Below are positions 1 through 64,000 of a stretch of DNA of 64,000 nucleotides, one piece after another. Each line of letters starts with the position of its first letter. The first letter of the stretch is position 1. The stretch is taken from positions 146,409 to 210,408 of the IMG/VR virus record IMGVR_UViG_3300046703_000335. The stretch is one strand, 5' to 3'. The translations under genes and the position numbers were made by a program. The stretch comes from a virus. The notes beneath the pieces were generated by a model that saw only the letters and a program-made list of their open reading frames with translations, ran no database searches and had not been told where the DNA came from.

Positions 1-159
1 AGCCGGGTCAAATGTAGCAAGGACTCCGATCTGAAAAGCCGTACTCTGGTCACCATCAGCTGGGATAGCATAAATTTTATTTTTAGAACTTATGACCGAA
101 GCGGTTTCGGGAGTAACACCTAACCGATGGACATAAGTATCTCTATCTCTAGCTGCCAT
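1..159 (-). CDS. 3'-truncated protein, possible tail tube or other tail protein
   Basis: Only the first 53 codons are in the window; the gene runs off the left edge. The ATG at 157-159 has a clear AAGGAG ribosome site about 8 bases upstream, and the reading frame is open to the window edge. It begins MAARDRDTYVHRLGVTPETA. It lies downstream of the sheath and an acidic protein, a place where contractile-tailed phages often keep the tail tube gene. That assignment is inference from position only; no tube motif can be recognised in 53 residues. Confidence 0.6.
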   Translation of the reverse strand, partial: MAARDRDTYVHRLGVTPETASVISSKNKIYAIPADGDQSTAFQIGVLATFDPA

Positions 160-182
160 AATTTATTTCTCCTTATAGTTAA

Positions 183-1145
183 TTACGAAAAGAGTCTGCT
201 AAGTTTTGCAGCTTCACCTGCATCAAGCTCAACTTCATCCAGGGATGACATAAGTTCGATACCTTCAATAACAGAAGATGCAGCATCTTTCTCTTCTTTT
301 TCAGCCTTTTCAGCTTTATCTTCTTCCTCTTTAGCCTCTTCCAATTTCTCTTCGGCTTTCTTAAGATCGTCCTGAGCTTGTTCAACCAACTTTTCGGCTT
401 CTTCCTCTTTCTTTTCAGCTATCTGCTCAATTTTTTCTTCAGCCTCATCAGAAGCGCTTTTTTCTTTTTTCTTAGTTTTCTTAGCCTTCTGATCTTTCTC
501 TAAAGTTTTAAGAAGCTCTTTATTTTTCTTTTCTTCTCTCGTCTTAGCAATGTCAGCCCCGGTAGCAGCTTCTTTCTTAACTGCTCCATGAGACTTCTCT
601 ACCATACCTGAATTAATGGATTTCTCAATGTCAGGAGCCTGTTCCTTCTTAAGAGTAGGAGCTAAAGTAGGCTTATGTGTACCATCAGGAATTTGCTCTT
701 TGTCGAGATGTCTTCCTGTGTCACAGCAGACACTCTTATTCATACCAACAACATCACGTAGTAAATTATCGACAACTGCTTTAGATGCTTGTTTACACCA
801 AAACATCCCAGCTGTTTTTTCTGAAGCTTCTACAGACATGGGCATCTCCCCTTCTTTTTTGATTATAATGACTTTTGGTTTTTCATCACTACCAGGAAGA
901 TCCAAAGGCTCATTCACTGGAACACCAGTTGGTATTATACCCTGTAAAGGCCCTGGGCCTTTATCACACATGCATGCATCAAACTCTTCAGATTCAAAGT
1001 CCCCAGAAAGAATACCTGTGAACTTATCATCAGCCATCTTATTCAAGACATAAGACATTGCCTTAAGATCACGATTATACGGCGTGTGACTGGCAAAGAC
1101 GCTTGATAAGCTCTCCAATCTTTTTGCTAATGCTATACGATCCAT
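183..1145 (-). CDS. acidic/lysine-rich coiled-coil protein, probable virion or assembly protein
   Basis: A 320-residue protein I do not recognise. Residues 1-40 form a helical start (MDRIALAKRLESLSSVF) that resembles the N-terminal helices of several other proteins in this window. The middle is loosely folded with Pro/Gly. Residues about 205-290 are a long Glu/Lys-rich segment with strong coiled-coil character (runs such as KKKEK and EEAKEEEDKAEKAEKEEKDA). It ends in a short non-charged tail rich in Ser, Leu and Ala. The start has an AAGGAG site. It sits between the sheath and the truncated gene at the left edge, so a tail-assembly role such as chaperone or tape-associated factor is possible but unproven. 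Confidence 0.7.
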   Translation of the reverse strand: MDRIALAKRLESLSSVFASHTPYNRDLKAMSYVLNKMADDKFTGILSGDFESEEFDACMCDKGPGPLQGIIPTGVPVNEPLDLPGSDEKPKVIIIKKEGEMPMSVEASEKTAGMFWCKQASKAVVDNLLRDVVGMNKSVCCDTGRHLDKEQIPDGTHKPTLAPTLKKEQAPDIEKSINSGMVEKSHGAVKKEAATGADIAKTREEKKNKELLKTLEKDQKAKKTKKKEKSASDEAEEKIEQIAEKKEEEAEKLVEQAQDDLKKAEEKLEEAKEEEDKAEKAEKEEKDAASSVIEGIELMSSLDEVELDAGEAAKLSRLFS

Positions 1146-1190
1146 AATATAAATCTCCTTATAATAGTTGTTTTCTACTGTTGTTCTTAA

Positions 1191-4124
1191 TTAAAGGCTC
1201 TGTCTCAGATTCAAAGTCACTACAATCCAATTCAAAGGAAATACTGGGCTGTAATATGCCTCTACATCAAGAGTACTAGGATCTTGTTGATTCTGAGTTA
1301 CGTTAATACCCGTAAAATCAACAATGAGCTCTTTTTGCTTCAGTGACTTAAAATATGACCCGACAGAATCTCTGACCTGAGACTGCATCTTTGGAAGATT
1401 CTTGGAACCAATGAATCTATCAAGAGATCTTCTAATACCCTGCTGAACAAAGTGCTTAACTTCTACTATTCTAGGATCTCTCGTTAAAGCTGTTGAAGTA
1501 TCAGATGTCAGATAGAAAAGAATCTTTATAACAGGAGCCTGTTCTTCAAGAACTGTACATCCAGCATTGGCAACAAGAGCTGCATTAACGCTATCCAATC
1601 TCCGATATAGTCTCTTAAATCCAACAATTGTAGAATTGGTTAAAGGAGTTGCTATATCAGAAACTTGAGATACATCTCGTCCAGCAACAGCAGCAGCTAT
1701 TATTGAACCATCAACGACATATTCCACTTCATTTCCATACGCATCCACGATACCTATAATCGCTCCATCAGGATAAATAGGAGTGAGTTTTTCAGTTTTA
1801 AGATTCTGGACCATTTGAATAACCTGGTCCGATGTCGTACCTACTGAAAAACCAAAGATACTCGTTCTCTCATTCTTATACCGTATACTTGACTGTATAG
1901 CATTTGAAGTCTTAAGATAACTGATAACTTCTGAATTAGTTGTCAAAGGTTGCATCAATGAAGGTCTCAAACCATTAGGTAAAGGTTCATTGAAAGCATC
2001 AATACCTGAGATGTAATCTGCAACAGAAGCATCCGTACCATTAGCACTACGTTTAATCTGCTTCAAGGCCACTGCCTGAGCACCATTTAAAAATGCTAAG
2101 TTAGCAGCTACAGTCAGTTTATTATTAATGTCCATAGGGCCATAATACTTTGTAACATCTCTCATGTTAGTCAAGAATCGTGTTGTATAATCTGTTTTTA
2201 CCTTATCAAAGGAAACATAATACAAATCACCAACTGCTGGCTCATTACCAGATTTTACATAAGTATCAATGATCACAGTGTCATCAGTATTATCAGGTGT
2301 TCCACCGCTTGTTGTAGGAACTGCTAAATTGACACCAGGGATTACTCTAACATTACTTACTGAAGCAGTAATGTAAAGTTTTTGTGTGGCATCTGACACG
2401 GTAGGATCACCTATATCATATCTTACTAAAGTACCCGCACCAGGATTAAAAGTTCCGGTATCACCAGAGAAAGTAATACGTAATCCTGTTGTAGGATCAA
2501 CATATGTCTTACCACAATAACCAATATTTTGATTATATGTAGTAACTGAACCAGTTCTTCCAGGAAGTGTGAATCCTGTACCAAGAAGTGAAGTAACTGT
2601 AAAAGCACCCGCACCATCAAAAGTAAATATTACACGTTCAACTGACCCTTTAAGAGGATCAATTTGAAAATTAGGGGTACCTGAACCAGAGTAAATTGGA
2701 GTAACTGTCCCACTGATATATTTAACTTCAAGTGCAGTACCACTTACTCTTGACGTTATAGTATACTTACCAATACCTGCACCACCAGGTACTTTATTGG
2801 TCATTGTCCACTTATCATCCAGAAGGAGATTTTCGAAGTATGTTACGAAAACTATTTCTTCAGTAGGTTGATCAGGAGACACCGTAAATGTAATCATATT
2901 GCCAGATATTTTTGAAACGGTTTTTGGTCCAGCTGTATAAGCTGCTGCCCAGTCAGTTCCAATATAAGCAATAATGTTTGCGGGATCTTCTGTCCATACA
3001 CCTAAACCTGATCCATCAACTGGCATCGTAGGAAGTGCAAAAGATTTATTACCTGCAAGATTGATCTGCTCTCCATTAGTATTAACTTGGATAACCCCAC
3101 CTACTGTATAAGGACTTGCTGGAGAAGCAACTCTTCCATATACACGTGTATCGGTAAGTGATACTGATACATTATTTATAAGAGGTACGGATCCTGCGGT
3201 AAACAAACCTTGAGCAGCATTGAAGGAATTTCCCCAATGAATTCTATTATTACCTGCAAGCACACAATCATCACCAATTGAGAAGTCATTAGTATCTTGA
3301 CTTAAACCAACCTTAACCAGTTGCTCAACAATTGATGCTGGAAGAATATCATATGTATCCTGCCAGGTATTTGTGAAGTAGGTAACAGTTAAAACTGATG
3401 AGACTGCAGGAGTATTTTGAAGTACAAACATTGCATCTGAACCATTAAGATGCGTAACCGGTACTTCTACACCGTTTACCTTAACTTGAAATACTCTTAC
3501 CTGACGTTCATACTCATCACCGATGATTAATGGGTCGGGGTTAAATAAGATAGTAGTCGTACCATTGATGTCGGAATCAACTGCTGATCTTCCACCATTA
3601 TCACCCTTTACAATACGATCACTTTTTACTTTGAAACTATTAGTAATACCATCTACTTGGACAGAAATGTCCTCATTTTCAATAAAGGTATCACGACGTT
3701 TGAAGTAGTAATTAGCTCTTACTTCATCACCCACTGCTGGGATCTGAACAAGAGTAACTTCACCAGTAAGACCATTTACAGAGTTAACTGCAACATTAAA
3801 TCCGTTAATTGAAACTATAACACTTCCAGGAGTAGTGGCTACTTTACCGCTACCATCACCAGTTACGATTGGTTTATTCTCGACTACAAATGTATTCTCC
3901 ATACCCGTGAATTGAGTACTGACATCTTCGTCAAGTATAAGATTATCAGAAATTGCTGATGAACCTCTTACCATTTCAAAGTTGCCAATACGAACAGTTT
4001 CAGCGGACACGCCCACAAAGGCTGGTATACGTATATCACCAGCTGCAGTAGTTCCAGCAGCTTCAGTGTTAGTTCTAGCGTATACACCTGGAAATACGAA
4101 ACTTTCTAAAGGTCCTATTGCCAT
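1191..4124 (-). CDS. contractile tail sheath protein with extra beta domains
   Basis: A 977-residue protein. The C-terminal third has the conserved core of the gp18-type sheath family: a segment with RDPRIVEVKHFVQQGIRRSL, a QVRDSVGSYF helix, and a final beta strand pair ending in PLNWIVVTLNLRQSL. Sheath subunits polymerise around the tube and contract on infection. Many phage sheaths are 450-700 residues; the excess here lies in residues about 75-600, made of repeated beta-rich units (PIVTGDGSG...INGFNV...LTGEVTL...YYFKRRDTF and a second copy at about 157-260). Such insertions probably decorate the outer tail surface. AAAAGGAG precedes the ATG. Family assignment is firm; the role of the insertions is inferred. 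Confidence 0.9.
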   Translation of the reverse strand: MAIGPLESFVFPGVYARTNTEAAGTTAAGDIRIPAFVGVSAETVRIGNFEMVRGSSAISDNLILDEDVSTQFTGMENTFVVENKPIVTGDGSGKVATTPGSVIVSINGFNVAVNSVNGLTGEVTLVQIPAVGDEVRANYYFKRRDTFIENEDISVQVDGITNSFKVKSDRIVKGDNGGRSAVDSDINGTTTILFNPDPLIIGDEYERQVRVFQVKVNGVEVPVTHLNGSDAMFVLQNTPAVSSVLTVTYFTNTWQDTYDILPASIVEQLVKVGLSQDTNDFSIGDDCVLAGNNRIHWGNSFNAAQGLFTAGSVPLINNVSVSLTDTRVYGRVASPASPYTVGGVIQVNTNGEQINLAGNKSFALPTMPVDGSGLGVWTEDPANIIAYIGTDWAAAYTAGPKTVSKISGNMITFTVSPDQPTEEIVFVTYFENLLLDDKWTMTNKVPGGAGIGKYTITSRVSGTALEVKYISGTVTPIYSGSGTPNFQIDPLKGSVERVIFTFDGAGAFTVTSLLGTGFTLPGRTGSVTTYNQNIGYCGKTYVDPTTGLRITFSGDTGTFNPGAGTLVRYDIGDPTVSDATQKLYITASVSNVRVIPGVNLAVPTTSGGTPDNTDDTVIIDTYVKSGNEPAVGDLYYVSFDKVKTDYTTRFLTNMRDVTKYYGPMDINNKLTVAANLAFLNGAQAVALKQIKRSANGTDASVADYISGIDAFNEPLPNGLRPSLMQPLTTNSEVISYLKTSNAIQSSIRYKNERTSIFGFSVGTTSDQVIQMVQNLKTEKLTPIYPDGAIIGIVDAYGNEVEYVVDGSIIAAAVAGRDVSQVSDIATPLTNSTIVGFKRLYRRLDSVNAALVANAGCTVLEEQAPVIKILFYLTSDTSTALTRDPRIVEVKHFVQQGIRRSLDRFIGSKNLPKMQSQVRDSVGSYFKSLKQKELIVDFTGINVTQNQQDPSTLDVEAYYSPVFPLNWIVVTLNLRQSL

Positions 4125-4263
4125 GTGTCGTTCTCCTTTTTATACCGTAAATATTTTTTCATTGATCTTATTTATATTTTTAAAATTCTTTATATAAGAT
4201 TTATTCATATTATTTAATGTGTATATTAGAAGAGTATTACCAACGACACCAGGACCTGCAATA

Positions 4264-4743
4264 TCAACCTTCTGTAATTGCTCCAGATGATTCAAACTGT
4301 GGTATACCCTTTTTTACTCTATCTGATCTATGCTCCTGTAATGCTTCTGAATATTCTTTTCTTAACGTTCGTTCCTTATTATCTCCCAAGTGCATTATCG
4401 GACTATACTTACCATCCTGATCCTTGGGGATATTAACCTGCTCAGGAGTCTTACCCTTCCATCTCTTCTGCTGCCTAGCCTCATACCGGCTCTTCCATCT
4501 CTCATCGTAACCTTCCCATCTCTTTTCAGATACTTTACCTACGACTTTGTCAATCTCTTTACGAGTAACTATCGTATCTGTTTTAGGATTTAAGTCACTA
4601 TGCACCCCGAATAAAGAAGCCACTTTTCGTTCTGAAACCGTCCCACATCTTTTACAGGATTGCTCCGCATCCCTATCTTTATATGGCACTAATTCTTCAA
4701 ACTCATGACCACAGCCCACACACTTAAATTCATACAACGGCAT
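4264..4743 (-). CDS. FmdB-type zinc ribbon protein
   Basis: A 159-residue protein with an N-terminal FmdB/CxxC-CxxC zinc ribbon: MPLYEFKCVGCG with Cys8, Cys11, Cys30 and Cys33. The remaining 120 residues are hydrophilic and rich in Arg, Lys, Glu and Trp, without a recognised fold. A second protein with the same ribbon lies at 26157-26609, so the phage carries two paralogues of the ribbon with unrelated tails. FmdB-like ribbons are thought to bind nucleic acid or partner proteins; the function here is unknown. It lies between a tail-associated protein and the sheath. A copy of the promoter-like motif with two mismatches lies at 4790-4804, about 47 bases upstream. Confidence 0.75.
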   Translation of the reverse strand: MPLYEFKCVGCGHEFEELVPYKDRDAEQSCKRCGTVSERKVASLFGVHSDLNPKTDTIVTRKEIDKVVGKVSEKRWEGYDERWKSRYEARQQKRWKGKTPEQVNIPKDQDGKYSPIMHLGDNKERTLRKEYSEALQEHRSDRVKKGIPQFESSGAITEG

Positions 4744-4839
4744 AAATACTCCTATCTTATGTTATATATGATCTATTAATAGAATTCGTATTAATAGATT
4801 ATCACCACTTAATGGGGTATATCATACACACCATGGATA

Positions 4840-6273
4840 CTAAAAATATCTAGGATAACCAATTTTGGGATAGGATACCTCAAAGATTGTGCTACTGGGC
4901 TTTAGCATCAATTCAAGTATTCTTCCCTGATTTGTTACGATATAACTCTTATTAGTTACATATCTGTAAATTTTAGTATCAAAATCTACAATCTCAGTCA
5001 GGAATGGAATAAACTTTTTCCATTCTGTCATAATCTGAATATTTATACCATGCCTATAGTATAAATCACCTGTATTCTCATCATATGGTTCCTCTGTTTC
5101 ACCCGTTGCATCCATCTCTTCAATAGTCAAACCTTCATCTATTAATAATAAACGGCGGTTTCCCCATATATCTTCTATTAGATGATCTGTAAGATTTGCC
5201 AGCTGCTGCGGGTCACGTGCCACTACATCAATATCAAAATTCATTTTATAGTGCCCACTATTCATATTTGCAGCAGCTTCCCGCTGAGGATATACAATAA
5301 CGACTACTTTATCTCCCACAGTTATTTCATTACTAAAAGAGAGAATCACCCCAGGAAGAGCCTCATTCACATAATGAAATTCACTGGGTATATTAAAAGG
5401 ACCCATAGTGCTGCCTACCCAGCGATAATTTGCATATAGGGTTGTATTAGCATCAAGAGGCTGTAAAAAAGTTATAAGACCATTTTGATCAATTGTATAG
5501 TCGATACCTTTTTCGAGATATAACTTAGTACTAACATCCATTTTTTTAGTGTAAAGCATATCAAAGTCACCATATAAATTTCCATTTAATAACTGTGCTG
5601 TAGGCTCCATACCTGTGGTTCTATCTATAACTTTTTCATTTTTAACAACATAAAATGGATCAATCACAAATTGCGTAGGAGATATTATCTCAATGTAATA
5701 CCTTCCCGGAGGAGTTAAATTACTATAATAATAAGACACTAAAAGCTGACTACCTAATACTGGGGCCATAGGCAAAGAAAACACACCACTGACACCATCT
5801 AAGAATTCTGGAAGTACTGATTGACCATCTAATAGAACCGAGATCTGCCGGAAATTATCAGCTACTAGCGTATTATTATACCCCGATAATACTGGCTTTC
5901 TTGGGATCTTAAAAAATCTATTAGTCCCTATAGATATTGTACCGGTTATTTGAGATGATAAATCTTCATCTTTTTGATATTTTGTCAAGTTATTAAAATC
6001 TTCCCAAACCCATGCTAAAAACTTTCCTTCAAAATTCTCTGCGTGAGCCATCATGACATGACTCTTCAATACCCCCGCGTGGTCATCAGCAGAGAGCTTT
6101 ATCCTTGATGATGAAGCATTCTTAAGTACGATCGCCATCATGGGTCTTTCTTTGTACGGGAATTTATGAAAAACCTCGACAGGAACTGATCTGAACACTT
6201 GATGTCTTTGTATAGAACCAGTAAGCTCATCCATGACCCGAGATTTAACAACTCTTAATAAATTATTTTCCAT
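4840..6273 (-). CDS. tail/neck-associated virion protein with beta-sandwich domain
   Basis: A 477-residue protein. Residues about 110-220 match the pattern of the beta units inside the sheath (a PVLSG turn, a strand with a short hydrophobic VLLDG, GVFSLPMAPVLGSQLLVSYYY, then GRYYIE), suggesting a shared module. The C-terminal 150 residues (MNFDIDVVARDPQQLANL, DHLIEDIWGNRRLLLIDEGL) look like a small alpha/beta domain of a tail-end or neck component. It lies upstream of the sheath, where tail terminator or head-tail joining proteins often sit. Virion location is a good inference; the exact role is not established. Confidence 0.65.
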   Translation of the reverse strand: MENNLLRVVKSRVMDELTGSIQRHQVFRSVPVEVFHKFPYKERPMMAIVLKNASSSRIKLSADDHAGVLKSHVMMAHAENFEGKFLAWVWEDFNNLTKYQKDEDLSSQITGTISIGTNRFFKIPRKPVLSGYNNTLVADNFRQISVLLDGQSVLPEFLDGVSGVFSLPMAPVLGSQLLVSYYYSNLTPPGRYYIEIISPTQFVIDPFYVVKNEKVIDRTTGMEPTAQLLNGNLYGDFDMLYTKKMDVSTKLYLEKGIDYTIDQNGLITFLQPLDANTTLYANYRWVGSTMGPFNIPSEFHYVNEALPGVILSFSNEITVGDKVVVIVYPQREAAANMNSGHYKMNFDIDVVARDPQQLANLTDHLIEDIWGNRRLLLIDEGLTIEEMDATGETEEPYDENTGDLYYRHGINIQIMTEWKKFIPFLTEIVDFDTKIYRYVTNKSYIVTNQGRILELMLKPSSTIFEVSYPKIGYPRYF

Positions 6274-6277
6274 GCCA

Positions 6278-7636
6278 TCACCTATTCTTAATGTCTATTA
6301 TATCCAAATAAAGTTTTGATAATATATTGGGTAGTTCCGTATTTTGATTATAGCCTATTCGTATCAATGGTATTTTGTTTTCTTCACAAAACTTATTTTT
6401 AAGATTATCCCGATATTGCGACTTCTTGAAATTGGCGAGTGCTCTCTCCATAGATATGCCATTGAAACGGACTGGTCGGTAATGCTGTTCACCATCATAC
6501 TCAATTAATGTGTTTATTTCTGGGAGATAGAAATCAAACTGAAGCGGTTTTTTATCAACTTTTAATTCATTAAGCTTATACTGCTGAACAAAACTTATAC
6601 TATTTTCAGTAAACCATTTTTTTATTGCAAGTTCCCCATAAGATATATGGCAATTTGGGCACCTCTGCCCATCTATGTGATTATTTGGTTTCTGCCAGAA
6701 TTCACCATGCTCTCTACATATAATGCATACTTTAGTCCTCGAGTTATAATATTCAACTTTTGAATAATCGTAAATATCCCCATGTATTTCCTTAAATTTA
6801 TTAATACATTCAGATAAAGTATATGAAGCATACCCACATCTTTGACAACCATGCCCTTGTAAAAAAACATGTGCATTCTGATTAAACTCACCATGAATAT
6901 TACAAGTTACTATGACATCTGTAAGTGCATTTATATATCTTGTTTTATCATAGTTGTATTTATCTTTTCCGTATACTTTTATGGCCTTTTTAATAAATTT
7001 TTCCTGAGTCAGAGTACGTTTCTCACCAACTCTATCATACCCGCATTTAGGGCATCCACAACCACTTAAATGGTCGTTTGGGGTCTGATAGAATTTATTA
7101 TGCTTGGGACATATTATTAATAATTTAGAATGAGCATCAATGTACACAGATTTAGAATAATTGTACTTACTACCGTGAATAGAATTAGCTTTATCTACAA
7201 ATTCAGATAGGGTCTGTAGTTTTAGCTTTTTTAATAACTTATTAGCGCACTTTTTACAAATCCTACCCTTAAGATGTCCGTTAGGAGTCTGTAGGAAATC
7301 TCCATGTTCTGGGCAAGTTATTAGGACTTTAGAACCAATACCTGCATAGACAACTTTAGAATAATCATATCTATTACCATGAACTTTAATCGCTTTTTCA
7401 ACAAATTTATCTGTGGTGCAAGTATTAGACTTAGACCTGGACAAATTACCACATGTCGGGCACCCTTTTCCGGATATGTGACTTGAGGGCTTTTGACTAA
7501 AGATTCCATGTTCTGAGCATCTCATATCTATTTTTGTGCGCCAATCTTTATATTCAGATATGGAATAGTCATATCTGCTTCCATGCGTAGCCGTAGCTTT
7601 ATTAATAAATAATTGCGTTTGTTCTGATCTTTCCAT
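6278..7636 (-). CDS. free-standing homing endonuclease-like protein: zinc-finger repeats plus Vsr-like nuclease
   Basis: A 452-residue protein. It has five tandem units of about 65 residues, each with a HGxxYDYSKxxY strand, a C..HG.F.Q.P..H motif and a CPxCG pair, which together give one zinc-binding CxxH/CxxC module per unit. The last 119 residues form a Vsr/EDxHD-like nuclease domain: an acidic strand FDFYLP near residue 368, then EYDGEQH near 379-385, and a basic helix. This architecture is typical of phage-borne mobile nucleases. The gene ends 4 bases before the next gene and starts just downstream of a terminator with its own promoter motif, as expected for an inserted cassette. Target site unknown. 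Confidence 0.75.
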   Translation of the reverse strand: MERSEQTQLFINKATATHGSRYDYSISEYKDWRTKIDMRCSEHGIFSQKPSSHISGKGCPTCGNLSRSKSNTCTTDKFVEKAIKVHGNRYDYSKVVYAGIGSKVLITCPEHGDFLQTPNGHLKGRICKKCANKLLKKLKLQTLSEFVDKANSIHGSKYNYSKSVYIDAHSKLLIICPKHNKFYQTPNDHLSGCGCPKCGYDRVGEKRTLTQEKFIKKAIKVYGKDKYNYDKTRYINALTDVIVTCNIHGEFNQNAHVFLQGHGCQRCGYASYTLSECINKFKEIHGDIYDYSKVEYYNSRTKVCIICREHGEFWQKPNNHIDGQRCPNCHISYGELAIKKWFTENSISFVQQYKLNELKVDKKPLQFDFYLPEINTLIEYDGEQHYRPVRFNGISMERALANFKKSQYRDNLKNKFCEENKIPLIRIGYNQNTELPNILSKLYLDIIDIKNR

Positions 7637-7662
7637 AAGATATCCTCGACTATAATAAATCT

Positions 7663-7677
7663 ATTAAGGGATTATTA
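7663..7677 (-). promoter_or_regulatory. phage promoter-like motif, one mismatch
   Basis: Minus-strand reading TAATAATCCCTTAAT, one mismatch from the consensus TAATAATCTCTTAAT. It ends 27 bases before the ATG of the zinc-repeat nuclease and touches the T-tract of the terminator that closes the actin-like operon. Confidence 0.55.
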
Positions 7678-7708
7678 AAAAAGGCTGAGAGAAGTTATTC
7701 TCCCAGCC
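7677..7708 (-). terminator. intrinsic terminator of the actin-like operon
   Basis: On the minus strand an 11-pair stem (GGCTGGGAGAA with TTCTCTCAGCC, one mismatch) is followed directly by six T. It lies just downstream of the actin-like gene. A second perfect hairpin (AGCTGTT with AACAGCT) lies between it and the gene, at about 7719-7740. Confidence 0.85.
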
Positions 7709-7758
7709 CCTTGCAGAAAGCTGTTCTTTCGCAAACAGCTAATTGATCAATATCTTAC

Positions 7759-8769
7759 TTAATCATTCATTGCAGCTATAAGAAGTCCTTTTGCTACATC
7801 TCCAAGAGGATCACTAGCCATTCTTATTTCAGATATGCTAATAGGAAAATTATCACGTTCTTTTTCGAACTCTTGTTTGAAAAATTCAAGGAAATTTTTG
7901 GCTTTAGCAGTACCACCACTAATAATCCATGGGATCTGGTCAGGAAGTTCAATCTTTCCATTATCCTTTTTGAACTCTCTCTTTATGCTATCTACCACAT
8001 AATGTATAAGATTCTTATAATAAACCACAATGGCTTCTCTTTCCCTAAGTTGTTTTGGATCACCTTCATTAGGATCAAGAAGATTTACACCTTTTTCCTT
8101 TATCGACATCAGACGTGTAGCAGTACTACCTACAGCTTTAGCTGCAGATTGATCAACCCAGTCACCACTACGTGAAACTGAAAATGACATACCCACCATG
8201 GTCTGGAAAACCAAAGCTGTATTTACCATACCTGCACCAAAAGATGAAGCAAGAGCTGTAAAACCATCAGAACTTCCATTTGCATAAACAATTGCAGCTG
8301 CTTCATTCATAGCAGTAGCTTTATAACCAAAAGACTCTATAATCTTTTGGAACATTGCTTGATGATAGATAATGTCCATATCTTTATCTATAGACTTCGC
8401 TGGTACAGAAAAGAATACTGACTCATTCTCAACTTTAGGAGAACTAAGAATATTTTTTAAAAGTATTACTAACATCCTCTCAGCATCATGTTCTCCAGAG
8501 GATATAACTCCCTGATTTAAAGGTCTTCTAGCTTCTCTTTTAAGAAGATTAGATACACTTAATGCAGGTTCTCCTACTATGTAAATAAAATCTTTTTCCT
8601 GCACGTAAGAAACATTTGACATCTTAAGCATATTCAAAATAGACTGGTCTGCTTCTACATCCAAAAATGCGTCCCGGATAGATTTTAGTTCTACAGGTGC
8701 ATTTTCATTTTTAATATCTTTTGTAGCACTTACCAAAAAACATGTCCCTATGTCAAGTCCAACTGCCAT
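7759..8769 (-). CDS. actin/HSP70-superfamily ATPase (ParM-like)
   Basis: A 336-residue protein with the diagnostic motifs of the actin/ParM/HSP70 fold: phosphate-1 GLDIGT at 4-9, connect-1 NEAAAI at 155-160, phosphate-2 SSFGAGMVNTAL at 175-186 and the adenosine loop SGGTAKAKNF at 284-293. The phosphate-2 loop lacks the usual leading Asp (SFGAG instead of DIGGG), which may affect hydrolysis. Length fits bacterial and phage actin-like filament proteins. AGGAGG precedes the ATG. It is the last gene of a three-gene unit with a coiled-coil protein (14 bases upstream) and a zinc-ribbon acidic protein, closed by a strong terminator. Known phage relatives build filaments that position DNA or replication sites; whether this one polymerises is inference. 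Confidence 0.8.
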   Translation of the reverse strand: MAVGLDIGTCFLVSATKDIKNENAPVELKSIRDAFLDVEADQSILNMLKMSNVSYVQEKDFIYIVGEPALSVSNLLKREARRPLNQGVISSGEHDAERMLVILLKNILSSPKVENESVFFSVPAKSIDKDMDIIYHQAMFQKIIESFGYKATAMNEAAAIVYANGSSDGFTALASSFGAGMVNTALVFQTMVGMSFSVSRSGDWVDQSAAKAVGSTATRLMSIKEKGVNLLDPNEGDPKQLREREAIVVYYKNLIHYVVDSIKREFKKDNGKIELPDQIPWIISGGTAKAKNFLEFFKQEFEKERDNFPISISEIRMASDPLGDVAKGLLIAAMND

Positions 8770-8783
8770 AAAAACCTCCTAAA

Positions 8784-9464
8784 TTATATTGATTTAGATT
8801 TCAACTCTTTAAGTTTTTTCAATGAATCAGACACGCTATCTCCAGAATCAATTGTCCGTACTTCTAACTTTATGTGTGAATTAGCATCTTCTACCCGAAT
8901 ATTAGGGATATAAACATCTTCTACCCGTCGACTATCTCCTTGTATAGATGCTGAATTCACACCAGATCGACTAATAATACCTTCAAGTTTTTCAAGTATA
9001 CCATCACTTTTATTACTCTGCATCCGTACTTCTATACTCTTTAAAGCATCTTGTATAACCGATAAATCAATAGAAGTAGGATTTTTTTCTAATTTCTCAA
9101 GTCTATCTAATATAATAGCCAAAGCATCATTATTCTGCGTTGAAGGAAGAGAAAGATTAGATTGATTTTTAACTGTTGCTTCTAAATCTTTAATCTTATC
9201 TAATAAGACTTCTATTTCTGGAGATGAGACTGATTCAGAAGATTTAATCTCAGAGGATATAATAGGTGTTTGAATATCAAAAGAACCTGTGGTATCTTCA
9301 GACTTTTTGAGAACTATAAGAATCTTACGTTCGATTGCGCGTTTTAAATCAACAGAACTTTCATATTGAGCATCAGTATAAACTTTCTGCTGCTTATAAT
9401 ACACACAATCGTTAAGATCTTTAAGTTCTACCTTCTTTGGGGAATTTCCAATGATATAGAACAT
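8784..9464 (-). CDS. coiled-coil protein, candidate partner of the actin-like ATPase
   Basis: A 226-residue protein. Residues 1-60 form a small beta-rich domain (FYIIGNSPKKVELKDL...DLKRAIERKILIVL) of a kind seen at the start of several phage proteins where DLK.A...G.L marks the end of the domain. Residues about 80-165 contain two heptad-rich segments (LDKIKDLEATVKNQ, ILDRLEKLEKN). The tail is polar and ends SLKKLKELKSKSI. No enzyme motif is visible. The start has no strong ribosome site, so expression may depend on coupling to the upstream gene. Position directly before the ATPase gene suggests an adaptor or filament-binding factor; this is inference. Confidence 0.65.
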   Translation of the reverse strand: MFYIIGNSPKKVELKDLNDCVYYKQQKVYTDAQYESSVDLKRAIERKILIVLKKSEDTTGSFDIQTPIISSEIKSSESVSSPEIEVLLDKIKDLEATVKNQSNLSLPSTQNNDALAIILDRLEKLEKNPTSIDLSVIQDALKSIEVRMQSNKSDGILEKLEGIISRSGVNSASIQGDSRRVEDVYIPNIRVEDANSHIKLEVRTIDSGDSVSDSLKKLKELKSKSI

Positions 9465-9509
9465 ATTTTTTATTTTATATAAATTTTATGAAATTAAAAT
9501 ATCCAGCTA

Positions 9510-10388
9510 TTAAATGGAATATTTTACAACCGATTTCCAGAAATCATCTTGAGCTTCTTTTGGAATTTTTTCAAATTTAGGAACATTTTTTTTCGGGATT
9601 TCTACGCCTTTTTCATCTATTGGTTCTTCTTCCTCAGAGGTTCCCTCTTCTATAGATTCACCATCTATTACAGGCTCATCCTCAGGGACTGTCTCTTCTA
9701 CGACTGGCTCACCTTCAACAGCACCTTGATCCTCAGGTATTTCTTCATCCTTTGGAGCTACACCATCCTCAGGAGTTTCATCTCCCATTGGAGTTTCAGC
9801 TATTTCAGGTGTCTCATCCTTATCCGAAGTTGCATCACCTTCAGGTTTCTGTTCTTCATCAGGAGTTCCATCATAATCTGATATTTCAGGTGTTTCATCA
9901 GTTTTATCTTCATCAGAAGTTTCTTCATTTTCAGAAGTTTCAGAAACATCTTTATCTTCTTCAGGGTTCACTGCAGTCATGGGAAGAGTGCCATCAATAA
10001 CAGGGGGTTCATCAGTTTTAGGTTCGACTACATCAGAAGTCTCATCCCCCTTATCAGTTCCCTGATCATCAACAGGTTCGAATATATCCGCACCAGTATC
10101 TTCTGTATCATCAGACTCTACATAGTATTTTTCACTTGAGTCTGTAGGAACATAAGACATTTTACCACCACAAGCCAGACATGTTACGGCATCATTCACT
10201 GTAACATTAGCGATACGTTTAACACTATGATTTTTACCAGCAATCTTACGCTTTTTATTAATATCAAGTAATGACGATGTATGATTACATCCATCACAAA
10301 CAAAGAATGTATTATCCGCAGCTTCCTTCTCAAGATCATCAGCGATCTTAAGTAATCTTTCAGCGGCAAGTTTCATATTCGATCCCAT
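9510..10388 (-). CDS. zinc-ribbon protein with long acidic Glu/Asp/Pro tail
   Basis: I place the start at the ATG at 10386-10388, which has AAAGGAG 8 bases upstream, giving 292 residues; an upstream in-frame TTG lacks such a site. It begins MGSNMKLAAERLLKIADDLE, a good copy of the helical tag shared by several proteins here. A split zinc ribbon follows (VCDGCNH near 30 and CLACGG about 40 residues later). Residues from about 100 to 265 are a low-complexity acidic region of short repeats built on DETPE, EDGVAP and EEG. The last 30 residues are basic to neutral (FWKSVVKYSI). It is the first gene of the actin-like operon, 50 bases behind an exact promoter motif. Function unknown. Confidence 0.7.
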   Translation of the reverse strand: MGSNMKLAAERLLKIADDLEKEAADNTFFVCDGCNHTSSLLDINKKRKIAGKNHSVKRIANVTVNDAVTCLACGGKMSYVPTDSSEKYYVESDDTEDTGADIFEPVDDQGTDKGDETSDVVEPKTDEPPVIDGTLPMTAVNPEEDKDVSETSENEETSDEDKTDETPEISDYDGTPDEEQKPEGDATSDKDETPEIAETPMGDETPEDGVAPKDEEIPEDQGAVEGEPVVEETVPEDEPVIDGESIEEGTSEEEEPIDEKGVEIPKKNVPKFEKIPKEAQDDFWKSVVKYSI

Positions 10389-10437
10389 GAAAAGACTCCT
10401 TTGAGGCAAAAGAACTTCTGATAGATTTATATATAAA

Positions 10438-10452
10438 ATTAAGAGATTATTA
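10438..10452 (-). promoter_or_regulatory. phage promoter-like motif, exact
   Basis: Exact copy of TAATAATCTCTTAAT on the minus strand, 50 bases upstream of the first gene of the zinc-ribbon/coiled-coil/actin-like operon. Confidence 0.65.
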
Positions 10453-10507
10453 TAACAAAAGATTTCTTATAGAATAAAATTCTTAAAAGGAACTAAAAAT
10501 AAAAAGT

Positions 10508-11887
10508 TCAAAAAACAATATTCTCAAATGTTACTGTTCTCCCCTGTAAAGTATATTGACCTGGTATCCCTGGCTTGTTAGGGATAGTAGGACTTGCATC
10601 TGTAGGTCTATCTGTACGATAAGCATTCCACGCTGCGGGGACAATCAATCCTCCATTTATAGGTACCTGATACCTGATATCTCTCCGATCAAGGGGCGCT
10701 AACATAAAATGCTGCTGATATATAGCTCCACGAGATCCTTGTGGATTCACATGAGCTATGGACATCCTATCATTATTCTGTCTTACGATAAAATCACGAT
10801 CATTAAGAAGAGGATAAGGACCAGTCCAGGTTTGCCAATCGTAAGATATATGTAAACCCATATCCATAAGTTGGACAGTCTTTTCTGTTTCTGGGGGAGC
10901 TATAATTATATCATAAGGCCCTTCATACCCCCCAATATAACCTGTACCTAGGCATAAGGTATGATCACTTTGAGGAGTACGATATTGCTCATTCCAACAA
11001 GGGCAACGCTCTCCAGCCCATTTCCTAATGAATAACTTTACACGTTCTCCAGCCTGCTCTAATATCCATCTGTTTCGTCGAATACTTTCAGCCCAAATCC
11101 AATCAATCTTTTCCATATCATAAAGATTAATAGCGCCTACTTCAGTTAAGGGGGTCTCTTTCATTTCGTCATTAGACCCATCGATAGCAACTGTAGTACA
11201 TTTATAATAAATTTTTCTATTAGCATCCAACTGAATGTTATTATTGATATAGGTATAGGATACCCTTATCTCACCACCACTACTAAGAATGGGTAATACA
11301 GGAGGATCTAATCTATTAAACTGATTATTGTATGTTTGTTTATTTATTAAAAAGATTTCACCGGTTTCGCCTCTTACCTTAAATGCAGGAACTGTTTGAA
11401 ATGCATCCAAGGAAGTGGGCCTAATCTCAACCTTAACATGCTTAGGATGATTCGCCAATTCTCCATTTGTTCCGACAATTACTAATGGTTTATTATAGGT
11501 ATGAACAATCCAATCACCATTTGCATTAGTACCTGCTATAAGTCTTCCACCAGCTACAGGATCTTCCTGATTAGCCCAAACTTCCCGGGTTTCATCCCTA
11601 TAATACAAAGCCCCTATAGGTACATCATTTAACTTAATATAGGGTCCTTCAGGAGTATCATATGATCGATAGACATTTATACCAAGAACATTATACCCAT
11701 TATGCTCAGAATATTCTGCAGTAGAATCCCATCGGATGTCTATCGCTCCTATAAGATAAGGGCTGGTAGCATGTACATTCTTAGGTCCGAGAGGTATAGA
11801 AAGAGGCTTATCCGTATTCCATCGATAAGGAAGTTTAAAATCTGGTCTTCCATAATTATCCATAAAATTATGAGGAGATGTTGTCAT
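10508..11887 (-). CDS. virion structural protein with fibronectin-like and Cys-rich segments
   Basis: A 459-residue protein. Residues about 40-110 look like a fibronectin type III-like domain (IGAIDIRWDS...NVLGINVYRSYDTPEGPY). Residues about 300-335 carry a likely zinc site (GERCPCWNE followed by CLGTGYIGGYEGPYDI), a pattern I associate with phage head-tail or tail structural proteins. The rest is beta-rich. AAGGAT precedes the ATG. It directly follows the beta-helix fibre gene, so a tail fibre attachment or baseplate component is plausible, but the exact part cannot be named. Confidence 0.65.
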   Translation of the reverse strand: MTTSPHNFMDNYGRPDFKLPYRWNTDKPLSIPLGPKNVHATSPYLIGAIDIRWDSTAEYSEHNGYNVLGINVYRSYDTPEGPYIKLNDVPIGALYYRDETREVWANQEDPVAGGRLIAGTNANGDWIVHTYNKPLVIVGTNGELANHPKHVKVEIRPTSLDAFQTVPAFKVRGETGEIFLINKQTYNNQFNRLDPPVLPILSSGGEIRVSYTYINNNIQLDANRKIYYKCTTVAIDGSNDEMKETPLTEVGAINLYDMEKIDWIWAESIRRNRWILEQAGERVKLFIRKWAGERCPCWNEQYRTPQSDHTLCLGTGYIGGYEGPYDIIIAPPETEKTVQLMDMGLHISYDWQTWTGPYPLLNDRDFIVRQNNDRMSIAHVNPQGSRGAIYQQHFMLAPLDRRDIRYQVPINGGLIVPAAWNAYRTDRPTDASPTIPNKPGIPGQYTLQGRTVTFENIVF

Positions 11888-11898
11888 ACAATATATCC

Positions 11899-14316
11899 TT
11901 ATCCCTGTATTCCAGTAGAACCCATTATCGCAAAAAGTTTTTTCAGAGTCACAGTACTACTTATACCCGTAGCCCCTATAATAGCACTTGAAAAAGCACT
12001 TAAATTCGAAATAGTATCATCACCAGATCCTGAGTTAGTAAATCTCAGTACCCAATTTGTAAATGATCCTGAAACAAAATTATTAGTATAAGAACCATGA
12101 ACATATTTACCATCAATAGATATTACAAATTTATTACCATTAAATATAAATCGGACTTTAAGATCTGAAAATATCTCATCAGGTGTATGCGGATCAGATA
12201 TACTATAATTTATCTCATATGTATTTATGCCTGTCACATACCCATAAGTTATAACTGATAAAGATCTGTTTATCTTTATGTATGCACTATTATCATTATT
12301 ATTTATTTTTACCATTAAGTTATCTGATTTCACAGTAACAAATAGTTTTATATCTACATCTGTATTAAAACTAAATCCCCCCATTATATTCGAAGGGGAT
12401 GTCAATGTTAGATTATTCATATCATAACTATAAGTTCCTACCCCTGTCCAAGACCCATCTCTAGCATTACTATAAAAAATACCACTCAGACCGATTTCAT
12501 TAAATCTTTCTATACCTATAAGATTTATGCCTGTTACACCATGAAAAGAAGGGTAGTAACCTGGCTCCACAAGGATATATGGACTGCCATTCTGGAGTGC
12601 TCTATCAATAGTTCGGTAGGGGGATTCAAAAGTCCCAGTCCATAAATCATTACCATCCGGAGATGCATATATTAACCCTGTCTCAAAAGAAGGATGTGAT
12701 GGATATATAATGACCACATCATTTCTTGTCCTATTACCTATAATCAAATTGCTATCACTCAGAGTCATTTCTTTACTTCTAAACCTACTATAACTTGATC
12801 CAGTAGTATAAAAAGTATAAAGACCTGTTTCTCCATTTTGTGATGGGACAACATTTGTAGCTATATGTAAATCATTGACACCTGATCTCTGATACCCTCT
12901 ATCTGGAGTAGCATAAGGACCCGTTTCAGTACCCGGATAATCCTTATCGTACCCATATTCAGCGACATAATTTCCCAAAGCTGTTTCATTATAATTAAAC
13001 TCAAAAGCCCCTATATCTCCTGTAACACCCTGTATCCCTGTGGCACCTCTATGGAATAAGTCAAAATCTATATCACGATCAAATGGAGATACATTATCTC
13101 TGATACCTGTATAAGATGCAGTATAGTACCATCCCCCATCAATATTAACTTTCTTTACCCCTATCTCTCCATAGATATTATTCCACCTATCAAAATCTCC
13201 TCTATCGATATTTGGGGAAGAAAGCTGCAGTCTAAAATCCTCATTAAAAGGATCTCTATACATAGCAGTCTCACCGATATTATTCATACCAGTACTCCCA
13301 GTAGGAACAGATCCCCCCCACCATACGAGCACATCATCGAAATTATTATTTAAAATCTTTACAGGAGTATTGAAATAAACTCCAGTAGATATCGGAGTAC
13401 CTGCACTCGATATGCTATTAGAATCTACTCTACTATTCTCATCCCCGATATTACTAAGACTTATAGCCATACCAGGATCAATATCCCCTGCTTCTGAATA
13501 CATTACCCTAACTATATCACCTATAGCAAGTTCTTGTGATAGTTGAAGACCACTCCATGAAACTATAGATCCTAAAGATATAACTGTAAAATCCGTACCA
13601 TAATTAAATGATGGTCCATTTACGATATTTACAGCAACGTCATATTCTCCATTATTTGTCGGTGAAGCAAAACCTGGGAGTTGTATTCTATTATGGCTGA
13701 TATCAAAAGCATTAATAGTCTTATATATTACTCTAAGATTGGTATCAGGAAACAAAATCGGGGGTAAATCTAAAGCCCCATAAATAGTATTTCCCCACAG
13801 ATCTAATCTATCAACAGTAACTATGTCTATAGATTTTCGACCATTAGAAAAAACATTAGAATTTACACAGATTTCTTTTGCAGAATTAATTTTTATAGCT
13901 GATTGATGCTCATAGAAATAATTTCTATTAATTGAAATGTAATTTACGGAGTCTATATTTATTGCAATATCTACACTATTAAATCTACACCCACGAACTA
14001 TTGTTGAACCGACACTTAGATTATTTGCAGTTATTCCTGTGGAAATATTTTTAAATGTTAATCCTTCAATAAGACCCTGCATGTTTAATAGAGTTAAACT
14101 TCCCACTACTGGTGTAGCACCATATGCAGATTTAATTGTCAAATTTTTAGTAACAGTAAGATTTCCATAAGATACCCCATTACCGCTCTGAAGGACAATA
14201 ACACCACCCTCATATACTTGTGTCAAAGCATAAGGAAGTGTCTTCACCGGAGAAAGAAGTTCTCCGGTGTTTGTATCCAAGCCATATAAAGAATCAACGT
14301 ATACGGTATAAAGCAT
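11899..14316 (-). CDS. beta-helix tail spike or fibre protein
   Basis: An 805-residue protein. Residues about 1-200 are a run of short hydrophobic strands with Asn/Ser turns (IEGLTFKNIS, STIVRGCRFNS, YISINRNYFYEH, ICVNSNVFSNGR), the signature of a right-handed parallel beta-helix as in phage depolymerase spikes. A second unit near residue 550 repeats the opening pattern (ASPDGNDLWTGTFESPYRTI compare LLSPVKTLPYALTQ). A segment NGEYDVAVNIVNGPSFNYGTDF is also found in the small protein at 15843-16145. Many isolated TGI/TGV motifs occur. Catalytic residues for polysaccharide cleavage cannot be assigned by eye. It probably sits at the tail tip and recognises or digests surface glycans. Confidence 0.75.
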   Translation of the reverse strand: MLYTVYVDSLYGLDTNTGELLSPVKTLPYALTQVYEGGVIVLQSGNGVSYGNLTVTKNLTIKSAYGATPVVGSLTLLNMQGLIEGLTFKNISTGITANNLSVGSTIVRGCRFNSVDIAINIDSVNYISINRNYFYEHQSAIKINSAKEICVNSNVFSNGRKSIDIVTVDRLDLWGNTIYGALDLPPILFPDTNLRVIYKTINAFDISHNRIQLPGFASPTNNGEYDVAVNIVNGPSFNYGTDFTVISLGSIVSWSGLQLSQELAIGDIVRVMYSEAGDIDPGMAISLSNIGDENSRVDSNSISSAGTPISTGVYFNTPVKILNNNFDDVLVWWGGSVPTGSTGMNNIGETAMYRDPFNEDFRLQLSSPNIDRGDFDRWNNIYGEIGVKKVNIDGGWYYTASYTGIRDNVSPFDRDIDFDLFHRGATGIQGVTGDIGAFEFNYNETALGNYVAEYGYDKDYPGTETGPYATPDRGYQRSGVNDLHIATNVVPSQNGETGLYTFYTTGSSYSRFRSKEMTLSDSNLIIGNRTRNDVVIIYPSHPSFETGLIYASPDGNDLWTGTFESPYRTIDRALQNGSPYILVEPGYYPSFHGVTGINLIGIERFNEIGLSGIFYSNARDGSWTGVGTYSYDMNNLTLTSPSNIMGGFSFNTDVDIKLFVTVKSDNLMVKINNNDNSAYIKINRSLSVITYGYVTGINTYEINYSISDPHTPDEIFSDLKVRFIFNGNKFVISIDGKYVHGSYTNNFVSGSFTNWVLRFTNSGSGDDTISNLSAFSSAIIGATGISSTVTLKKLFAIMGSTGIQG

Positions 14317-14334
14317 AACTATTCATTTCTATTA

Positions 14335-14667
14335 TTAATTTGTGTATAGCCAGCTTGGTTTGGAAGATATGCTAAAAGTACCCCCGCCACCACCTCTCAC
14401 AGTTGTAACCGGTTTACTCTCTGCTGAGCCATCCGCAAGATTCACTCCTGAACTGTTATCTACTCTGTCTCCAAGAGGATTACCAAACTTTGTGTCAGGA
14501 GACACACCACCACCAGTAGAATTACTTATAGGAATGTTTTGAAACAATTCCGGAGGTATGACACCACCACTTAGTACTTCTCCATCATTAGAGGAATAGG
14601 AAGCAAAATTCCCATTAATAATTACAATATTCTTATCTGTATAATTCTGCACTATTACTTTGTTCAT
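14335..14667 (-). CDS. small Ser/Gly-rich protein next to radical SAM gene
   Basis: A 110-residue protein with an AAGGGG ribosome site. Residues 1-35 are beta-like (VIVQNYTDKNIVIINGNF), the middle is Asn/Ser/Gly-rich and polar, and the C-terminus has a pentaglycine run followed by TFSISSKPSWLYTN. No family recognised. It begins 51 bases downstream of the radical SAM gene and ends just before the beta-helix fibre. It could be a fibre-attachment peptide, a small tail protein, or a substrate of the radical SAM enzyme; nothing in the sequence decides. Confidence 0.55.
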   Translation of the reverse strand: MNKVIVQNYTDKNIVIINGNFASYSSNDGEVLSGGVIPPELFQNIPISNSTGGGVSPDTKFGNPLGDRVDNSSGVNLADGSAESKPVTTVRGGGGGTFSISSKPSWLYTN

Positions 14668-14718
14668 ACTAATACCCCTTTATGTGTTTATACAACTACC
14701 TGTATTAATCAACTTAAT

Positions 14719-15243
14719 TTAAAAATTTGGTATAACTAAACTTGGATCATTCATATCTCTCTGTATCTGCCAATAGGTAGGATCTAAACCAGTTATTATA
14801 TTTGATAATTTTTTTAGCTCTTCTAAATTTTCTTTAAAAGCTACAGACATAATTACCGTCTCACATCTACCCTTAACTGCATTAAATAGCTTAATGGCGC
14901 TATCGTAAACTCCCTCACCACGATATGCATCATGATATTCTTTAGTACCATCAAAGCTAATTCCTATCCTATCAACATGGTCAGCTATCTCTGGTCTATA
15001 AAAAGTTCCATTAGTAGTAACTCCTACTTTAAACCCTTTACTTTTTAGTATATCACAAATATCCGCTAAATTTGATATAGTAAAAGGTTCACCACCAGTA
15101 ATGTACACCCATTCTATTTCACCAGCTTTTGATAATATTGTTTCCAAACTTTTATCAATATCTATTATTGCGGTACTCTTTGCACAACATCCGGCGCATG
15201 ATAAATTACAAGCATACGTAATTGGGAAAAGTATATGATTCAT
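14719..15243 (-). CDS. small radical SAM enzyme
   Basis: A 174-residue protein with the radical SAM hallmarks: CNLSCAGC (Cys12, Cys16, Cys19, the CxxxCxxC set for a 4Fe-4S cluster), GGEPF near residue 51-55, a GVTTNGTF strand and a GISFDGT strand. Radical SAM enzymes cleave S-adenosylmethionine to start radical chemistry. It is short: only about the first two thirds of a partial TIM barrel, with no SPASM or auxiliary cluster domain, and it ends in a Trp/Gln-rich tail (TYWQIQRDMND). The ATG directly follows the TAA of the lectin-fold gene upstream, so the two are translationally coupled. It lies among tail fibre genes, which suggests modification of a virion protein, but a metabolic role is not excluded. 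Confidence 0.8.
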   Translation of the reverse strand: MNHILFPITYACNLSCAGCCAKSTAIIDIDKSLETILSKAGEIEWVYITGGEPFTISNLADICDILKSKGFKVGVTTNGTFYRPEIADHVDRIGISFDGTKEYHDAYRGEGVYDSAIKLFNAVKGRCETVIMSVAFKENLEELKKLSNIITGLDPTYWQIQRDMNDPSLVIPNF

Positions 15244-15816
15244 TTATACAGTCTCTATTGGTTGTTCGATCATTTTAAGCTCGTTAATCCATTTTTGATG
15301 TAAGACCAATCCTGTAGAATATCGCCATTTATACATCGTAACAGCTTGCCAGTCTCGATAAAGATATGGAACCCATACATTACCCCCACCAAGTCGATGA
15401 TGTCTTGACCAGGCTACCGAATAAGGTAACCCTACATCATCAATACCATCCTCAGAAGGGCACTCTATACCATCAATGTAATATCGCATCTCACCATCAC
15501 CAAGACATACATAGGTAAGTAAATGCCATTTCTTATCATCTAATGATATACCTGTATACTGTTCAATAGGTTTAGATTCAGAATTAGAAAATTGTAATTT
15601 ATAATCGTAGTCACCAGATCTTTTTATTTCCATTAGTATTGCCTGATCTGACAGTACTAAACCTCCCGAATCTGATACAGTCAACAAATACACAGGGTAT
15701 TCATCCGGGATCTGTATATCATAAATCCACCCCATACAAGTAAACTTATTAGCCTTCTTAATACTGGTGGGTTCTACAGTTACATATTTACTTTTTATGA
15801 GTGAGACTTCTGGCAT
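15244..15816 (-). CDS. concanavalin A/LamG-like lectin-fold tail protein
   Basis: A 190-residue protein whose strand order fits a LamG/concanavalin A-like jelly roll: FTCMGWIYDIQIP, YLLTVSDSGG, KKWHLLTYVCLGDGEMRYYI, DGIEC, then a late region with RHHRLGGGNVW and a W-rich final strand. The DKKWHLLTYV...YYIDG block is the most typical part of the fold. Such domains bind glycans on the host surface or cap fibre tips. AAGGAT lies before the ATG. Its stop codon abuts the ATG of the radical SAM gene. No signal peptide, in keeping with a virion protein. Confidence 0.65.
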   Translation of the reverse strand: MPEVSLIKSKYVTVEPTSIKKANKFTCMGWIYDIQIPDEYPVYLLTVSDSGGLVLSDQAILMEIKRSGDYDYKLQFSNSESKPIEQYTGISLDDKKWHLLTYVCLGDGEMRYYIDGIECPSEDGIDDVGLPYSVAWSRHHRLGGGNVWVPYLYRDWQAVTMYKWRYSTGLVLHQKWINELKMIEQPIETV

Positions 15817-15842
15817 ACTAATCCTTGAATTTATATATCGAT

Positions 15843-16145
15843 TTAATAGTTATATACTGCTCTCAGGTATAAGATACCTGTTACACCATGAGAAGTGTTA
15901 TTCATTACATCTTTTATATCCGAATTAGCAAGATTCAAAGCCAACATAGCTGTAGTACCCGGAACATTACTAAATGTAACTCCAAAATCGATACCATACC
16001 GCTGGGCAGGTCCATCAGTAGGATCTACAGCAATATCATAGGCACCATTGGGTCCAGTTGTCGGTGCTGCCCTTAACAGTATTAAGTCATTAGATAGAGG
16101 ACTTACCATACCTGTCAAACCAAAATATTCAACTTCTATAGCCAT
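15843..16145 (-). CDS. small tail-associated beta protein
   Basis: A 100-residue protein. The central segment GAYDIAVDPTDGPAQRYGIDF closely matches a segment in the beta-helix fibre (GEYDVAVNIVNGPSFNYGTDF), so both carry the same small beta module. It also has the LTGM and VTGI motifs common in the tail proteins here. The ribosome site is weak. It is the first gene of the fibre group, 57 bases behind a promoter-like motif with two mismatches. Probably a fibre-network or baseplate decoration protein. Confidence 0.55.
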   Translation of the reverse strand: MAIEVEYFGLTGMVSPLSNDLILLRAAPTTGPNGAYDIAVDPTDGPAQRYGIDFGVTFSNVPGTTAMLALNLANSDIKDVMNNTSHGVTGILYLRAVYNY

Positions 16146-16201
16146 GTGTATTTCACTTTATATGAACTTGTTTATGGAACGCCATTTATTAATATTGCTT
16201 C

Positions 16202-16216
16202 ATAAACAGATTATTA
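16202..16216 (-). promoter_or_regulatory. phage promoter-like motif, two mismatches
   Basis: Minus-strand TAATAATCTGTTTAT, two mismatches from the consensus, 57 bases upstream of the first gene of the fibre group. Confidence 0.35.
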
Positions 16217-16225
16217 GAAAAAGTC

Positions 16226-16254
16226 TTGAAATACCCGATAATAAGTAGTATTAT
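16226..16254 (+). promoter_or_regulatory. sigma70-like promoter for the plus-strand nuclease-GNAT gene
   Basis: TTGAAA and TATTAT are separated by 17 bases, 33 bases upstream of the ATG at 16287. This differs from the minus-strand phage motif and suggests transcription by unmodified host polymerase. Confidence 0.5.
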
Positions 16255-16286
16255 TAATATTAAGACAACCATGCTATGGAGGATAT

Positions 16287-18422
16287 ATGACAGCAGCACA
16301 AAAAGGTATTACTTTGCTTTTATGGTCTGAACAAGAAGATACACTACTCAAGGAGCTATATTTAAAAACACCTAAAGATATAATATTAACTAAGTTAAAC
16401 AGAACTTGGAAATCTATAAGATATAGGGCTAGTAGACTAAAGTTTAAACGAGACCCATCCATTATAAAACAGGATAATATAGAAGGTACTAAAAAAGCTA
16501 TGCTTGAAAAATATGGTGTAGAATACTCTACCCTTCTACCGGCTATGAAAGAAAAAAGTAGACAAACCAATTTGAAAAAAAGGGGAGTAGAGTATCCTTC
16601 ACAATCCAAAGAAGTTCGTGACAAGATAAAATTAGTAGTAAATGAGAGATATGGTGTAGATAATGTATTTCAGGCACAGAAAATAAAAGAAAAATCTGAA
16701 CAAACTATTTTAAAAAGATATGGAGTAAGATATATAAACCAAAGTCCAACTATTCGAGAGAAAACAAAAGAAACAAATCTTGAAAGATATGGAATATCAA
16801 ATACTTTTCAATTAACAGATAGGGTCGAAAAAGGAATGATTGAAAAGTATGGACAAAGAGTCCCACTTAATGTCCCTGAAATTGCTGAAAAAAAGAAAAA
16901 AACGAGTTTAGAAAAATATGGTGTTGAAGTAGCTTCAAAAAATGAAGCTGTAAAAAGAAAATTATCAGAAACTTTAAAAACTGCTGTCGTTAGAGAAAAA
17001 AAATATCAAGCATTAAAGAAAAAAGGCTCTTTTAATTATTCTAATGAAGAGCTTGCATTCGCTAATTATTTATTAATAGCTGATCCAGACCTTAAAACTC
17101 ATCAGCTTCATCCTATAACAAAACATGTGATAGATTACTATATGCCCAGATATGACTTATGGGTACAATATGACGGAACTTATTGGCACGGTAAGGGAGA
17201 AGCAGTGCATACTGGACCTCAAGCCATATCCATAGAGAAGATAAAAGCAAAAGATATCTATCAGAACGAAAATATTCCAAATTTAATAAGATTCTGGTCA
17301 GATGATGTTAATGAAGCTATAAAAAAAGGCAGCATATTTACTCTTATTGAAATAAAAATAAAAGAAAAGATAAATACTACTGAGGATATATTTGTGTGCC
17401 ACCAGTATCGAAAAAAAATAGAACATTATACTGAAGACCGAGACAATTTACCATTTAACCCAGATAATATCAAAGCATCAAATTTTACGCTTATAAAGGA
17501 GGAACTATCAACAGAGATCGTAGAGTTTATAAAAAAATATGAATGGTTAGAAACTGTTGGAGTTAATCCTAAATGGTGTTTCACAGCTCGATACAATGAT
17601 AAACTTGGAGGAGTAGTCCTAATAAATGAACCTACTGCTTATTCAAAAATGCTGGGTAAAGATACCCCCATCTATGAAGCCCTTATACAAAGAGGTGCTA
17701 CAGCTTCCTGGACCCCTAAAAACCTCGGAAGCAGACTTGTTATGTTCTCTTGTAAGTGGATGGTAGCTAATACCCCAAAACGAATCTTTGTAGGTTATGC
17801 TGATCCTTCTGCTAAAGAACGCGGCATTATCTATCAAGCATGTAATTTTGATTATTTAGGGGATAATTTTGGGAATAGCTACCTATACAAGCACCCTGAA
17901 ATAAATCGAACATTTACATCCCAATATCTAAAAAGAACATCAACATTTAGACGCTGGTGTCTTCTTAATAAAATTGAACTGAGAAAAGAATGGTTTAAAG
18001 AAAATGGGTTTAAGAATTTGGAGATTATACCTCATGAAATTAAAAATATGTGGTATCTCTGGATAAAAGATATAATAAGCAGTGCAGAAAGAATAACTAT
18101 AAGTAAAAAGATGAAATATGCTATTCTACTCTATAGAGATAAAAAAGACAGAAAAATACTTGAACCTTTAAAAAAATATGACAAATTTCCATACAATAAA
18201 ATTTATAACACAACAAACCAGCTAACTCTCCGACCACGCGGAAAAAACAATCATGGCTTAACAGCAGATAGAAAAAATCCAGAAAAAATTGAATTTATAT
18301 TAAAAAATCATAGCACTATGTCCAGGTCAGTTATGGCCCTAGAGTTGAATGAAACTCAACGATGGGTAAAAAGACAAGTAAATAAATTAGTATCTGAGAA
18401 TAAGATTAAGCCAAAGAGATAA
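16287..18422 (+). CDS. Vsr-like homing nuclease fused to a Mom/GNAT-like acyltransferase domain
   Basis: A 711-residue protein on the strand opposite to its neighbours, with GGAGG just before the ATG. Residues about 10-50 are a Myb/HTH-like DNA-binding segment (LWSEQEDTLLKELY). About 70-240 hold some seven short repeats built on KYGV....Q...KEK...T, known from phage mobile nucleases. About 265-305 is a Vsr-like nuclease core (HVIDYYMPRYDLWVQYDGTYWHG). About 395-590 resemble the Mu Mom/GNAT-type acyltransferase family (SRLVMFSCKWM, VGYADPSAKERGIIYQACNF, DYLG). The last 45 residues are a second HTH-like segment. The nuclease half suggests a mobile gene; the acyltransferase half suggests base or protein modification. 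The fusion is seen; the combined function is unknown. Confidence 0.75.
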   Translation: MTAAQKGITLLLWSEQEDTLLKELYLKTPKDIILTKLNRTWKSIRYRASRLKFKRDPSIIKQDNIEGTKKAMLEKYGVEYSTLLPAMKEKSRQTNLKKRGVEYPSQSKEVRDKIKLVVNERYGVDNVFQAQKIKEKSEQTILKRYGVRYINQSPTIREKTKETNLERYGISNTFQLTDRVEKGMIEKYGQRVPLNVPEIAEKKKKTSLEKYGVEVASKNEAVKRKLSETLKTAVVREKKYQALKKKGSFNYSNEELAFANYLLIADPDLKTHQLHPITKHVIDYYMPRYDLWVQYDGTYWHGKGEAVHTGPQAISIEKIKAKDIYQNENIPNLIRFWSDDVNEAIKKGSIFTLIEIKIKEKINTTEDIFVCHQYRKKIEHYTEDRDNLPFNPDNIKASNFTLIKEELSTEIVEFIKKYEWLETVGVNPKWCFTARYNDKLGGVVLINEPTAYSKMLGKDTPIYEALIQRGATASWTPKNLGSRLVMFSCKWMVANTPKRIFVGYADPSAKERGIIYQACNFDYLGDNFGNSYLYKHPEINRTFTSQYLKRTSTFRRWCLLNKIELRKEWFKENGFKNLEIIPHEIKNMWYLWIKDIISSAERITISKKMKYAILLYRDKKDRKILEPLKKYDKFPYNKIYNTTNQLTLRPRGKNNHGLTADRKNPEKIEFILKNHSTMSRSVMALELNETQRWVKRQVNKLVSENKIKPKR

Positions 18423-18444
18423 GTACTTATCAAAAAGCATGTTA

Positions 18445-18466
18445 AGGATTATTTTTATATAATCCT
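18445..18466. terminator. hairpin between convergent genes
   Basis: Perfect 8-pair stem AGGATTAT/ATAATCCT with a six-base loop, placed between the stop codons of the plus-strand nuclease-GNAT gene and the minus-strand virion gene. T-tracts are poor, so termination may be weak or aided. Confidence 0.5.
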
Positions 18467-18474
18467 CTTGGTCC

Positions 18475-19371
18475 TTAACTCCAACCCCCCCTTGCACCGG
18501 ACACGAAGTTTCTACGGCTTTGGACCCCCGGACGTGAATACGGTCCCAGGGCCGAACTGATACCTATACCGTAACGAGGCTGTTTTAGTCCTATAGCAAT
18601 CTTTATAGATCTCTTAGCTTGGTCAAGAAGCTTATCGTATTCACCTTCAAAAGAATCTCTCATTGATTGATACTTAGATGATTTCTCTATATTAAGAGAT
18701 ACACCACTGATGCTATAATCATATTCGTCAACTATCCAATTCAAAGCAAGAGCCCCGCAAGCCAGTGATGCGGACTTAAGAAGAATAACAGCTCTCCATC
18801 TATCTGGAGTTTGAAATAATGTTATACCTGTCACCGGAGGAGCCGTATTGAAATAATCAACAGCCATAAGTAGATACTCATAGAGTTCATAATCTTCCCA
18901 CACGTAACCAAATACCTGAGCTTGTGCTTGTATGAACTTTTCACTCGCCGGGGGACGAAATCTATAATTACGATCGGGATTATTATCCCTTAGCATAATT
19001 CTTAACCTTCTTACGAGCAACTGCTCAGAATCAACACTATTAATATCTGTCTTTACATCTTTAGCAACAACATTAAATTCCTGAACAACTTGAATTGTAG
19101 GAGATCCTGAAGTTTCCCTAAAATTCCATCGTACTAGCCAGTCTCCGATATTTGCATCTAAGGGTATGGTAATATTCACATAATATTGACCTACCCCCAT
19201 GGTAGCGGGGATTTGATCTGGAGGCCCAATAAGAACTTCAACACCTGTAGTATAATCAAATATAGAAAATCTAATATAATAGGGATCTACCAAATTTCCG
19301 ATATTATCCCGGATTAATATTTTCAAATCTTCTTGGGTAAGAGTTTGTCCCGGTTGGTATGCTACTGACAT
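18475..19371 (-). CDS. virion structural protein with immunoglobulin-like N-terminal domain
   Basis: I choose the ATG at 19369-19371, which has GAGGA upstream; the longer frame needs a TTG inside the preceding gene. This gives 298 residues starting MSVAYQPGQ. Residues 1-110 form a beta-sandwich-like domain (YYIRFSIFDYTTG, GQYYVNITIP, GDWLVRWNFRET, QEFNVVAKD). The same pattern occurs in the protein at 19644-20048. Residues about 120-290 are mainly helical, with an aromatic segment VFGYVWEDYELYEYLLMAVD, and end in a Gly/Arg-rich tail. Virion or tail-assembly location is inferred from context. Confidence 0.65.
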   Translation of the reverse strand: MSVAYQPGQTLTQEDLKILIRDNIGNLVDPYYIRFSIFDYTTGVEVLIGPPDQIPATMGVGQYYVNITIPLDANIGDWLVRWNFRETSGSPTIQVVQEFNVVAKDVKTDINSVDSEQLLVRRLRIMLRDNNPDRNYRFRPPASEKFIQAQAQVFGYVWEDYELYEYLLMAVDYFNTAPPVTGITLFQTPDRWRAVILLKSASLACGALALNWIVDEYDYSISGVSLNIEKSSKYQSMRDSFEGEYDKLLDQAKRSIKIAIGLKQPRYGIGISSALGPYSRPGVQSRRNFVSGARGGWS

Positions 19372-19372
19372 A

Positions 19373-19579
19373 TTAAATTCCTCGATCAATATTATTTAGA
19401 TACTTGTCAAGAACTTTCCTTACAGAGTCTTCTTTAAGGAATGAAAACTTATGGAACTGTTCCTGAATATATGGAGTAATCTTACCTGACTCATCTTTGA
19501 GAAACTCCCCATTTTCAGATCTTATATAGGATGATATTCGAATCATGTCCCTGAAGACAGGATTTTTTTTACGTTGCAT
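19373..19579 (-). CDS. small basic hypothetical protein
   Basis: A 68-residue basic protein (MQRKKNPVFRDMIRISSYIR...VRKVLDKYLNNIDRGI). No family recognised. Its stop codon almost touches the start of the next structural gene, so the two are probably translated together. A promoter-like motif with two mismatches lies about 39 bases upstream (19618-19632). Confidence 0.5.
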   Translation of the reverse strand: MQRKKNPVFRDMIRISSYIRSENGEFLKDESGKITPYIQEQFHKFSFLKEDSVRKVLDKYLNNIDRGI

Positions 19580-19617
19580 AAGATTGTCTCCCTATAATAT
19601 TACTGTAAGGATTTTAT

Positions 19618-19632
19618 ATTATTAGATTATTA
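19618..19632 (-). promoter_or_regulatory. phage promoter-like motif, two mismatches
   Basis: Minus-strand TAATAATCTAATAAT, in the gap upstream of the 68-residue gene. Confidence 0.35.
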
Positions 19633-19643
19633 GCTCTAAAATT

Positions 19644-20048
19644 TTAGTACAATATCATGAAAGCATTAATATCGAAGTGATTTTCCATAGCTGACATTTG
19701 CTGATGAATACCATCCGAAGTTACTGAAAATTCCACAGTGGTCAATTGTGTAGCAGAGGTCTCCAAAGCCCTATAATACCAGCGTATCTCATAAGTCCCA
19801 ATCTTCCATGTATCCTCAATAATAAAATTGGGTTTTATCTTTCCAGTATCTAAAATATCAGGTAACCGATTACGAATACCAATTGGCATAAATTGATTTG
19901 TAAGAAGATGAACAAACCCAATATCATATCTTATCCAATATGGAGTATATGGAAAAGTCTGGTATGGGTAGGCATTATAATACCGCGCATACAAATTAAG
20001 GATAAGATCTGTTTGTCCTATCCGATGTCCTTGTATAAAACTTTCCAT
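19644..20048 (-). CDS. small virion protein, paralogue of the 18475-19371 N-terminal domain
   Basis: A 134-residue protein with GGAG before the ATG. It consists of one beta-sandwich-like domain whose strand pattern (PYWIRYDIGFV, NFIIEDTWKIGTYEIRWYYRA, TTVEFSVTSD) parallels the first domain of the structural protein at 18475-19371. The two genes are separated only by a 68-residue gene, which suggests local duplication. Probably a tail or neck component. Confidence 0.55.
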   Translation of the reverse strand: MESFIQGHRIGQTDLILNLYARYYNAYPYQTFPYTPYWIRYDIGFVHLLTNQFMPIGIRNRLPDILDTGKIKPNFIIEDTWKIGTYEIRWYYRALETSATQLTTVEFSVTSDGIHQQMSAMENHFDINAFMILY

Positions 20049-20112
20049 AAGGAGTCTCCAGACAAAGGAACCGATATATGCAAGATCAGTTCTTTAACGG
20101 AAGGGCACAATC

Positions 20113-20571
20113 TTATTCTTCGTTATCTTCTTCTTCGATCTCAAGTACTAACTCAACAGTAAACTTGATCACCTTCTTATCCTCATCAATATCTGGCATA
20201 TAATCAACCTGGTCTTCCCAGATATAATCATCAAAATCCTGATTCAAATCTGATATATCAAGATTAGCATATTTTTCTTTAAGAAAGGATGATAGTTTTG
20301 GATTGATCATTTTTTTAAGATCACCATCATGATCATCAACCCAATCCTGAAGTATTCTATTAAGTACCCTATAACTGTCCGGTGGTATACCATCATAAGT
20401 TATATGGATATCTGCCCATACTTCAATATTTGCTGAGAATTCCTCATCATTGTTTTCTACAACATTTTCTTCATCGATATCAATGTTTTCAAACTCAATA
20501 AAAGAGGCTTCTTTTAGCTTAAAATTTTCAGAAGCTTTTTTAGCCATAAAATCAACAACAGATGCTCTCAT
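20113..20571 (-). CDS. acidic hypothetical protein
   Basis: A 152-residue, strongly acidic protein. Residues 1-25 are helical and contain KKASENFKLKEAS, similar in style to the helical tags of other proteins here. The central part mixes acidic stretches with beta strands (EVWADIHITYDGI), and it ends VLEIEEEDNEE. No family recognised. It lies between small tail proteins and could be a minor virion protein or assembly factor. Confidence 0.5.
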   Translation of the reverse strand: MRASVVDFMAKKASENFKLKEASFIEFENIDIDEENVVENNDEEFSANIEVWADIHITYDGIPPDSYRVLNRILQDWVDDHDGDLKKMINPKLSSFLKEKYANLDISDLNQDFDDYIWEDQVDYMPDIDEDKKVIKFTVELVLEIEEEDNEE

Positions 20572-20573
20572 AA

Positions 20574-20774
20574 TTAAAATCCATGTTTGCTGTTAGTAAA
20601 ATTAGCATCATTTATTCCCGTATAACCCATATCCCACATTACAGGCTCAAGTGTCCCCATACCTGTTATGCCACCGGTTTCAGGGGTCACTTTATCAATG
20701 TTATAAAATACATTGATTTCATATGGTCCTATAGCAGGGGATATAGTCATCATTTTACCTTGATATACATCCAT
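20574..20774 (-). CDS. small tail-associated protein
   Basis: A 66-residue protein with AAAGGAT upstream. It contains GGITGMGTLEP and GYTGIND, two examples of the TGI/TGM motif that recurs in the fibre proteins of this phage. No other signature. Its stop is two bases from the next start, so it is part of a tight run of small genes. Confidence 0.45.
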   Translation of the reverse strand: MDVYQGKMMTISPAIGPYEINVFYNIDKVTPETGGITGMGTLEPVMWDMGYTGINDANFTNSKHGF

Positions 20775-20782
20775 ATTAATTC

Positions 20783-21070
20783 TTATCCTTTTTTAATTTC
20801 ATTCCCAATTATGCTGGCACAAAGAGACTTTAATGACTTTATATTGTCAGCATAAGTAAGAGCATCAACTGGACATTGTCTTAAAAAGTATGCTGTTTTC
20901 AACTTTTCTACCACATCTGAATTTTCAAAAAAGAAAAATACTTTTCTTTGGTCCTTAGTGGTATTTTTTATTTTACAACCAGAGGTTGCAAATAGAGCTG
21001 CAAGATAAAGGTCACACGTCTTATACCCATCCCGTGTATAAATCAAATCACCGTGTATATTATCGTTCAT
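20783..21070 (-). CDS. DUF5659-like protein
   Basis: The ATG at 21068-21070 follows GAGGTGATC, an excellent ribosome site, giving 95 residues; a longer frame would use TTG. The layout DLYLAALFATSGCKI, RKVFFFFENSDVVEKL, YFLRQCPVDALTYADNIKSLK fits the DUF5659 family of small phage and plasmid proteins of unknown role. It is the last small gene before a terminator on its upstream side. Confidence 0.6.
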   Translation of the reverse strand: MNDNIHGDLIYTRDGYKTCDLYLAALFATSGCKIKNTTKDQRKVFFFFENSDVVEKLKTAYFLRQCPVDALTYADNIKSLKSLCASIIGNEIKKG

Positions 21071-21125
21071 TTGATCACCTCTCAATATTTTTTATTATAG
21101 ATGTTATTTTAAATTTAAACAAAAA

Positions 21126-21152
21126 TTGCCGAGGTCGATGTAACCCCGGCAA
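21126..21152 (-). terminator. intrinsic terminator
   Basis: Minus-strand stem TTGCCGGGG/CCTCGGCAA (one wobble pair) followed by a T5 run. It closes the gene at 21184-21609. Confidence 0.75.
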
Positions 21153-21183
21153 CCTCAAAAATCATCAAGTCTTAAAAAAAGTC

Positions 21184-21609
21184 TTAAGCATTACCGTAAT
21201 AATACCCAGTTGAACCAGCTGCACCAGTTGAATACTTATCATTAGCCAGAAGATCCATGTAAGTATTGGTGAATCTGGAAGTACCTGTATCACCGATATC
21301 TTGACGAGGGACTTCATCAGCTGAAGTGTATGCACCTTCAGTAAGAACAAATGGTGCACCATTATGGTCTGTGAAGAGTGAGTTACTTGCTGCTGTCGAG
21401 AAATACTTCAGGACACCCTTTGCAAGACTATACAGAACGTTATCTGTAAGTTGAATAACTTTTGTTTCTCCCCACACGATATATTCATCTTGACCGCTGA
21501 GGTAATTACCTTCCTGGGCACCGCCAAGCTGACTTCTTTTGTCAAAATCAGTAAAATAAATTTTACCTACGTTTGTGCCAAAATATTGTACACGTAGTGT
21601 ATCAGCCAT
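21184..21609 (-). CDS. probable minor virion protein
   Basis: A 141-residue protein in its own unit, with a good ribosome site, an exact promoter motif 75 bases upstream, and a terminator downstream. It is beta-rich (TLRVQYFGTNVGKIYFTDFD, EYIVWGETKVIQL) and ends in a Gly/Tyr/Thr-rich tail (GAAGSTGYYYGNA). Strong individual promotion suggests high expression, which would fit a decoration or fibre protein. No family recognised. Confidence 0.5.
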   Translation of the reverse strand: MADTLRVQYFGTNVGKIYFTDFDKRSQLGGAQEGNYLSGQDEYIVWGETKVIQLTDNVLYSLAKGVLKYFSTAASNSLFTDHNGAPFVLTEGAYTSADEVPRQDIGDTGTSRFTNTYMDLLANDKYSTGAAGSTGYYYGNA

Positions 21610-21683
21610 AAAAGCCTCCTTAGACTAAATCTTTTTGTTTGTATATAAAACCCTTTATCAGGGATCTTCAATAAAGGTAGCAT

Positions 21684-21698
21684 ATTAAGAGATTATTA
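21684..21698 (-). promoter_or_regulatory. phage promoter-like motif, exact
   Basis: Exact TAATAATCTCTTAAT, between the terminator of the glycosyltransferase gene and the 141-residue gene. Confidence 0.65.
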
Positions 21699-21712
21699 TC
21701 TATGTAAAAAAA

Positions 21713-21740
21713 AAGGCCACTCATTTTATTGAGCAGCCTT
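21713..21740 (-). terminator. intrinsic terminator of the glycosyltransferase operon
   Basis: Minus-strand stem AAGGCTGCTCA/TGAGTGGCCTT with one mismatch and a loop ATAAAA, followed by a long T-run, 27 bases past the glycosyltransferase stop. Confidence 0.8.
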
Positions 21741-21766
21741 TTTACATACACGTTTAATAACTGATA

Positions 21767-24700
21767 TTATTTTATGCCAAATTCCTTAAGCCATCCATCA
21801 GCTATTTTTCCCCAATTATACTCCTTCATCTTAGCATAAGCCCTATCAGCCCACATAAGCCTATAAGACTCATCAGAAAGCATCCTTATAGCTTCTGCTA
21901 CGAATCTATTAACATATGAAGTGGGATATTCACCATTGCGACTTAATCCATCAGGAGAAAGAAGTATCCCTGCTGATCCTACAGTAGTTTGCAAACCGGC
22001 GAAGTCAGTACTTACAATAGAACACTTAGATAATCCTGCAGCAACTGCTGTTATACAAAATGTTTCACTGAACCAGCTCGGATACAACCAAATCTTTGAT
22101 TCTTTCTCATATTCAGCCAATTGCTTCTTACTCACTCGATCAACATACTTTACACCAGGCTGATTCATTAGATTTTTTATATCTGCTATAAATTTCAGTC
22201 CCTCGACATCCTTCCGCATACGAGCCATGGATTCCCAATTAAAAAAGCCATAAGCTACGACAAGTTCAAAATCAGGGATCTCTTTTCTTATTTGAGGAAC
22301 CATCTTTAAAAGCTGGTATAAACCTCTATCGGGGCTTGAAGAATAAACAGCTTGATTCTTCTTTTTATATTTGTCAACATCGCTATATAGACTGAAATCC
22401 TGACCATTTGCAGTAAGGAACATCTTATCACTTATAATACCATGGTGACTCATAATAAATTCTTTATGCCACTCTGACAAATAAGCGTACTTATCTACAC
22501 GCCAAGTCATAATATCATAACTTTTATCTGGGGATAACCAAATATCATGAAATATGATATAGTTTCTTAAAGAATGAATATTTAATTTTAATGGTTCCGT
22601 CGATCGTGACGCTATGAAATAATCAATAACATCATATTCTACATCAGCCTGCATCTTAGTATGATCACGATAAACAACATCCCCAACCTTTTCTCCGACA
22701 TTATCAAAGACCGGATCAAGAACGATATCATCTTTACTGTCTGATAGTAAATCATTATAAATAGTGGTCTCAAAACCTTTTTTTACAAATTCCCGAGCAA
22801 GATATGATGCCCAAGTTTCTGATCCTGCCATACCCTCATCTACTTTTTGTTTATTCCAAGGCTCCCAAGCTGGACCTGTCCAAATTACTACTCGGGGTTT
22901 ATTCCATTTTGCCCTATATTTCATATGATTTTCAGCATCTTCTTTATTATAAGATTCTCTATTCTCTTCCTGGTAGGCACCTCGGCTTATTCCGCCATAA
23001 TGAAAAACAAAAGAATCTATAGCTTGACCTGTCACATATCCAAATTTTGATAATCGATTCATAAGGTCAAGATCTTCGCACCCATTAAGGAAGAGAGGAT
23101 CAAATAAGCTTACTTCATTTATTGCACAGCGAGCAAAAATAGTAGCGTATGCTGCCACCCATCCCTGACGGACAAAAACATCCTTATGCTTTTTGTTAGA
23201 ATACTCCATGAATTTATAGAGTTCTTCCACATAAGGTTTAATCTCATCAATTTTCATAGCTGGGTGAAGATCAATCTTTGATTTTTCTAAGAGCATCGAA
23301 TAAGATGGTTTACCTGGAGCGTCATGCAACCAGCCTCTGTCACAATTAGACAATACCCCACAAGAAGCTAATCGATCAACAGTCTCCATTTTATTTACAA
23401 GGCTAGTAAGCCAGCACTTTGACACTATAACATCTGAATTCAAAATTACAAAATATTTTGTATTAGAAGCTTTAATACCTGCGTTACAAGTCTCAGAAAA
23501 AGATAAGCGCTTATTTGGGTCACCTATAACAGTAATTCCTTTTAATGTCAGCAAGTAATCCCATGTCTCTTTATTACTACCTCCATCTGAGATAATGATG
23601 TGGAAAGGGTATAGGGTATTCATGAGAATAGAGCTTACACACATCTTAAGATATTCAACGTTATTATAGTTAGCAATAATGATATCTACTATGGATCTAT
23701 TTTTTACATCTATCTTTTCGGGAGGATCCGGAAATTTCATCTGATTATTAATAAGCTCTGTTAAAGTGCTAATCCACTGACTAGCAATAACTGGTAGACT
23801 ATACTCTCCTATAGAAGCTTTTCCAGCTTCTCCTATCTTCTTTCTCACGGTACTATCTTTCAACTTTATGAGAGCATTTTTCCACTCTTCTTTAGTATCA
23901 CATATAAAACCGTTTTCTCCATCCTTGATAATTTCTTTGTATGCCTGAAGTGGAGAACAAAGAACTGGGAGACCAAGAGCCATTGCTACAGTAGCTTTCA
24001 CAGAACTCTTTGCTGGTTGAACCTCAACACGTTGAGGGCACAATACCACATCACAGGCATTCATTACATCGACCCAGCCTTCCTCTGTCCAGCGATGAGT
24101 AGCATTATCCCATTCTGTACATAATACTATTTCATAACCTGCTTCTTCAATTGTATCTTTTAGATATTCATTTACAAGCCAGGAATTTCCACCCATACCC
24201 ACATAAACTGCCTTAGGCTTTAGATATCGATTTTCATATACTGCTTTATCAGATGTTTTCTCCACTGCATCCTTAAGGACTACTGTCTTCATAAAACCAT
24301 GTTCATTAGTAATCTCTTTAAGCTTGGTAGAACAGCAGGTGATAAGATCAACCTCTTCCATACATTCCCGTTCAAACGGAAAATTGAATAAAGCCTCACA
24401 ATGATCAAAGACACATTTTATATCTGAGGATTTAAGATGCTTCATTATTTCAAGATCTTCTTTACCAAACTGAGTAAAAATAGCTACAGTTGCATCTCCT
24501 ACCTTGTTTCTTGTTTCATAGATATTATTACCGTAGTAATTAGAAATGATTGTGCTATCAATACCCATATCTACCAGTTGCTGGCAGATATTAAACCTTC
24601 TTAATCGGATAGAAGGATTCGTTAGATCAAGTGTGGGAATAAACCACACTATTTTAATATCGCGAATTTTATTCAATCTTATGTCACAAAAATCGAGGTT

Positions 24701-25888
24701 ATTCCGGAGAACACTCATATTAAGATCATTTTTCTGCAAAAATTCTTTTAATTTAGAAATGTCTTCTTCCTGGAGCACCATTCCTTTTGACAAACGATTC
24801 ATTTCGATATTCGTAATCTTAAGAAGTTCGCTCATCTGTTCATTACCGGGTTTATGCGTAAGAGCAAGTGTACAATATTTTACTACACTGTCATATTCTT
24901 TTCTGTTGTAATAAATAAGAGCCAGTTTAGCTGCTGGAATAAATCCATAATAGTCAATTATCTGAGACATTCCTCCTTCAAGCTTTTTATTAAGAGCTTC
25001 TTTATAATATGATACTGCGGTGTCTGTATCATTCTCTTGCTCAAAGATATTTCCAAGAACCACGTAATTCTCAGCATAAATGCTATTGAATCTAATACCT
25101 TTTAGTGCATAATTTTTTGATGAGGAATAATCAGATTTTTCAAAATAGTATCTTGATAATTTTATACATGCTGTAGTAAGATTATCCGCAAAATCAGCCC
25201 CCTTTTTTATATACGGATCAAGTACCGATATTGCTTTTTCCCACATTCCAAAATCAGCCAGTTCTTTACCATAATAAAATTTTATTCGCTCTGAACAATC
25301 TCCCGTTTCATATACTTTTTTGAGAGCCTCTATATTGCGAGCGGGATTATGTACTCTAACCCTATAATGATCAATATTGATATTTTCCCGATGTAATCTA
25401 TTGGGGGGGACATCCAAATTCATATACTCGTGTATGGGGTCATGCCATTTTATATGCTCACAATTTTTTACTATTCTTTCTCTAGGGAGAATTAGTACTG
25501 GAGCATCCTTCTCATCATGGCTATATACGTAGTTAAGAATTATAATATCCCAAGCACTTATCTTTGGCTTCAATACCTGCAGTCTCATATACTCTGAAGG
25601 CCTCAAAACATCGTCAGAGTCTAACCACATGATATATTGAGATGTATTATTACTAAAAGAGAAGTTTCTCGCAGCTGAGAAATCAGAAATCCATTTAAAG
25701 AAAAATGTCTTAGCACCATAACTTTCAGCTAAAGACTTTATCTCTGGGTCCTCTTTTTCCATAGCAAGAGTTATTACTATCTCGTCAAATAGTTCACCTT
25801 GACAACTTTTAAGACATCTATCTAAAACATCCTTATCATCAGGACCTACAATAATATTCAAACCCAATAAAGGGGTGCGTATACTCAT
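21767..25888 (-). CDS. giant four-domain glycosyltransferase (GT2-TPR-GT1-GT2-GT1)
   Basis: A 1373-residue protein. Residues 1-165 are a GT-A family 2 domain (DEIVITLAMEKEDPE, YIMWLDSDDVLRPSEY with its DxD). About 200-370 are TPR-like helices (NYVVLGNIFEQENDTDTAVSYY). About 400-700 are a GT-B family 1-like domain (CDVVLCPQRVEVQPAKSSVK, LGLPVLCSPLQAYKEII). About 715-1000 are a second GT2 domain (SIVDIIIANYNNVEYLKMCV, ISDGGS, FVILNSDVIV). About 1010-1373 are a second GT-B domain (GMAGSETWASYLAREFVKKG, IWLYPSWFSETFCITAVAAG). Such arrays build polysaccharide or glycoprotein chains from nucleotide sugars. Its ATG overlaps the stop of an RHH regulator. Acceptor unknown: virion proteins, host surface glycans or modified DNA are all possible. 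Confidence 0.85.
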   Translation of the reverse strand: MSIRTPLLGLNIIVGPDDKDVLDRCLKSCQGELFDEIVITLAMEKEDPEIKSLAESYGAKTFFFKWISDFSAARNFSFSNNTSQYIMWLDSDDVLRPSEYMRLQVLKPKISAWDIIILNYVYSHDEKDAPVLILPRERIVKNCEHIKWHDPIHEYMNLDVPPNRLHRENINIDHYRVRVHNPARNIEALKKVYETGDCSERIKFYYGKELADFGMWEKAISVLDPYIKKGADFADNLTTACIKLSRYYFEKSDYSSSKNYALKGIRFNSIYAENYVVLGNIFEQENDTDTAVSYYKEALNKKLEGGMSQIIDYYGFIPAAKLALIYYNRKEYDSVVKYCTLALTHKPGNEQMSELLKITNIEMNRLSKGMVLQEEDISKLKEFLQKNDLNMSVLRNNLDFCDIRLNKIRDIKIVWFIPTLDLTNPSIRLRRFNICQQLVDMGIDSTIISNYYGNNIYETRNKVGDATVAIFTQFGKEDLEIMKHLKSSDIKCVFDHCEALFNFPFERECMEEVDLITCCSTKLKEITNEHGFMKTVVLKDAVEKTSDKAVYENRYLKPKAVYVGMGGNSWLVNEYLKDTIEEAGYEIVLCTEWDNATHRWTEEGWVDVMNACDVVLCPQRVEVQPAKSSVKATVAMALGLPVLCSPLQAYKEIIKDGENGFICDTKEEWKNALIKLKDSTVRKKIGEAGKASIGEYSLPVIASQWISTLTELINNQMKFPDPPEKIDVKNRSIVDIIIANYNNVEYLKMCVSSILMNTLYPFHIIISDGGSNKETWDYLLTLKGITVIGDPNKRLSFSETCNAGIKASNTKYFVILNSDVIVSKCWLTSLVNKMETVDRLASCGVLSNCDRGWLHDAPGKPSYSMLLEKSKIDLHPAMKIDEIKPYVEELYKFMEYSNKKHKDVFVRQGWVAAYATIFARCAINEVSLFDPLFLNGCEDLDLMNRLSKFGYVTGQAIDSFVFHYGGISRGAYQEENRESYNKEDAENHMKYRAKWNKPRVVIWTGPAWEPWNKQKVDEGMAGSETWASYLAREFVKKGFETTIYNDLLSDSKDDIVLDPVFDNVGEKVGDVVYRDHTKMQADVEYDVIDYFIASRSTEPLKLNIHSLRNYIIFHDIWLSPDKSYDIMTWRVDKYAYLSEWHKEFIMSHHGIISDKMFLTANGQDFSLYSDVDKYKKKNQAVYSSSPDRGLYQLLKMVPQIRKEIPDFELVVAYGFFNWESMARMRKDVEGLKFIADIKNLMNQPGVKYVDRVSKKQLAEYEKESKIWLYPSWFSETFCITAVAAGLSKCSIVSTDFAGLQTTVGSAGILLSPDGLSRNGEYPTSYVNRFVAEAIRMLSDESYRLMWADRAYAKMKEYNWGKIADGWLKEFGIK

Positions 25889-26061
25889 GCGTACACCTCA
25901 CGTATATTTTCAAGTCCTGTAAATCCTTCAAATTTCTTTCTATTAATATAGTCATCAATTGCACGTCTTATAATCTCAGCACGAGGTACCCCCGTAAGTT
26001 CAGATATTACTCGAAGACCATGTATCTCACCATCGGTAAGATGAAAATTCACTCTTTCCAT
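25885..26061 (-). CDS. ribbon-helix-helix DNA-binding protein
   Basis: A 58-residue protein beginning MERVNFHLTDGEIHGLRV. A short beta strand with alternating residues (RVNFHLT) is followed by two helices (ISELTGVPRAEIIRRAIDDYI), the layout of the CopG/Arc/MetJ fold, where the strand pairs in a dimer and reads DNA. AGGAG lies 8 bases before the ATG. The stop overlaps the start of the giant glycosyltransferase (ATGA), so they are coupled. An exact promoter motif lies 52 bases upstream. It probably autoregulates this two-gene operon. Confidence 0.8.
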   Translation of the reverse strand: MERVNFHLTDGEIHGLRVISELTGVPRAEIIRRAIDDYINRKKFEGFTGLENIREVYA

Positions 26062-26112
26062 TAAAAACTCCTATATATAGGTAAGTACCATATACTTACC
26101 TATAGAAAAGAT

Positions 26113-26127
26113 ATTAAGAGATTATTA
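26113..26127 (-). promoter_or_regulatory. phage promoter-like motif, exact
   Basis: Exact TAATAATCTCTTAAT, 52 bases before the RHH regulator of the glycosyltransferase operon. Confidence 0.65.
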
Positions 26128-26156
26128 ATTTTTAAAAATTATTAGAGAAAGGAAAT

Positions 26157-26609
26157 TTATACTGCGGCTTCTTTAGCAGCTTTCCACTTCCTGTCATCGA
26201 TACCGGAGATCTTTGAAATATTTTTTTCTTGAGTAATGAGAGGTTCATATGATTTAGTACTCAAACCAGCTTCTGAGGCTAATTTACTAGCATCTGACCA
26301 AGATTCTGTCTCTACCCCTGCAACATTGGGTTTTAATTTAGTCCCACCTGAACCATAGCGTTCGATTTGGCGAATTTCAAGTTCAGTATTCTGCTTCCTT
26401 TTATCCCGACTGATCTTATACGTCTGAGCCTCTGTCCATTGCTTGAAAAAAAATCCACCATTTAAATTTAGAGATATCAGGCGTTCCATCTTTACTTCCT
26501 TATGACCCTCTTCACATCGAGGGCATAAGATATCGGGGGTTTCTTTAATGGAATGAATAACTTCTTGTATCAAGCTACAGCTATTACATCTGTACTCGTA
26601 GGTAGGCAT
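26157..26609 (-). CDS. second FmdB-type zinc ribbon protein
   Basis: A 150-residue protein with the ribbon MPTYEYRCNSC (Cys8, Cys11, Cys29, Cys32), paralogous to the start of the protein at 4264-4743. The tail is basic then mixed (QTYKISRDKRKQN, WSDASKLASEAGLS) and shows no known fold. AGGAG precedes the ATG. It ends an operon of probable virion proteins. Confidence 0.75.
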   Translation of the reverse strand: MPTYEYRCNSCSLIQEVIHSIKETPDILCPRCEEGHKEVKMERLISLNLNGGFFFKQWTEAQTYKISRDKRKQNTELEIRQIERYGSGGTKLKPNVAGVETESWSDASKLASEAGLSTKSYEPLITQEKNISKISGIDDRKWKAAKEAAV

Positions 26610-26629
26610 ATCTTAACTCCTATGTAATA

Positions 26630-26929
26630 TTATATTAATGATAATTTTAATTTAAATGTTTCATGTTGATTTATAAACCATATACCATTCTCTTTTACCG
26701 AAGGAAGGTATTTCAGATAAGCTGTTCTGAATATACCAATACCCTGATGAACATAGTCAAATTTTACTTCATCAGAAAAAGTTAAGACTATTTTTTTAAT
26801 TATGTCAGGATTGGCATAAATCATTCCAACGATATCATCGTGGAATTCTATGTAGTTAAAAGCACAATCAATCGCTTTTGAAAAAAGATTCTTATCAAAT
26901 TCGATAAGATATACGGGTAGATCATTCAT
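26630..26929 (-). CDS. hypothetical protein
   Basis: A 99-residue protein with TGGAG before the ATG. It is rich in Phe, Ile, Tyr and Lys (FDKNLFSKAIDCAFNYIEFH, WFINQHETFKLKLSLI) and looks like a compact alpha/beta protein. No motif recognised. Tightly packed between a SWIM-like protein and the zinc ribbon gene. Confidence 0.5.
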   Translation of the reverse strand: MNDLPVYLIEFDKNLFSKAIDCAFNYIEFHDDIVGMIYANPDIIKKIVLTFSDEVKFDYVHQGIGIFRTAYLKYLPSVKENGIWFINQHETFKLKLSLI

Positions 26930-26958
26930 TAATACTCCATTTTATATATATCTGTTTT

Positions 26959-28518
26959 TTATTTTATCGCTGGTCGTACTTTCGTTGGTCTTTTCATTCT
27001 TCCAGGATTTTTAACTTTCTTTGGTATAGTGGTAGGCATCCAATCAGGAGCTTCATTATTAACAACATCCACTTCACCAGTACCTATAGTACCATCATCA
27101 AGCTCTGGGATAACCTGAGCTTCAGCAGGATTATCCTTATCTATAACCTGATCCATTAACTCAAATCCCTCGTCGACAAGCCTCTTTGATATATACCCAC
27201 CGCTTTGACGTTTTAAGTATGCTTCTTCTATGAGTATAAAAAATACTCTTTCAGGAAACATACTGAATTCTTTAAGAGATTTTAATTTTTGTTCATCTGT
27301 CCGAGGGAACCAGGTATTCTGAAACCAATCAATAACTGTTGGCATAAAACTTTCTCTTTTAAAATACCCAGGCACTTTAGGACTTGAAGATAATAACCTA
27401 TTCTTTACATCTTTTTCTGTAAAAGGAAATTTCATCATCTTTTCCCATGCCGTTACATCAATTTTCTTGGATGGTGGAGAATATACAGGATAATTCTTAT
27501 AATGTACTTCTATGGGAGTATTCTTTATCTCATCAAAAACTGCAAGTATATGCTTACATACTCTCGCATTTTTACCCCTACCAGGGTTTCTTTTCCCATT
27601 AGGATATCTTTGACTTTTAGAAACAGTATATTGACCAGGTTCTTTCGGAGCAACTAAATCAGGTTTAAACGCAGGCATATACATGTAATTGTCTTTAACA
27701 GCATAATACTGAGCTCCGCTATACAAAAAAGCGGGGCAGGTACAACCAATATGTACAGGATAATCGACATACTTGGTTGCATCTATTTTATCATCTCTTA
27801 AAAACTGTAGATAGACACTATGCGTCCCATATCTGGATCCCGGGGAGGTTACTCTAAAAGTAAATAACCCACGTTCATATTGTTTAGGGTTATTTTTATT
27901 TGACCATATAGCCCTACACTTATTAGCACGCTGCAATTTTAAATCATTTTTATAATGATAATCTTTTTCAATTATCTCATCAAGAGATGCTGCAACTTTA
28001 CACCTCATAACAAATTCATTGAAGTCATTACCTGATATAGTAAGATTAGCTAAAAGTTCTTCCGGAATAATATCAGAAGATAATTTTCTGGTAAGACTTA
28101 TAGCAGGCTGTTGTTGATCCTCATCTGTAGTAAAATCCTGCTCTCTTGATTTTCTCCATTCTTCTAAAACGCCCCCCTCACTATATATTTTTGGGGTATT
28201 AAAGTACCCAAATTGAGTAGGATCTGAAATAGCGTTCTCAAAAGGGGGGGAGTCCTCCTGATCTTTTGGTTTATCAGAAGGACTATCATAATCATATGGA
28301 TCAGTTGTACTAAAAGAAGTATCAAGATGTTCCTTGCCTTTAAGCATATCAGGAACGGGATTATCTGGACCATGTGTAGTTTTAGCTTTATCCTTAAGAT
28401 ATTCCATCCAGGATTTATCAGTGTCTGTAGATACTTCTCCTGGTAAGTCATAATTCGGAGGACAATCCTCCGGTTTTTCGAAATATCTTGCTAAAACTCT
28501 TCTGACCCTTATATCCAT
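26959..28518 (-). CDS. SWIM-like zinc-binding virion protein
   Basis: A 519-residue protein. The N-terminus (MDIRVRRVLARYFEKP) is a basic helix like other tags here; residues 20-135 are acidic and unstructured. Residues 255-323 carry a SWIM-like zinc site: GCTCPAF with Cys259 and Cys261, then VCKHI with Cys321 and His323, with an unusually long 60-residue insert containing a Gly/Arg/Lys-rich segment. I recall similar proteins in large myoviruses as structural or head-associated, but cannot verify it here. The C-terminus is Lys/Arg/Pro-rich and could touch DNA. GGAAG precedes the ATG. Confidence 0.6.
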   Translation of the reverse strand: MDIRVRRVLARYFEKPEDCPPNYDLPGEVSTDTDKSWMEYLKDKAKTTHGPDNPVPDMLKGKEHLDTSFSTTDPYDYDSPSDKPKDQEDSPPFENAISDPTQFGYFNTPKIYSEGGVLEEWRKSREQDFTTDEDQQQPAISLTRKLSSDIIPEELLANLTISGNDFNEFVMRCKVAASLDEIIEKDYHYKNDLKLQRANKCRAIWSNKNNPKQYERGLFTFRVTSPGSRYGTHSVYLQFLRDDKIDATKYVDYPVHIGCTCPAFLYSGAQYYAVKDNYMYMPAFKPDLVAPKEPGQYTVSKSQRYPNGKRNPGRGKNARVCKHILAVFDEIKNTPIEVHYKNYPVYSPPSKKIDVTAWEKMMKFPFTEKDVKNRLLSSSPKVPGYFKRESFMPTVIDWFQNTWFPRTDEQKLKSLKEFSMFPERVFFILIEEAYLKRQSGGYISKRLVDEGFELMDQVIDKDNPAEAQVIPELDDGTIGTGEVDVVNNEAPDWMPTTIPKKVKNPGRMKRPTKVRPAIK

Positions 28519-28519
28519 T

Positions 28520-29794
28520 TTACACTTCCGCTAAAAGATCATTAAGATCAATATCATCGTCCTTGGCATAAATTACTTCTGCCTCTGAAGCATCAAAGGG
28601 GGTATCTTCACCTGAAGAATACACTGCGGTAGGTTCCTCAAAATCATTATTCGATGAAAAAGTAACCTCACCAGCATCAACTTCACCAGAAGCACCTACA
28701 GTCACTCTCGAAGTGATTCCATCTTCAGTTTGAATACTTGACCTTGTATCTCGGGATACCTTACTTATCACAACAGCTTCCTGACCTTCAGTAATAACTG
28801 TGACCCCTTTAGCTACTGTAGGTTTAGTATCCACTATAATTGGAGCACTATCGATAAGTTCTTCAACAGAATCTGTAACATTCATAACCGGAGCATTAGA
28901 AGTAATTTTAGCAGGAGCCTTCTTAGCAGGAGCCTTCTTAACAGGAGCCTTCTTAGCAGGAGCTTTTTTAACCGGAACCTTATTAGAAGAAACCTTATGT
29001 TGTTCCATCTGAGCCTGAGTACTTGACCCTACATCTGTTGTTTGTGTCGATGGGTAAGATGTCCCAGCAACTTCTACATCAGTAGCAAATGTTTCCATTT
29101 TTACAGGAGCTTTAACTACATTACTTTTATTATTCGATGTCTTACGAACTTCTACACCAGATGATTCATAATCAATAGTTAATTTTTTTCTATCCTCAGT
29201 ACTGGCTTGTTTACCTGTATAATTTGTTGCTTTGGCAACATTACCTTCATGAGATAACGTTGCACTTTTTGCATTAGTATTGCTGCCAATAGCTACGCTA
29301 TCCTTATTTGTAACTGGAGCGCCATCATAAGCAGATACTTTTCTAACTTCATTGGCATCCTCGTTAACAACAGTAACTTCTCTTTTAATATCATCCAGAT
29401 CACTGGTAACTTCTCTTTTACCATTAACCAATTTAATCTCAGGTGTCTTATCATAACCCTTTAAAAGTTTATCGATGCTATCACTGGGAGGATTCTGTAT
29501 TCCAACGAGGGGATCAGAAGTGTAATCACTATGCTCTACAACCCTACCTCCTGTAGCATTACGAGATACAGATGCAAGCTGCTTCTCGACAGGTTTTAAT
29601 GATGTCCCCGTAAGAGCTATCCATTCCCCTACTACTTTAGATAATGAACGTGCGGTACCCTGCTCCCCACGAAGTATCACATTAAGACCATCAAATTGTA
29701 AAATCTCCCCTCTTTTTACATAGAGAGAAGTCTTACCATTATCCAGACTTACGGTAAAATCCTGAAGTGCTGAGTATTCCTTTAAATTTGACAT
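28520..29794 (-). CDS. virion-type protein with histone H1-like Lys/Pro/Ala tract
   Basis: A 424-residue protein with an AAAGGAG site. Residues 1-65 are a small beta domain (YSALQDFTVSLDNG, LYVKRGEILQFDG). The middle is low complexity, rich in Ser, Thr and Val. Residues about 275-305 hold repeated PAKKAP/PVKKAP units, as in linker histone and histone-like tails. The C-terminus is acidic (VIYAKDDDIDLNDLLAEV). It is coupled, one base apart, to the SWIM-like gene. A nucleic-acid-binding internal head protein is possible; tail or adaptor roles are not excluded. Confidence 0.55.
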   Translation of the reverse strand: MSNLKEYSALQDFTVSLDNGKTSLYVKRGEILQFDGLNVILRGEQGTARSLSKVVGEWIALTGTSLKPVEKQLASVSRNATGGRVVEHSDYTSDPLVGIQNPPSDSIDKLLKGYDKTPEIKLVNGKREVTSDLDDIKREVTVVNEDANEVRKVSAYDGAPVTNKDSVAIGSNTNAKSATLSHEGNVAKATNYTGKQASTEDRKKLTIDYESSGVEVRKTSNNKSNVVKAPVKMETFATDVEVAGTSYPSTQTTDVGSSTQAQMEQHKVSSNKVPVKKAPAKKAPVKKAPAKKAPAKITSNAPVMNVTDSVEELIDSAPIIVDTKPTVAKGVTVITEGQEAVVISKVSRDTRSSIQTEDGITSRVTVGASGEVDAGEVTFSSNNDFEEPTAVYSSGEDTPFDASEAEVIYAKDDDIDLNDLLAEV

Positions 29795-29836
29795 ATCTGT
29801 ATCTCCTTTTTATGTTATTATGATTTGATTTATATG

Positions 29837-31117
29837 TTATATATTCAATGGTAACTTTTTTTCATTATCCCTATCTTTACCATTAGAAAATACTATATTA
29901 TTTACTTTAAACGTCTTACCTTTAAAAGTCTCATCCCCTATAAAATTGTCCATGGAATCTTTTTTAACATATGCTATAGTAACATGGGGATTGTATGTCG
30001 GGAATGTGCTTTCATTTTTTATCTTTTTTACGAGATTATAATACAATTTCTCAAGATCTCCAGATTCTACTTCAATCTTAAGAACATCATATTCTTTTTT
30101 ATCCTTAAATGCATTAATCAAACCAAGGCGTACTTCAAAAGGTTTAATTTCTCCAATAATCTTTGCAGTCCTTATAGGAGAATCATCTGTAATCCCATAA
30201 AGCACTGTTACATGAATATCATCCTCTCGACCTTTTGAATTATCCCCTTCTACATATAATTTATTACCTGGTACATTATCCTTACCCCATTTTATAATTG
30301 ACTTAGATAAGGCATCCGGTAAATTGATTTTAGTACACGAATACTCATACTTCACTCCGGTTTTTGCAACTTTTGTACGTACATCAACGTAGGTACTAGA
30401 AGGAACATCATAAGTGAAGATAATTGATTCTGGATTGCGATTAGAAAATGTTTTTTTTACATGTTCAATATCTTTATAATTCTTAAGAAATGCCAAAGAG
30501 TTATCCGGATCAGAGAGACTTTTAATACTAAATGTGTTAAATCCTGTAGTAGCTTCACCATACTTTGGAATTCTTATAGTCTTACCAGAGAAAATATCAT
30601 TCACTACTTTTGGGATGGAATCCGTATCCAGGCGTTCAAATTTAAAATCTATAGCCCTTGAGGTACCTTTATCTGGAGATACGAAAGGCATAGCCATTTT
30701 TGAAAGTGTATTCGCGCACTTTCTTATTTTTGAGCTAATACTTTTCAAATTTTTTTCCTTTAGTTTATTTAAAAACTTTTTTACACTGTCGATACTGTCA
30801 AATTCCTTGACTATGCCACTACGCCTACCTATAAGTTCAAGAAATTTCTTTTCCCTATCTGATTGGTTACCGCCATTATAGAAAATAACATAATCTGAAT
30901 TTATCATCCCAGCTATTTCTTTATAAGTATTCTTTGCTGGATCATAATTATTATCAAAAGGGTCTAATAGGTATAAGTCTCCTCCAAACTCTTTCTCGAT
31001 TTCTTTACGCCAACTGTTATTCTGACAGTCTCCACCAAGAAAAATAACAGGGGTACCAGATTTTGGAGCGTTAACAATATCTTTATCAGATAAATAGGAT
31101 GTAATTAAACGAATCAT
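29837..31117 (-). CDS. fusion of deoxyribosyltransferase-like and 2H phosphoesterase domains
   Basis: A 426-residue protein. Residues about 20-120 resemble the nucleoside 2-deoxyribosyltransferase-like fold (VIFLGGDCQNNSWRKEIEKE, LLDPFDNNYDPA, INSDYVIFYNGG). The C-terminal 150 residues are a 2H phosphoesterase (LigT/2'-5' RNA ligase-like) with both catalytic HxT motifs, HVT at 302-304 and HVT at 378-380. 2H enzymes cut cyclic or 2'-5' phosphodiesters; phage relatives such as Acb1 destroy CBASS signals. Residues about 130-150 carry a helical tag-like stretch (SSKIRKCANTLSKMAM). The ATG overlaps the upstream stop (ATGA). Domain calls are fairly safe; an anti-defence role is inference. Confidence 0.7.
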   Translation of the reverse strand: MIRLITSYLSDKDIVNAPKSGTPVIFLGGDCQNNSWRKEIEKEFGGDLYLLDPFDNNYDPAKNTYKEIAGMINSDYVIFYNGGNQSDREKKFLELIGRRSGIVKEFDSIDSVKKFLNKLKEKNLKSISSKIRKCANTLSKMAMPFVSPDKGTSRAIDFKFERLDTDSIPKVVNDIFSGKTIRIPKYGEATTGFNTFSIKSLSDPDNSLAFLKNYKDIEHVKKTFSNRNPESIIFTYDVPSSTYVDVRTKVAKTGVKYEYSCTKINLPDALSKSIIKWGKDNVPGNKLYVEGDNSKGREDDIHVTVLYGITDDSPIRTAKIIGEIKPFEVRLGLINAFKDKKEYDVLKIEVESGDLEKLYYNLVKKIKNESTFPTYNPHVTIAYVKKDSMDNFIGDETFKGKTFKVNNIVFSNGKDRDNEKKLPLNI

Positions 31118-31317
31118 ATTCTAAGTAATTCTCGTGATAGTTCTCTAATAATATCTGAAGCGCACTTTTTCTTTTTATCCTTATCTCTCCACATACCTAA
31201 ACATTGAGCGATACTTTGATCTCTATCCTTGTTTTCAATGCGGACACATTGATGCATACAATCACCCATAAATTTTTGCTTGTCTCCATCATATTTGTTA
31301 GGATCAGGCATCATCAT
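31114..31317 (-). CDS. small Cys- and Lys-rich hypothetical protein
   Basis: A 67-residue protein with four Cys (GDCMHQCVRIENK, AQCLGMW, KKKCASD) that could pair as disulfides or bind metal. It ends with an amphipathic helix (IIRELSRELLRI). Start and stop overlap its neighbours by ATGA on both sides, so it is part of a translationally coupled set with the holin-like and 2H proteins. No family recognised. Confidence 0.5.
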   Translation of the reverse strand: MMMPDPNKYDGDKQKFMGDCMHQCVRIENKDRDQSIAQCLGMWRDKDKKKKCASDIIRELSRELLRI

Positions 31318-31565
31318 TCCCCTGTCTTAAGTAAATCACTATCAGTAGTCTTCTTATTTTCCGAAAAAGATTGGGCTGCTTTCGCACCTAAAACTCCAGC
31401 AATCAAAAGTGCTTCTGATGTCCCTAACGAAATAAAACCTCCACCCTTTATCATAGAAACAATATTATGTGCAGCAAAAACTATCATAATAGTTATACAT
31501 ACTACAAAAGACATCAAACGCATCATACTAATTTTTCCATCAGGACCAGTGAACAAACTACTCAT
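31314..31565 (-). CDS. holin-like two-helix membrane protein
   Basis: An 83-residue protein with two likely membrane helices: about 17-36 (SFVVCITIMIVFAAHNI) and about 45-65 (GTSEALLIAGVLGAKAAQSF), a short polar N-terminus (GPDGKISMMR) and a charged C-terminus. This small two-helix pattern with GAKAAQ.F.E matches small phage membrane proteins often annotated as holins. No endolysin is seen beside it, so holin function is only a suggestion. Confidence 0.6.
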   Translation of the reverse strand: MSSLFTGPDGKISMMRLMSFVVCITIMIVFAAHNIVSMIKGGGFISLGTSEALLIAGVLGAKAAQSFSENKKTTDSDLLKTGE

Positions 31566-31587
31566 AATGCCCCCAATATCCTAAAGG

Positions 31588-32172
31588 TTACTCTGAAACT
31601 GCTTTTGTATATTCATCCATAGCAATTTTTAATTTTTTCACTAATAAAGTATATCCTCGCTTTTTCAAACAATCCTTAATATATGATAGTCTCTCAGCTG
31701 GATAACGTACTTCATCTATCTTTTTTGAAGAAATATTACGGGATGCTTCTTTACTTTTTGCATATTCTATTAAAGGTCTCATCTGTGCTTTTACATCAGG
31801 AGTAGCTTTATTATATGGACCAATCAAACGCTCTTCTCTCATAGCCCCTGTTTCAACCATATCCTCAATTTCTTTTTTAGGAACTAATCTCTTACCATCC
31901 CACATCATCAACTCTTCTTTACCAGTAGAAGAATTCAGTTCAATAACAAATTCTCCCTTTTCATACGGTTTGATATTAGGATCAGTAGGCTCATGAAAAG
32001 TTTTACCAGGTGTTCTATCACTCAATAATCGTGGACTATGCTTGGTTTCCCCAAAAAAAGGATACCCAGTAAGAGTCGCTTCCTTAATAGCTTTTAGCTC
32101 AGAAGCTTCTTTACTAAAACCACGTTCATTAAGAATATCAGAAATCTTATTTAGTCTACTTAAGATACTCAT
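31588..32172 (-). CDS. hypothetical protein with helical tag
   Basis: A 194-residue protein. It opens with SILSRLNKISDILNERGFSKEASELKAIKE, here quoted in two parts: SRLNKISDILNERGF and SKEASELKAIKE, a clear copy of the tag shared by other proteins. The central part is beta/loop (EFVIELNSSTGKEELMMWDG) and the C-terminus helical and basic. Its ATG overlaps the stop of the zincin gene by one base. Function unknown; virion-internal location is a working idea. Confidence 0.55.
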   Translation of the reverse strand: MSILSRLNKISDILNERGFSKEASELKAIKEATLTGYPFFGETKHSPRLLSDRTPGKTFHEPTDPNIKPYEKGEFVIELNSSTGKEELMMWDGKRLVPKKEIEDMVETGAMREERLIGPYNKATPDVKAQMRPLIEYAKSKEASRNISSKKIDEVRYPAERLSYIKDCLKKRGYTLLVKKLKIAMDEYTKAVSE

Positions 32173-32888
32173 TATTTACCACCTTTAAGATATTTCTTTA
32201 AAAGCTTATCAAAATACGCTATTTTATCCTTTGGTAAGTAGCTTTTAGCTCCTCCAAGATAATATGAAAAGCTATCCGCCCAATCCTCCCAAGGGGATCT
32301 TTTTGCATAGAATCTTGTGAATCTAGCATATGGTGAATAATAATAATCTCCTATTACTTCAGGAGTACCTTTTTCATTAATATGTATTCTTTTAAGTCCT
32401 GGTTTTGGATATTTTGACCAACCAGATAATTCCTGCCAATCTTTTTTAAGAGATAGATCCCCATCTTCTCCCTGTGCTTCATCCCACCCATGACCAAGCT
32501 CATGATAAAGAGTTTGATCAAATTTATTTATTATAGACCCATTATCAGGATCTATAATTAACTTGGGGTCATTAAGCAATTGATCATTCATGATAAGAGT
32601 ATTATTAACATATTTACCATGATTCGGATAGTATTCCTTGGAGGGACCTAAGTCATCAAATGATAAAGATTTTATACCACACATCTTTACAATTTCTGGA
32701 GATATTCTCTGAAGGCTACTATATAATGCCTGGATACACTCAGGATTAGTTTTTCTATCTACATTAATACCATAAATTTCTTTGATACCAGAAAACAAAT
32801 CAGAGTTACGACTATGTTCTTCTAAATCAGCCGCAATTCTCCGTAGACGAAAAATAAGTTCTATTGGTGTACTTTTTATAGTCATCAT
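32172..32888 (-). CDS. zinc metallopeptidase-like protein (HExxH)
   Basis: A 238-residue protein with HELGH at residues 129-133 in the context TLYHELGHGWDEAQG, the zincin catalytic helix, and a downstream WEDWADSFSYYL at 200-211 that resembles the third-ligand region of gluzincins of the lethal-factor-like type. The N-terminus carries RLRRIAADLEEH, a short form of the helical tag. Zincins cut proteins; in phages they can be virion-borne and enter the host, or process structural proteins. Which applies is unknown. The ribosome site is weak; a diverged promoter-like motif lies at 32904-32918. Confidence 0.7.
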   Translation of the reverse strand: MMTIKSTPIELIFRLRRIAADLEEHSRNSDLFSGIKEIYGINVDRKTNPECIQALYSSLQRISPEIVKMCGIKSLSFDDLGPSKEYYPNHGKYVNNTLIMNDQLLNDPKLIIDPDNGSIINKFDQTLYHELGHGWDEAQGEDGDLSLKKDWQELSGWSKYPKPGLKRIHINEKGTPEVIGDYYYSPYARFTRFYAKRSPWEDWADSFSYYLGGAKSYLPKDKIAYFDKLLKKYLKGGK

Positions 32889-32930
32889 TACACTAAAAAA
32901 AATATTAATGTATTATTATTTAATAAAAAA

Positions 32931-32955
32931 GGTATTGGGCTACATACCCAATACC
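32931..32955 (-). terminator. intrinsic terminator
   Basis: Minus-strand stem GGTATTGGGT/GCCCAATACC followed by a T6 run, just downstream of the 252-residue gene. Confidence 0.8.
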
Positions 32956-32989
32956 CTTATTAATATCTTACTATTCCTAAAAAATGAAT

Positions 32990-33748
32990 TTAACTATTAT
33001 GTGGTAAATTAGATCTATCTGTTTTTACCATTGGAGCATTAGGGGTAAAAGGAATTTCACCTGATCGGACTAACTTATCACGAAGACTCACACCACCATG
33101 CATAATATCCCCTTCTAATTTCTTCTTACCATCAGTATAAGTAATCAATCGAGCGGTATTACCAAATGCATCCTTTAGTTCTTCAACATTTTTTACAGTT
33201 TTATCAGCTTGTCCAGGTTTTCGAGAATTTTGTGCATCATCTACATTTACGCTATCCTGAAAACGAGACTTATGATGCTCAGCTTCTTGTTTATGATAAT
33301 TCTCCATAACTATCGCAAAACTTTTAGGATCCCCTTTTTCAAGTTGTCTCAAATCCTTAGCAGTATAAGTAACTGTGCCTCCCTGAGGAGCCTTAACTGT
33401 AATGGGGCTACCTTTTGCTTCTACCTGAGAAAGAAATGAAGAAGCAAGTACCATAGCTAACATAGCCAAGGATCTTATCTTAGGACTAACACCCATAGCT
33501 TCCTTATCCCCTATACCCTCTGTAGAAGGCGTATTCAAGTATTTCGCAACAATCTCAGCAGCATTCTGGGGATTAAGCGTAATACCTACCTCACGTGCCA
33601 ATTGAACTGCTTCAGGGGGGAAAGTAGTCATGGCTTCCAAAGATTCAGAAATCTTATCAATTTCATAAGCTTCTTTTAAATACCCATGAGACTCTACTGA
33701 ATCAGCAATTTTATCAAGAGCTTTAGCTATCTTCAAAAATTCACACAT
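32990..33748 (-). CDS. hypothetical protein with full helical tag and one hydrophobic helix
   Basis: A 252-residue protein. Residues 4-40 are the clearest copy of the shared tag: IAKALDKIADSVESHGYL then KEAYEIDKISESLEAM. A hydrophobic helix at about 91-108 (IRSLAMLAMVLASSFLS) may be a membrane segment or a buried helix. The remainder is polar. GGTGGAG precedes the ATG; a diverged promoter motif lies at 33809-33823 and a terminator follows. No family recognised. Confidence 0.55.
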   Translation of the reverse strand: MCEFLKIAKALDKIADSVESHGYLKEAYEIDKISESLEAMTTFPPEAVQLAREVGITLNPQNAAEIVAKYLNTPSTEGIGDKEAMGVSPKIRSLAMLAMVLASSFLSQVEAKGSPITVKAPQGGTVTYTAKDLRQLEKGDPKSFAIVMENYHKQEAEHHKSRFQDSVNVDDAQNSRKPGQADKTVKNVEELKDAFGNTARLITYTDGKKKLEGDIMHGGVSLRDKLVRSGEIPFTPNAPMVKTDRSNLPHNS

Positions 33749-33808
33749 ACTATCTCCACCTTCTATAGTGATTCAATAAACATACACGTCATATCCCTTA
33801 TACGCGAT

Positions 33809-33823
33809 ATTAATAGACTATTA
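33809..33823 (-). promoter_or_regulatory. phage promoter-like motif, two mismatches
   Basis: Minus-strand TAATAGTCTATTAAT, 61 bases upstream of the 252-residue gene. Confidence 0.4.
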
Positions 33824-33840
33824 ATTTTTTAATAACCTTG

Positions 33841-33869
33841 TTGTTATGCTCATTCTAAACCAGTATATT
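33841..33869 (+). promoter_or_regulatory. sigma70-like promoter of the secreted 168-residue protein
   Basis: TTGTTA and TATATT with a 17-base spacer. The spacer contains CTCATT and ends AG, as in the promoter at 50770-50798, so the two are related. Confidence 0.6.
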
Positions 33870-33898
33870 ATTAATAGACACACTAACAAGGAGACTTT

Positions 33899-34405
33899 AT
33901 GTTGAATAAGAAACTAATAATCATGTTGACCGTAATTTTAATGTCAGTAATTAATATCTCTGCAAAAAATATCCTCAGCATCTATGATAGTCATAAAAAG
34001 CTATATACCAGCAAGTCACTGAACCCTGCTTATATTGGACCTCTATTTGCCACTGGGGGAGCCATGACAGACATTAACCGGTATATCAACAATATGGCAC
34101 CAGAGAAGATTGGGCATTTCACCAGTAATACTTTAGTTCTTATTGAAACAGACACCCTCCTAAATCAGGTGTATACATTTAATAAAGTGACAGCCTATAA
34201 TGTGACAAAAGATACCAATAGCTTTAATATAATGCACATAGTTGGTACTCTGGGGGGAGAAAAGTATGATATAATTGTAGAAATAAAAGAGGGACCAGAG
34301 TATGATCGGATCATCACGATCTATAAGAATCTTAAACCTATAACAATAATTTTGTGGTTAGATAATTCAAAAATTACTCAGAAGAAAGCTCCTACTACTA
34401 TCTAA
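33899..34405 (+). CDS. secreted protein of unknown function (moron-like)
   Basis: A 168-residue protein on the plus strand with AAGGAG upstream. It has a signal peptide: basic MLNKK, hydrophobic LIIMLTVILMSVINI, then ISAKN with a plausible cleavage after SA. The mature part is mixed beta/alpha with no known motif (ATGGAMTDINRYINNMAPEK, KYDIIVEIKEGPEYDRIITI). It has its own host-type promoter and a strong terminator, so it forms an independent unit inside a minus-strand region. That is typical of a moron gene that changes the infected cell envelope. Function unknown. Confidence 0.65.
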   Translation: MLNKKLIIMLTVILMSVINISAKNILSIYDSHKKLYTSKSLNPAYIGPLFATGGAMTDINRYINNMAPEKIGHFTSNTLVLIETDTLLNQVYTFNKVTAYNVTKDTNSFNIMHIVGTLGGEKYDIIVEIKEGPEYDRIITIYKNLKPITIILWLDNSKITQKKAPTTI

Positions 34406-34420
34406 CATCATATAGCAGTA

Positions 34421-34463
34421 AAGGCTCCTGGTACAAAACAACCTGTACCAGGAGCCTTTTTAA
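34421..34463 (+). terminator. strong intrinsic terminator
   Basis: Fifteen-pair perfect stem (AAGGCTCCTGGTACA and its complement) with an eight-base loop and a T5 run on the plus strand. It separates the secreted protein from the convergent methyltransferase gene. Confidence 0.9.
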
Positions 34464-34475
34464 TACACTATCCGT

Positions 34476-37058
34476 TTACATAAACTCTTTTAAGAATCTT
34501 CCATGATCAGCAGCAATAGGAGCTACTTTGAAAAGTTCTTCTTTTAGCGAAGCATATTTCTTACCAGCATTAAACAATCGCTTCATCTTAAGAGTATAAT
34601 TATTTCCTCGAATCTTCCCATACTCATAGAAGGACAGAGCTTTATTCTGTGCGAGGCATTCTTTAAAATACTCTGACACTATTATAGTAGGAGTCTCAGC
34701 CTGATATTGTGGTATCATCCCACAGGCTTCTATAAACTTATTCCAACTACCATAATAGTGCTCAATAACATGTGAGGGTGCCCCCAAAATTGATTTTTCA
34801 CGATAGGTCTCTCGAGACATCCCTAATTTTAAGCTAACTTCTTTAAACTTATTCTGGATTGTATTCTCGTCAAAAGATACCGAAAAAGCTCTTTTATTTA
34901 CTTCATGTGGAGCATCAGTGCACTTTATAATATTATCATAACTGTTTTTTAAGTTAACCCAGTTAATCGAGTCCTTAACATGTCTGGAAAACAACAAGAT
35001 AACTTCATAACTGTCTGAGGTAGTCACATGCTTAAAAGGTATTCTCAACACTTTAAATAACTTATACCCTAAATTACTACATGTGTTTATTGATCTTTCA
35101 ATAAGGGGAACTTTTTGGTTGGGGCTATAACAGACACCGAATACTCCATCCTCCCTCAAGGATTTAATACAACCTTTTACAGTAGCATCCCAATACTGAG
35201 TCAACCAATCGGAAAGTTCTGGAAATCTATTGATACTTTGAGATTCTTCATTAGAATAGCTTTCATAATCAAAGTATGGTGGTGATGAAAATGCTAATCC
35301 AAAATAATTCGTGTAAGGGATATCAACTTCAGAGCCCTTATTGTGTACACAATAATTTCCCCCTAAGTTAGCTTTTACAAATGCTCCGAAATTTAATAGA
35401 TTTTCATATGTTATAGTATTAGGCTCAAAACCTACATACTCCATACCTAAAGACATTGCTGCCAGCATCCTTGAACCAAAACCAGCAGAATAATCTAATA
35501 CCTTACCATTTTTACAAAAGTTGGCATATATATACCTAGCTATTGAGGGCTTAAAGTTACTTACAACAGTATTCATTAACTTTAGCCCTTTACGCATTGA
35601 AGAATCATTTATTCTATCTGCGTACCTCAACCTATTCTCTACTAACTTTTTAAAAAAAGTCTCATCAACCCATACATCTATAGGTGCTGGATAACCTTTA
35701 CGTTTACTGCTATATATATTCGGAAAAAACTTCTCGCATAATTCCATCCCAGAGGTGTTAAAGCTTAAGAGATCGCCATCACATGTTGAAATCCCGTTGT
35801 CTTTAAAGCTCCTTAACAAATAAAGAGCCCTACTGTCTGATATGTCTGAAAATGGAAAAGGTTTCCCCCAATATTGCTCAAAAGTCATATTAAACATCCG
35901 GGCCTTCATAACATCATTACCTACCCTATAAAATTTAGGATGTACCATTAATGGGGTTAAGGTATTAACCTTATCGGGGATTAAGAACTCTTCAGGTATC
36001 TTATATAGGACATCCGGAGTGGCTACTTGATATACAATATCAAAAAATTCCTTATAAAATTTTTTAGAAAAACTTATCCCACTTTTATAAAGCTGAAAAC
36101 CCCACCCCAACTTATTCTCTAAAAAATCAACAAAAGCACTTAGTTGTTCCTTTATAGGGCAATAATTATTAATTATAAGAAATCGAGAATCATCATCGTA
36201 ATAACCATCATCTATAAACCAATAGGCCAATATTCTTTCATCCCAGTACTCTGAAATTAAGTCTATTGGAATTAGCTTACCTTCAACACCCTCTTTATAA
36301 AAAGATTCTCTAAACTTTGAGAAATGTTCACTCTGAATTGTTGCAAAACGTAACCCTGTTCCGTTATCACAGGGGTAGCAATTAGTGGAATAAGGTTCTA
36401 AAAGTTTATGTTTTAAACGAAGGTACTGCTCTTGTTTTAATGAGTGACTCTCATAATATCTTGGAGAAGAATCTATTCCACCATCCCCAAGTAGACCACC
36501 AATAATTAAGACAATCTGATTATGTGTTAAAGGAGGAGACTGCTTCTGTGTTTTTAATAAAATCCCTTTATCTTGTATTATAGGTCTCCAAGTAGTTTTT
36601 GAAACACCATATTTAGAAGAAAATTCTTCTTGTGTTAATTCATAATAATCTTTTTCAAGAACTTCTTTTGGAGTCTGTATGACTCTTTCTTTTTGTATAT
36701 CATTAACTTTTATAGATATCCCAAGATTCAATTTCTTCCTTCTATATGCTACACCCTCTCCAGACATCTTAAAAAGTTTGCCAATATTTGAATCTGTTTT
36801 TCCTTCAGCGTGCAAGGTTCTCAAGATATCATCAGTGAGTTTATTCTTAAGATCTTTTCGTATACCCTCATACACCACAGTAATTTTCGAGTTATATGCC
36901 CCTCTACTATCCGAAGTAATACCATAGGTTTTCATTCGCTTAAAGATTGCATCTTCTGAGACACCAAAAATTCCACCTATAGCTTTTGCAGTAAAACCAA
37001 AATCGCAATATAGCCTTTTTATGGATTCCATATTTAATTCTTCGATAGTATACTGCAT
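34476..37058 (-). CDS. LAGLIDADG homing endonuclease fused to a DNA methyltransferase
   Basis: An 860-residue protein. Residues 1-170 hold several HTH-like segments (AKAIGGIFGVSEDAIFKRM, TDSNIGKLFKMSGEGVAY). About 180-370 are a LAGLIDADG domain with both helices (LIIGGLLGDGGID at 184-196 and LAYWFIDDGYYDDD at 277-290). About 480-720 are a Class I methyltransferase: SAM site VLDYSAGFGSRMLA and catalytic SSPPYFDYES, of the amino-methyltransferase type (N4-cytosine or N6-adenine). The last 130 residues are another helical DNA-binding part. Homing plus methylation in one chain could protect the phage DNA while cutting rivals. GGGGGA precedes the ATG. Domain calls are strong; interplay is inference. 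Confidence 0.8.
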   Translation of the reverse strand: MQYTIEELNMESIKRLYCDFGFTAKAIGGIFGVSEDAIFKRMKTYGITSDSRGAYNSKITVVYEGIRKDLKNKLTDDILRTLHAEGKTDSNIGKLFKMSGEGVAYRRKKLNLGISIKVNDIQKERVIQTPKEVLEKDYYELTQEEFSSKYGVSKTTWRPIIQDKGILLKTQKQSPPLTHNQIVLIIGGLLGDGGIDSSPRYYESHSLKQEQYLRLKHKLLEPYSTNCYPCDNGTGLRFATIQSEHFSKFRESFYKEGVEGKLIPIDLISEYWDERILAYWFIDDGYYDDDSRFLIINNYCPIKEQLSAFVDFLENKLGWGFQLYKSGISFSKKFYKEFFDIVYQVATPDVLYKIPEEFLIPDKVNTLTPLMVHPKFYRVGNDVMKARMFNMTFEQYWGKPFPFSDISDSRALYLLRSFKDNGISTCDGDLLSFNTSGMELCEKFFPNIYSSKRKGYPAPIDVWVDETFFKKLVENRLRYADRINDSSMRKGLKLMNTVVSNFKPSIARYIYANFCKNGKVLDYSAGFGSRMLAAMSLGMEYVGFEPNTITYENLLNFGAFVKANLGGNYCVHNKGSEVDIPYTNYFGLAFSSPPYFDYESYSNEESQSINRFPELSDWLTQYWDATVKGCIKSLREDGVFGVCYSPNQKVPLIERSINTCSNLGYKLFKVLRIPFKHVTTSDSYEVILLFSRHVKDSINWVNLKNSYDNIIKCTDAPHEVNKRAFSVSFDENTIQNKFKEVSLKLGMSRETYREKSILGAPSHVIEHYYGSWNKFIEACGMIPQYQAETPTIIVSEYFKECLAQNKALSFYEYGKIRGNNYTLKMKRLFNAGKKYASLKEELFKVAPIAADHGRFLKEFM

Positions 37059-37150
37059 CTTATTCCCCCTATTATGTAAATTATTAAGTAAGTATACTAT
37101 ATTTTACGCCAATAATCCATAAATTTTAGATCCTTATGCACAAATAAAAA

Positions 37151-37178
37151 AGGATTGGTAATTTTACTTACCAATCCT
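37151..37178 (-). terminator. intrinsic terminator of the capsid operon
   Basis: Minus-strand stem AGGATTGGTAA/TTACCAATCCT with a GTAAAA loop and a T6 run, downstream of the major capsid gene. A second hairpin (AAGGTAGT/ACTACCTT) lies at about 37205-37230. Confidence 0.85.
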
Positions 37179-37242
37179 AAAATGATAACCTGATGTTTTA
37201 CTTTAAGGTAGTATGTAAACACACTACCTTTACAGTTGAAAA

Positions 37243-38031
37243 TTAGCGAGCTATCTTAACCCTTGTAATTGCCAATGGGTTATGGCACCCAATACCTAAA
37301 TTTTCGAAGACTGAAAATCCTATTCTTCTTGCCTTTGGATCATCAGCAGATAGTACTGTAAGTTCGGTACGTACAGGAATGCGCCCGAAAAATTCTGGTT
37401 CTGCGCAAACATAAGCATAACCAGGATTAACTTTTCTGCTGACGATGATCTGAGCACCCCAAACGGTACCAAGTAGACCACTCTTAAGCAATGTCCCTTG
37501 AGTTTCAATATCAAGAACGTCTCTTCCCCATTTTCTTAAATCTGCAAAGTCAAGAGCGTTCATGAAAATACGAGCAACTCGAAGATCATGAGTCTCAATA
37601 CGTGCAAAAGCGTCAATCAAGTTTGCAGGTGTAAGAGGAGCAACAGCATTGATCTGTGCGTTTACATATGCACTTCCAAGATTGTCAAAACCAAACTGAG
37701 AAACTGCATCCATAACATCAAAGGCACGTGCATCTTCAGCAGCTTGAATTTGAGCTTTTGCCAAATCCTGTGCGCGTTCGATAAGGTCAAAACGACGTTC
37801 TTTGATCTGTGTCAAAGGCAGTTCAGGATTCGATGCTATTTCGAAAAGAGGGAATATCACACGGCGAGGTTTTGTGATCGCCAGAATGTTTTCACCTTCT
37901 TCTCCGACAACGAAAGCAGTGACGTTAGGATCTTTGTCGTAAATTGGCAGCGCACCATCAGGGAGCTGTTCTACGAGAAAAGCCTTACGTGCAACTGACG
38001 TATAATCTCTGCGAAGACGCAGAGGCTGGAT
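37243..38031 (-). CDS. major capsid protein, exon 2
   Basis: This exon codes for 262 residues and joins exon 1 (39154-39252) to give a 295-residue major capsid protein. After the junction it reads IQPLRLRRDYTSVARKAFLV, then EQLPDGALPIYDKDPN and GEEGENILAITKPRRVIFPL. It continues with RVARIFMNALDFADLRKWGR and ends RIGFSVFENLGIGCHNPLAI, all in keeping with HK97-type capsid proteins of large myoviruses. An ORF caller would start it at an internal GTG (37860), losing the first 57 codons of the exon. The upstream part is supported by the open frame and by sense across the splice. A terminator follows. It forms the capsid lattice. Confidence 0.8.
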   Translation of the reverse strand: MQPLRLRRDYTSVARKAFLVEQLPDGALPIYDKDPNVTAFVVGEEGENILAITKPRRVIFPLFEIASNPELPLTQIKERRFDLIERAQDLAKAQIQAAEDARAFDVMDAVSQFGFDNLGSAYVNAQINAVAPLTPANLIDAFARIETHDLRVARIFMNALDFADLRKWGRDVLDIETQGTLLKSGLLGTVWGAQIIVSRKVNPGYAYVCAEPEFFGRIPVRTELTVLSADDPKARRIGFSVFENLGIGCHNPLAITRVKIAR

Positions 38032-39153
38032 CCACTTTGTTACTACCCTATTTAAGGGCGTATGAGTCTTTCAACTCATATCTCATGGTTACCCATGAGT
38101 TCAGACTGTATCACTACCTGTTATATACAGGTACTCGGCATGTCTTGACAAATTACTCTGTCAAGGTAGGTCTTATCGCCATTACCAAAACTTGGTATTA
38201 GGCTTCCCTCAGTCGTTGAACCTTCAATGGGGTTTCCCCCAAAGCTTGGCTGCTGATTGTCCTTTGAACGATATCTCTTAGGTAACTTATAGATCAAATC
38301 ATTAGTAATATTATCACGGATATACTCATAAGCAGTATCTCTTGATTCCTTCAAAACCCTAATATGGCATTCACCATCAGAGTTCTCAGTAACACTTACA
38401 ACCAGGTTTAAAACATCCTTAAAGATATCTATAACCAGTTCTTTGTTGTTTTTGAAAAAGCTATCATAAGACACTATAGTAAACCCGTAATCACCAACCG
38501 CCCCATCATCCATCCACCAAAAAGACAACCCTACACCAGTAAGTTCACTTAGTAGTTCAGCACTCAGTACCTTTGTACCTTCAGGATAAAACTTTTTTCT
38601 TAACTCTGTAAATTGATGCAAGGCATAACTCCTTGCATCAACATATGAAAAAAGTTCTCCACCGGATATAAAAGCTCTTTCACCATAAAATACTTTAGCA
38701 GTAAAAAGGCTTCATTATCTCTGCTTTTCTAAGCAATAGTTGCTCTTGTTTCACACTATGCCTACAAAGCCAATATCCAGTCCCAGATGATTGTACTGCA
38801 ATGCAGGAATCCCCAAACAAACTCCCATGCAGAAATTCTTTCTGATAGCTATTTAACGGAACCAATCTTAATGCGTTACGATTCAAATGATAGCCCTTAT
38901 TTGTACTAATACCATAGATACTTCTTAAGGTACAAACTACTCTATCAGTTAAACCATATTTTTCACCTATCTCAATATCGCATAAACCAGCATTGATGTA
39001 CTCTTCAACAAGCACATCTTCCGGCAAAACACTTATAAGTCTTGCCAGTTTCTCTTCGCTGATTATTACGTTATTGATCTTCATACCTACCCATCGTTCA
39101 AAGGATGTTCCAGACAATTTACCGAGTTTTACGTCCACCATCCAGAATCAATT
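38032..39153 (-). ncRNA. group I intron in the major capsid gene
   Basis: An 1122-base insertion between the two capsid exons. The 5' exon ends CCATT and pairs with GATGG at 39138-39142, with a U-G pair at the splice site (P1). CTCGGTA (39120-39126) pairs with TGCCGAG (38134-38140) as P3. TACCTG...CAGGTA at 38115-38133 makes P8. AGAC near 38142-38145 pairs with GTCT near 38103-38106 as P7. The intron ends in G (TGG before ATC). P9-like hairpins lie at 38082-38099 and 38061-38080. These elements are in the order of a group I ribozyme. P4-P6 were not worked out. It houses a LAGLIDADG gene. Confidence 0.75.
38121..39084 (-). pseudogene. intron-encoded LAGLIDADG endonuclease, frameshifted
   Basis: Two reading frames together make one endonuclease. 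I start it at the ATG near 39084 (MKINNVIISEEK), since an earlier ATG at 39141 lies inside the ribozyme core. An HTH-like part (DIEIGEKYGLTDRVVCTL) precedes the first LAGLIDADG helix (FLHGSLFGDSC); the frame then stops at 38695. The second frame continues the family sequence (KVFYGERAFISGGELFSYV) and holds the second helix (GVGLSFWWMDDGAVGD). Removing one base of an A5 run at 38703-38707 restores a single frame. The C-terminus overlaps P7-P8. Either a recent decay, a sequencing error or programmed slippage. It resembles the endonuclease part of the protein at 34476-37058. Confidence 0.7.
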
Positions 39154-39252
39154 AATGGACGCCGCTAACTTTGCACGGCCAGAAGCAGTCTTAATGTAAT
39201 CTCCAATGATCTGTTGTTTCAGTTCATTAGTGATTGTGTTTGTTCCTTCCAT
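39154..39252 (-). CDS. major capsid protein, exon 1
   Basis: Codes for the first 33 residues (MEGTNTITNELKQQII, GDYIKTASGRAKLAASI). A very strong ribosome site GGAGGAAGTGAA precedes the ATG, fitting a highly expressed capsid gene. The sequence GDYIKTASGRAKLAAS belongs to the N-terminus expected for this capsid family. Without splicing, the frame would stop two codons later (AAT TGA). Joined to exon 2 it reads KLAASI-IQPLRLRR. Confidence 0.8.
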
Positions 39253-39331
39253 TTCACTTCCTCCTAAAAAAATAAGTTTTCTGCGTGTCTACTATATCAT
39301 ATTATGGATTATTTTCACGGCTAACGATTAA

Positions 39332-39910
39332 TTAGATCGAAAGCTGAACAACCATAAATGGATCAGTTGCACTTGGAGCAATCAATACGATACCAACTAC
39401 GAAAGCTGCAACATCAACAGCTGTACTAACAGCATTGCTGAGCAAGCCATTCTGAGAAACATAAAGTCTTGCACCAGGAAGATATGTGATAGGAACTCCG
39501 GCACCAGCCTGAGTACATGTCTCATACATATCTGTTGAGAAAACGGTACCTGTTCCATGTAAATATGGGCATTTACCACTTGCTACACCAGAGCTTGACT
39601 CGAAAGGATAACCAACAGCGTTATTAATCGCAACACCAACTGGGCGACCAACAAGAACTGATGGAGCTGCATCTGTACCTGTACATGCTACGACTGTTCC
39701 GTTCACTGTTCCAACACATACAAACTGACCTGCAAGAATACCCTTAGGTGTGTCAGCACTAAGACGAGAATTCGCCAAAGATTGAACATTTGCACCGTAG
39801 TTATCTCTTGTCAGTCCAGCCGCTGTCAGATTCATGAGAGTATTCATTGTCACGCGATTGAGGATATTTAGGCCTCTATCAGGGGCAATTCCACTTCCTT
39901 CACCAACCAT
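39332..39910 (-). CDS. capsid-associated (decoration-type) protein
   Basis: A 192-residue protein directly upstream of the major capsid gene. It is rich in Ala, Val, Gly and Thr with many short strands (ILAGQFVCVGTVNGTVVACT, GRPVGVAINNAVGYPF, ARLYVSQNGLLSN), typical of small capsid decoration or cementing proteins. It is unusually neutral compared with its acidic neighbours. A good ribosome site lies before the ATG. Position between scaffold and major capsid gene supports the role; the family is not named. Confidence 0.6.
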   Translation of the reverse strand: MVGEGSGIAPDRGLNILNRVTMNTLMNLTAAGLTRDNYGANVQSLANSRLSADTPKGILAGQFVCVGTVNGTVVACTGTDAAPSVLVGRPVGVAINNAVGYPFESSSGVASGKCPYLHGTGTVFSTDMYETCTQAGAGVPITYLPGARLYVSQNGLLSNAVSTAVDVAAFVVGIVLIAPSATDPFMVVQLSI

Positions 39911-40031
39911 GTTAAACCTCCTATTAAATGAAACCCAATCCCCTTATGGGGCGGGTAGATACTGTTAAAAATCTTATATCGATCTTTTTACTACTGATAC
40001 CCCTCTAATAAAGTGGGGTATCGAATATCAC

Positions 40032-41039
40032 TTAATTAAAAATTTCTCTTACATCCGGAGCAGTAGACCATAGACTTGATAAGTCACTGGAACCACTTGA
40101 AGAAGCTTCTTTCTTAACCATACCGGAAAGTTTTGAAGCACCCTTCTTGATAGGAGAAGGCATAACACCACTGAAAATCTGATCAAGAAGACTTGCATCT
40201 TTTGATGAGCCTTCTTCTTCATCTTCTTCTTTTTTATCCTTGGAGGAAGCTTCGACTTCTTCTTCATCTTCTTCTTTTTTGGCAGAAGCTTCGACTTCTT
40301 CTTCGTCTTTGCCTACTTCTTTTTCAAGCTCTTCAGCTTGCTTTTTCAGGCTGGCAAGTTTTTCTTTTTTCTTTTTAATGTCCAGATCCTTAGTGCCGGC
40401 TTCTTTTTCTTTCTTATCATCTTCGTCTTTGTCGGCAGAGGCATCCTTCTCTTCTTTATCCTTATCATCTTCATCTTTGTCAGCAGAAGCATCCTTCTCT
40501 TCTTTATCCTTGTCATCTTCATCTTTGTCAGCAGAAGCATCCTTCTCTTCATCTTCTTCATCAGAAGAATCAGAAGCAGCTTTTGCGATCATCTGAGCGA
40601 GACCTTCTTGGTTTGCAAGAGTCGCATTAAGGCCCTCTTCAGGAAGATGCATAAGAATACCCGCCTGCTTCTCGATAATCTCGTCTGTAGCACCAGGAAG
40701 CATTCTCTGTGAAGCAATAATAGCTTTGACAGCTTTCTCTTCAAGTCTACGAGCACTTGCGATAGCTTCTTGAGCAGCATGTTTATCAATAAGAGGAGCA
40801 TGACCAGTCTCTTCACGTTTCTGATCATCTTTATTTACTTTGTCTTTATTAACGCCTTCATTCCATGCTTCAGGATCACCCTTAGCATATTCACCGACAC
40901 TTGGATTATTCTTGCTGTGTCCAGTATCATTCATATCAAAAACATCATTGTCAATTCCAGAACCCTTATCTTCAACTTGGGCACCTGGTTTTGACTTCAT
41001 ATCCGAAGCTAATCTGTTAGTCAAACGATTACGAGACAT
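40032..41039 (-). CDS. probable capsid scaffolding protein
   Basis: A 335-residue, very acidic protein between the capsid protease and capsid genes, the usual place for the scaffold. Residues 1-15 (MSRNRLTNRLASDMK) resemble the start of the protein at 62038-62691 (MSRDRLTMRVAAAEK). Residues about 85-160 are helical. About 160-215 contain three near-identical 16-residue repeats (EEKDASADKDEDDKDK). About 215-290 are Lys/Glu coiled coil, and the C-terminus is a short folded or capsid-binding tail (SSLWSTAPDVREIFN). CAGGAGGA precedes the ATG, with an exact promoter motif 71 bases upstream. Confidence 0.7.
   Translation of the reverse strand: MSRNRLTNRLASDMKSKPGAQVEDKGSGIDNDVFDMNDTGHSKNNPSVGEYAKGDPEAWNEGVNKDKVNKDDQKREETGHAPLIDKHAAQEAIASARRLEEKAVKAIIASQRMLPGATDEIIEKQAGILMHLPEEGLNATLANQEGLAQMIAKAASDSSDEEDEEKDASADKDEDDKDKEEKDASADKDEDDKDKEEKDASADKDEDDKKEKEAGTKDLDIKKKKEKLASLKKQAEELEKEVGKDEEEVEASAKKEEDEEEVEASSKDKKEEDEEEGSSKDASLLDQIFSGVMPSPIKKGASKLSGMVKKEASSSGSSDLSSLWSTAPDVREIFN
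40416..40560 (-). repeat. 48-base tandem repeat inside the scaffold gene
   Basis: Three copies of a 48-base unit, in frame, each coding EEKDASADKDEDDKDK or a close variant. The copies begin near 40435, 40483 and 40531 and differ by only a few bases, so the expansion is recent or maintained. Confidence 0.8.
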
Positions 41040-41109
41040 GCTTGTCCTCCTGTGTCAATTTATTTATGAAGTTCTAATGAACTTGGTTGTTTTCAGAGAA
41101 AAAACAGAT

Positions 41110-41124
41110 ATTAAGAGATTATTA
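41110..41124 (-). promoter_or_regulatory. phage promoter-like motif, exact
   Basis: Exact TAATAATCTCTTAAT upstream of the scaffold/decoration/capsid gene set. Confidence 0.65.
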
Positions 41125-41136
41125 TAAAAAAGTTTT

Positions 41137-43989
41137 TTACTCTTCAAATTGAGATAAAATCTTAGCCCATGAAGCTAACTTTTTACACTCTCTCTGACTT
41201 GGCTTGCGACCTATCTCAACTATCATCTTTGTGAAAAAGGGCACCATTCCTGTTGATCCAAGTTTGACTCTGGATAAAGTCTTAACTGCATCTGTACCAA
41301 CAGGGATATTAGAAGCATTCTTATCTATAAAGTGCAATATCCCTAAAACATCATCACGAGTGTACCCATACTTTTTAAATTGTTTCCAATTCTTAGTATT
41401 AGATAAAATCATAATACCATTGTACAGCCGATCATTTTTTGTATCTCTTGCAGAAGCTAAAATCTTTTTAAAACTAGCGGACTTGTTCACTAAGTTATCA
41501 TTTGTAGAAGTCTCTTCATCCGAAGGACGTCCACTATCTCCGCCATCTTGCTTAGCCTGATCCTTCATGATCTCTCTACGAATCTGATTAAGCAATTGTC
41601 TCTTTACCATATCTTTTACTTCACCGACTGTAGCATCCTCTTTAGGTTCTTCTATCTGAGGTTCCGGAGCTGCTGCGGGAGCACCACCCAAACCACCACC
41701 AAGATCATCACCAGGAGCACCCATAGAATCCGCAGGAGGAGCTGCTCCCTCTGCTGGAGGGGTATCTACGGTAAGAGGCTTATCTGCTTCTGGGGGAGCT
41801 TCAGGGAAGCTGAAATCATCTTTTGGAGGAGCCGGTGCATCGCCTTCAGCAGCTTCAAGATCTCTTACGATATCCTTTGCTGATTGAGCTGCTGACTTCA
41901 GGTACATTCCCGGGGTATAATCAAACCCTGGCATAACTACAGCTTTTTGTATCTTATCAGATACGTCAAAATCACAAGGAAGAACTTTATGAAGCACTGC
42001 CCCTTCAAAGGCAGGTTTACGTACCCAACTTGCATCTATAAATTTACAACTCTCAGGGTCGTCAACGCTGCCACATAATTCTGCTATTATCCTTTTTGTA
42101 CCATTCTTATCATAGAAATAATTACCTTTAAAATATTTTATATGCTTGCAAGATTGGGACTCATCTTCAGCTATACAACCGCACTGTGTACAGATACTAT
42201 ATTTTATCAAGCATCCCATTGACACAGCGGAATATTCACCAGATTGAATCTTATTTACAAGATCTGTATGCTTCTTATTAGTAGCTATAAGGATATCTAC
42301 GTACAGAGAAGTAAGGTCATTACCGTTTACATCTTTTGCAAAGGGTACCTCTCTCAAAGCCATATCAATAACTTTGCCTTTTGACAATTCAGAGATCTGG
42401 ACGTGTTCACAGTTATGCACTGTTACACCTTCAGCAACATAAGAGTTATCCCCTTCAACCTCTATGTTATAAACATCAAAAGTACCTTCTAAATCTCTTA
42501 TTCCATCTATTTTAGATATAGTCCATTTATTCCCACCATCTTCAAATACATGGGTTATCTTTTTAGATAATCTATCTGAAATCCTGGTATCTGTATGTCC
42601 TACAATTTCATTTAACTTTTTAGAATCCCTTGTAGATATCCTTAAAAAATATCCAGGTCTTGACTTCTTATTAGTAATTGGGTCTGTATATACTTCATAC
42701 CCATCAATTAACTCACAATCTGTATATCTCGGTAAAACCCCAACTTCCCTATAATTCGGAAGTATCCCCATTCTCCAAAACATCCAGTTAATTTGTTGAA
42801 TTAACGCTTGTGATTTAAGCTCTAGGCAATAACCTCTTGAGGTATGCTCTCCACACCCATCTCCATTAATACAATGCTTAACTATTATAGCCTGTAATTT
42901 TTTGGGGAGCCACATTGCCTCTTCTGGCATTTTTTTAGCCCAGGAATATTTACCACACCACTTCTTAAAAAACTGAGCTACTTCCTTATTACTAATTGAT
43001 AGGCAGTATGATCCTGATTGAGTTTCATACAATCTTGGTTTGCAATCTATTCTAAAAGTACTTCCAAATTCTTTTATTAATAGATAGGATAGCCTTTCAG
43101 CTACATCAGTCTCTTCATTACCAAGGGCAAAGGTTACTCCTGACTCTTCATCAGAAAAGACATTCTTATTATCATAATAACCTTCGGCAAGAAACCACCC
43201 TATTAACTCCGCTCTAGCTTCATTTATCTCATCATTAGGAATTTCGACTAACGATACAGGATGAGTAAAGAAATCTCTATCAGAATTAATATCCCCAGCA
43301 TTTTTCCATTCTGATGTTATCCCCCTTGGGTAAACTTCACCGGATGCTCTATGCACTCCGACAGAAAAACCTGTCCAGGTATCTAATAAACCAAAATTTG
43401 CATCTTTATCAAAAAAATTAGGACGACCTGTTTTTGGACAAGTCTCACGAGCATGGTATACCCAAAAAGGGTGATTTCTAGTTACGCATATTTTCCTAGA
43501 GAGAATATTCAGACCTGACATCTCTACTAAGTTATCAGCCTGATGCTTAAAAGTTCTTGTTACTTTTCCTATTTCACCCTTACGATTTATAACCCTATCA
43601 CCTTCGACTACCTGTTCTATAGCTTTATACGTACCATCAGCCATTAATACCCGTGTACCTGCTACAAAACAAAAATTATCAGCCCCAAGAAAACTCTTTG
43701 AAGCCATCCTCAATAATTTGGTTTCCCAGCTGTCTCCATTATTATTTACAAAAATTGAATATTCAGGTTTGATCAGATAGTTACTCTTAGGATCTTTTGG
43801 ATCAGCTAAGTCGACATCTACTGAGGCCATTATAGAAACATGACTAAGTAGCCATTTGGATGGATCAAACTGAGCTACAACATTTTTTGCTACAACAATG
43901 CGACCTTTTGGAACAACATTGTCCACCCATTTACCAGGGCAGACAACTTTATTCACTACAGCAGCATGTCCAAATTTAAGCATTGCCAT
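41137..43989 (-). CDS. probable capsid maturation protease, intein-interrupted
   Basis: A 950-residue precursor. Residues 107-526 are an intein; the exteins (1-106 and 527-950) give a 530-residue protein. The joined region reads SFLGADNF-CEHVQISELSKG. It continues DILIATNKKHTDLVNKIQSG, EYSAVSMGCLIKYSICTQCG and FIDASWVRKPAFEGAVLHKV, a pattern I recall from large myoviruses at the protease position between portal and scaffold. It includes a CxxC pair and a Pro/Gly-rich acidic linker, then a helical C-terminus. Such proteases cut scaffold and capsid proteins during maturation. Catalytic residues are not certain by eye; a neck or other head protein is the alternative. Confidence 0.65.
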   Translation of the reverse strand: MAMLKFGHAAVVNKVVCPGKWVDNVVPKGRIVVAKNVVAQFDPSKWLLSHVSIMASVDVDLADPKDPKSNYLIKPEYSIFVNNNGDSWETKLLRMASKSFLGADNFCFVAGTRVLMADGTYKAIEQVVEGDRVINRKGEIGKVTRTFKHQADNLVEMSGLNILSRKICVTRNHPFWVYHARETCPKTGRPNFFDKDANFGLLDTWTGFSVGVHRASGEVYPRGITSEWKNAGDINSDRDFFTHPVSLVEIPNDEINEARAELIGWFLAEGYYDNKNVFSDEESGVTFALGNEETDVAERLSYLLIKEFGSTFRIDCKPRLYETQSGSYCLSISNKEVAQFFKKWCGKYSWAKKMPEEAMWLPKKLQAIIVKHCINGDGCGEHTSRGYCLELKSQALIQQINWMFWRMGILPNYREVGVLPRYTDCELIDGYEVYTDPITNKKSRPGYFLRISTRDSKKLNEIVGHTDTRISDRLSKKITHVFEDGGNKWTISKIDGIRDLEGTFDVYNIEVEGDNSYVAEGVTVHNCEHVQISELSKGKVIDMALREVPFAKDVNGNDLTSLYVDILIATNKKHTDLVNKIQSGEYSAVSMGCLIKYSICTQCGCIAEDESQSCKHIKYFKGNYFYDKNGTKRIIAELCGSVDDPESCKFIDASWVRKPAFEGAVLHKVLPCDFDVSDKIQKAVVMPGFDYTPGMYLKSAAQSAKDIVRDLEAAEGDAPAPPKDDFSFPEAPPEADKPLTVDTPPAEGAAPPADSMGAPGDDLGGGLGGAPAAAPEPQIEEPKEDATVGEVKDMVKRQLLNQIRREIMKDQAKQDGGDSGRPSDEETSTNDNLVNKSASFKKILASARDTKNDRLYNGIMILSNTKNWKQFKKYGYTRDDVLGILHFIDKNASNIPVGTDAVKTLSRVKLGSTGMVPFFTKMIVEIGRKPSQRECKKLASWAKILSQFEE
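42412..43671 (-). mobile_element. intein with LAGLIDADG endonuclease (in protease gene)
   Basis: A 420-residue intein. It starts with Cys107 (CFVAGTRVLMADGTYKAIEQ, block A) and has a TRNHPFWV block B. It has LAGLIDADG helices (ELIGWFLAEGYY, IIVKHCINGDGCGEH) and ends GVTVHN before Cys527. Standard class 1 splice chemistry (Cys1, terminal His-Asn, Cys+1) looks intact. Confidence 0.9.
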
Positions 43990-44010
43990 TATATAAAATC
44001 CTTATTGCTA

Positions 44011-44565
44011 TTAAGCCTTAATGCTCTTATAGATTTTGCTGACAGCAGATCTCATAAGACCATCGGAGCAGATATTAGAATACCGAGGATACAAACTCTG
44101 ATAAGCTTGTATGTCCGTCAGACCTTTACTGACACATGCAACGACATCATTAGCCAATTTTGTCACGACATTATCAGCAAAGTTACCTGCTACCTTAGAA
44201 GCCATCCCAGACATACGCTTTTTAGCGGCTTCTTTAGAGGTCATCTTACTTGCCATTTTTTTAATCTTATCCTGAAGAGTACCGTAATTCTCATCAGAAA
44301 TAGTCTTATCAAAACTACCGTAACCTGTATCTTCACCAACCGGAGAAGTACCTACAAAAGGTGTAATCAGAATAAGCTCCGTAGGATCTTTCTGCTGATT
44401 ACCTCCCATAGGAAAATCTACCCACACCTTATTTATTGCGGGACATACTTGAGTCACCACACCAACATAAGGTGATATAGATTTCTCACTGGTGAACCAT
44501 TTTACCTGATCACCAATTTTATAGTTCTCTGCCGATCCTGATGGATGAGGGTATAAACCTGGCAT
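44011..44565 (-). CDS. head-region hypothetical protein
   Basis: A 184-residue protein with AAAGGAT before the ATG. Residues 1-70 form a small beta barrel-like part (YKIGDQVKWFTSE, GVVTQVCPAINKVWVDFPMG). Residues about 100-184 are helical and basic with repeated KKMASKMTSKEAAKKRMSG motifs. It lies directly before the protease gene in the head operon. A minor head protein or DNA-contacting protein is possible. No family recognised. Confidence 0.55.
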   Translation of the reverse strand: MPGLYPHPSGSAENYKIGDQVKWFTSEKSISPYVGVVTQVCPAINKVWVDFPMGGNQQKDPTELILITPFVGTSPVGEDTGYGSFDKTISDENYGTLQDKIKKMASKMTSKEAAKKRMSGMASKVAGNFADNVVTKLANDVVACVSKGLTDIQAYQSLYPRYSNICSDGLMRSAVSKIYKSIKA

Positions 44566-44583
44566 GATTACTATCCTTTCGCC

Positions 44584-45207
44584 TTATTTAGCTATCTGGT
44601 ATGGGAAACTAGAAGCATCCTTACCGAGCTGTTTTTTCTGAAACTTATCTTTAAGCTCCGTACTGGTATCTGTGTTGTATTCTTTCATGTAAGGTTCATC
44701 GCTGTCTGTCTCACGGGCACCAGCATGAAAGAACTGCTTCATGTATGGTTCGTCACTATCACTCTCAAGAGTGGAAGCTTCTTTTCTACCTTCAAGGACA
44801 TCAGAGACTCTATCGAGTTCGTAAGCAAGTTTTGTAAGTTCAGGGTCATTCTGAGATTCAAGAAGACCGGCTATCTGATCAAGAGATTCTGCCACTTTTG
44901 CAGCAGCTTCTTTTTCTTTCTTTTTCTTATCAGAATCTTTCTTGTCGTCCTTCTTGTCATCCTTCTTTACATCATCTTTTTTAGTATCGCCACCCTTTAT
45001 CTTTTTCTTACATTTAAGGCAGTAGCTTGTGGCTTTTAAAACTTTTGAGCCGCAGTCTGGGCATTTAATCATATCAGCTTTACCAGCTTCTTTTTCAGTA
45101 GCCTTTTCTTTTTCGTCCTCGTCTTCATCTTCACCTGCGAGCACTTGAAGTGCAGCCAATTTACGACGAGTAGCTTCGATTTCACTCTTGATAATAGACT
45201 TGTCCAT
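44584..45207 (-). CDS. zinc-ribbon protein with internal helical tag and repeats
   Basis: A 207-residue protein with TAAGGAGGA upstream. It has a helical start (SEIEATRRKLAALQVLAG). A zinc ribbon follows (IKCPDCGSKVLKATSYCLKC), then a long Lys/Asp linker. A copy of the shared tag lies at about 105-145 (VAESLDQIAGLLESQ, LTKLAYELDRVSDVLEG). The sequence DSDEPYMK occurs twice near the end. It therefore combines two features seen separately in other proteins here. Located in the head operon; probably a virion or assembly protein. Confidence 0.6.
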   Translation of the reverse strand: MDKSIIKSEIEATRRKLAALQVLAGEDEDEDEKEKATEKEAGKADMIKCPDCGSKVLKATSYCLKCKKKIKGGDTKKDDVKKDDKKDDKKDSDKKKKEKEAAAKVAESLDQIAGLLESQNDPELTKLAYELDRVSDVLEGRKEASTLESDSDEPYMKQFFHAGARETDSDEPYMKEYNTDTSTELKDKFQKKQLGKDASSFPYQIAK

Positions 45208-45242
45208 CCTAATCCTCCTTAAAAACCTATGTCAAATTATTA

Positions 45243-45659
45243 TTACGACTTTAGCAAGTTATCCATTAAGAGACTATATGTGGATGCATTGATTTTATTA
45301 GCATATTTACCATCATCTAATGTAGCAATAGCCCTTGTTAAGGCATCTTCCATAGCCACTCTCTCATCATATTCCTTCATTGGGGCATCTACAATCTTTT
45401 TTGCATGTTTGGATATCGCATGAAGATCCTCATTCTTAACATCATATTGAGTTCTAGGCATGATAGATGCTTCAGTACTTAAGTCCCCGCGAGGAACCAT
45501 AGCCTCAATGACCGTTTCCCCATTTTTATTGTGAAAAAGATCACGGGCGCTAAAAAGAATCTCTGGATGATTTGCTAAAAGATCCTTAGCTTTTTCACGA
45601 GCGGAGTCTTTTTCACCAGGCTGTACCTTAAGGCTTTTTTTATCTTCAGTTTTTGACAT
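45243..45659 (-). CDS. head-region hypothetical protein
   Basis: A 138-residue helical protein with TTGGGGAA before the ATG and a promoter-like motif (two mismatches) 47 bases upstream. It has charged N-terminal helices (EKDSAREKAKDLLANHPEIL) and ends TYSLLMDNLLKS. No motif recognised. A diverged promoter motif within its last codons (45265-45279) may serve the next gene. Confidence 0.5.
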   Translation of the reverse strand: MSKTEDKKSLKVQPGEKDSAREKAKDLLANHPEILFSARDLFHNKNGETVIEAMVPRGDLSTEASIMPRTQYDVKNEDLHAISKHAKKIVDAPMKEYDERVAMEDALTRAIATLDDGKYANKINASTYSLLMDNLLKS

Positions 45660-45705
45660 AAATTCCCCAATAAATGGAACGACAAGATGTTATTACAATT
45701 CTAAT

Positions 45706-45720
45706 ATTAATACATTATTA
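45706..45720 (-). promoter_or_regulatory. phage promoter-like motif, two mismatches
   Basis: Minus-strand TAATAATGTATTAAT, 47 bases upstream of the 138-residue gene. Confidence 0.35.
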
Positions 45721-46026
45721 AAAATCTGTACTACTAGACAGAAACTGATTGATCACGCTTGTGGTTGTTTCCTTACTAACATTCCCTGCAAATCTGTCAC
45801 TGCTATAGTACTGTTCTGTCACTGCCCTCTCCATGTAACTCTTGAAAAGCTCAAGATCATTACGTAATTCCATAGCTTTCGTTCGAATCTTAGTGAGAGG
45901 TTCAAGAAAATCCTTACCATAATTTTCAACCTTAATTTTCTTATTATCAATAAGAGTATTTACACTTTCAATAACTCCAGAAACAATCTCTATCTGCTTG
46001 ATAAGTTCTTTTGGTGGCTTAGGCAT
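45718..46026 (-). CDS. head-region hypothetical protein
   Basis: A 102-residue, mostly helical protein (LIKQIEIVSGVIESVNTLID, LTKIRTKAMELRNDLELFKS) with AAGGAG before the ATG. It looks like a small coiled-coil protein. No family recognised. Confidence 0.5.
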   Translation of the reverse strand: MPKPPKELIKQIEIVSGVIESVNTLIDNKKIKVENYGKDFLEPLTKIRTKAMELRNDLELFKSYMERAVTEQYYSSDRFAGNVSKETTTSVINQFLSSSTDF

Positions 46027-46043
46027 ATCACTAATCTCCTTAT

Positions 46044-46400
46044 TTAAACTTTAAATTTTTTCTTATAAGTACTCTTTGGGCCGTCAACTTCTTTATCCTT
46101 ACCCTCTGCTCGATACTCAGTTATATAATCTTTCATAAGTCCTGTCTTAGTCTCCTCATTCCATTTATTTTTATGACCCGGTTGCTTCCTGGGTCTCCTC
46201 TGCTGAGAAGGGGCTGTAGGAGTTGTTTCCTCAATATCAACATTTTTTGGTTTCACTACCTGCTTTTTCTTTTCTACAGGTTGTTCTTCCCTACCCCCCT
46301 CAAGCATCTTATGATCTCCAATTGAGGTATCCTCTGGAGTATTATCCCGCTCTATAAGGGAAGCCAGTTTTCGAATCTCATCAGATATCAAAAATTTCAT
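46044..46400 (-). CDS. head-region hypothetical protein, basic tail
   Basis: A 118-residue protein starting three bases after the portal stop. It begins FLISDEIRKLASLIERDN, close to the start of the 133-residue protein at 63375-63776 (FISFSDRIRKLAFMVDDN), so both carry a short version of the tag. The middle is Pro/Gln/Lys-rich and the end is basic. Confidence 0.5.
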   Translation of the reverse strand: MKFLISDEIRKLASLIERDNTPEDTSIGDHKMLEGGREEQPVEKKKQVVKPKNVDIEETTPTAPSQQRRPRKQPGHKNKWNEETKTGLMKDYITEYRAEGKDKEVDGPKSTYKKKFKV

Positions 46401-46403
46401 AAG

Positions 46404-49400
46404 TTAACCCTTAGACATATATTCAGCTATTTTATCCAACTTTTCAGGATGCTTCATAACTACAGAAATAAGTTTAGTTAATGCTGCCTGTTTCTTACTA
46501 TCTAACCCTGCAGAAGAAAATCTACCCATACCTCCACCGCCAAGACCCCCACCGCCAAGACCCTCGCCTAACCCGCCCTCTTCCCCAGCAGGTGGTGGTG
46601 GAAGCGGATCAAGATTAAGATACTCAGCAAGTCGATCAGCCACTGTAAATCGTTCGACCAGCGCCTGTCCTGCGGCACTATAGATATTTGCCAAAAGTTG
46701 ATTGAATGCAAAGTCATTGACTGTGAACAAATCAGCTTCAATCTTTTTACGAGTAGAAATAGGATCGATATTAAGCATCTCAAGGATCACATCTATGGAA
46801 ATTGATCCTTTATTATAAAGCTGCATAGCCTGGTCAAAGAAAGTATCGTTATCTTTGATAGCAAGACGTGTAAAGCTTAATCGTGGATATATAAGTTTTT
46901 CTCTTCCGTATTTATCCTTCTCAATAAAACCTTTTTTTCTCGCCACAGGTTTAAAGAGATAATCCTCAACATATTCCTGAAGGAGTTCCCGGAATAAGAG
47001 GTACTGGGTATTTAGAATCTCGAGAGTCATCTTATTACCCGCATATGTACCTTCACCGGTCAAAATCTCTCGGGTAACTCCAAGACCTGCAAATAAGCTA
47101 TTCTCAATGTGCTCATACTCACTGGAGAGTTCTAAGAGACGACCATTTGAACCCATTTCTTCCCAGTGAACTTCATAGTTGGCAATGATAGAGAAGTCGG
47201 GATCAACAAGAGCAGTGTCCACTTGTTCCCTTAAATTCTCGATATCCACATCAGATAACTCTTCAGCCCATACTACCCGTATTGGGGTCATATGCCGGGA
47301 TGCTATCTGTGTCTGAGCCTGACGAAGCTTATCCTGTAGTAGTAACGAGTTAATACATCTTTCAAGAATTGATACTCCAAGAGTCTCATATTGACTTTTT
47401 TTACGAGCCATATGATAAACATATGACCCACTGTATGGATCAGTATCAAGAGGGATACTACCATTCTGTTGAAGATCCATAGAGAGTGACTTGGGTAATC
47501 GTGGCATGGCACTCTCCTCTTCCGGACTAAGCGGGAAGTAGGCAGGATCCTGCGAACTGAGAATACTCTTACGGGTTTCCGGATCAGGAATAAATTCTAT
47601 AAGGCTCTCATCCGAAAAAGGAATCTTTTTGATACGGACCTGGTCAGGTGGGAGGATTATTAACTTTCTCCAGCCCTTATAATTTGGATCCTTATCAATA
47701 ACTTTAAATTCTTTGAAGAGTCTCTCAGACTCTATTCTTCCCCACTCCTTAAGCTCTGCTACTTTAGCTTTACCCTCTTCATTACCCTCATCTACTTCAT
47801 ATGGGTTGTGGTCCTCCGCATAAGTAAAACAGTTGTGCGTGCTATATCCTGCTACCTGATATGTATGATCCTCTTCCACTTCAAAGTTATAAACGAAGTC
47901 ATTATAAGCTGTCTCTTCTATTGTTTTAACTTTAAATGCTATATCCCCATCAATATTAATCCAATATCTATTATCATCAGGGAAATGAGCATCATCAGGT
48001 AGGCTCTTATTAGAATATTGGGTTAGTATGTCACAGGAAGTTTCATCAGAGGCAGTTAATATATATGCATCTCTTACTACTTTTAGGGTACCATTTGGAA
48101 GAACGCATTCCCTGTTAGAAAAGTGATTTAAGCTACACACAGCACCACATTTAAGAGAGATATCCCTAATATTATCGATTAAACCTTTTGAGACCGTGGT
48201 ACAAGAAACAATAGTATGTCTTTTAGGACCCGCCACAGTGACACACCCATCTGAATCAACAATCCCTGCTAAAAAGTTCTTTAACTTTTCGATAGGTAAA
48301 TTTATAAACCACTCAGGTATCCTTTTTAGATTTTTACCAAGAGATGTTTCACCAAAGTTACTTGACCACCACTCTATAAATGCAGGGTTAGAATTTACTT
48401 TAAGATAAGTCATCCCCTCACATGTCCATACTTTTATAGCATCGATACCAAAGATCTTTATTAATATTCGATATAATCTATCGATTTCTATTACACATGT
48501 TTCTTTAGCAGATATCTGCCACAAACCTCTACCCCAGTTACTACGTGAGGAATCCCGAGAGAGAGTTCCATCCCCAGCCCAGAAACCTACTAAATAAGCG
48601 AAATCATCATCTATCTCAAGAGTATCTATTGCATTTAGAAACTTCTGTCTCTTATGTATGTACGTACCAGTAATTTCAATACTGGAGGTATCCGTTGGTA
48701 GCCATCTTACTTGTGATCCTTTTTGATATCCTTTAGCTCCTATCCGCTCATGAAACTTAGTATCTATAATCTCCTGTAATGAACTCACAGCAGCATTTAA
48801 TGATCGTAAGGGCACATCAAAAAGTTCAGCGAGTTCTTGATGAGTTTTTATTATAGGTTCTTTTAAAGCATTAAGCCAATTTAAAAGTCCTTTTTTAGCA
48901 GTAATCGCTTTTTCTGATCTTGGCTGATTTATCGTAACATTTGATATATATCCCCCATCAACTTTTGTATAGGTTGATGGAAAACTAAGAGGCAATTCAT
49001 GTACATCTGACACCTCTACAGGCCATGTTACTCTTATGTAGTCTTTTAAAGTTAAATCTTCAGCTTCAATAAAGATAAATTCCCCGTCTCTAAATACCTC
49101 TACAGGGTGCTCTCCTGTAATGGGTAACTCTTTAAATGTCTTCCAGGTATTTATCTTATATATAGTATCTGAGGGTCTACAAAATTTATTAGTTACTTTT
49201 CGATATCTTCCTTTATTCGTTAGTAGATAATCACCGATAGCTACTTCATCAGCTCTTTTAATGCCTGATAGCGTCTTTATTTCAGCGTAATTAGCCAGGC
49301 AATTACCTAACAAATGGTATTCGTGGCTTATCTCGAGTAAGGTCTTAAAAAGCTTGGTTTCACTACATAATTCTAAAAAGAACTCATATACATAGTCAAT

Positions 49401-49829
49401 CTGTTCCTGATTATCCCCATGAGGTTTTTCAAGCCTAATTTTAGACAAAGGAAGAGTAGAATGGAGATCGATCGCCTGTCCTACAAACTCATTTGCATTA
49501 TAAAAGTTTCGATACCAGGCGCGTCGTTCTCGTAAATTTTGCGGTTTCTCAAGAAAGTCAGTAGATAGCTGAGGAGAATAAAAGTTACCTTGAGAACTCT
49601 CTGATGTACCACCACTACTATAGCCTCCACCAGAAAAAGCTGAGCGGGTATTAAACCCAAAATTACTTGTAGTAGCATACTTTTTTATCTTACGTACTGC
49701 TTTTTCTTTTTCAGTAAGTTTTGAGGAAGGCATAATGTTATCCCCATTCTTTACTGTGGCAGCAGTCTTTATCGTGGCAGCAGTCTTAGAGCGTACAGTT
49801 GTTTTAGTACGAGTTCCTTCTTTATTCAT
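46404..49829 (-). CDS. portal protein, intein-interrupted
   Basis: A 1141-residue precursor. Residues 177-666 are an intein; the mature portal would have 651 residues. The exteins match myovirus portals: RAWYRNFYNANEFVGQAIDL, then LLGN-CFTYAEDHNPYEVD. Next come WRKLIILPPDQVRIKKIPFS, GVSILERCINSLLLQDKLRQ and FAGLGVTREILTGEGTYAGN. Portals form the dodecameric ring through which DNA enters and leaves. The N-terminus is basic and Ser/Gly-rich; the C-terminus has a Gly-rich GEGLGGGGLGGGGMG linker. GAGGGA precedes the ATG. Confidence 0.85.
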   Translation of the reverse strand: MNKEGTRTKTTVRSKTAATIKTAATVKNGDNIMPSSKLTEKEKAVRKIKKYATTSNFGFNTRSAFSGGGYSSGGTSESSQGNFYSPQLSTDFLEKPQNLRERRAWYRNFYNANEFVGQAIDLHSTLPLSKIRLEKPHGDNQEQIDYVYEFFLELCSETKLFKTLLEISHEYHLLGNCLANYAEIKTLSGIKRADEVAIGDYLLTNKGRYRKVTNKFCRPSDTIYKINTWKTFKELPITGEHPVEVFRDGEFIFIEAEDLTLKDYIRVTWPVEVSDVHELPLSFPSTYTKVDGGYISNVTINQPRSEKAITAKKGLLNWLNALKEPIIKTHQELAELFDVPLRSLNAAVSSLQEIIDTKFHERIGAKGYQKGSQVRWLPTDTSSIEITGTYIHKRQKFLNAIDTLEIDDDFAYLVGFWAGDGTLSRDSSRSNWGRGLWQISAKETCVIEIDRLYRILIKIFGIDAIKVWTCEGMTYLKVNSNPAFIEWWSSNFGETSLGKNLKRIPEWFINLPIEKLKNFLAGIVDSDGCVTVAGPKRHTIVSCTTVSKGLIDNIRDISLKCGAVCSLNHFSNRECVLPNGTLKVVRDAYILTASDETSCDILTQYSNKSLPDDAHFPDDNRYWINIDGDIAFKVKTIEETAYNDFVYNFEVEEDHTYQVAGYSTHNCFTYAEDHNPYEVDEGNEEGKAKVAELKEWGRIESERLFKEFKVIDKDPNYKGWRKLIILPPDQVRIKKIPFSDESLIEFIPDPETRKSILSSQDPAYFPLSPEEESAMPRLPKSLSMDLQQNGSIPLDTDPYSGSYVYHMARKKSQYETLGVSILERCINSLLLQDKLRQAQTQIASRHMTPIRVVWAEELSDVDIENLREQVDTALVDPDFSIIANYEVHWEEMGSNGRLLELSSEYEHIENSLFAGLGVTREILTGEGTYAGNKMTLEILNTQYLLFRELLQEYVEDYLFKPVARKKGFIEKDKYGREKLIYPRLSFTRLAIKDNDTFFDQAMQLYNKGSISIDVILEMLNIDPISTRKKIEADLFTVNDFAFNQLLANIYSAAGQALVERFTVADRLAEYLNLDPLPPPPAGEEGGLGEGLGGGGLGGGGMGRFSSAGLDSKKQAALTKLISVVMKHPEKLDKIAEYMSKG
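47832..49301 (-). mobile_element. intein with LAGLIDADG endonuclease (in portal gene)
   Basis: A 490-residue intein from Cys177 (CLANYAEIKTLSGIKRADEV) to a GYSTHN end before Cys667. It has the ITGEHPVEVF block B and LAGLIDADG helices YLVGFWAGDGTLS and FLAGIVDSDGC. Splice residues look intact. Confidence 0.9.
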
Positions 49830-49832
49830 AGA

Positions 49833-50150
49833 TTAATCCCTCAATATCTTATCTAATTCTTTTACAAGTTCATCGTGCTCACTGATGTCAAAACCAGACA
49901 GGTCAGACATTCTGGACAAAAGATTACAAGCGGATCTTACCGTACCAAAATTCTTTTTACAGATATAGGACAACTGATGGAAATCTTCAAGCCCATTTAG
50001 CTTATTGTTATTATGGCTGTATTCCTCTTGAAATCTGCTCTGGACTTCTTTTTCCAAAGCAGCATAGTGTGCCATGTATTCCTGTAATATCTTAAGAGCA
50101 TTTTTCCTCATTCCATTTGCATCTAATATCATTTTATTTATATCTGGCAT
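49833..50150 (-). CDS. small helical protein upstream of portal
   Basis: A 105-residue helical protein (LDANGMRKNALKILQEYMAH, HDELVKELDKILRD) with AGGAG before the ATG, overlapping the previous stop by one base. No family recognised. Likely a head or packaging accessory. Confidence 0.5.
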   Translation of the reverse strand: MPDINKMILDANGMRKNALKILQEYMAHYAALEKEVQSRFQEEYSHNNNKLNGLEDFHQLSYICKKNFGTVRSACNLLSRMSDLSGFDISEHDELVKELDKILRD

Positions 50151-50359
50151 TATGAAAGCTCCTGTTTTCCTTGTTCATTCTCCATACGATCTTTTGTAAA
50201 ATTACGAAGAACTTTCATCACGCTTCTCTGTGTAGGTTTTTTTTTCATGTCCCCTATAGTGCCTTGAGGCTTCATATTGGGGGTATCATCAGGAGAATAT
50301 CTATGCTCATAGTATCCTACACTACTCTGCTCTTCCTCATTTCCCAATTCTCCAGGCAT
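50150..50359 (-). CDS. small polar protein, first gene of the portal operon
   Basis: A 69-residue polar protein with AAAGGAA before the ATG and a near-exact promoter motif 40 bases upstream. The first half is acidic (GELGNEEEQSSVGYYEHRY), the second basic (KKKPTQRSVMKVLRNF). No family recognised. Confidence 0.5.
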   Translation of the reverse strand: MPGELGNEEEQSSVGYYEHRYSPDDTPNMKPQGTIGDMKKKPTQRSVMKVLRNFTKDRMENEQGKQELS

Positions 50360-50398
50360 AAAAGTTCCTTTATCAAAAGCGTATATTCTATTACCAGT

Positions 50399-50413
50399 AA
50401 TAAGAGATTATTA
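50399..50413 (-). promoter_or_regulatory. phage promoter-like motif, one mismatch
   Basis: Minus-strand TAATAATCTCTTATT, overlapping the stop codon of the RHH gene and 40 bases upstream of the portal operon. Confidence 0.55.
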
Positions 50414-50590
50414 TGTTGTTTTAGCAGTAATATTTTTTGATGTCTCTTCATTTACTATCTTCTTACCACTATCGAGATACTTATCCATGACTCTTCGAAG
50501 CAACTCTGACTTAGATATTCCCAATATTTTAGCTTCTGCACCCAATATTTCCATTTGACGTTCTGTTAGACTAATAAGCGTCTTTACCAT
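50411..50590 (-). CDS. ribbon-helix-helix DNA-binding protein
   Basis: A 59-residue protein with AGGAG before the ATG. MVKTLISLTERQMEILG starts with the alternating beta strand of an RHH fold, followed by helices EAKILGISKSELLRRVMDKY. The tail is polar. Paralogue in fold to the regulator at 25885-26061. A near-exact promoter motif lies 61 bases upstream and another overlaps its stop, so it may regulate itself and the portal operon. Confidence 0.75.
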   Translation of the reverse strand: MVKTLISLTERQMEILGAEAKILGISKSELLRRVMDKYLDSGKKIVNEETSKNITAKTT

Positions 50591-50650
50591 CTTTTTACTC
50601 CTGAATCATTTGATGTTATTTTAGATAGATATCTATTAGATATGAAGTGT

Positions 50651-50665
50651 ATTAAGAGAGTATTA
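50651..50665 (-). promoter_or_regulatory. phage promoter-like motif, one mismatch
   Basis: Minus-strand TAATACTCTCTTAAT, 61 bases upstream of the RHH gene. The region 50666-50769 shows nothing else beyond AT-rich sequence. Confidence 0.5.
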
Positions 50666-50769
50666 CTCATGGAATTTAATTTTTTTATAATTATTGAAAA
50701 ATTCATTTTATGAGTATATTCTTTAGATATATCCAATATATAAATTTTTAATATTTATTTAGTTGTTTA

Positions 50770-50798
50770 TTGTTTAACTCATTTTATATAAGTATATT
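50770..50798 (+). promoter_or_regulatory. sigma70-like promoter of the secreted LamG protein
   Basis: TTGTTT and TATATT with a 17-base spacer. It shares TTGTT, CTCATT and AGTATATTA at the same spacing with the promoter at 33841-33869. Confidence 0.6.
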
Positions 50799-50841
50799 AA
50801 TTATAGATAGATCATTTAATAACCTTAAAATGGAGTTTTTT

Positions 50842-51984
50842 ATGAACAAGTTAACTCAAACACTGATGATTGTTCTACTCACAATTCTTCCGGTATTATC
50901 TCAAATTCCTACAAAGGGACTTGTTGCCTGGTTCCCTTTCACCGGGAATTTTGCTGATGAAAGTGGAAACGGGATTGTACTTACTCAAGTAATGGCTCTC
51001 CCTACACTTACTGCTGACCATAATGGTATTGCTAATGCTGCCTACAGTTTTGATGGCTCAAAAAGTGGTTTCAAATATCCTACTTCTGCAAAATTTCCAT
51101 TAGGTAATTCTGATCTTACTATCAGTGCCTGGGTTTATATGCTGAATGGCGGAATACCTAGAGCTTTTACAAGCTGGGGCACCGATACCACAGGGCAAAA
51201 AAAGGAGATAGTATTTTATCAGGCAACTATTAATGATGTTATTTGCCTCGGTGTAACAAACGGAGTAGACTCTGTTACAACAGAATTCCCTGGAAATCCT
51301 GGTGGAAAGTGGTTACATGTTGCTGTATCGGTAAAATCTGGTAATGCTAAATTATATATCAATGGCATCTTGGGTGTATCAAAAGCAATAACTTTCAACA
51401 TTCAGAATGGTACATTAGGTGGAGCAGCATTCGGTATTGGAACTGATATGACTAATGCCTATTATGGTGATAATTATTTTGGAGGATCTCTTGATGATAT
51501 TTCGATATATAACAGAGCTCTTACCGATCAAGAGATTCTTTATGTTAAAAATTGCAAATCAACAAAAAATTCTGCACCGACATTCACTTCTATACCTTCC
51601 GCTACAGCTAATATTGCAGTTCAATATAACTATAATATAATTACTACTGATATCGAAAATCAGGCTGTTACAATAGCTCTTAAAGCTAACCCTTCTGGTA
51701 TGACTCTTGTTAACGGAAAAATATCATGGACACCAGAAAAAAGTCAAGTTGGAAAAAATTCTATCACTATCGTTGCTAAGGATGTTACAGGAGATTCAAC
51801 AATTCAAAGTTTTGAAGTAACAGTAACTCCATCGACTTCAGTTATACAAAAAGTTATTAACCCAAGACTTTCAAATAAGTCGACAAGCACTCTTTTTTAT
51901 CTCCCAAATGGTCAGGCTTGTGTTAATAAAAATTTTAGTGGTTTAAGATTGATTAATAACATGAAACAGTTAATTGTACGATAA
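50842..51984 (+). CDS. secreted LamG and Ig-like domain protein
   Basis: I start it at the ATG at 50842 (GGAG upstream), because the promoter covers the longer frame. 380 residues. A signal peptide (MNKLTQTLMIVLLTILPVLS) is followed by a LamG domain (GLVAWFPFTGNFADESGNG, LTISAWVYML, GGKWLHVAVSV, GSLDDISIYNRALTDQEI). A dystroglycan/He_PIG-like Ig domain comes next (APTFTSIPSATANIAV, ISWTPEKSQVGKNSITIVAK), and last a C-terminal region ending LFYLPNGQ...LRLINNMKQLIVR, which resembles C-terminal domains of Fibrobacterota/Bacteroidota secreted proteins. Own promoter and terminator: a moron, probably acquired from a host of that group. It may bind glycans outside the cell. Confidence 0.75.
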   Translation: MNKLTQTLMIVLLTILPVLSQIPTKGLVAWFPFTGNFADESGNGIVLTQVMALPTLTADHNGIANAAYSFDGSKSGFKYPTSAKFPLGNSDLTISAWVYMLNGGIPRAFTSWGTDTTGQKKEIVFYQATINDVICLGVTNGVDSVTTEFPGNPGGKWLHVAVSVKSGNAKLYINGILGVSKAITFNIQNGTLGGAAFGIGTDMTNAYYGDNYFGGSLDDISIYNRALTDQEILYVKNCKSTKNSAPTFTSIPSATANIAVQYNYNIITTDIENQAVTIALKANPSGMTLVNGKISWTPEKSQVGKNSITIVAKDVTGDSTIQSFEVTVTPSTSVIQKVINPRLSNKSTSTLFYLPNGQACVNKNFSGLRLINNMKQLIVR

Positions 51985-51986
51985 AA

Positions 51987-52011
51987 GAAAGGGGGCTTTT
52001 CGCCCCCTTTC
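51987..52011. terminator. bidirectional hairpin terminator
   Basis: Nine-pair stem AAAGGGGGC/GCCCCCTTT with a TTTTC loop between convergent stop codons. It can serve the LamG gene and the 1355-residue gene. Confidence 0.8.
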
Positions 52012-52015
52012 CTGT

Positions 52016-55000
52016 TTAAGATTGATAGTATCCTATGTAAGTTTTACCTACCATGTTTGCCACTTTACCAATACCTTCTGATACGATGCACAGATCAAGA
52101 CTCCACTCTCCACTATAGATCTTTTCAAGATTAGTACCCACATGAATTCTATTCTGTTTAATTAATCTTGGATAAAGTACCATCTTCCAATCAGCAGTCT
52201 CTGCTCCATTATCAGCATTCTGTTTGCCAAAAGTTATAAAATTGAAATCCTTAATAACTCTCTCGTATGGTGTATAAAGTGAAAAAGATTTATAGCCATT
52301 ATTATCCGCAGAAGTAGCATACTGCCACCAATTACTCTTAGGAATATACAACCCAATCGCTTTATCCACTGAATAGATAGATGGAAATGCCGCATTAGTA
52401 TCAATAATATCTGCTTGAACTTTAATGACAAAATTATCATCTCCAAATCTATTACCTTCAGGATACCAGTCGATATTTATTCCACCATCCCGATTACGGA
52501 AATATGGTGAAGTAAAATAATATTTAGTAATTGCACTTGTAGTAGGCACTATTATTGATGGGTCATACTTATAGCCAGACCATTCAATGATTAATGACCC
52601 AAGACTTGCTATAGTTATTCTTTCACACCGTAGCTTCTTATACTTCTGTATAGTAATATCTCCCACTATAATCTCATCAGGAGATGTATCTGTTGAAGCC
52701 TCAATTTCATTATATTGCGTTTCAAGATAACTAGCATTATCAAATGCCCATCTACCCGGGATTCTATCTATAGGAGTATCGTAATACTCTTTCATAGTCA
52801 GCATATAATACTGTTGCGGATCAGTAATAGGTGGATCTAAAGGCAATCCAAGTCCACTACTATTATCCAAATAAATTCTCTTAGTAGATGTAAATTTCTT
52901 TTCACGAAGAATGATCTGATTATTCTGATACTCCTCTCCATTCGAAGAATCGGCTATCCGCCCAATAACGGTAACATTAGGAGGGGTAACAATATCCTGA
53001 TTACCCTCTGGAGCCTCAGCCCCTACAAATCTCAATGCCTTTACCTCAAGAATATCGTTAATCAGTACTCTACCCTGAACCTGCAACCTATAATCAGTAT
53101 TAACATCTGTAATGGGACCAACACCCATATACTGAGTTTTAAGAATGCCGTTAGTAGAAATATTCCCCTTAACTTCAACAGCTACATCTGAATAATTCCC
53201 TCGACCATCAGAAAAATCTACAGTAAATGTCTTTAATTTTTCAGTATCTGTAACATTACGACTATCAATGAGGTGAAGACCAAAAGGATTTGATGTGCTA
53301 CCTGGTGTACCACCAATATTCGCAGATACTTTTGGATCTTTAAGATTTGTGAAGCCTAAAGTCCCCATAATATTACTATTAACATCCGTACCCCTTAAAG
53401 CGATCTCATTCGCCATCCCTGTACCTTTTACATAAAGATTGAGATTAGCATCAGATTGCCTTAATCCTTCATATATTACATCCGCACCATCTCCGAAAGA
53501 AGCTCCTTCTTTGAAGTACCCCTTTTTACCACACCAGATATTATTCTTTACAGTTAGATTCTGGACATTAGCAATATTAAAAATCTGCTCATTTGCATAA
53601 ATCGTCCCGTAAACAAAGATATCATCTCTAAAAATAACATTTGGGGAAAAGGTCACCCGGTTAAGCAGGCCTATTCCATTGAAATAGACATCACCGTTAA
53701 ACAACCACCCATCCGCAGCTTCACCAAGATCGAGCTTAGCAAATTTAATATTGAGGAAATCTCCACCATACCCACCAGAACCAAAATAATGAAATTTGGT
53801 AAATGCGACATCTACAGGAGCAAACAAACCTCGTGTCACTCTAAATAATTCTACTGCCTCGACCTTGATAGGATCAGCACCATTTAAAAGGTCTTTAATA
53901 ATAATGCGACCATGCTGATCACCACTCATACCTGTATACCCAAACGGATCTTCTACAACTTGTACTCCATATGCTATACCGGTTTCTGAAGTCACGGTAC
54001 CATCAGTATTATTATAAATAAAATTGTAAACTCTACTATCAGGCATACCAGTATATCCCTGATTGGGATCTGCCGGGAATCCTATGTTGTTAAGGATATC
54101 ATCTTTAACTTCTTCAATACCCCCCCACCCAGCTTGTGTAAGGGTAACGCTACCTGATACAATGGTACTATTTTCGAGTCTTATTTGATAATCGACCACA
54201 TCACCAGCGATAACAGTCCCTATCGGTTCTGGAAGAAGAAGCAAAGAATAATCGGACAGATATGCTGTACTGATGCCCATACCATAGAGACTCTTAACAT
54301 CACGATCATAACCATTTCCGATATCACCAATGGTAAAAAGACGAGTTCCCTCCGCATCATAAGCCTCATACGCTACCTGACCCCCAGTATAACCATAAGC
54401 AGAGACCCCTGTCTCACCAATAACTGCTATACCGCGTTTAACGAGAACAATAGCTGCAGCATCCACAACATCGGAGGATTGCGGGATTCCTGTAAACCCT
54501 ATTAAAGCAGGCATTTCACGTGAAACTGTCCCAGGGAGTTTCCAGGTTCTACCATACATATCCCGCTCGATATATGCATCTTTCCCTACAAACAAATGAT
54601 CATTTACCTGAGCAGACCCGTTAATTTCAAGAATGGTATTTACACCAGTGGCACCTTGGAAGCCATCATTATATCGATCAGTATTCCAGATAGGATCAGG
54701 TTGTTCCTGTCCCGGTGTTACAGTATTAAGACCTACTCGACCTTCATAGTCAACTGCTACATAATTCTTTATATCACCATCTTGTATAGCTTTGGCGAGA
54801 AGAATCAGTGAACCGGTCTCCCCATCGAAGTTTGTTATAGATACTATATTTTTACCAGTTTCACCTCTATGAATTACACTTAATGTATCCGAATATTCTC
54901 TCATACCTGTGATACCGGTTTCTCCAAACCCAATCATGACCTGTCTAGCAGATATCTGCTGAGCTATAATTTCTCCGGAATTAAGAGCTTCAGGACCTGT

Positions 55001-56083
55001 CTCCAGGGTAATTAATCCTGTATCATTCCCTACCATCAAACCTTGCATGGCGAACATGCCAGTATTACTTAAAACACGAGGAGTCACAGAATTACTATTG
55101 AATGCTTCAGTACCCAGACCTTGGTTTAACCCCGTGGCAAAAGCACCCTCATCTATAATCCCATTGGGGAATTGTGGTGTAAAACCATCAAGATTTTTAT
55201 CAGCAATATTTTCAGTATTATACCCACCATGAGTGATCCGATAAGAAATCTCATCAAGAGAGCACACTCTTTTATTATACAAGCTAAGTAAATCAACTAT
55301 CTGATTATCTTCTATTGTATCAGAAAAAGCAGTACGGTAAATAGCTGCTATTGGTATATTATAAGTATTGTCAGTAGGTTGACCATCGGAGCTTACAGCT
55401 CCGATAAACTCTACATCTCCTTGAGACTCATTGAAAATATCCTTACTTATAGGAGTATTCCAACCTTCAAGGACTCTTATATCTATAACCGCTCTTAATC
55501 GATTAGCTGTCTCTGTTCCTACAATAGGATTTTTAAGATTGCTATCCCGGTAGACATCCTGATCGGTACCCGTAGCTGCAGTAACTTCTGCAAAATGAAG
55601 ACTTACATAAACTATATCTATGCGATCTGTATCGGGCTGATTGATCATTGGGATAGGGGTAAGTGTTTTTGATTTATCTGTTTGAGTATTCAGATCGATA
55701 TTGTCTGAAGGATATGTCTGATCCCTATACTCTATATCTCCTGTCAGAAAAATATAATATCCTTTTGCATACAATACTGCTGGTCGATCGAGACTGACTC
55801 CTCCAGATACCGTAAAATTTTCCTGAGTACCAAATATCATTCCACCTTCTTTTACTTTGAAAGCTTCTGCAGTACTAAAAAATCCGGAAAATTTATTATT
55901 AGGAGATGCTACTTCGCCATAGACATGCTGGATACCCCGGCGTACTTGATCCAGTAAACCAATACCCATGTTACGGACTTCATCATCAAGTAAGGGCTTG
56001 TTTTTCTGAGCCCACAGATAATAGTAACGATTATATTCACCATATACGATCACATCAGAGTAAAATCCGCGTTTTCCTGACAT
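52016..56083 (-). CDS. large tail fibre or baseplate-associated protein
   Basis: A 1355-residue protein with AGAGGAT before the ATG. Residues 1-330 form a conserved-looking head with an N-terminal virion-attachment style (GFYSDVIVYGEYNRYYYLWA, IDIVYVSLHFAEVTA, VIDIRVLEGWNTPISKDIFN). The rest is beta-rich, with at least fifteen isolated TG motifs (ETGITGM, RGETGKN, DGETGS, GYTGMP) and a Ser/Thr/Gly/Asn composition typical of fibres. The C-terminal 100 residues are beta-rich with Trp and Tyr. Located between TerL and the portal operon, an unusual place for a fibre. No chaperone follows. Confidence 0.65.
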   Translation of the reverse strand: MSGKRGFYSDVIVYGEYNRYYYLWAQKNKPLLDDEVRNMGIGLLDQVRRGIQHVYGEVASPNNKFSGFFSTAEAFKVKEGGMIFGTQENFTVSGGVSLDRPAVLYAKGYYIFLTGDIEYRDQTYPSDNIDLNTQTDKSKTLTPIPMINQPDTDRIDIVYVSLHFAEVTAATGTDQDVYRDSNLKNPIVGTETANRLRAVIDIRVLEGWNTPISKDIFNESQGDVEFIGAVSSDGQPTDNTYNIPIAAIYRTAFSDTIEDNQIVDLLSLYNKRVCSLDEISYRITHGGYNTENIADKNLDGFTPQFPNGIIDEGAFATGLNQGLGTEAFNSNSVTPRVLSNTGMFAMQGLMVGNDTGLITLETGPEALNSGEIIAQQISARQVMIGFGETGITGMREYSDTLSVIHRGETGKNIVSITNFDGETGSLILLAKAIQDGDIKNYVAVDYEGRVGLNTVTPGQEQPDPIWNTDRYNDGFQGATGVNTILEINGSAQVNDHLFVGKDAYIERDMYGRTWKLPGTVSREMPALIGFTGIPQSSDVVDAAAIVLVKRGIAVIGETGVSAYGYTGGQVAYEAYDAEGTRLFTIGDIGNGYDRDVKSLYGMGISTAYLSDYSLLLLPEPIGTVIAGDVVDYQIRLENSTIVSGSVTLTQAGWGGIEEVKDDILNNIGFPADPNQGYTGMPDSRVYNFIYNNTDGTVTSETGIAYGVQVVEDPFGYTGMSGDQHGRIIIKDLLNGADPIKVEAVELFRVTRGLFAPVDVAFTKFHYFGSGGYGGDFLNIKFAKLDLGEAADGWLFNGDVYFNGIGLLNRVTFSPNVIFRDDIFVYGTIYANEQIFNIANVQNLTVKNNIWCGKKGYFKEGASFGDGADVIYEGLRQSDANLNLYVKGTGMANEIALRGTDVNSNIMGTLGFTNLKDPKVSANIGGTPGSTSNPFGLHLIDSRNVTDTEKLKTFTVDFSDGRGNYSDVAVEVKGNISTNGILKTQYMGVGPITDVNTDYRLQVQGRVLINDILEVKALRFVGAEAPEGNQDIVTPPNVTVIGRIADSSNGEEYQNNQIILREKKFTSTKRIYLDNSSGLGLPLDPPITDPQQYYMLTMKEYYDTPIDRIPGRWAFDNASYLETQYNEIEASTDTSPDEIIVGDITIQKYKKLRCERITIASLGSLIIEWSGYKYDPSIIVPTTSAITKYYFTSPYFRNRDGGINIDWYPEGNRFGDDNFVIKVQADIIDTNAAFPSIYSVDKAIGLYIPKSNWWQYATSADNNGYKSFSLYTPYERVIKDFNFITFGKQNADNGAETADWKMVLYPRLIKQNRIHVGTNLEKIYSGEWSLDLCIVSEGIGKVANMVGKTYIGYYQS

Positions 56084-56111
56084 TTTTACATCCTCTTTTT
56101 ATATTTCCACA

Positions 56112-59100
56112 TTATCTCGAGAATCTATTCCCACTACTCATACCAGAAAATCTTGAGGATGGTCTATTTAAACTAAATTTACTCATCTCAGATTTTCTTA
56201 ACATCCTAGCCATCCTCAAATGTCCTACAGCAGCTGACCCTGCTATATTATGTGTAAATGACTTATTTCTATATTCATGAGCGATATACACCATACGAGC
56301 AAGACTATCACTTAAGTCATCGTGCTCTCCTTCTCTTTCTGGAGCTGCTACTTGTACGATATATTTAGATTTCTGTTGAGCCTGCAAAGTCAAAAGTTCT
56401 GTAACAAGTATAGAATCTGTAGATCTTATACCTTTTACAAATACTTCATCACCTTCAGGTATTCTTAATATCCTGGATAGTAAACATGACAAAAGCATTT
56501 GATATACGGAAGAATTAAGACTGTCATTAAAGTGTCTTGCTTCAAACTGCTTAAGTCCTAATCTATGAAGCTTAGGTTCCATAGTCATATCATAGTACTG
56601 ATCAAACAAACCTTTAGCTATGTAAAACTTTTTAGTGAAAGATGCTATCCAATCCACCATTTCTTCTGGTTCAAAATATTCCTTACCTTCATCTTTGGCG
56701 AATCTTATACCATAGTAGTCAATTTCAAGCTTATCAACTTTTACCCCTTCAACTAATTCCTGTATCCAATGACCTATAGTTATGGCAGTACCATCCTTTT
56801 TTAATCCTAAATCTACTCCCATAAAATGAGGTACACGTTGCATACTTCGATCTTTTATTTTAAGACCAGGTATAACATTTCTTCTTACAATTTCTGGATC
56901 ATCTAACCAGCCAAACATACGATCGCTGAACTGAGCACCATATTCTGATTTAAAAGTTATAGGGTTAGCACTATAACTATTCTTTAGAAATTGTGTAGAG
57001 AGATCGGGATCAACTTCCCATGTTGGAGCCTGCATCATAAATAAATCTTCATTTTCCTCTTCAAAAGATCGTTCATATTCCTTGAAGAATTTTCCAGTCA
57101 TAGGCCCAGGAGAAGACAAACAAATAATTTTTCCATCTGGCGTACCATCAGGTTTTTTAAACTTAGCGACAGATGGTGTAGCTGCTTTATATATCGCCCC
57201 ATCATCCCTGTCTTTATTACTGGTTACACCGCCACCCTTTTCGTCTGCGAAAAAGAATGCCATCTCATCAAGAGCCACGACGATATTACCTGGACCACGA
57301 AGACCCTTCGCACTACACGGTGCTACTCGAATATTTATAGATGCCAAACCCTTTGGACCATACTTATCAAGATCTCTCTGGGTATGTAAATAGACATATT
57401 GCTGTGTGGGTTTTCTTCGATATTTACGAAAAAATTCAGATCGTTCTATATGACCCACGATCTTTGTAAATAGTTCACTGGCTGTATCTTTACTAGTAGA
57501 TATGCATGTTACTTTTATAGTATCTTCTGGCATGATCCCATAGTATTCTTGAGGGCAATATTTATTTAGCAATTTATAAACTTCATAGGCTATAATACAA
57601 GACGTGATTGTCGAGTTATGATTAGTCATGCCATTAGCTACGAATGACTCTCCATCAGGTACATTTAAATCATAAACTTTACATTCTCCAGACTCAGTGC
57701 TTACAACTTTATCCCAGTAATAATTCGCATTATATATTTCTTCAAAATGATTTATTAGTAGTATATCAGCATTAGCGTCTTTTACCTTATCTAATACATT
57801 TTTTAACCTTGGGTAAGTCATTTGCTCATTACAGTTTTTTATAACATTCCCCAGAGCATCTTTAATCCTTGTACGATGACGATCTCCACTCCCTTTACCA
57901 TTTATATTGAACTGACCATTAGGTACAGAATCTCTTAATTTTCTACACCATTCTTTTTGATTAGGTATAGATTCGGTAGAACTCTTATTACCCTGATAAC
58001 CCTTTAGTATATATTCATTTAATAAAGATTGCTTTCTATCACTTAAAAAGCCTATCTCCTTATTAAATATATTCATTGAGTTAGAACCTATGATATTTAT
58101 ATGACAATAAACTTTATTATATTTTTTATTAGTCCGATATCTTATTCTACATACAATGCCAAAATTTAATAAAAGAAGTTGTACTTCCTGAGCTAATCTT
58201 TTACTTGCAGTTGAAAAAGAAATAACTCTATTACCCTCAAAGCAACCATCTGTTTCAAATAAACCTTTTAGAAACGCAGCTACTACTCTCTTCGGAGACT
58301 GCATGATAACCCATGGTATTCGTTTATTATCAGATTTTGCATCTAAATTATACCCTATCTTATCAAGAAAACTTCTTAGTAGCATTGAATAATAACACAC
58401 TCTATAGTATCTATTTTTACGATAGCAATTAACACTTGGAGTACCCACGGACTTTTCGAATATATCCTTTACTTTTTCTAACCACTCAGGATAAGGGCCC
58501 ACCGTTACTTGGATACCGTTTTCATTACCCCAAGTTCCATCCCCAACAAGTACTCCTAATAATGTAGCCCAATTCTCATCTATGATATTAGGAAGGTTAT
58601 ATTCTTTGATGTTAACTTTATTTTCAAGTACTAAATTTTCATGAAATTTTTTCAAGGAAATATTCTCTATAGGCCACAGATCAGTCTTTCTATTTATACC
58701 TATATAATCCCCTATCTTAATATCTTCTAAGTATCTCCATTGAATAATACCTTCTTCAGACATAACCTTAATTCGATGATTGGGGGTTCCTTCCTCTTCA
58801 AAACCACAATAACTAACTACTCTGATAGTTTTCCTTACCCCACCATTATAAAAATAAGCAGAAGAAGATCTTTTACCCATTTCTTGAACGACAGTCTCAA
58901 TAAGAGGCTGATATTCCGGTCCATCAGGATTACCCAGCTTTTGAATCTCTATAAAACCTCTACCAGTATTAATTAATGTATCCCCTGTTAAGCACTTTCC
59001 AGAACGCCGCCCGCACACTAAAACCATGTTAGGATACATCTGACCTTGTTCATATAGTCTGTTGATCCTGCCTTCATTGAACAAAAACATCATGTATTCC

Positions 59101-59360
59101 TGTTCATTGAATCGATAGAGTTCAACTTCATTAAACTGATCATTTACTATGATATCTCTATTTGCAGAATTATCAAGTTCAAGACCATAATATGATTTTA
59201 TGATAAATCTTTGAGCGGGGTAAAGAGCTGGAACGTCACTATTGCAACCCATGGCAAGACCCCAGGGTGCTGTAATAAAATCTATAACATTTTTATCAAG
59301 ATATTCTTTATTTTCGCCTCTCGGAGAAATGAGATTAGCACATAGTTCAGATAAGCTCAT
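56112..59360 (-). CDS. terminase large subunit (TerL), intein-interrupted
   Basis: A 1082-residue precursor. Residues 123-582 are an intein; the mature enzyme has 622 residues. The ATPase part has Walker A GRRSGK split from STITS by the intein, and Walker B IVVALDEMAF. The nuclease part has FMGVDLGLKKDGTAITIG with the first metal-binding Asp. TerL pumps DNA into the prohead and cuts concatemers. GGAAGGA precedes the ATG. Confidence 0.9.
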   Translation of the reverse strand: MSLSELCANLISPRGENKEYLDKNVIDFITAPWGLAMGCNSDVPALYPAQRFIIKSYYGLELDNSANRDIIVNDQFNEVELYRFNEQEYMMFLFNEGRINRLYEQGQMYPNMVLVCGRRSGKCLTGDTLINTGRGFIEIQKLGNPDGPEYQPLIETVVQEMGKRSSSAYFYNGGVRKTIRVVSYCGFEEEGTPNHRIKVMSEEGIIQWRYLEDIKIGDYIGINRKTDLWPIENISLKKFHENLVLENKVNIKEYNLPNIIDENWATLLGVLVGDGTWGNENGIQVTVGPYPEWLEKVKDIFEKSVGTPSVNCYRKNRYYRVCYYSMLLRSFLDKIGYNLDAKSDNKRIPWVIMQSPKRVVAAFLKGLFETDGCFEGNRVISFSTASKRLAQEVQLLLLNFGIVCRIRYRTNKKYNKVYCHINIIGSNSMNIFNKEIGFLSDRKQSLLNEYILKGYQGNKSSTESIPNQKEWCRKLRDSVPNGQFNINGKGSGDRHRTRIKDALGNVIKNCNEQMTYPRLKNVLDKVKDANADILLINHFEEIYNANYYWDKVVSTESGECKVYDLNVPDGESFVANGMTNHNSTITSCIIAYEVYKLLNKYCPQEYYGIMPEDTIKVTCISTSKDTASELFTKIVGHIERSEFFRKYRRKPTQQYVYLHTQRDLDKYGPKGLASINIRVAPCSAKGLRGPGNIVVALDEMAFFFADEKGGGVTSNKDRDDGAIYKAATPSVAKFKKPDGTPDGKIICLSSPGPMTGKFFKEYERSFEEENEDLFMMQAPTWEVDPDLSTQFLKNSYSANPITFKSEYGAQFSDRMFGWLDDPEIVRRNVIPGLKIKDRSMQRVPHFMGVDLGLKKDGTAITIGHWIQELVEGVKVDKLEIDYYGIRFAKDEGKEYFEPEEMVDWIASFTKKFYIAKGLFDQYYDMTMEPKLHRLGLKQFEARHFNDSLNSSVYQMLLSCLLSRILRIPEGDEVFVKGIRSTDSILVTELLTLQAQQKSKYIVQVAAPEREGEHDDLSDSLARMVYIAHEYRNKSFTHNIAGSAAVGHLRMARMLRKSEMSKFSLNRPSSRFSGMSSGNRFSR
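57615..58994 (-). mobile_element. intein with LAGLIDADG endonuclease (in TerL Walker A)
   Basis: A 460-residue intein from Cys123 (CLTGDTLINTGRGFIEIQKL) to GMTNHN before Ser583. It has a TPNHRIKV block B, and LAGLIDADG helices TLLGVLVGDGTWG and FLKGLFETDGCF. It interrupts the P-loop between GK and ST, so no ATPase forms until it is spliced out. Confidence 0.9.
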
Positions 59361-59363
59361 ATA

Positions 59364-60077
59364 TTATTCCTTCCCATAATATATGCGCTCGGCACTCTTT
59401 TCAAAGCTATCAAATGACTTTGCTAACTCTGTAAAGAAAATATCCTCAAATTGTTCTGGAATGTGAACTTTACGAAAGGTCTTCTGGATAGTCTCAAGGA
59501 AGAATTTTAAAACTTTTTGAAAAGGTTCTCCATGAAAATCAACTTTACCTGTTACTGTATCCTTCTTTAGCTTTTCCTGTTCTACTATAGTCTCGACAAG
59601 ATGCTTAAGTATTTTTATTCTTTTAAAGGTCGGTTCAGAAAGGTCTTCACCAGTACTCCAGTTCTCATTTCTCCAAGCTTTTAGATATGCTGCTTCTTCA
59701 GCAATTTCCTCCATGATAGTCCTAAGCACTGTATTTATTGGCTTATTATCTCGAATTACAGCTAATAAATTGTCATTTTCCGTAGGACTGGCTATAGCAT
59801 GACTTAAAGAGCTACCGGGCTTAATATTAATATTCATAACGCCATGAGCACTATTTCTAAGAACTTGTGAAGGAGCCGTAGCAGGTATTATAACTTCTTT
59901 TTTTAGTAGTCTAGCCTCCGCTTCCTGCCCTATATCAGCCATAAATTCACTATCAACATTTAATATAGGGGAGACATCCTTAAAATCTTCATCTATTAGA
60001 CTATTGACTAAATCCATATTTGGATCAATACAAATGTCCTTCTCATAAATGACAATATCTGGTTTCTTTTTTTCCAT
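59364..60077 (-). CDS. possible small terminase or packaging accessory
   Basis: A 237-residue protein three bases upstream of TerL, the usual place for the small terminase. Residues 1-75 are acidic and loose. Residues about 110-237 are helical (VLRTIMEEIAEEAAYLKAWR, RIKILKHLVETIVEQEKLKK, FHGEPFQKVLKFFLETIQKT). No clear HTH is seen, so TerS is inferred from position only. GGAGCA precedes the ATG. Confidence 0.5.
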   Translation of the reverse strand: MEKKKPDIVIYEKDICIDPNMDLVNSLIDEDFKDVSPILNVDSEFMADIGQEAEARLLKKEVIIPATAPSQVLRNSAHGVMNINIKPGSSLSHAIASPTENDNLLAVIRDNKPINTVLRTIMEEIAEEAAYLKAWRNENWSTGEDLSEPTFKRIKILKHLVETIVEQEKLKKDTVTGKVDFHGEPFQKVLKFFLETIQKTFRKVHIPEQFEDIFFTELAKSFDSFEKSAERIYYGKE

Positions 60078-60131
60078 GCTAATTGCTCCATAGTATTTAT
60101 ATTTTATGTTATATTATATACTTGATAATAA

Positions 60132-62036
60132 TTATTCAAGGTGGCTGTCAATACCCTCATTGTTAAGGTCAATGACAGATTCACTTGGAGATGCTTCACG
60201 TATATTATCCAGAGCTATATTCATCCCTGATCCAAAATCATCAGACATATCATATTTTTGATTAATATCCTCACGCTCTACATCAGGATTTTCATTAAAT
60301 TGTACTTTAACTATAACTTCTTCAACAGATGGTTTTTCTCCATTAGCTTCCTTTAAGTCAAAAAAGGCTTTATCAAGATTAATACTACCGATAAAATCAG
60401 TTGACTGCTTAATGCAACTTGAAGCACCTTTAAGTACACACTCCTTACATTTCTCAGTGGGCTTAATTGAAGCTGTTTTACTAAGATCATATCTCTCGTA
60501 AGTACATTTTGACAAGCAATCCGCACTAATTTCAGGAATATTAGCTATAACATTATGTACCATACCAACAGCCTCAGATGTACCAACTATCGATGCAACT
60601 TTATCTTCAATACGATCAATAGCTACACCTGCTTCGATAGCCTTTATAATATTCTTTTTAAGACCTACATGATCAAGAGCTTGTTTGCTCACTACTGGTG
60701 CAGCAACCCCCTGCACACCTCCCATACGAACATCTTTCTTATGAAGTAATGATGCATCAAAAGCTTCTTTTATAACATTTAAATTACATTCCCCATTTAG
60801 TACTTTATTTAACAGACCCTGGGAGATATTCGAAGCAATACGATTATTAGCTTGAAGATCTTTAATGTAGCTAAATGCAACTTTTTTATCCAATTTACCA
60901 TCTTCTGGTAATCCTGAGCAACCTGTAGCGCTAGCTACTTTTGCGAGAGTATTATCAAATGCATTCTGCTTAAAAGATTGTACCAGATATAATGGATTAG
61001 TACTAGCATTCTTAATAGCATAGATAGCATCTTTAGCAGTATCATAATAAGAAACATCTACATAGATGTTTCCAAGAATACCTTGTAAAGATGCCACTTT
61101 AGCGATTTCATTAGAATACTCAGCGATATGCGTTGAAGAAAATTTTTGACGAATACTCTCCTTAAGAGATTCCCCCGCTTTTCCCTTTAATAACTGATCC
61201 TGCATATAAGCAAGAAGTGGGCGTGCAGCAAAAAATCTTTGTTCCGCGGCATCCTTTTTTTGTATTGCGGCATTCTTCTCTATATGCTCAGAAAAATCCT
61301 TTTTAACTTGTGTTATATCGATTGGTGCAGCTTCTTTTGTACTAACTTCAGAATGTATCTCAGGCTGCTTTAAAAATGCTTCCCTAAGATTATCCTTAGA
61401 AGTGATAGTCTCTGACGCCCCTATCACACCAGCAATCCGAAGATGTGTGGTATATTCACTAAGAACAGGATCAGAATAATCCATTGATTCTTTGACTCTT
61501 TTATTGAGCTCTTTGCAAAAGCCATCATGATGTGAAGAGCATACTCTACGAGCAGGATTACCTACAACGTAACGAGCTGTACGAATACGATTTTTACCGA
61601 GAACTTCTGCAGCTTCATGGCAACTATCAAAAGGAGTAAGATCAATATAAACTTTTCCAAGGAGGCCCTGTTCCGCAGCAAGCTTGACAAGTTCATCTTT
61701 AGCAGCATATATCATATCAGGCAAGTATAAACTAGCGAGTTTATCTGCGAGCTTTTTCCCACTAAACCCCATCATCATTTCTTTTTTAGCCTGCTTAACT
61801 ACACCAGAGATATCTTCCTGTGAAGCTTTCTTCATGCTTTCACCGCCCTTAACGGTCGCGTTGGATACCAGACGAGTACTTGGCTCATTAGTATGAGTCC
61901 AGGCTTCCTGGAGCTGAGGAATAGATTCTACTGGGAATTCCCCGGGGATATTTTCTCTTGATAGCACTAACCAATCAAGATCAGGAATTTGAACCAAATT
62001 TTTATCTTGCTCAATTGACTTTCCAAACGCGTCCAT
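60132..62036 (-). CDS. virion protein with duplicated domain
   Basis: A 634-residue protein with AAAAGGAG before the ATG. An internal duplication is visible: VKLAAEQGLLGKVYIDLTPF...EAAEVL near 115-145 matches AKVASLQGILGNIYVDVSYY...DAIYAI near 320-350. Both are followed by a YVV/YLV strand. Cys-rich segments (CLSKCTYERYDL, EKCKECVLKG) near residue 520 may bind metal. Many KEA/KKA motifs. The C-terminus is acidic. Possibly an internal head or core protein; no family recognised. Confidence 0.55.
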   Translation of the reverse strand: MDAFGKSIEQDKNLVQIPDLDWLVLSRENIPGEFPVESIPQLQEAWTHTNEPSTRLVSNATVKGGESMKKASQEDISGVVKQAKKEMMMGFSGKKLADKLASLYLPDMIYAAKDELVKLAAEQGLLGKVYIDLTPFDSCHEAAEVLGKNRIRTARYVVGNPARRVCSSHHDGFCKELNKRVKESMDYSDPVLSEYTTHLRIAGVIGASETITSKDNLREAFLKQPEIHSEVSTKEAAPIDITQVKKDFSEHIEKNAAIQKKDAAEQRFFAARPLLAYMQDQLLKGKAGESLKESIRQKFSSTHIAEYSNEIAKVASLQGILGNIYVDVSYYDTAKDAIYAIKNASTNPLYLVQSFKQNAFDNTLAKVASATGCSGLPEDGKLDKKVAFSYIKDLQANNRIASNISQGLLNKVLNGECNLNVIKEAFDASLLHKKDVRMGGVQGVAAPVVSKQALDHVGLKKNIIKAIEAGVAIDRIEDKVASIVGTSEAVGMVHNVIANIPEISADCLSKCTYERYDLSKTASIKPTEKCKECVLKGASSCIKQSTDFIGSINLDKAFFDLKEANGEKPSVEEVIVKVQFNENPDVEREDINQKYDMSDDFGSGMNIALDNIREASPSESVIDLNNEGIDSHLE

Positions 62037-62037
62037 G

Positions 62038-62691
62038 TTATTTATCTCCTTTTGCTATATTTGCCATGATTCTTTTACTGAGGACAGAAGCTACTTTATC
62101 TTTAACATTACCATTAACAAGATCGCCATATCTCTTAAAAGCATCTACCTCAAATGAGTTTACAACATCGTCAGGATTAATATCTTCCAAAGGTGTTTTA
62201 TTAACTTCAGGGGGAAGATCTGTATTATCCGTGTCAGAAGTATTTTTACCAGGAACTACTTCCTCAACTTCTTGAATTTCTTCTTCAACAATCTCATTTT
62301 CCTGCTTTACTTTTTTCTTATCAGAATCACTTAAACCCCACTTAGGATTTGTAAGCTCATCTGCAAGAGTATCTGTCACATCAGACAATTCCGTAATAGC
62401 TGTATTGATCTTAGCTTTCACATCTTTGAAAGGCATAATAAAACCCCGACCACCCAGCATCCCATCGGGAGTAATATCCGATCCTCTGAGAATAGATAAA
62501 TCTTTCATGGCTGAGATCATTGTACCAAGAGAGACATTGATATTATGGAGTGCCTTTTTAAGTACTGTAGCTTTAGAAGGATCATACTCAAACCCTCTAA
62601 TATCCCTACTCATACCACCTTTATTTTCTTTTCTTTTTTCTGCGGCTTTTTCAGCAGCAGCTACTCGCATGGTTAAACGATCTCTGCTCAT
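62038..62691 (-). CDS. hypothetical protein with MSRDRLT start
   Basis: A 217-residue protein. It begins MSRDRLTMRVAAAEKAAEKR, close to the start of the scaffold (MSRNRLTNRLASDMK). Residues about 40-115 are helical (KALHNINVSLGTMISAMKDL), about 130-165 acidic, and the C-terminus helical and basic (VASVLSKRIMANIAKGDK). AAAGGAT precedes the ATG. Probably a head assembly protein; the shared start may be a sorting tag. Confidence 0.55.
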   Translation of the reverse strand: MSRDRLTMRVAAAEKAAEKRKENKGGMSRDIRGFEYDPSKATVLKKALHNINVSLGTMISAMKDLSILRGSDITPDGMLGGRGFIMPFKDVKAKINTAITELSDVTDTLADELTNPKWGLSDSDKKKVKQENEIVEEEIQEVEEVVPGKNTSDTDNTDLPPEVNKTPLEDINPDDVVNSFEVDAFKRYGDLVNGNVKDKVASVLSKRIMANIAKGDK

Positions 62692-62696
62692 TTTAT

Positions 62697-63365
62697 TTAT
62701 CCTTTAATTGGGTCACCGGTGTTATCAAAAAGTCTTTTGATCTGGACGTTTCCATCTTTATCGGAATCAATAGTCCACAAATCATGAGTACATTTGTGTA
62801 TAAGCTGATTACTTCCTATTCGATCAAATGAAAAGAGATCGTCAAGACTTGCTACTTTCATTCTGCTCTCATCAAAGAAAGGATCAATACCATTTTCGGA
62901 AGCTACTGAAATGATTGATGCTGATTTTATTGTCTGATGAAGATTATTAAAAACTCCATTAATAATATTCTTGTCAAAATCTCCACTGCTTGACAACTTT
63001 TGTACTACTGCTTTTACAGCCATTTCATATCTGTCTGACATAGAAGCACTCCTATTATCTATAGAAAATCCTGGGCATCTTTTTTCAAACTTTTTAGGAA
63101 AATCAGCACACTGTTCTGGTTTAACATCCCATATGCTGCATTTATTGTCTTTAAGAAAAACACATGATGAGGAATTTGGCTTATTTCTTAGTACAATATT
63201 TGTCTTATACTTTCTTGTATGTTCTTCTAAAAACTTTTCTTTATTAACAAACTGATAATCAGCTATCCTGTTAATGTCGTCAGGAGTAAGCAGAACTACA
63301 CCTTCCCACTTACAGCAAGCTCCACATTTTTTACACTCAAACTCTTTCCCATCAATTACTCTCAT
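62697..63365 (-). CDS. YkgJ-family Cys-cluster protein
   Basis: A 222-residue protein. Residues 1-110 have the YkgJ/UPF0153 pattern: FECKKCGACCKWEGVVLLT with Cys11, 14, 17 and 18, DINRIA, SCVFLKDNKCSIWD, and PEQCADFPKKFEKRCPG. The eight Cys probably hold a metal or Fe-S centre. The C-terminal half is not part of that family (DDLFSFDRIGSNQLIH). The ribosome site is weak. YkgJ-like proteins are linked to maturation or modification tasks, but the role here is unknown. Confidence 0.75.
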   Translation of the reverse strand: MRVIDGKEFECKKCGACCKWEGVVLLTPDDINRIADYQFVNKEKFLEEHTRKYKTNIVLRNKPNSSSCVFLKDNKCSIWDVKPEQCADFPKKFEKRCPGFSIDNRSASMSDRYEMAVKAVVQKLSSSGDFDKNIINGVFNNLHQTIKSASIISVASENGIDPFFDESRMKVASLDDLFSFDRIGSNQLIHKCTHDLWTIDSDKDGNVQIKRLFDNTGDPIKG

Positions 63366-63374
63366 AAATCACTT

Positions 63375-63776
63375 TTAAAAAGGATTAAAGTTAAGTTCAT
63401 CTGGATCAAATCCAATAGTATCTTTATTCTCATTAAGTCCATCAGGAGTTGTACTATCATTTACAGGCTCACCCTGTACATTTTCAAAATGCCCTCCAGG
63501 ATTAGTATCAATCATTGGTCTGGAGTTATAATCCATCCAATCAACTGGAGTTGGTCTTTCTCCTTGCCTACGGATATCCTCTACATTCTTACATTTGTCT
63601 TCTTTGTCTGTATCATTGTACATACTTGGAGGACCATCACCAATTTCTTTAGAATCCTCTTCAGGCTCTGTTTGTTGTTGATAATAAGGGATATTCATAT
63701 ACGGGGAATCACCGGAATAGTTATCATCCACCATAAAGGCTAATTTTCTTATCCGGTCAGAGAAGCTTATAAACAT
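63375..63776 (-). CDS. acidic hypothetical protein with short helical start
   Basis: A 133-residue protein starting FISFSDRIRKLAFMVDDN, like the start of the protein at 46044-46400. The rest is acidic, Pro/Asn/Gln-rich and probably disordered (YYQQQTEPEEDSKEIGDGPP). It is the first gene after an exact promoter motif 61 bases upstream. No family recognised. Confidence 0.5.
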   Translation of the reverse strand: MFISFSDRIRKLAFMVDDNYSGDSPYMNIPYYQQQTEPEEDSKEIGDGPPSMYNDTDKEDKCKNVEDIRRQGERPTPVDWMDYNSRPMIDTNPGGHFENVQGEPVNDSTTPDGLNENKDTIGFDPDELNFNPF

Positions 63777-63836
63777 ACATACCCCTACAAAAAGATAACA
63801 TTACTGCATAATGTAAAACCTAAGTGTAGGTATAGT

Positions 63837-63851
63837 ATTAAGAGATTATTA
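63837..63851 (-). promoter_or_regulatory. phage promoter-like motif, exact
   Basis: Exact TAATAATCTCTTAAT, 61 bases upstream of the 133-residue gene, opening the packaging operon. Confidence 0.65.
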
Positions 63852-63853
63852 CT

Positions 63854-64000
63854 TTAGCAGATCTTATGGAGTCGAACCCTATAACCTTTATCAAAGTGAG
63901 GAAGAACAACCTCATGCATCATATACAGATTTTCCTGAATGTATACTAACAATTTGAGACATACAGCTAAATCAATATTATTCTTCTTACTTTTCTTAAG
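63854..64000 (-). CDS. C-terminal end of an unidentified protein
   Basis: The last 48 codons of a gene that enters from the right edge, ending in TAA at 63854-63856. The sequence is helical and basic (LAVCLKLLVYIQENLYMMHE, PHFDKGYRVRLHKIC). No family can be named from this fragment. The exact promoter motif begins directly after its stop. Confidence 0.5.
   Translation of the reverse strand, partial: LKKSKKNNIDLAVCLKLLVYIQENLYMMHEVVLPHFDKGYRVRLHKIC

Follow-up and report, generated by a model that had tools for sequence, protein, structure and literature searches.

We asked why four core head genes of a single phage, those for the large terminase subunit (TerL), the portal protein, the probable prohead (head maturation) protease and the major capsid protein (MCP), should each be interrupted by a self-splicing element. 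The genes lie in a 64,000-nucleotide stretch of viral DNA, here called the window, which corresponds to positions 146409-210408, the terminal part, of a 210,408-base virus record. An initial annotation had placed inteins in the first three genes and a group I intron in the fourth, all with open LAGLIDADG frames, had called this invasion striking, and had offered either simple accumulation at conserved sites or splicing that sets the timing of late assembly as its cause. Our analysis makes it highly probable that the inserts are four separate mobile elements, gained and lost independently, each in one head gene of a jumbo phage probably related to phage G.

The probable assignment to the phage G-related (Donellivirus-like) jumbo phages is drawn from the head proteins. 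The MCP is 74% identical to that of LR745208.1 (an uncultured, 485-kb phage), 48% to that of Tunturiibacter phage Tunturi_5 and 40% to that of Bacillus phage G. The portal and protease of phage G are 28% and 33% identical to those of the window and the gene order is the same; for the TerL of phage G, tblastn gave no match. LR745208.1 has matches to all four head genes. These four genes are on the minus strand of the window, as are all elements within them described below.

Three further genes of the window were noted in passing. A 711-aa protein with a DUF7487 and a Mom-like DNA modification domain is encoded at 16287-18422 on the plus strand, opposite to the structural genes. Among the tail genes, a 452-aa protein with repeated treble-clef-like (DUF4379) units (6278-7636, minus strand) looks like the product of a free-standing nuclease gene, and a short radical SAM protein of 174 aa is encoded within the structural gene block (14719-15243, minus strand).

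Inteins in the terminase, portal and protease genes

The terL gene (56112-59360) encodes 1082 aa, of which 460 (57615-58994; residues 123-582) form an insert with HINT blocks, and the joined exteins amount to 622 aa. The junctions read GRRSGK^C...NHN^S, so that the insertion splits the Walker A motif (GRRSGK^S), and the two LAGLIDADG motifs are GVLVGDGTW and GLFETDGC. Inteins at the same site were found in contigs L010, L012 and L013/L014, with 46-54% identity to that of the window. Among annotated phage records the best match was the TerL intein of Psychrobacillus phage Perkons (MT325768.1), which also lies inside the terminase gene and is 31.6% identical over all 460 residues; Perkons is a distant phage, however, and the comparison covers TerL only.

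In the portal gene (46404-49829; 1141 aa, joined exteins 651 aa) the insert comprises 490 aa (47832-49301; residues 177-666), with the junctions LLGN^C...THN^C and the motifs GFWAGDGTL and GIVDSDGC. Its AF2 model was good (pLDDT 80) and matched PI-SceI in Foldseek with an E value of 1.8e-17. Same-site portal inteins of other phages are 40-57% identical to it.

The protease gene (41137-43989; 950 aa, joined exteins 530 aa) contains an insert of 420 aa (42412-43671; residues 107-526) with the junctions ADNF^C...VHN^C and the motifs GWFLAEGYY and HCINGDGC. The protease family shows an invariant His and an SMG motif. The insertion site is located two residues upstream of this His, and a second intein site, seen in relatives, immediately follows the invariant Ser-Met-Gly; judging from their invariance, the His and the Ser are probably catalytic. 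The model of this intein was poor overall (pLDDT 55), with the terminal splicing parts mostly near 80-88, and its best Foldseek matches were inteins (E 1e-11).

All three inserts begin with Cys and end with His-Asn, followed by Ser in TerL or by Cys in the portal and the protease. Intein and LAGLIDADG families of Pfam and NCBIfam matched them with E values of about 1e-6 to 1e-28. PF14890 scored above its cut-off for the TerL and portal inteins and below it for the protease intein, which passed TIGR01443 at the cut-off of that family. PF14528 was above its cut-off in all three, each with two LAGLIDADG motifs that retain the conserved acidic residues. Intein matches were also found in the PDB, and the predicted folds most resemble PI-SceI and other intein endonucleases. 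The comparison with insertion-free relatives proposed at the outset was carried out: most relatives lack the insertions, the window genes align ungapped with them once the inserts are removed, and these relatives run across all intein junctions without a gap. Every other intein detected in relatives is likewise in frame and stop-free. This analysis confirmed the inserts as LAGLIDADG homing-type inteins, for which protein splicing is predicted, and their lengths of 460, 490 and 420 residues agree exactly with those first annotated.

Same-site inteins of other phages are 61-89% identical to the protease intein of the window, and its dN/dS ratio, by a simple Nei-Gojobori count, is about 0.08-0.12; it is under strong purifying selection. 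In the closest pair, the window and contig L097, protease dS does not differ between intein and extein, in keeping with vertical inheritance after the two lineages parted. Compared with contig L032, the extein is 50% and the intein 62% identical; compared with L023, the values are 70% and 61%. Since the L032 intein is closer to that of the window than its extein is, the protease intein has moved horizontally between lineages.

The group I intron of the capsid gene

The capsid gene is composed of a 98-nt exon 1 (39155-39252), whose 3' end reads GCGTCCAT, an intron of 1,122 nt (38033-39154) and an exon 2 (37243-38032) starting with GATCCAG. The intron starts with UAAUU and ends with G. Its start contains an early in-frame stop, so unspliced capsid mRNA would yield just a 34-residue peptide, whereas the spliced product is an MCP of 295 aa that aligns closely with its relatives and without a gap at the junction.

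An Rfam scan of the window at the gathering threshold gave no match. Compared directly with RF00028, the window intron scored 29.3 bits (gathering score 50; E 3.5e-5), and the orthologous intron of contig L027, which is 347 nt long and has no ORF, scored 61.3 bits, above the gathering score. A weak RF00028 match of 15.5 bits was also seen elsewhere in the source contig (G000:C1:86839-86991), beside ordinary open frames.

Five distinct intron alleles were then aligned. The alignment contains 45 core pairs with 99.1% of the cells paired, and 9 pairs and 14 cells show two-sided changes. None of 500 shuffles reached as high, and slid controls paired at 31-40%. Chance is thus excluded as an explanation of the group I fold. 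Pairings P1, P3-P7 and P9 were found with covariation, and compensatory changes occur in P8 and P10; in P8, where stems were drawn for each sequence, the sequence varies and the pairing is kept in every allele. The two strands of P7, the guanosine-binding helix, are GACUG (38210-38214) and CAGUC (38104-38108). The internal guide GUGGAC (39133-39138) pairs with GUCCAU of exon 1 to form P1, with a U-G pair at the splice site, and in all five distinct alleles the terminal U of exon 1 pairs with a guide G and the intron ends with G. CUGGAU (39140-39145) pairs with AUCCAG of exon 2 to form P10, which by eye covaries with the exon: CUGGAU/AUCCAG in the window becomes CUGGGU/ACCCAG in L122 and GAAUC/GAUUC in L124. 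This covariation sets the capsid splice sites to the exact base. The insert was thereby confirmed as a group I intron with predicted RNA splicing, in agreement with the initial annotation. The 5' strand of P4 has an extra U (39114), absent from the four other alleles, which together with a broken endonuclease gene leaves the splicing efficiency of the window intron uncertain.

This gene is the exception to the claim that all four LAGLIDADG frames are open, which holds for the three inteins. The intron encodes a LAGLIDADG_2 endonuclease that is not one open frame: a single extra T in a run of five (38703-38707) separates an N-terminal part (38695-39084, first motif GSLFGDS) from a C-terminal part (about 38121-38709, second motif FWWMDDGAV) that extends into the ribozyme core. 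The orthologous intron of L124 has an intact endonuclease of 318 aa in one frame, to which the window copy is 58% and 56% identical on either side of the break, with no further stop. Deletion remnants are seen in L122, where the endonuclease gene is reduced to its two ends, and in L027, where apparently only the first few codons are left. In L026 an ORF of 303 aa (L026:9037-9948), unrelated to the LAGLIDADG gene, takes its place and likewise enters the ribozyme core; L031 carries an intron with the same ORF, identical to L026 over the 1,100-base stretch compared. By eye this ORF resembles a PD-(D/E)XK nuclease; a Pfam search gave no support for such a nuclease. The site is empty in 84 contigs. 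On this comparison of alleles, the capsid site appears to show the whole homing cycle, with the endonuclease intact, frameshifted, deleted or replaced and the site empty, and such a mix of intact, decayed and empty alleles is what the homing cycle model predicts (PMC1654191).

The exon 1 end GCGTCCAT is present at the junction in all five distinct intron alleles, and empty alleles mostly use other codons there. Two readings fit equally: the flank may be copied along when the element homes, or this sequence may be required by the target or by the pairing.

Directly downstream of the MCP gene (34476-37058, minus strand) is an 860-aa fusion of HTH, LAGLIDADG_2 and DNA methyltransferase domains, whose LAGLIDADG part is paralogous to the intron endonuclease. 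LAGLIDADG-methyltransferase relatives occupy the same spot in many related phages, whether the intron is present or absent.

Occupancy of the insertion sites and known systems

Occupancy was scored by reading the junctions in the contigs of relatives. Filled sites numbered 4 of 9 for TerL, 9 of 34 for the portal, 6 of 58 for the protease and 5 of 89 for the MCP; these counts come from fragments, including some near-duplicate contigs, chosen by similarity, and ignore phylogeny. The product of the four frequencies is about 7e-4, and a single scan confirmed 464 MCP relatives, so that independent accumulation could well produce one phage with all four inserts. The four head genes are indeed all invaded, and at this joint frequency one such carrier is unsurprising. 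An MCP 98% identical to that of the window is encoded on contig 3300029286_000037, where all four sites are empty. Other contigs have two inserts, either in TerL and MCP or in portal and protease, and in L097 the portal gene shows the same intein end as in the window while the capsid site is empty.

Further intein sites were observed in relatives, in the portal near residue 335 and in the protease near residues 60 and 173 (loci L079:2063-3588, L076:4986-6307, L017/L018, L035 and L038). In the source contig of the window, the family A DNA polymerase PolA (G000:C1:76552-80400, equal to L118:2053-5901), which lies outside the window, has an in-frame LAGLIDADG intein-like insert with the junctions IQG^C...SKN^T, in which the usual penultimate His is replaced by Lys. 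The invasion is thus not specific to head genes.

Several known phages resemble the window phage in part. Mycobacteriophages of Cluster J, such as LittleE, likewise have a TerL intein and a capsid-gene intron, probably of group I; the available part of that report (PMC3706429) describes proof of capsid splicing in LittleE by RT-PCR and N-terminal sequencing and relatives without either insert, but its TerL inteins are of the HNH rather than the LAGLIDADG type and a portal or protease intein is not mentioned there. MCP group I introns and TerL inteins also occur together in crAss-like Delta and Zeta phages, which belong to another lineage and are more densely infested; the accessible part of that source (PMC7886860) does not report portal or protease inteins. 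In the Jug huge phages (PMC12363816), many splicing events are backed by transcript reads and infestation is again denser, but most elements are introns and the commonest endonuclease is HNH. In a survey of mycobacteriophages (PMC5050341), TerL inteins lie close to functional motifs of the ATPase domain and portal proteins contain inteins too, and several of these inteins were shown to splice and cut; the survey differs in covering many separate phage clusters and does not mention a capsid-gene insert. Finally, with the portal and protease inteins of the window we detected in-frame intein-like inserts in the portal and a protease-like protein of Eggerthella phage LE2-3 (MW679026.1, our L125). 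There the insertion sites are different and TerL and MCP are annotated at ordinary gene length. The LE2-3 protein LE23_71 (L125:13587-16700) is annotated as a 'tRNA synthetase', probably a misannotation; its ends align with the protease family of the window around an intein-like insert. Inteins in TerL and portal genes of phages, and introns in their capsid genes, have been described before, and no new mechanism is revealed here. Our searches of open-licence PMC papers turned up neither an intein in the protease nor this exact combination of four genes.

Origin and maintenance of the four elements

The four inserts are very probably the sum of independent gains and losses. Three LAGLIDADG inteins and one group I intron would have invaded sites encoding highly conserved protein. 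The inteins would be translated within TerL, portal and protease, excise themselves and rejoin the exteins, and the intron RNA would excise itself from the capsid mRNA. Each element would have been spread by an endonuclease that cuts the corresponding unoccupied site when a relative infects the same cell, and repair would have copied the element across. Inteins at the same site are 40-89% identical, and those at different sites only about 24-29% over partial lengths; each insert falls in its own site-specific allele family, which argues for separate invasions. The sites lie beside conserved or probably catalytic residues, relatives mostly have them unoccupied, with all four inserts missing from one near relative, and the joint frequency fits, all of which favours the simple accumulation first suggested. 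As the sites of relatives are empty, filled or decaying, we regard the inserts as ordinary mobile elements in mid-cycle, with no special assembly switch.

A less likely possibility is that the elements are kept for the harm that their endonucleases inflict on head genes of a relative in the same cell, which would give the carrier a competitive edge; the intron endonuclease of PhiPA3 acts on PhiKZ in this way (PMC11620839). The purifying selection on the protease intein and the conserved LAGLIDADG acidic residues of all three inteins would suit such interference, as would the recurrence of LAGLIDADG-methyltransferase genes directly downstream of the MCP in relatives. Homing alone, however, also predicts purifying selection, carriers are outnumbered at each of the four sites scored, and the intron endonuclease of the window is broken. 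Equally doubtful is the wider proposal that the head module of this clade is a standing battleground, in which the inteins, the capsid intron and the LAGLIDADG-methyltransferase genes persist by attacking the head genes of co-infecting relatives. If true, element content would decide which phage assembles.

It is very improbable that the four elements splice conditionally and so act as a regulatory switch, of benefit to the phage, for the timing of late head assembly. As each insert disrupts a conserved part of its protein, precursors should be inactive until spliced, and the available part of one report describes a mycobacterial DnaB intein as an oxidative stress sensor (PMC6195587). However, location at catalytic motifs is a general rule for inteins (PMC2814812, PMC5050341), near relatives that share this set of head genes manage without all four inserts, as the contig with the 98% identical MCP does, and occupancy varies freely among relatives. 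Decay of the kind seen in the intron endonuclease is the behaviour of a selfish element. The timing claim of the initial annotation thus found no support.

There is almost no chance that a single element gave rise to all four by copying itself from one head gene to the others, since this idea, suggested by four LAGLIDADG elements within one 22-kb block, is refuted by the low cross-site and high same-site identities and faces an RNA-based capsid element with LAGLIDADG_2 next to inteins with LAGLIDADG_3. That the insertions are normal protein parts is refuted by the many relatives without them, and an assembly artefact has an equally negligible probability: the contig is metagenomic and the single-base differences at 39114 and 38703-38707 could be sequencing errors, but independent contigs hold same-site orthologues.

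Annotators should be aware that the genes for TerL, the portal, the protease and the capsid protein look oversized or broken in these phages. Within one jumbo-phage clade, naturally occurring head genes seem to represent every stage of the homing cycle at a single site, which would make the cycle testable in phages.
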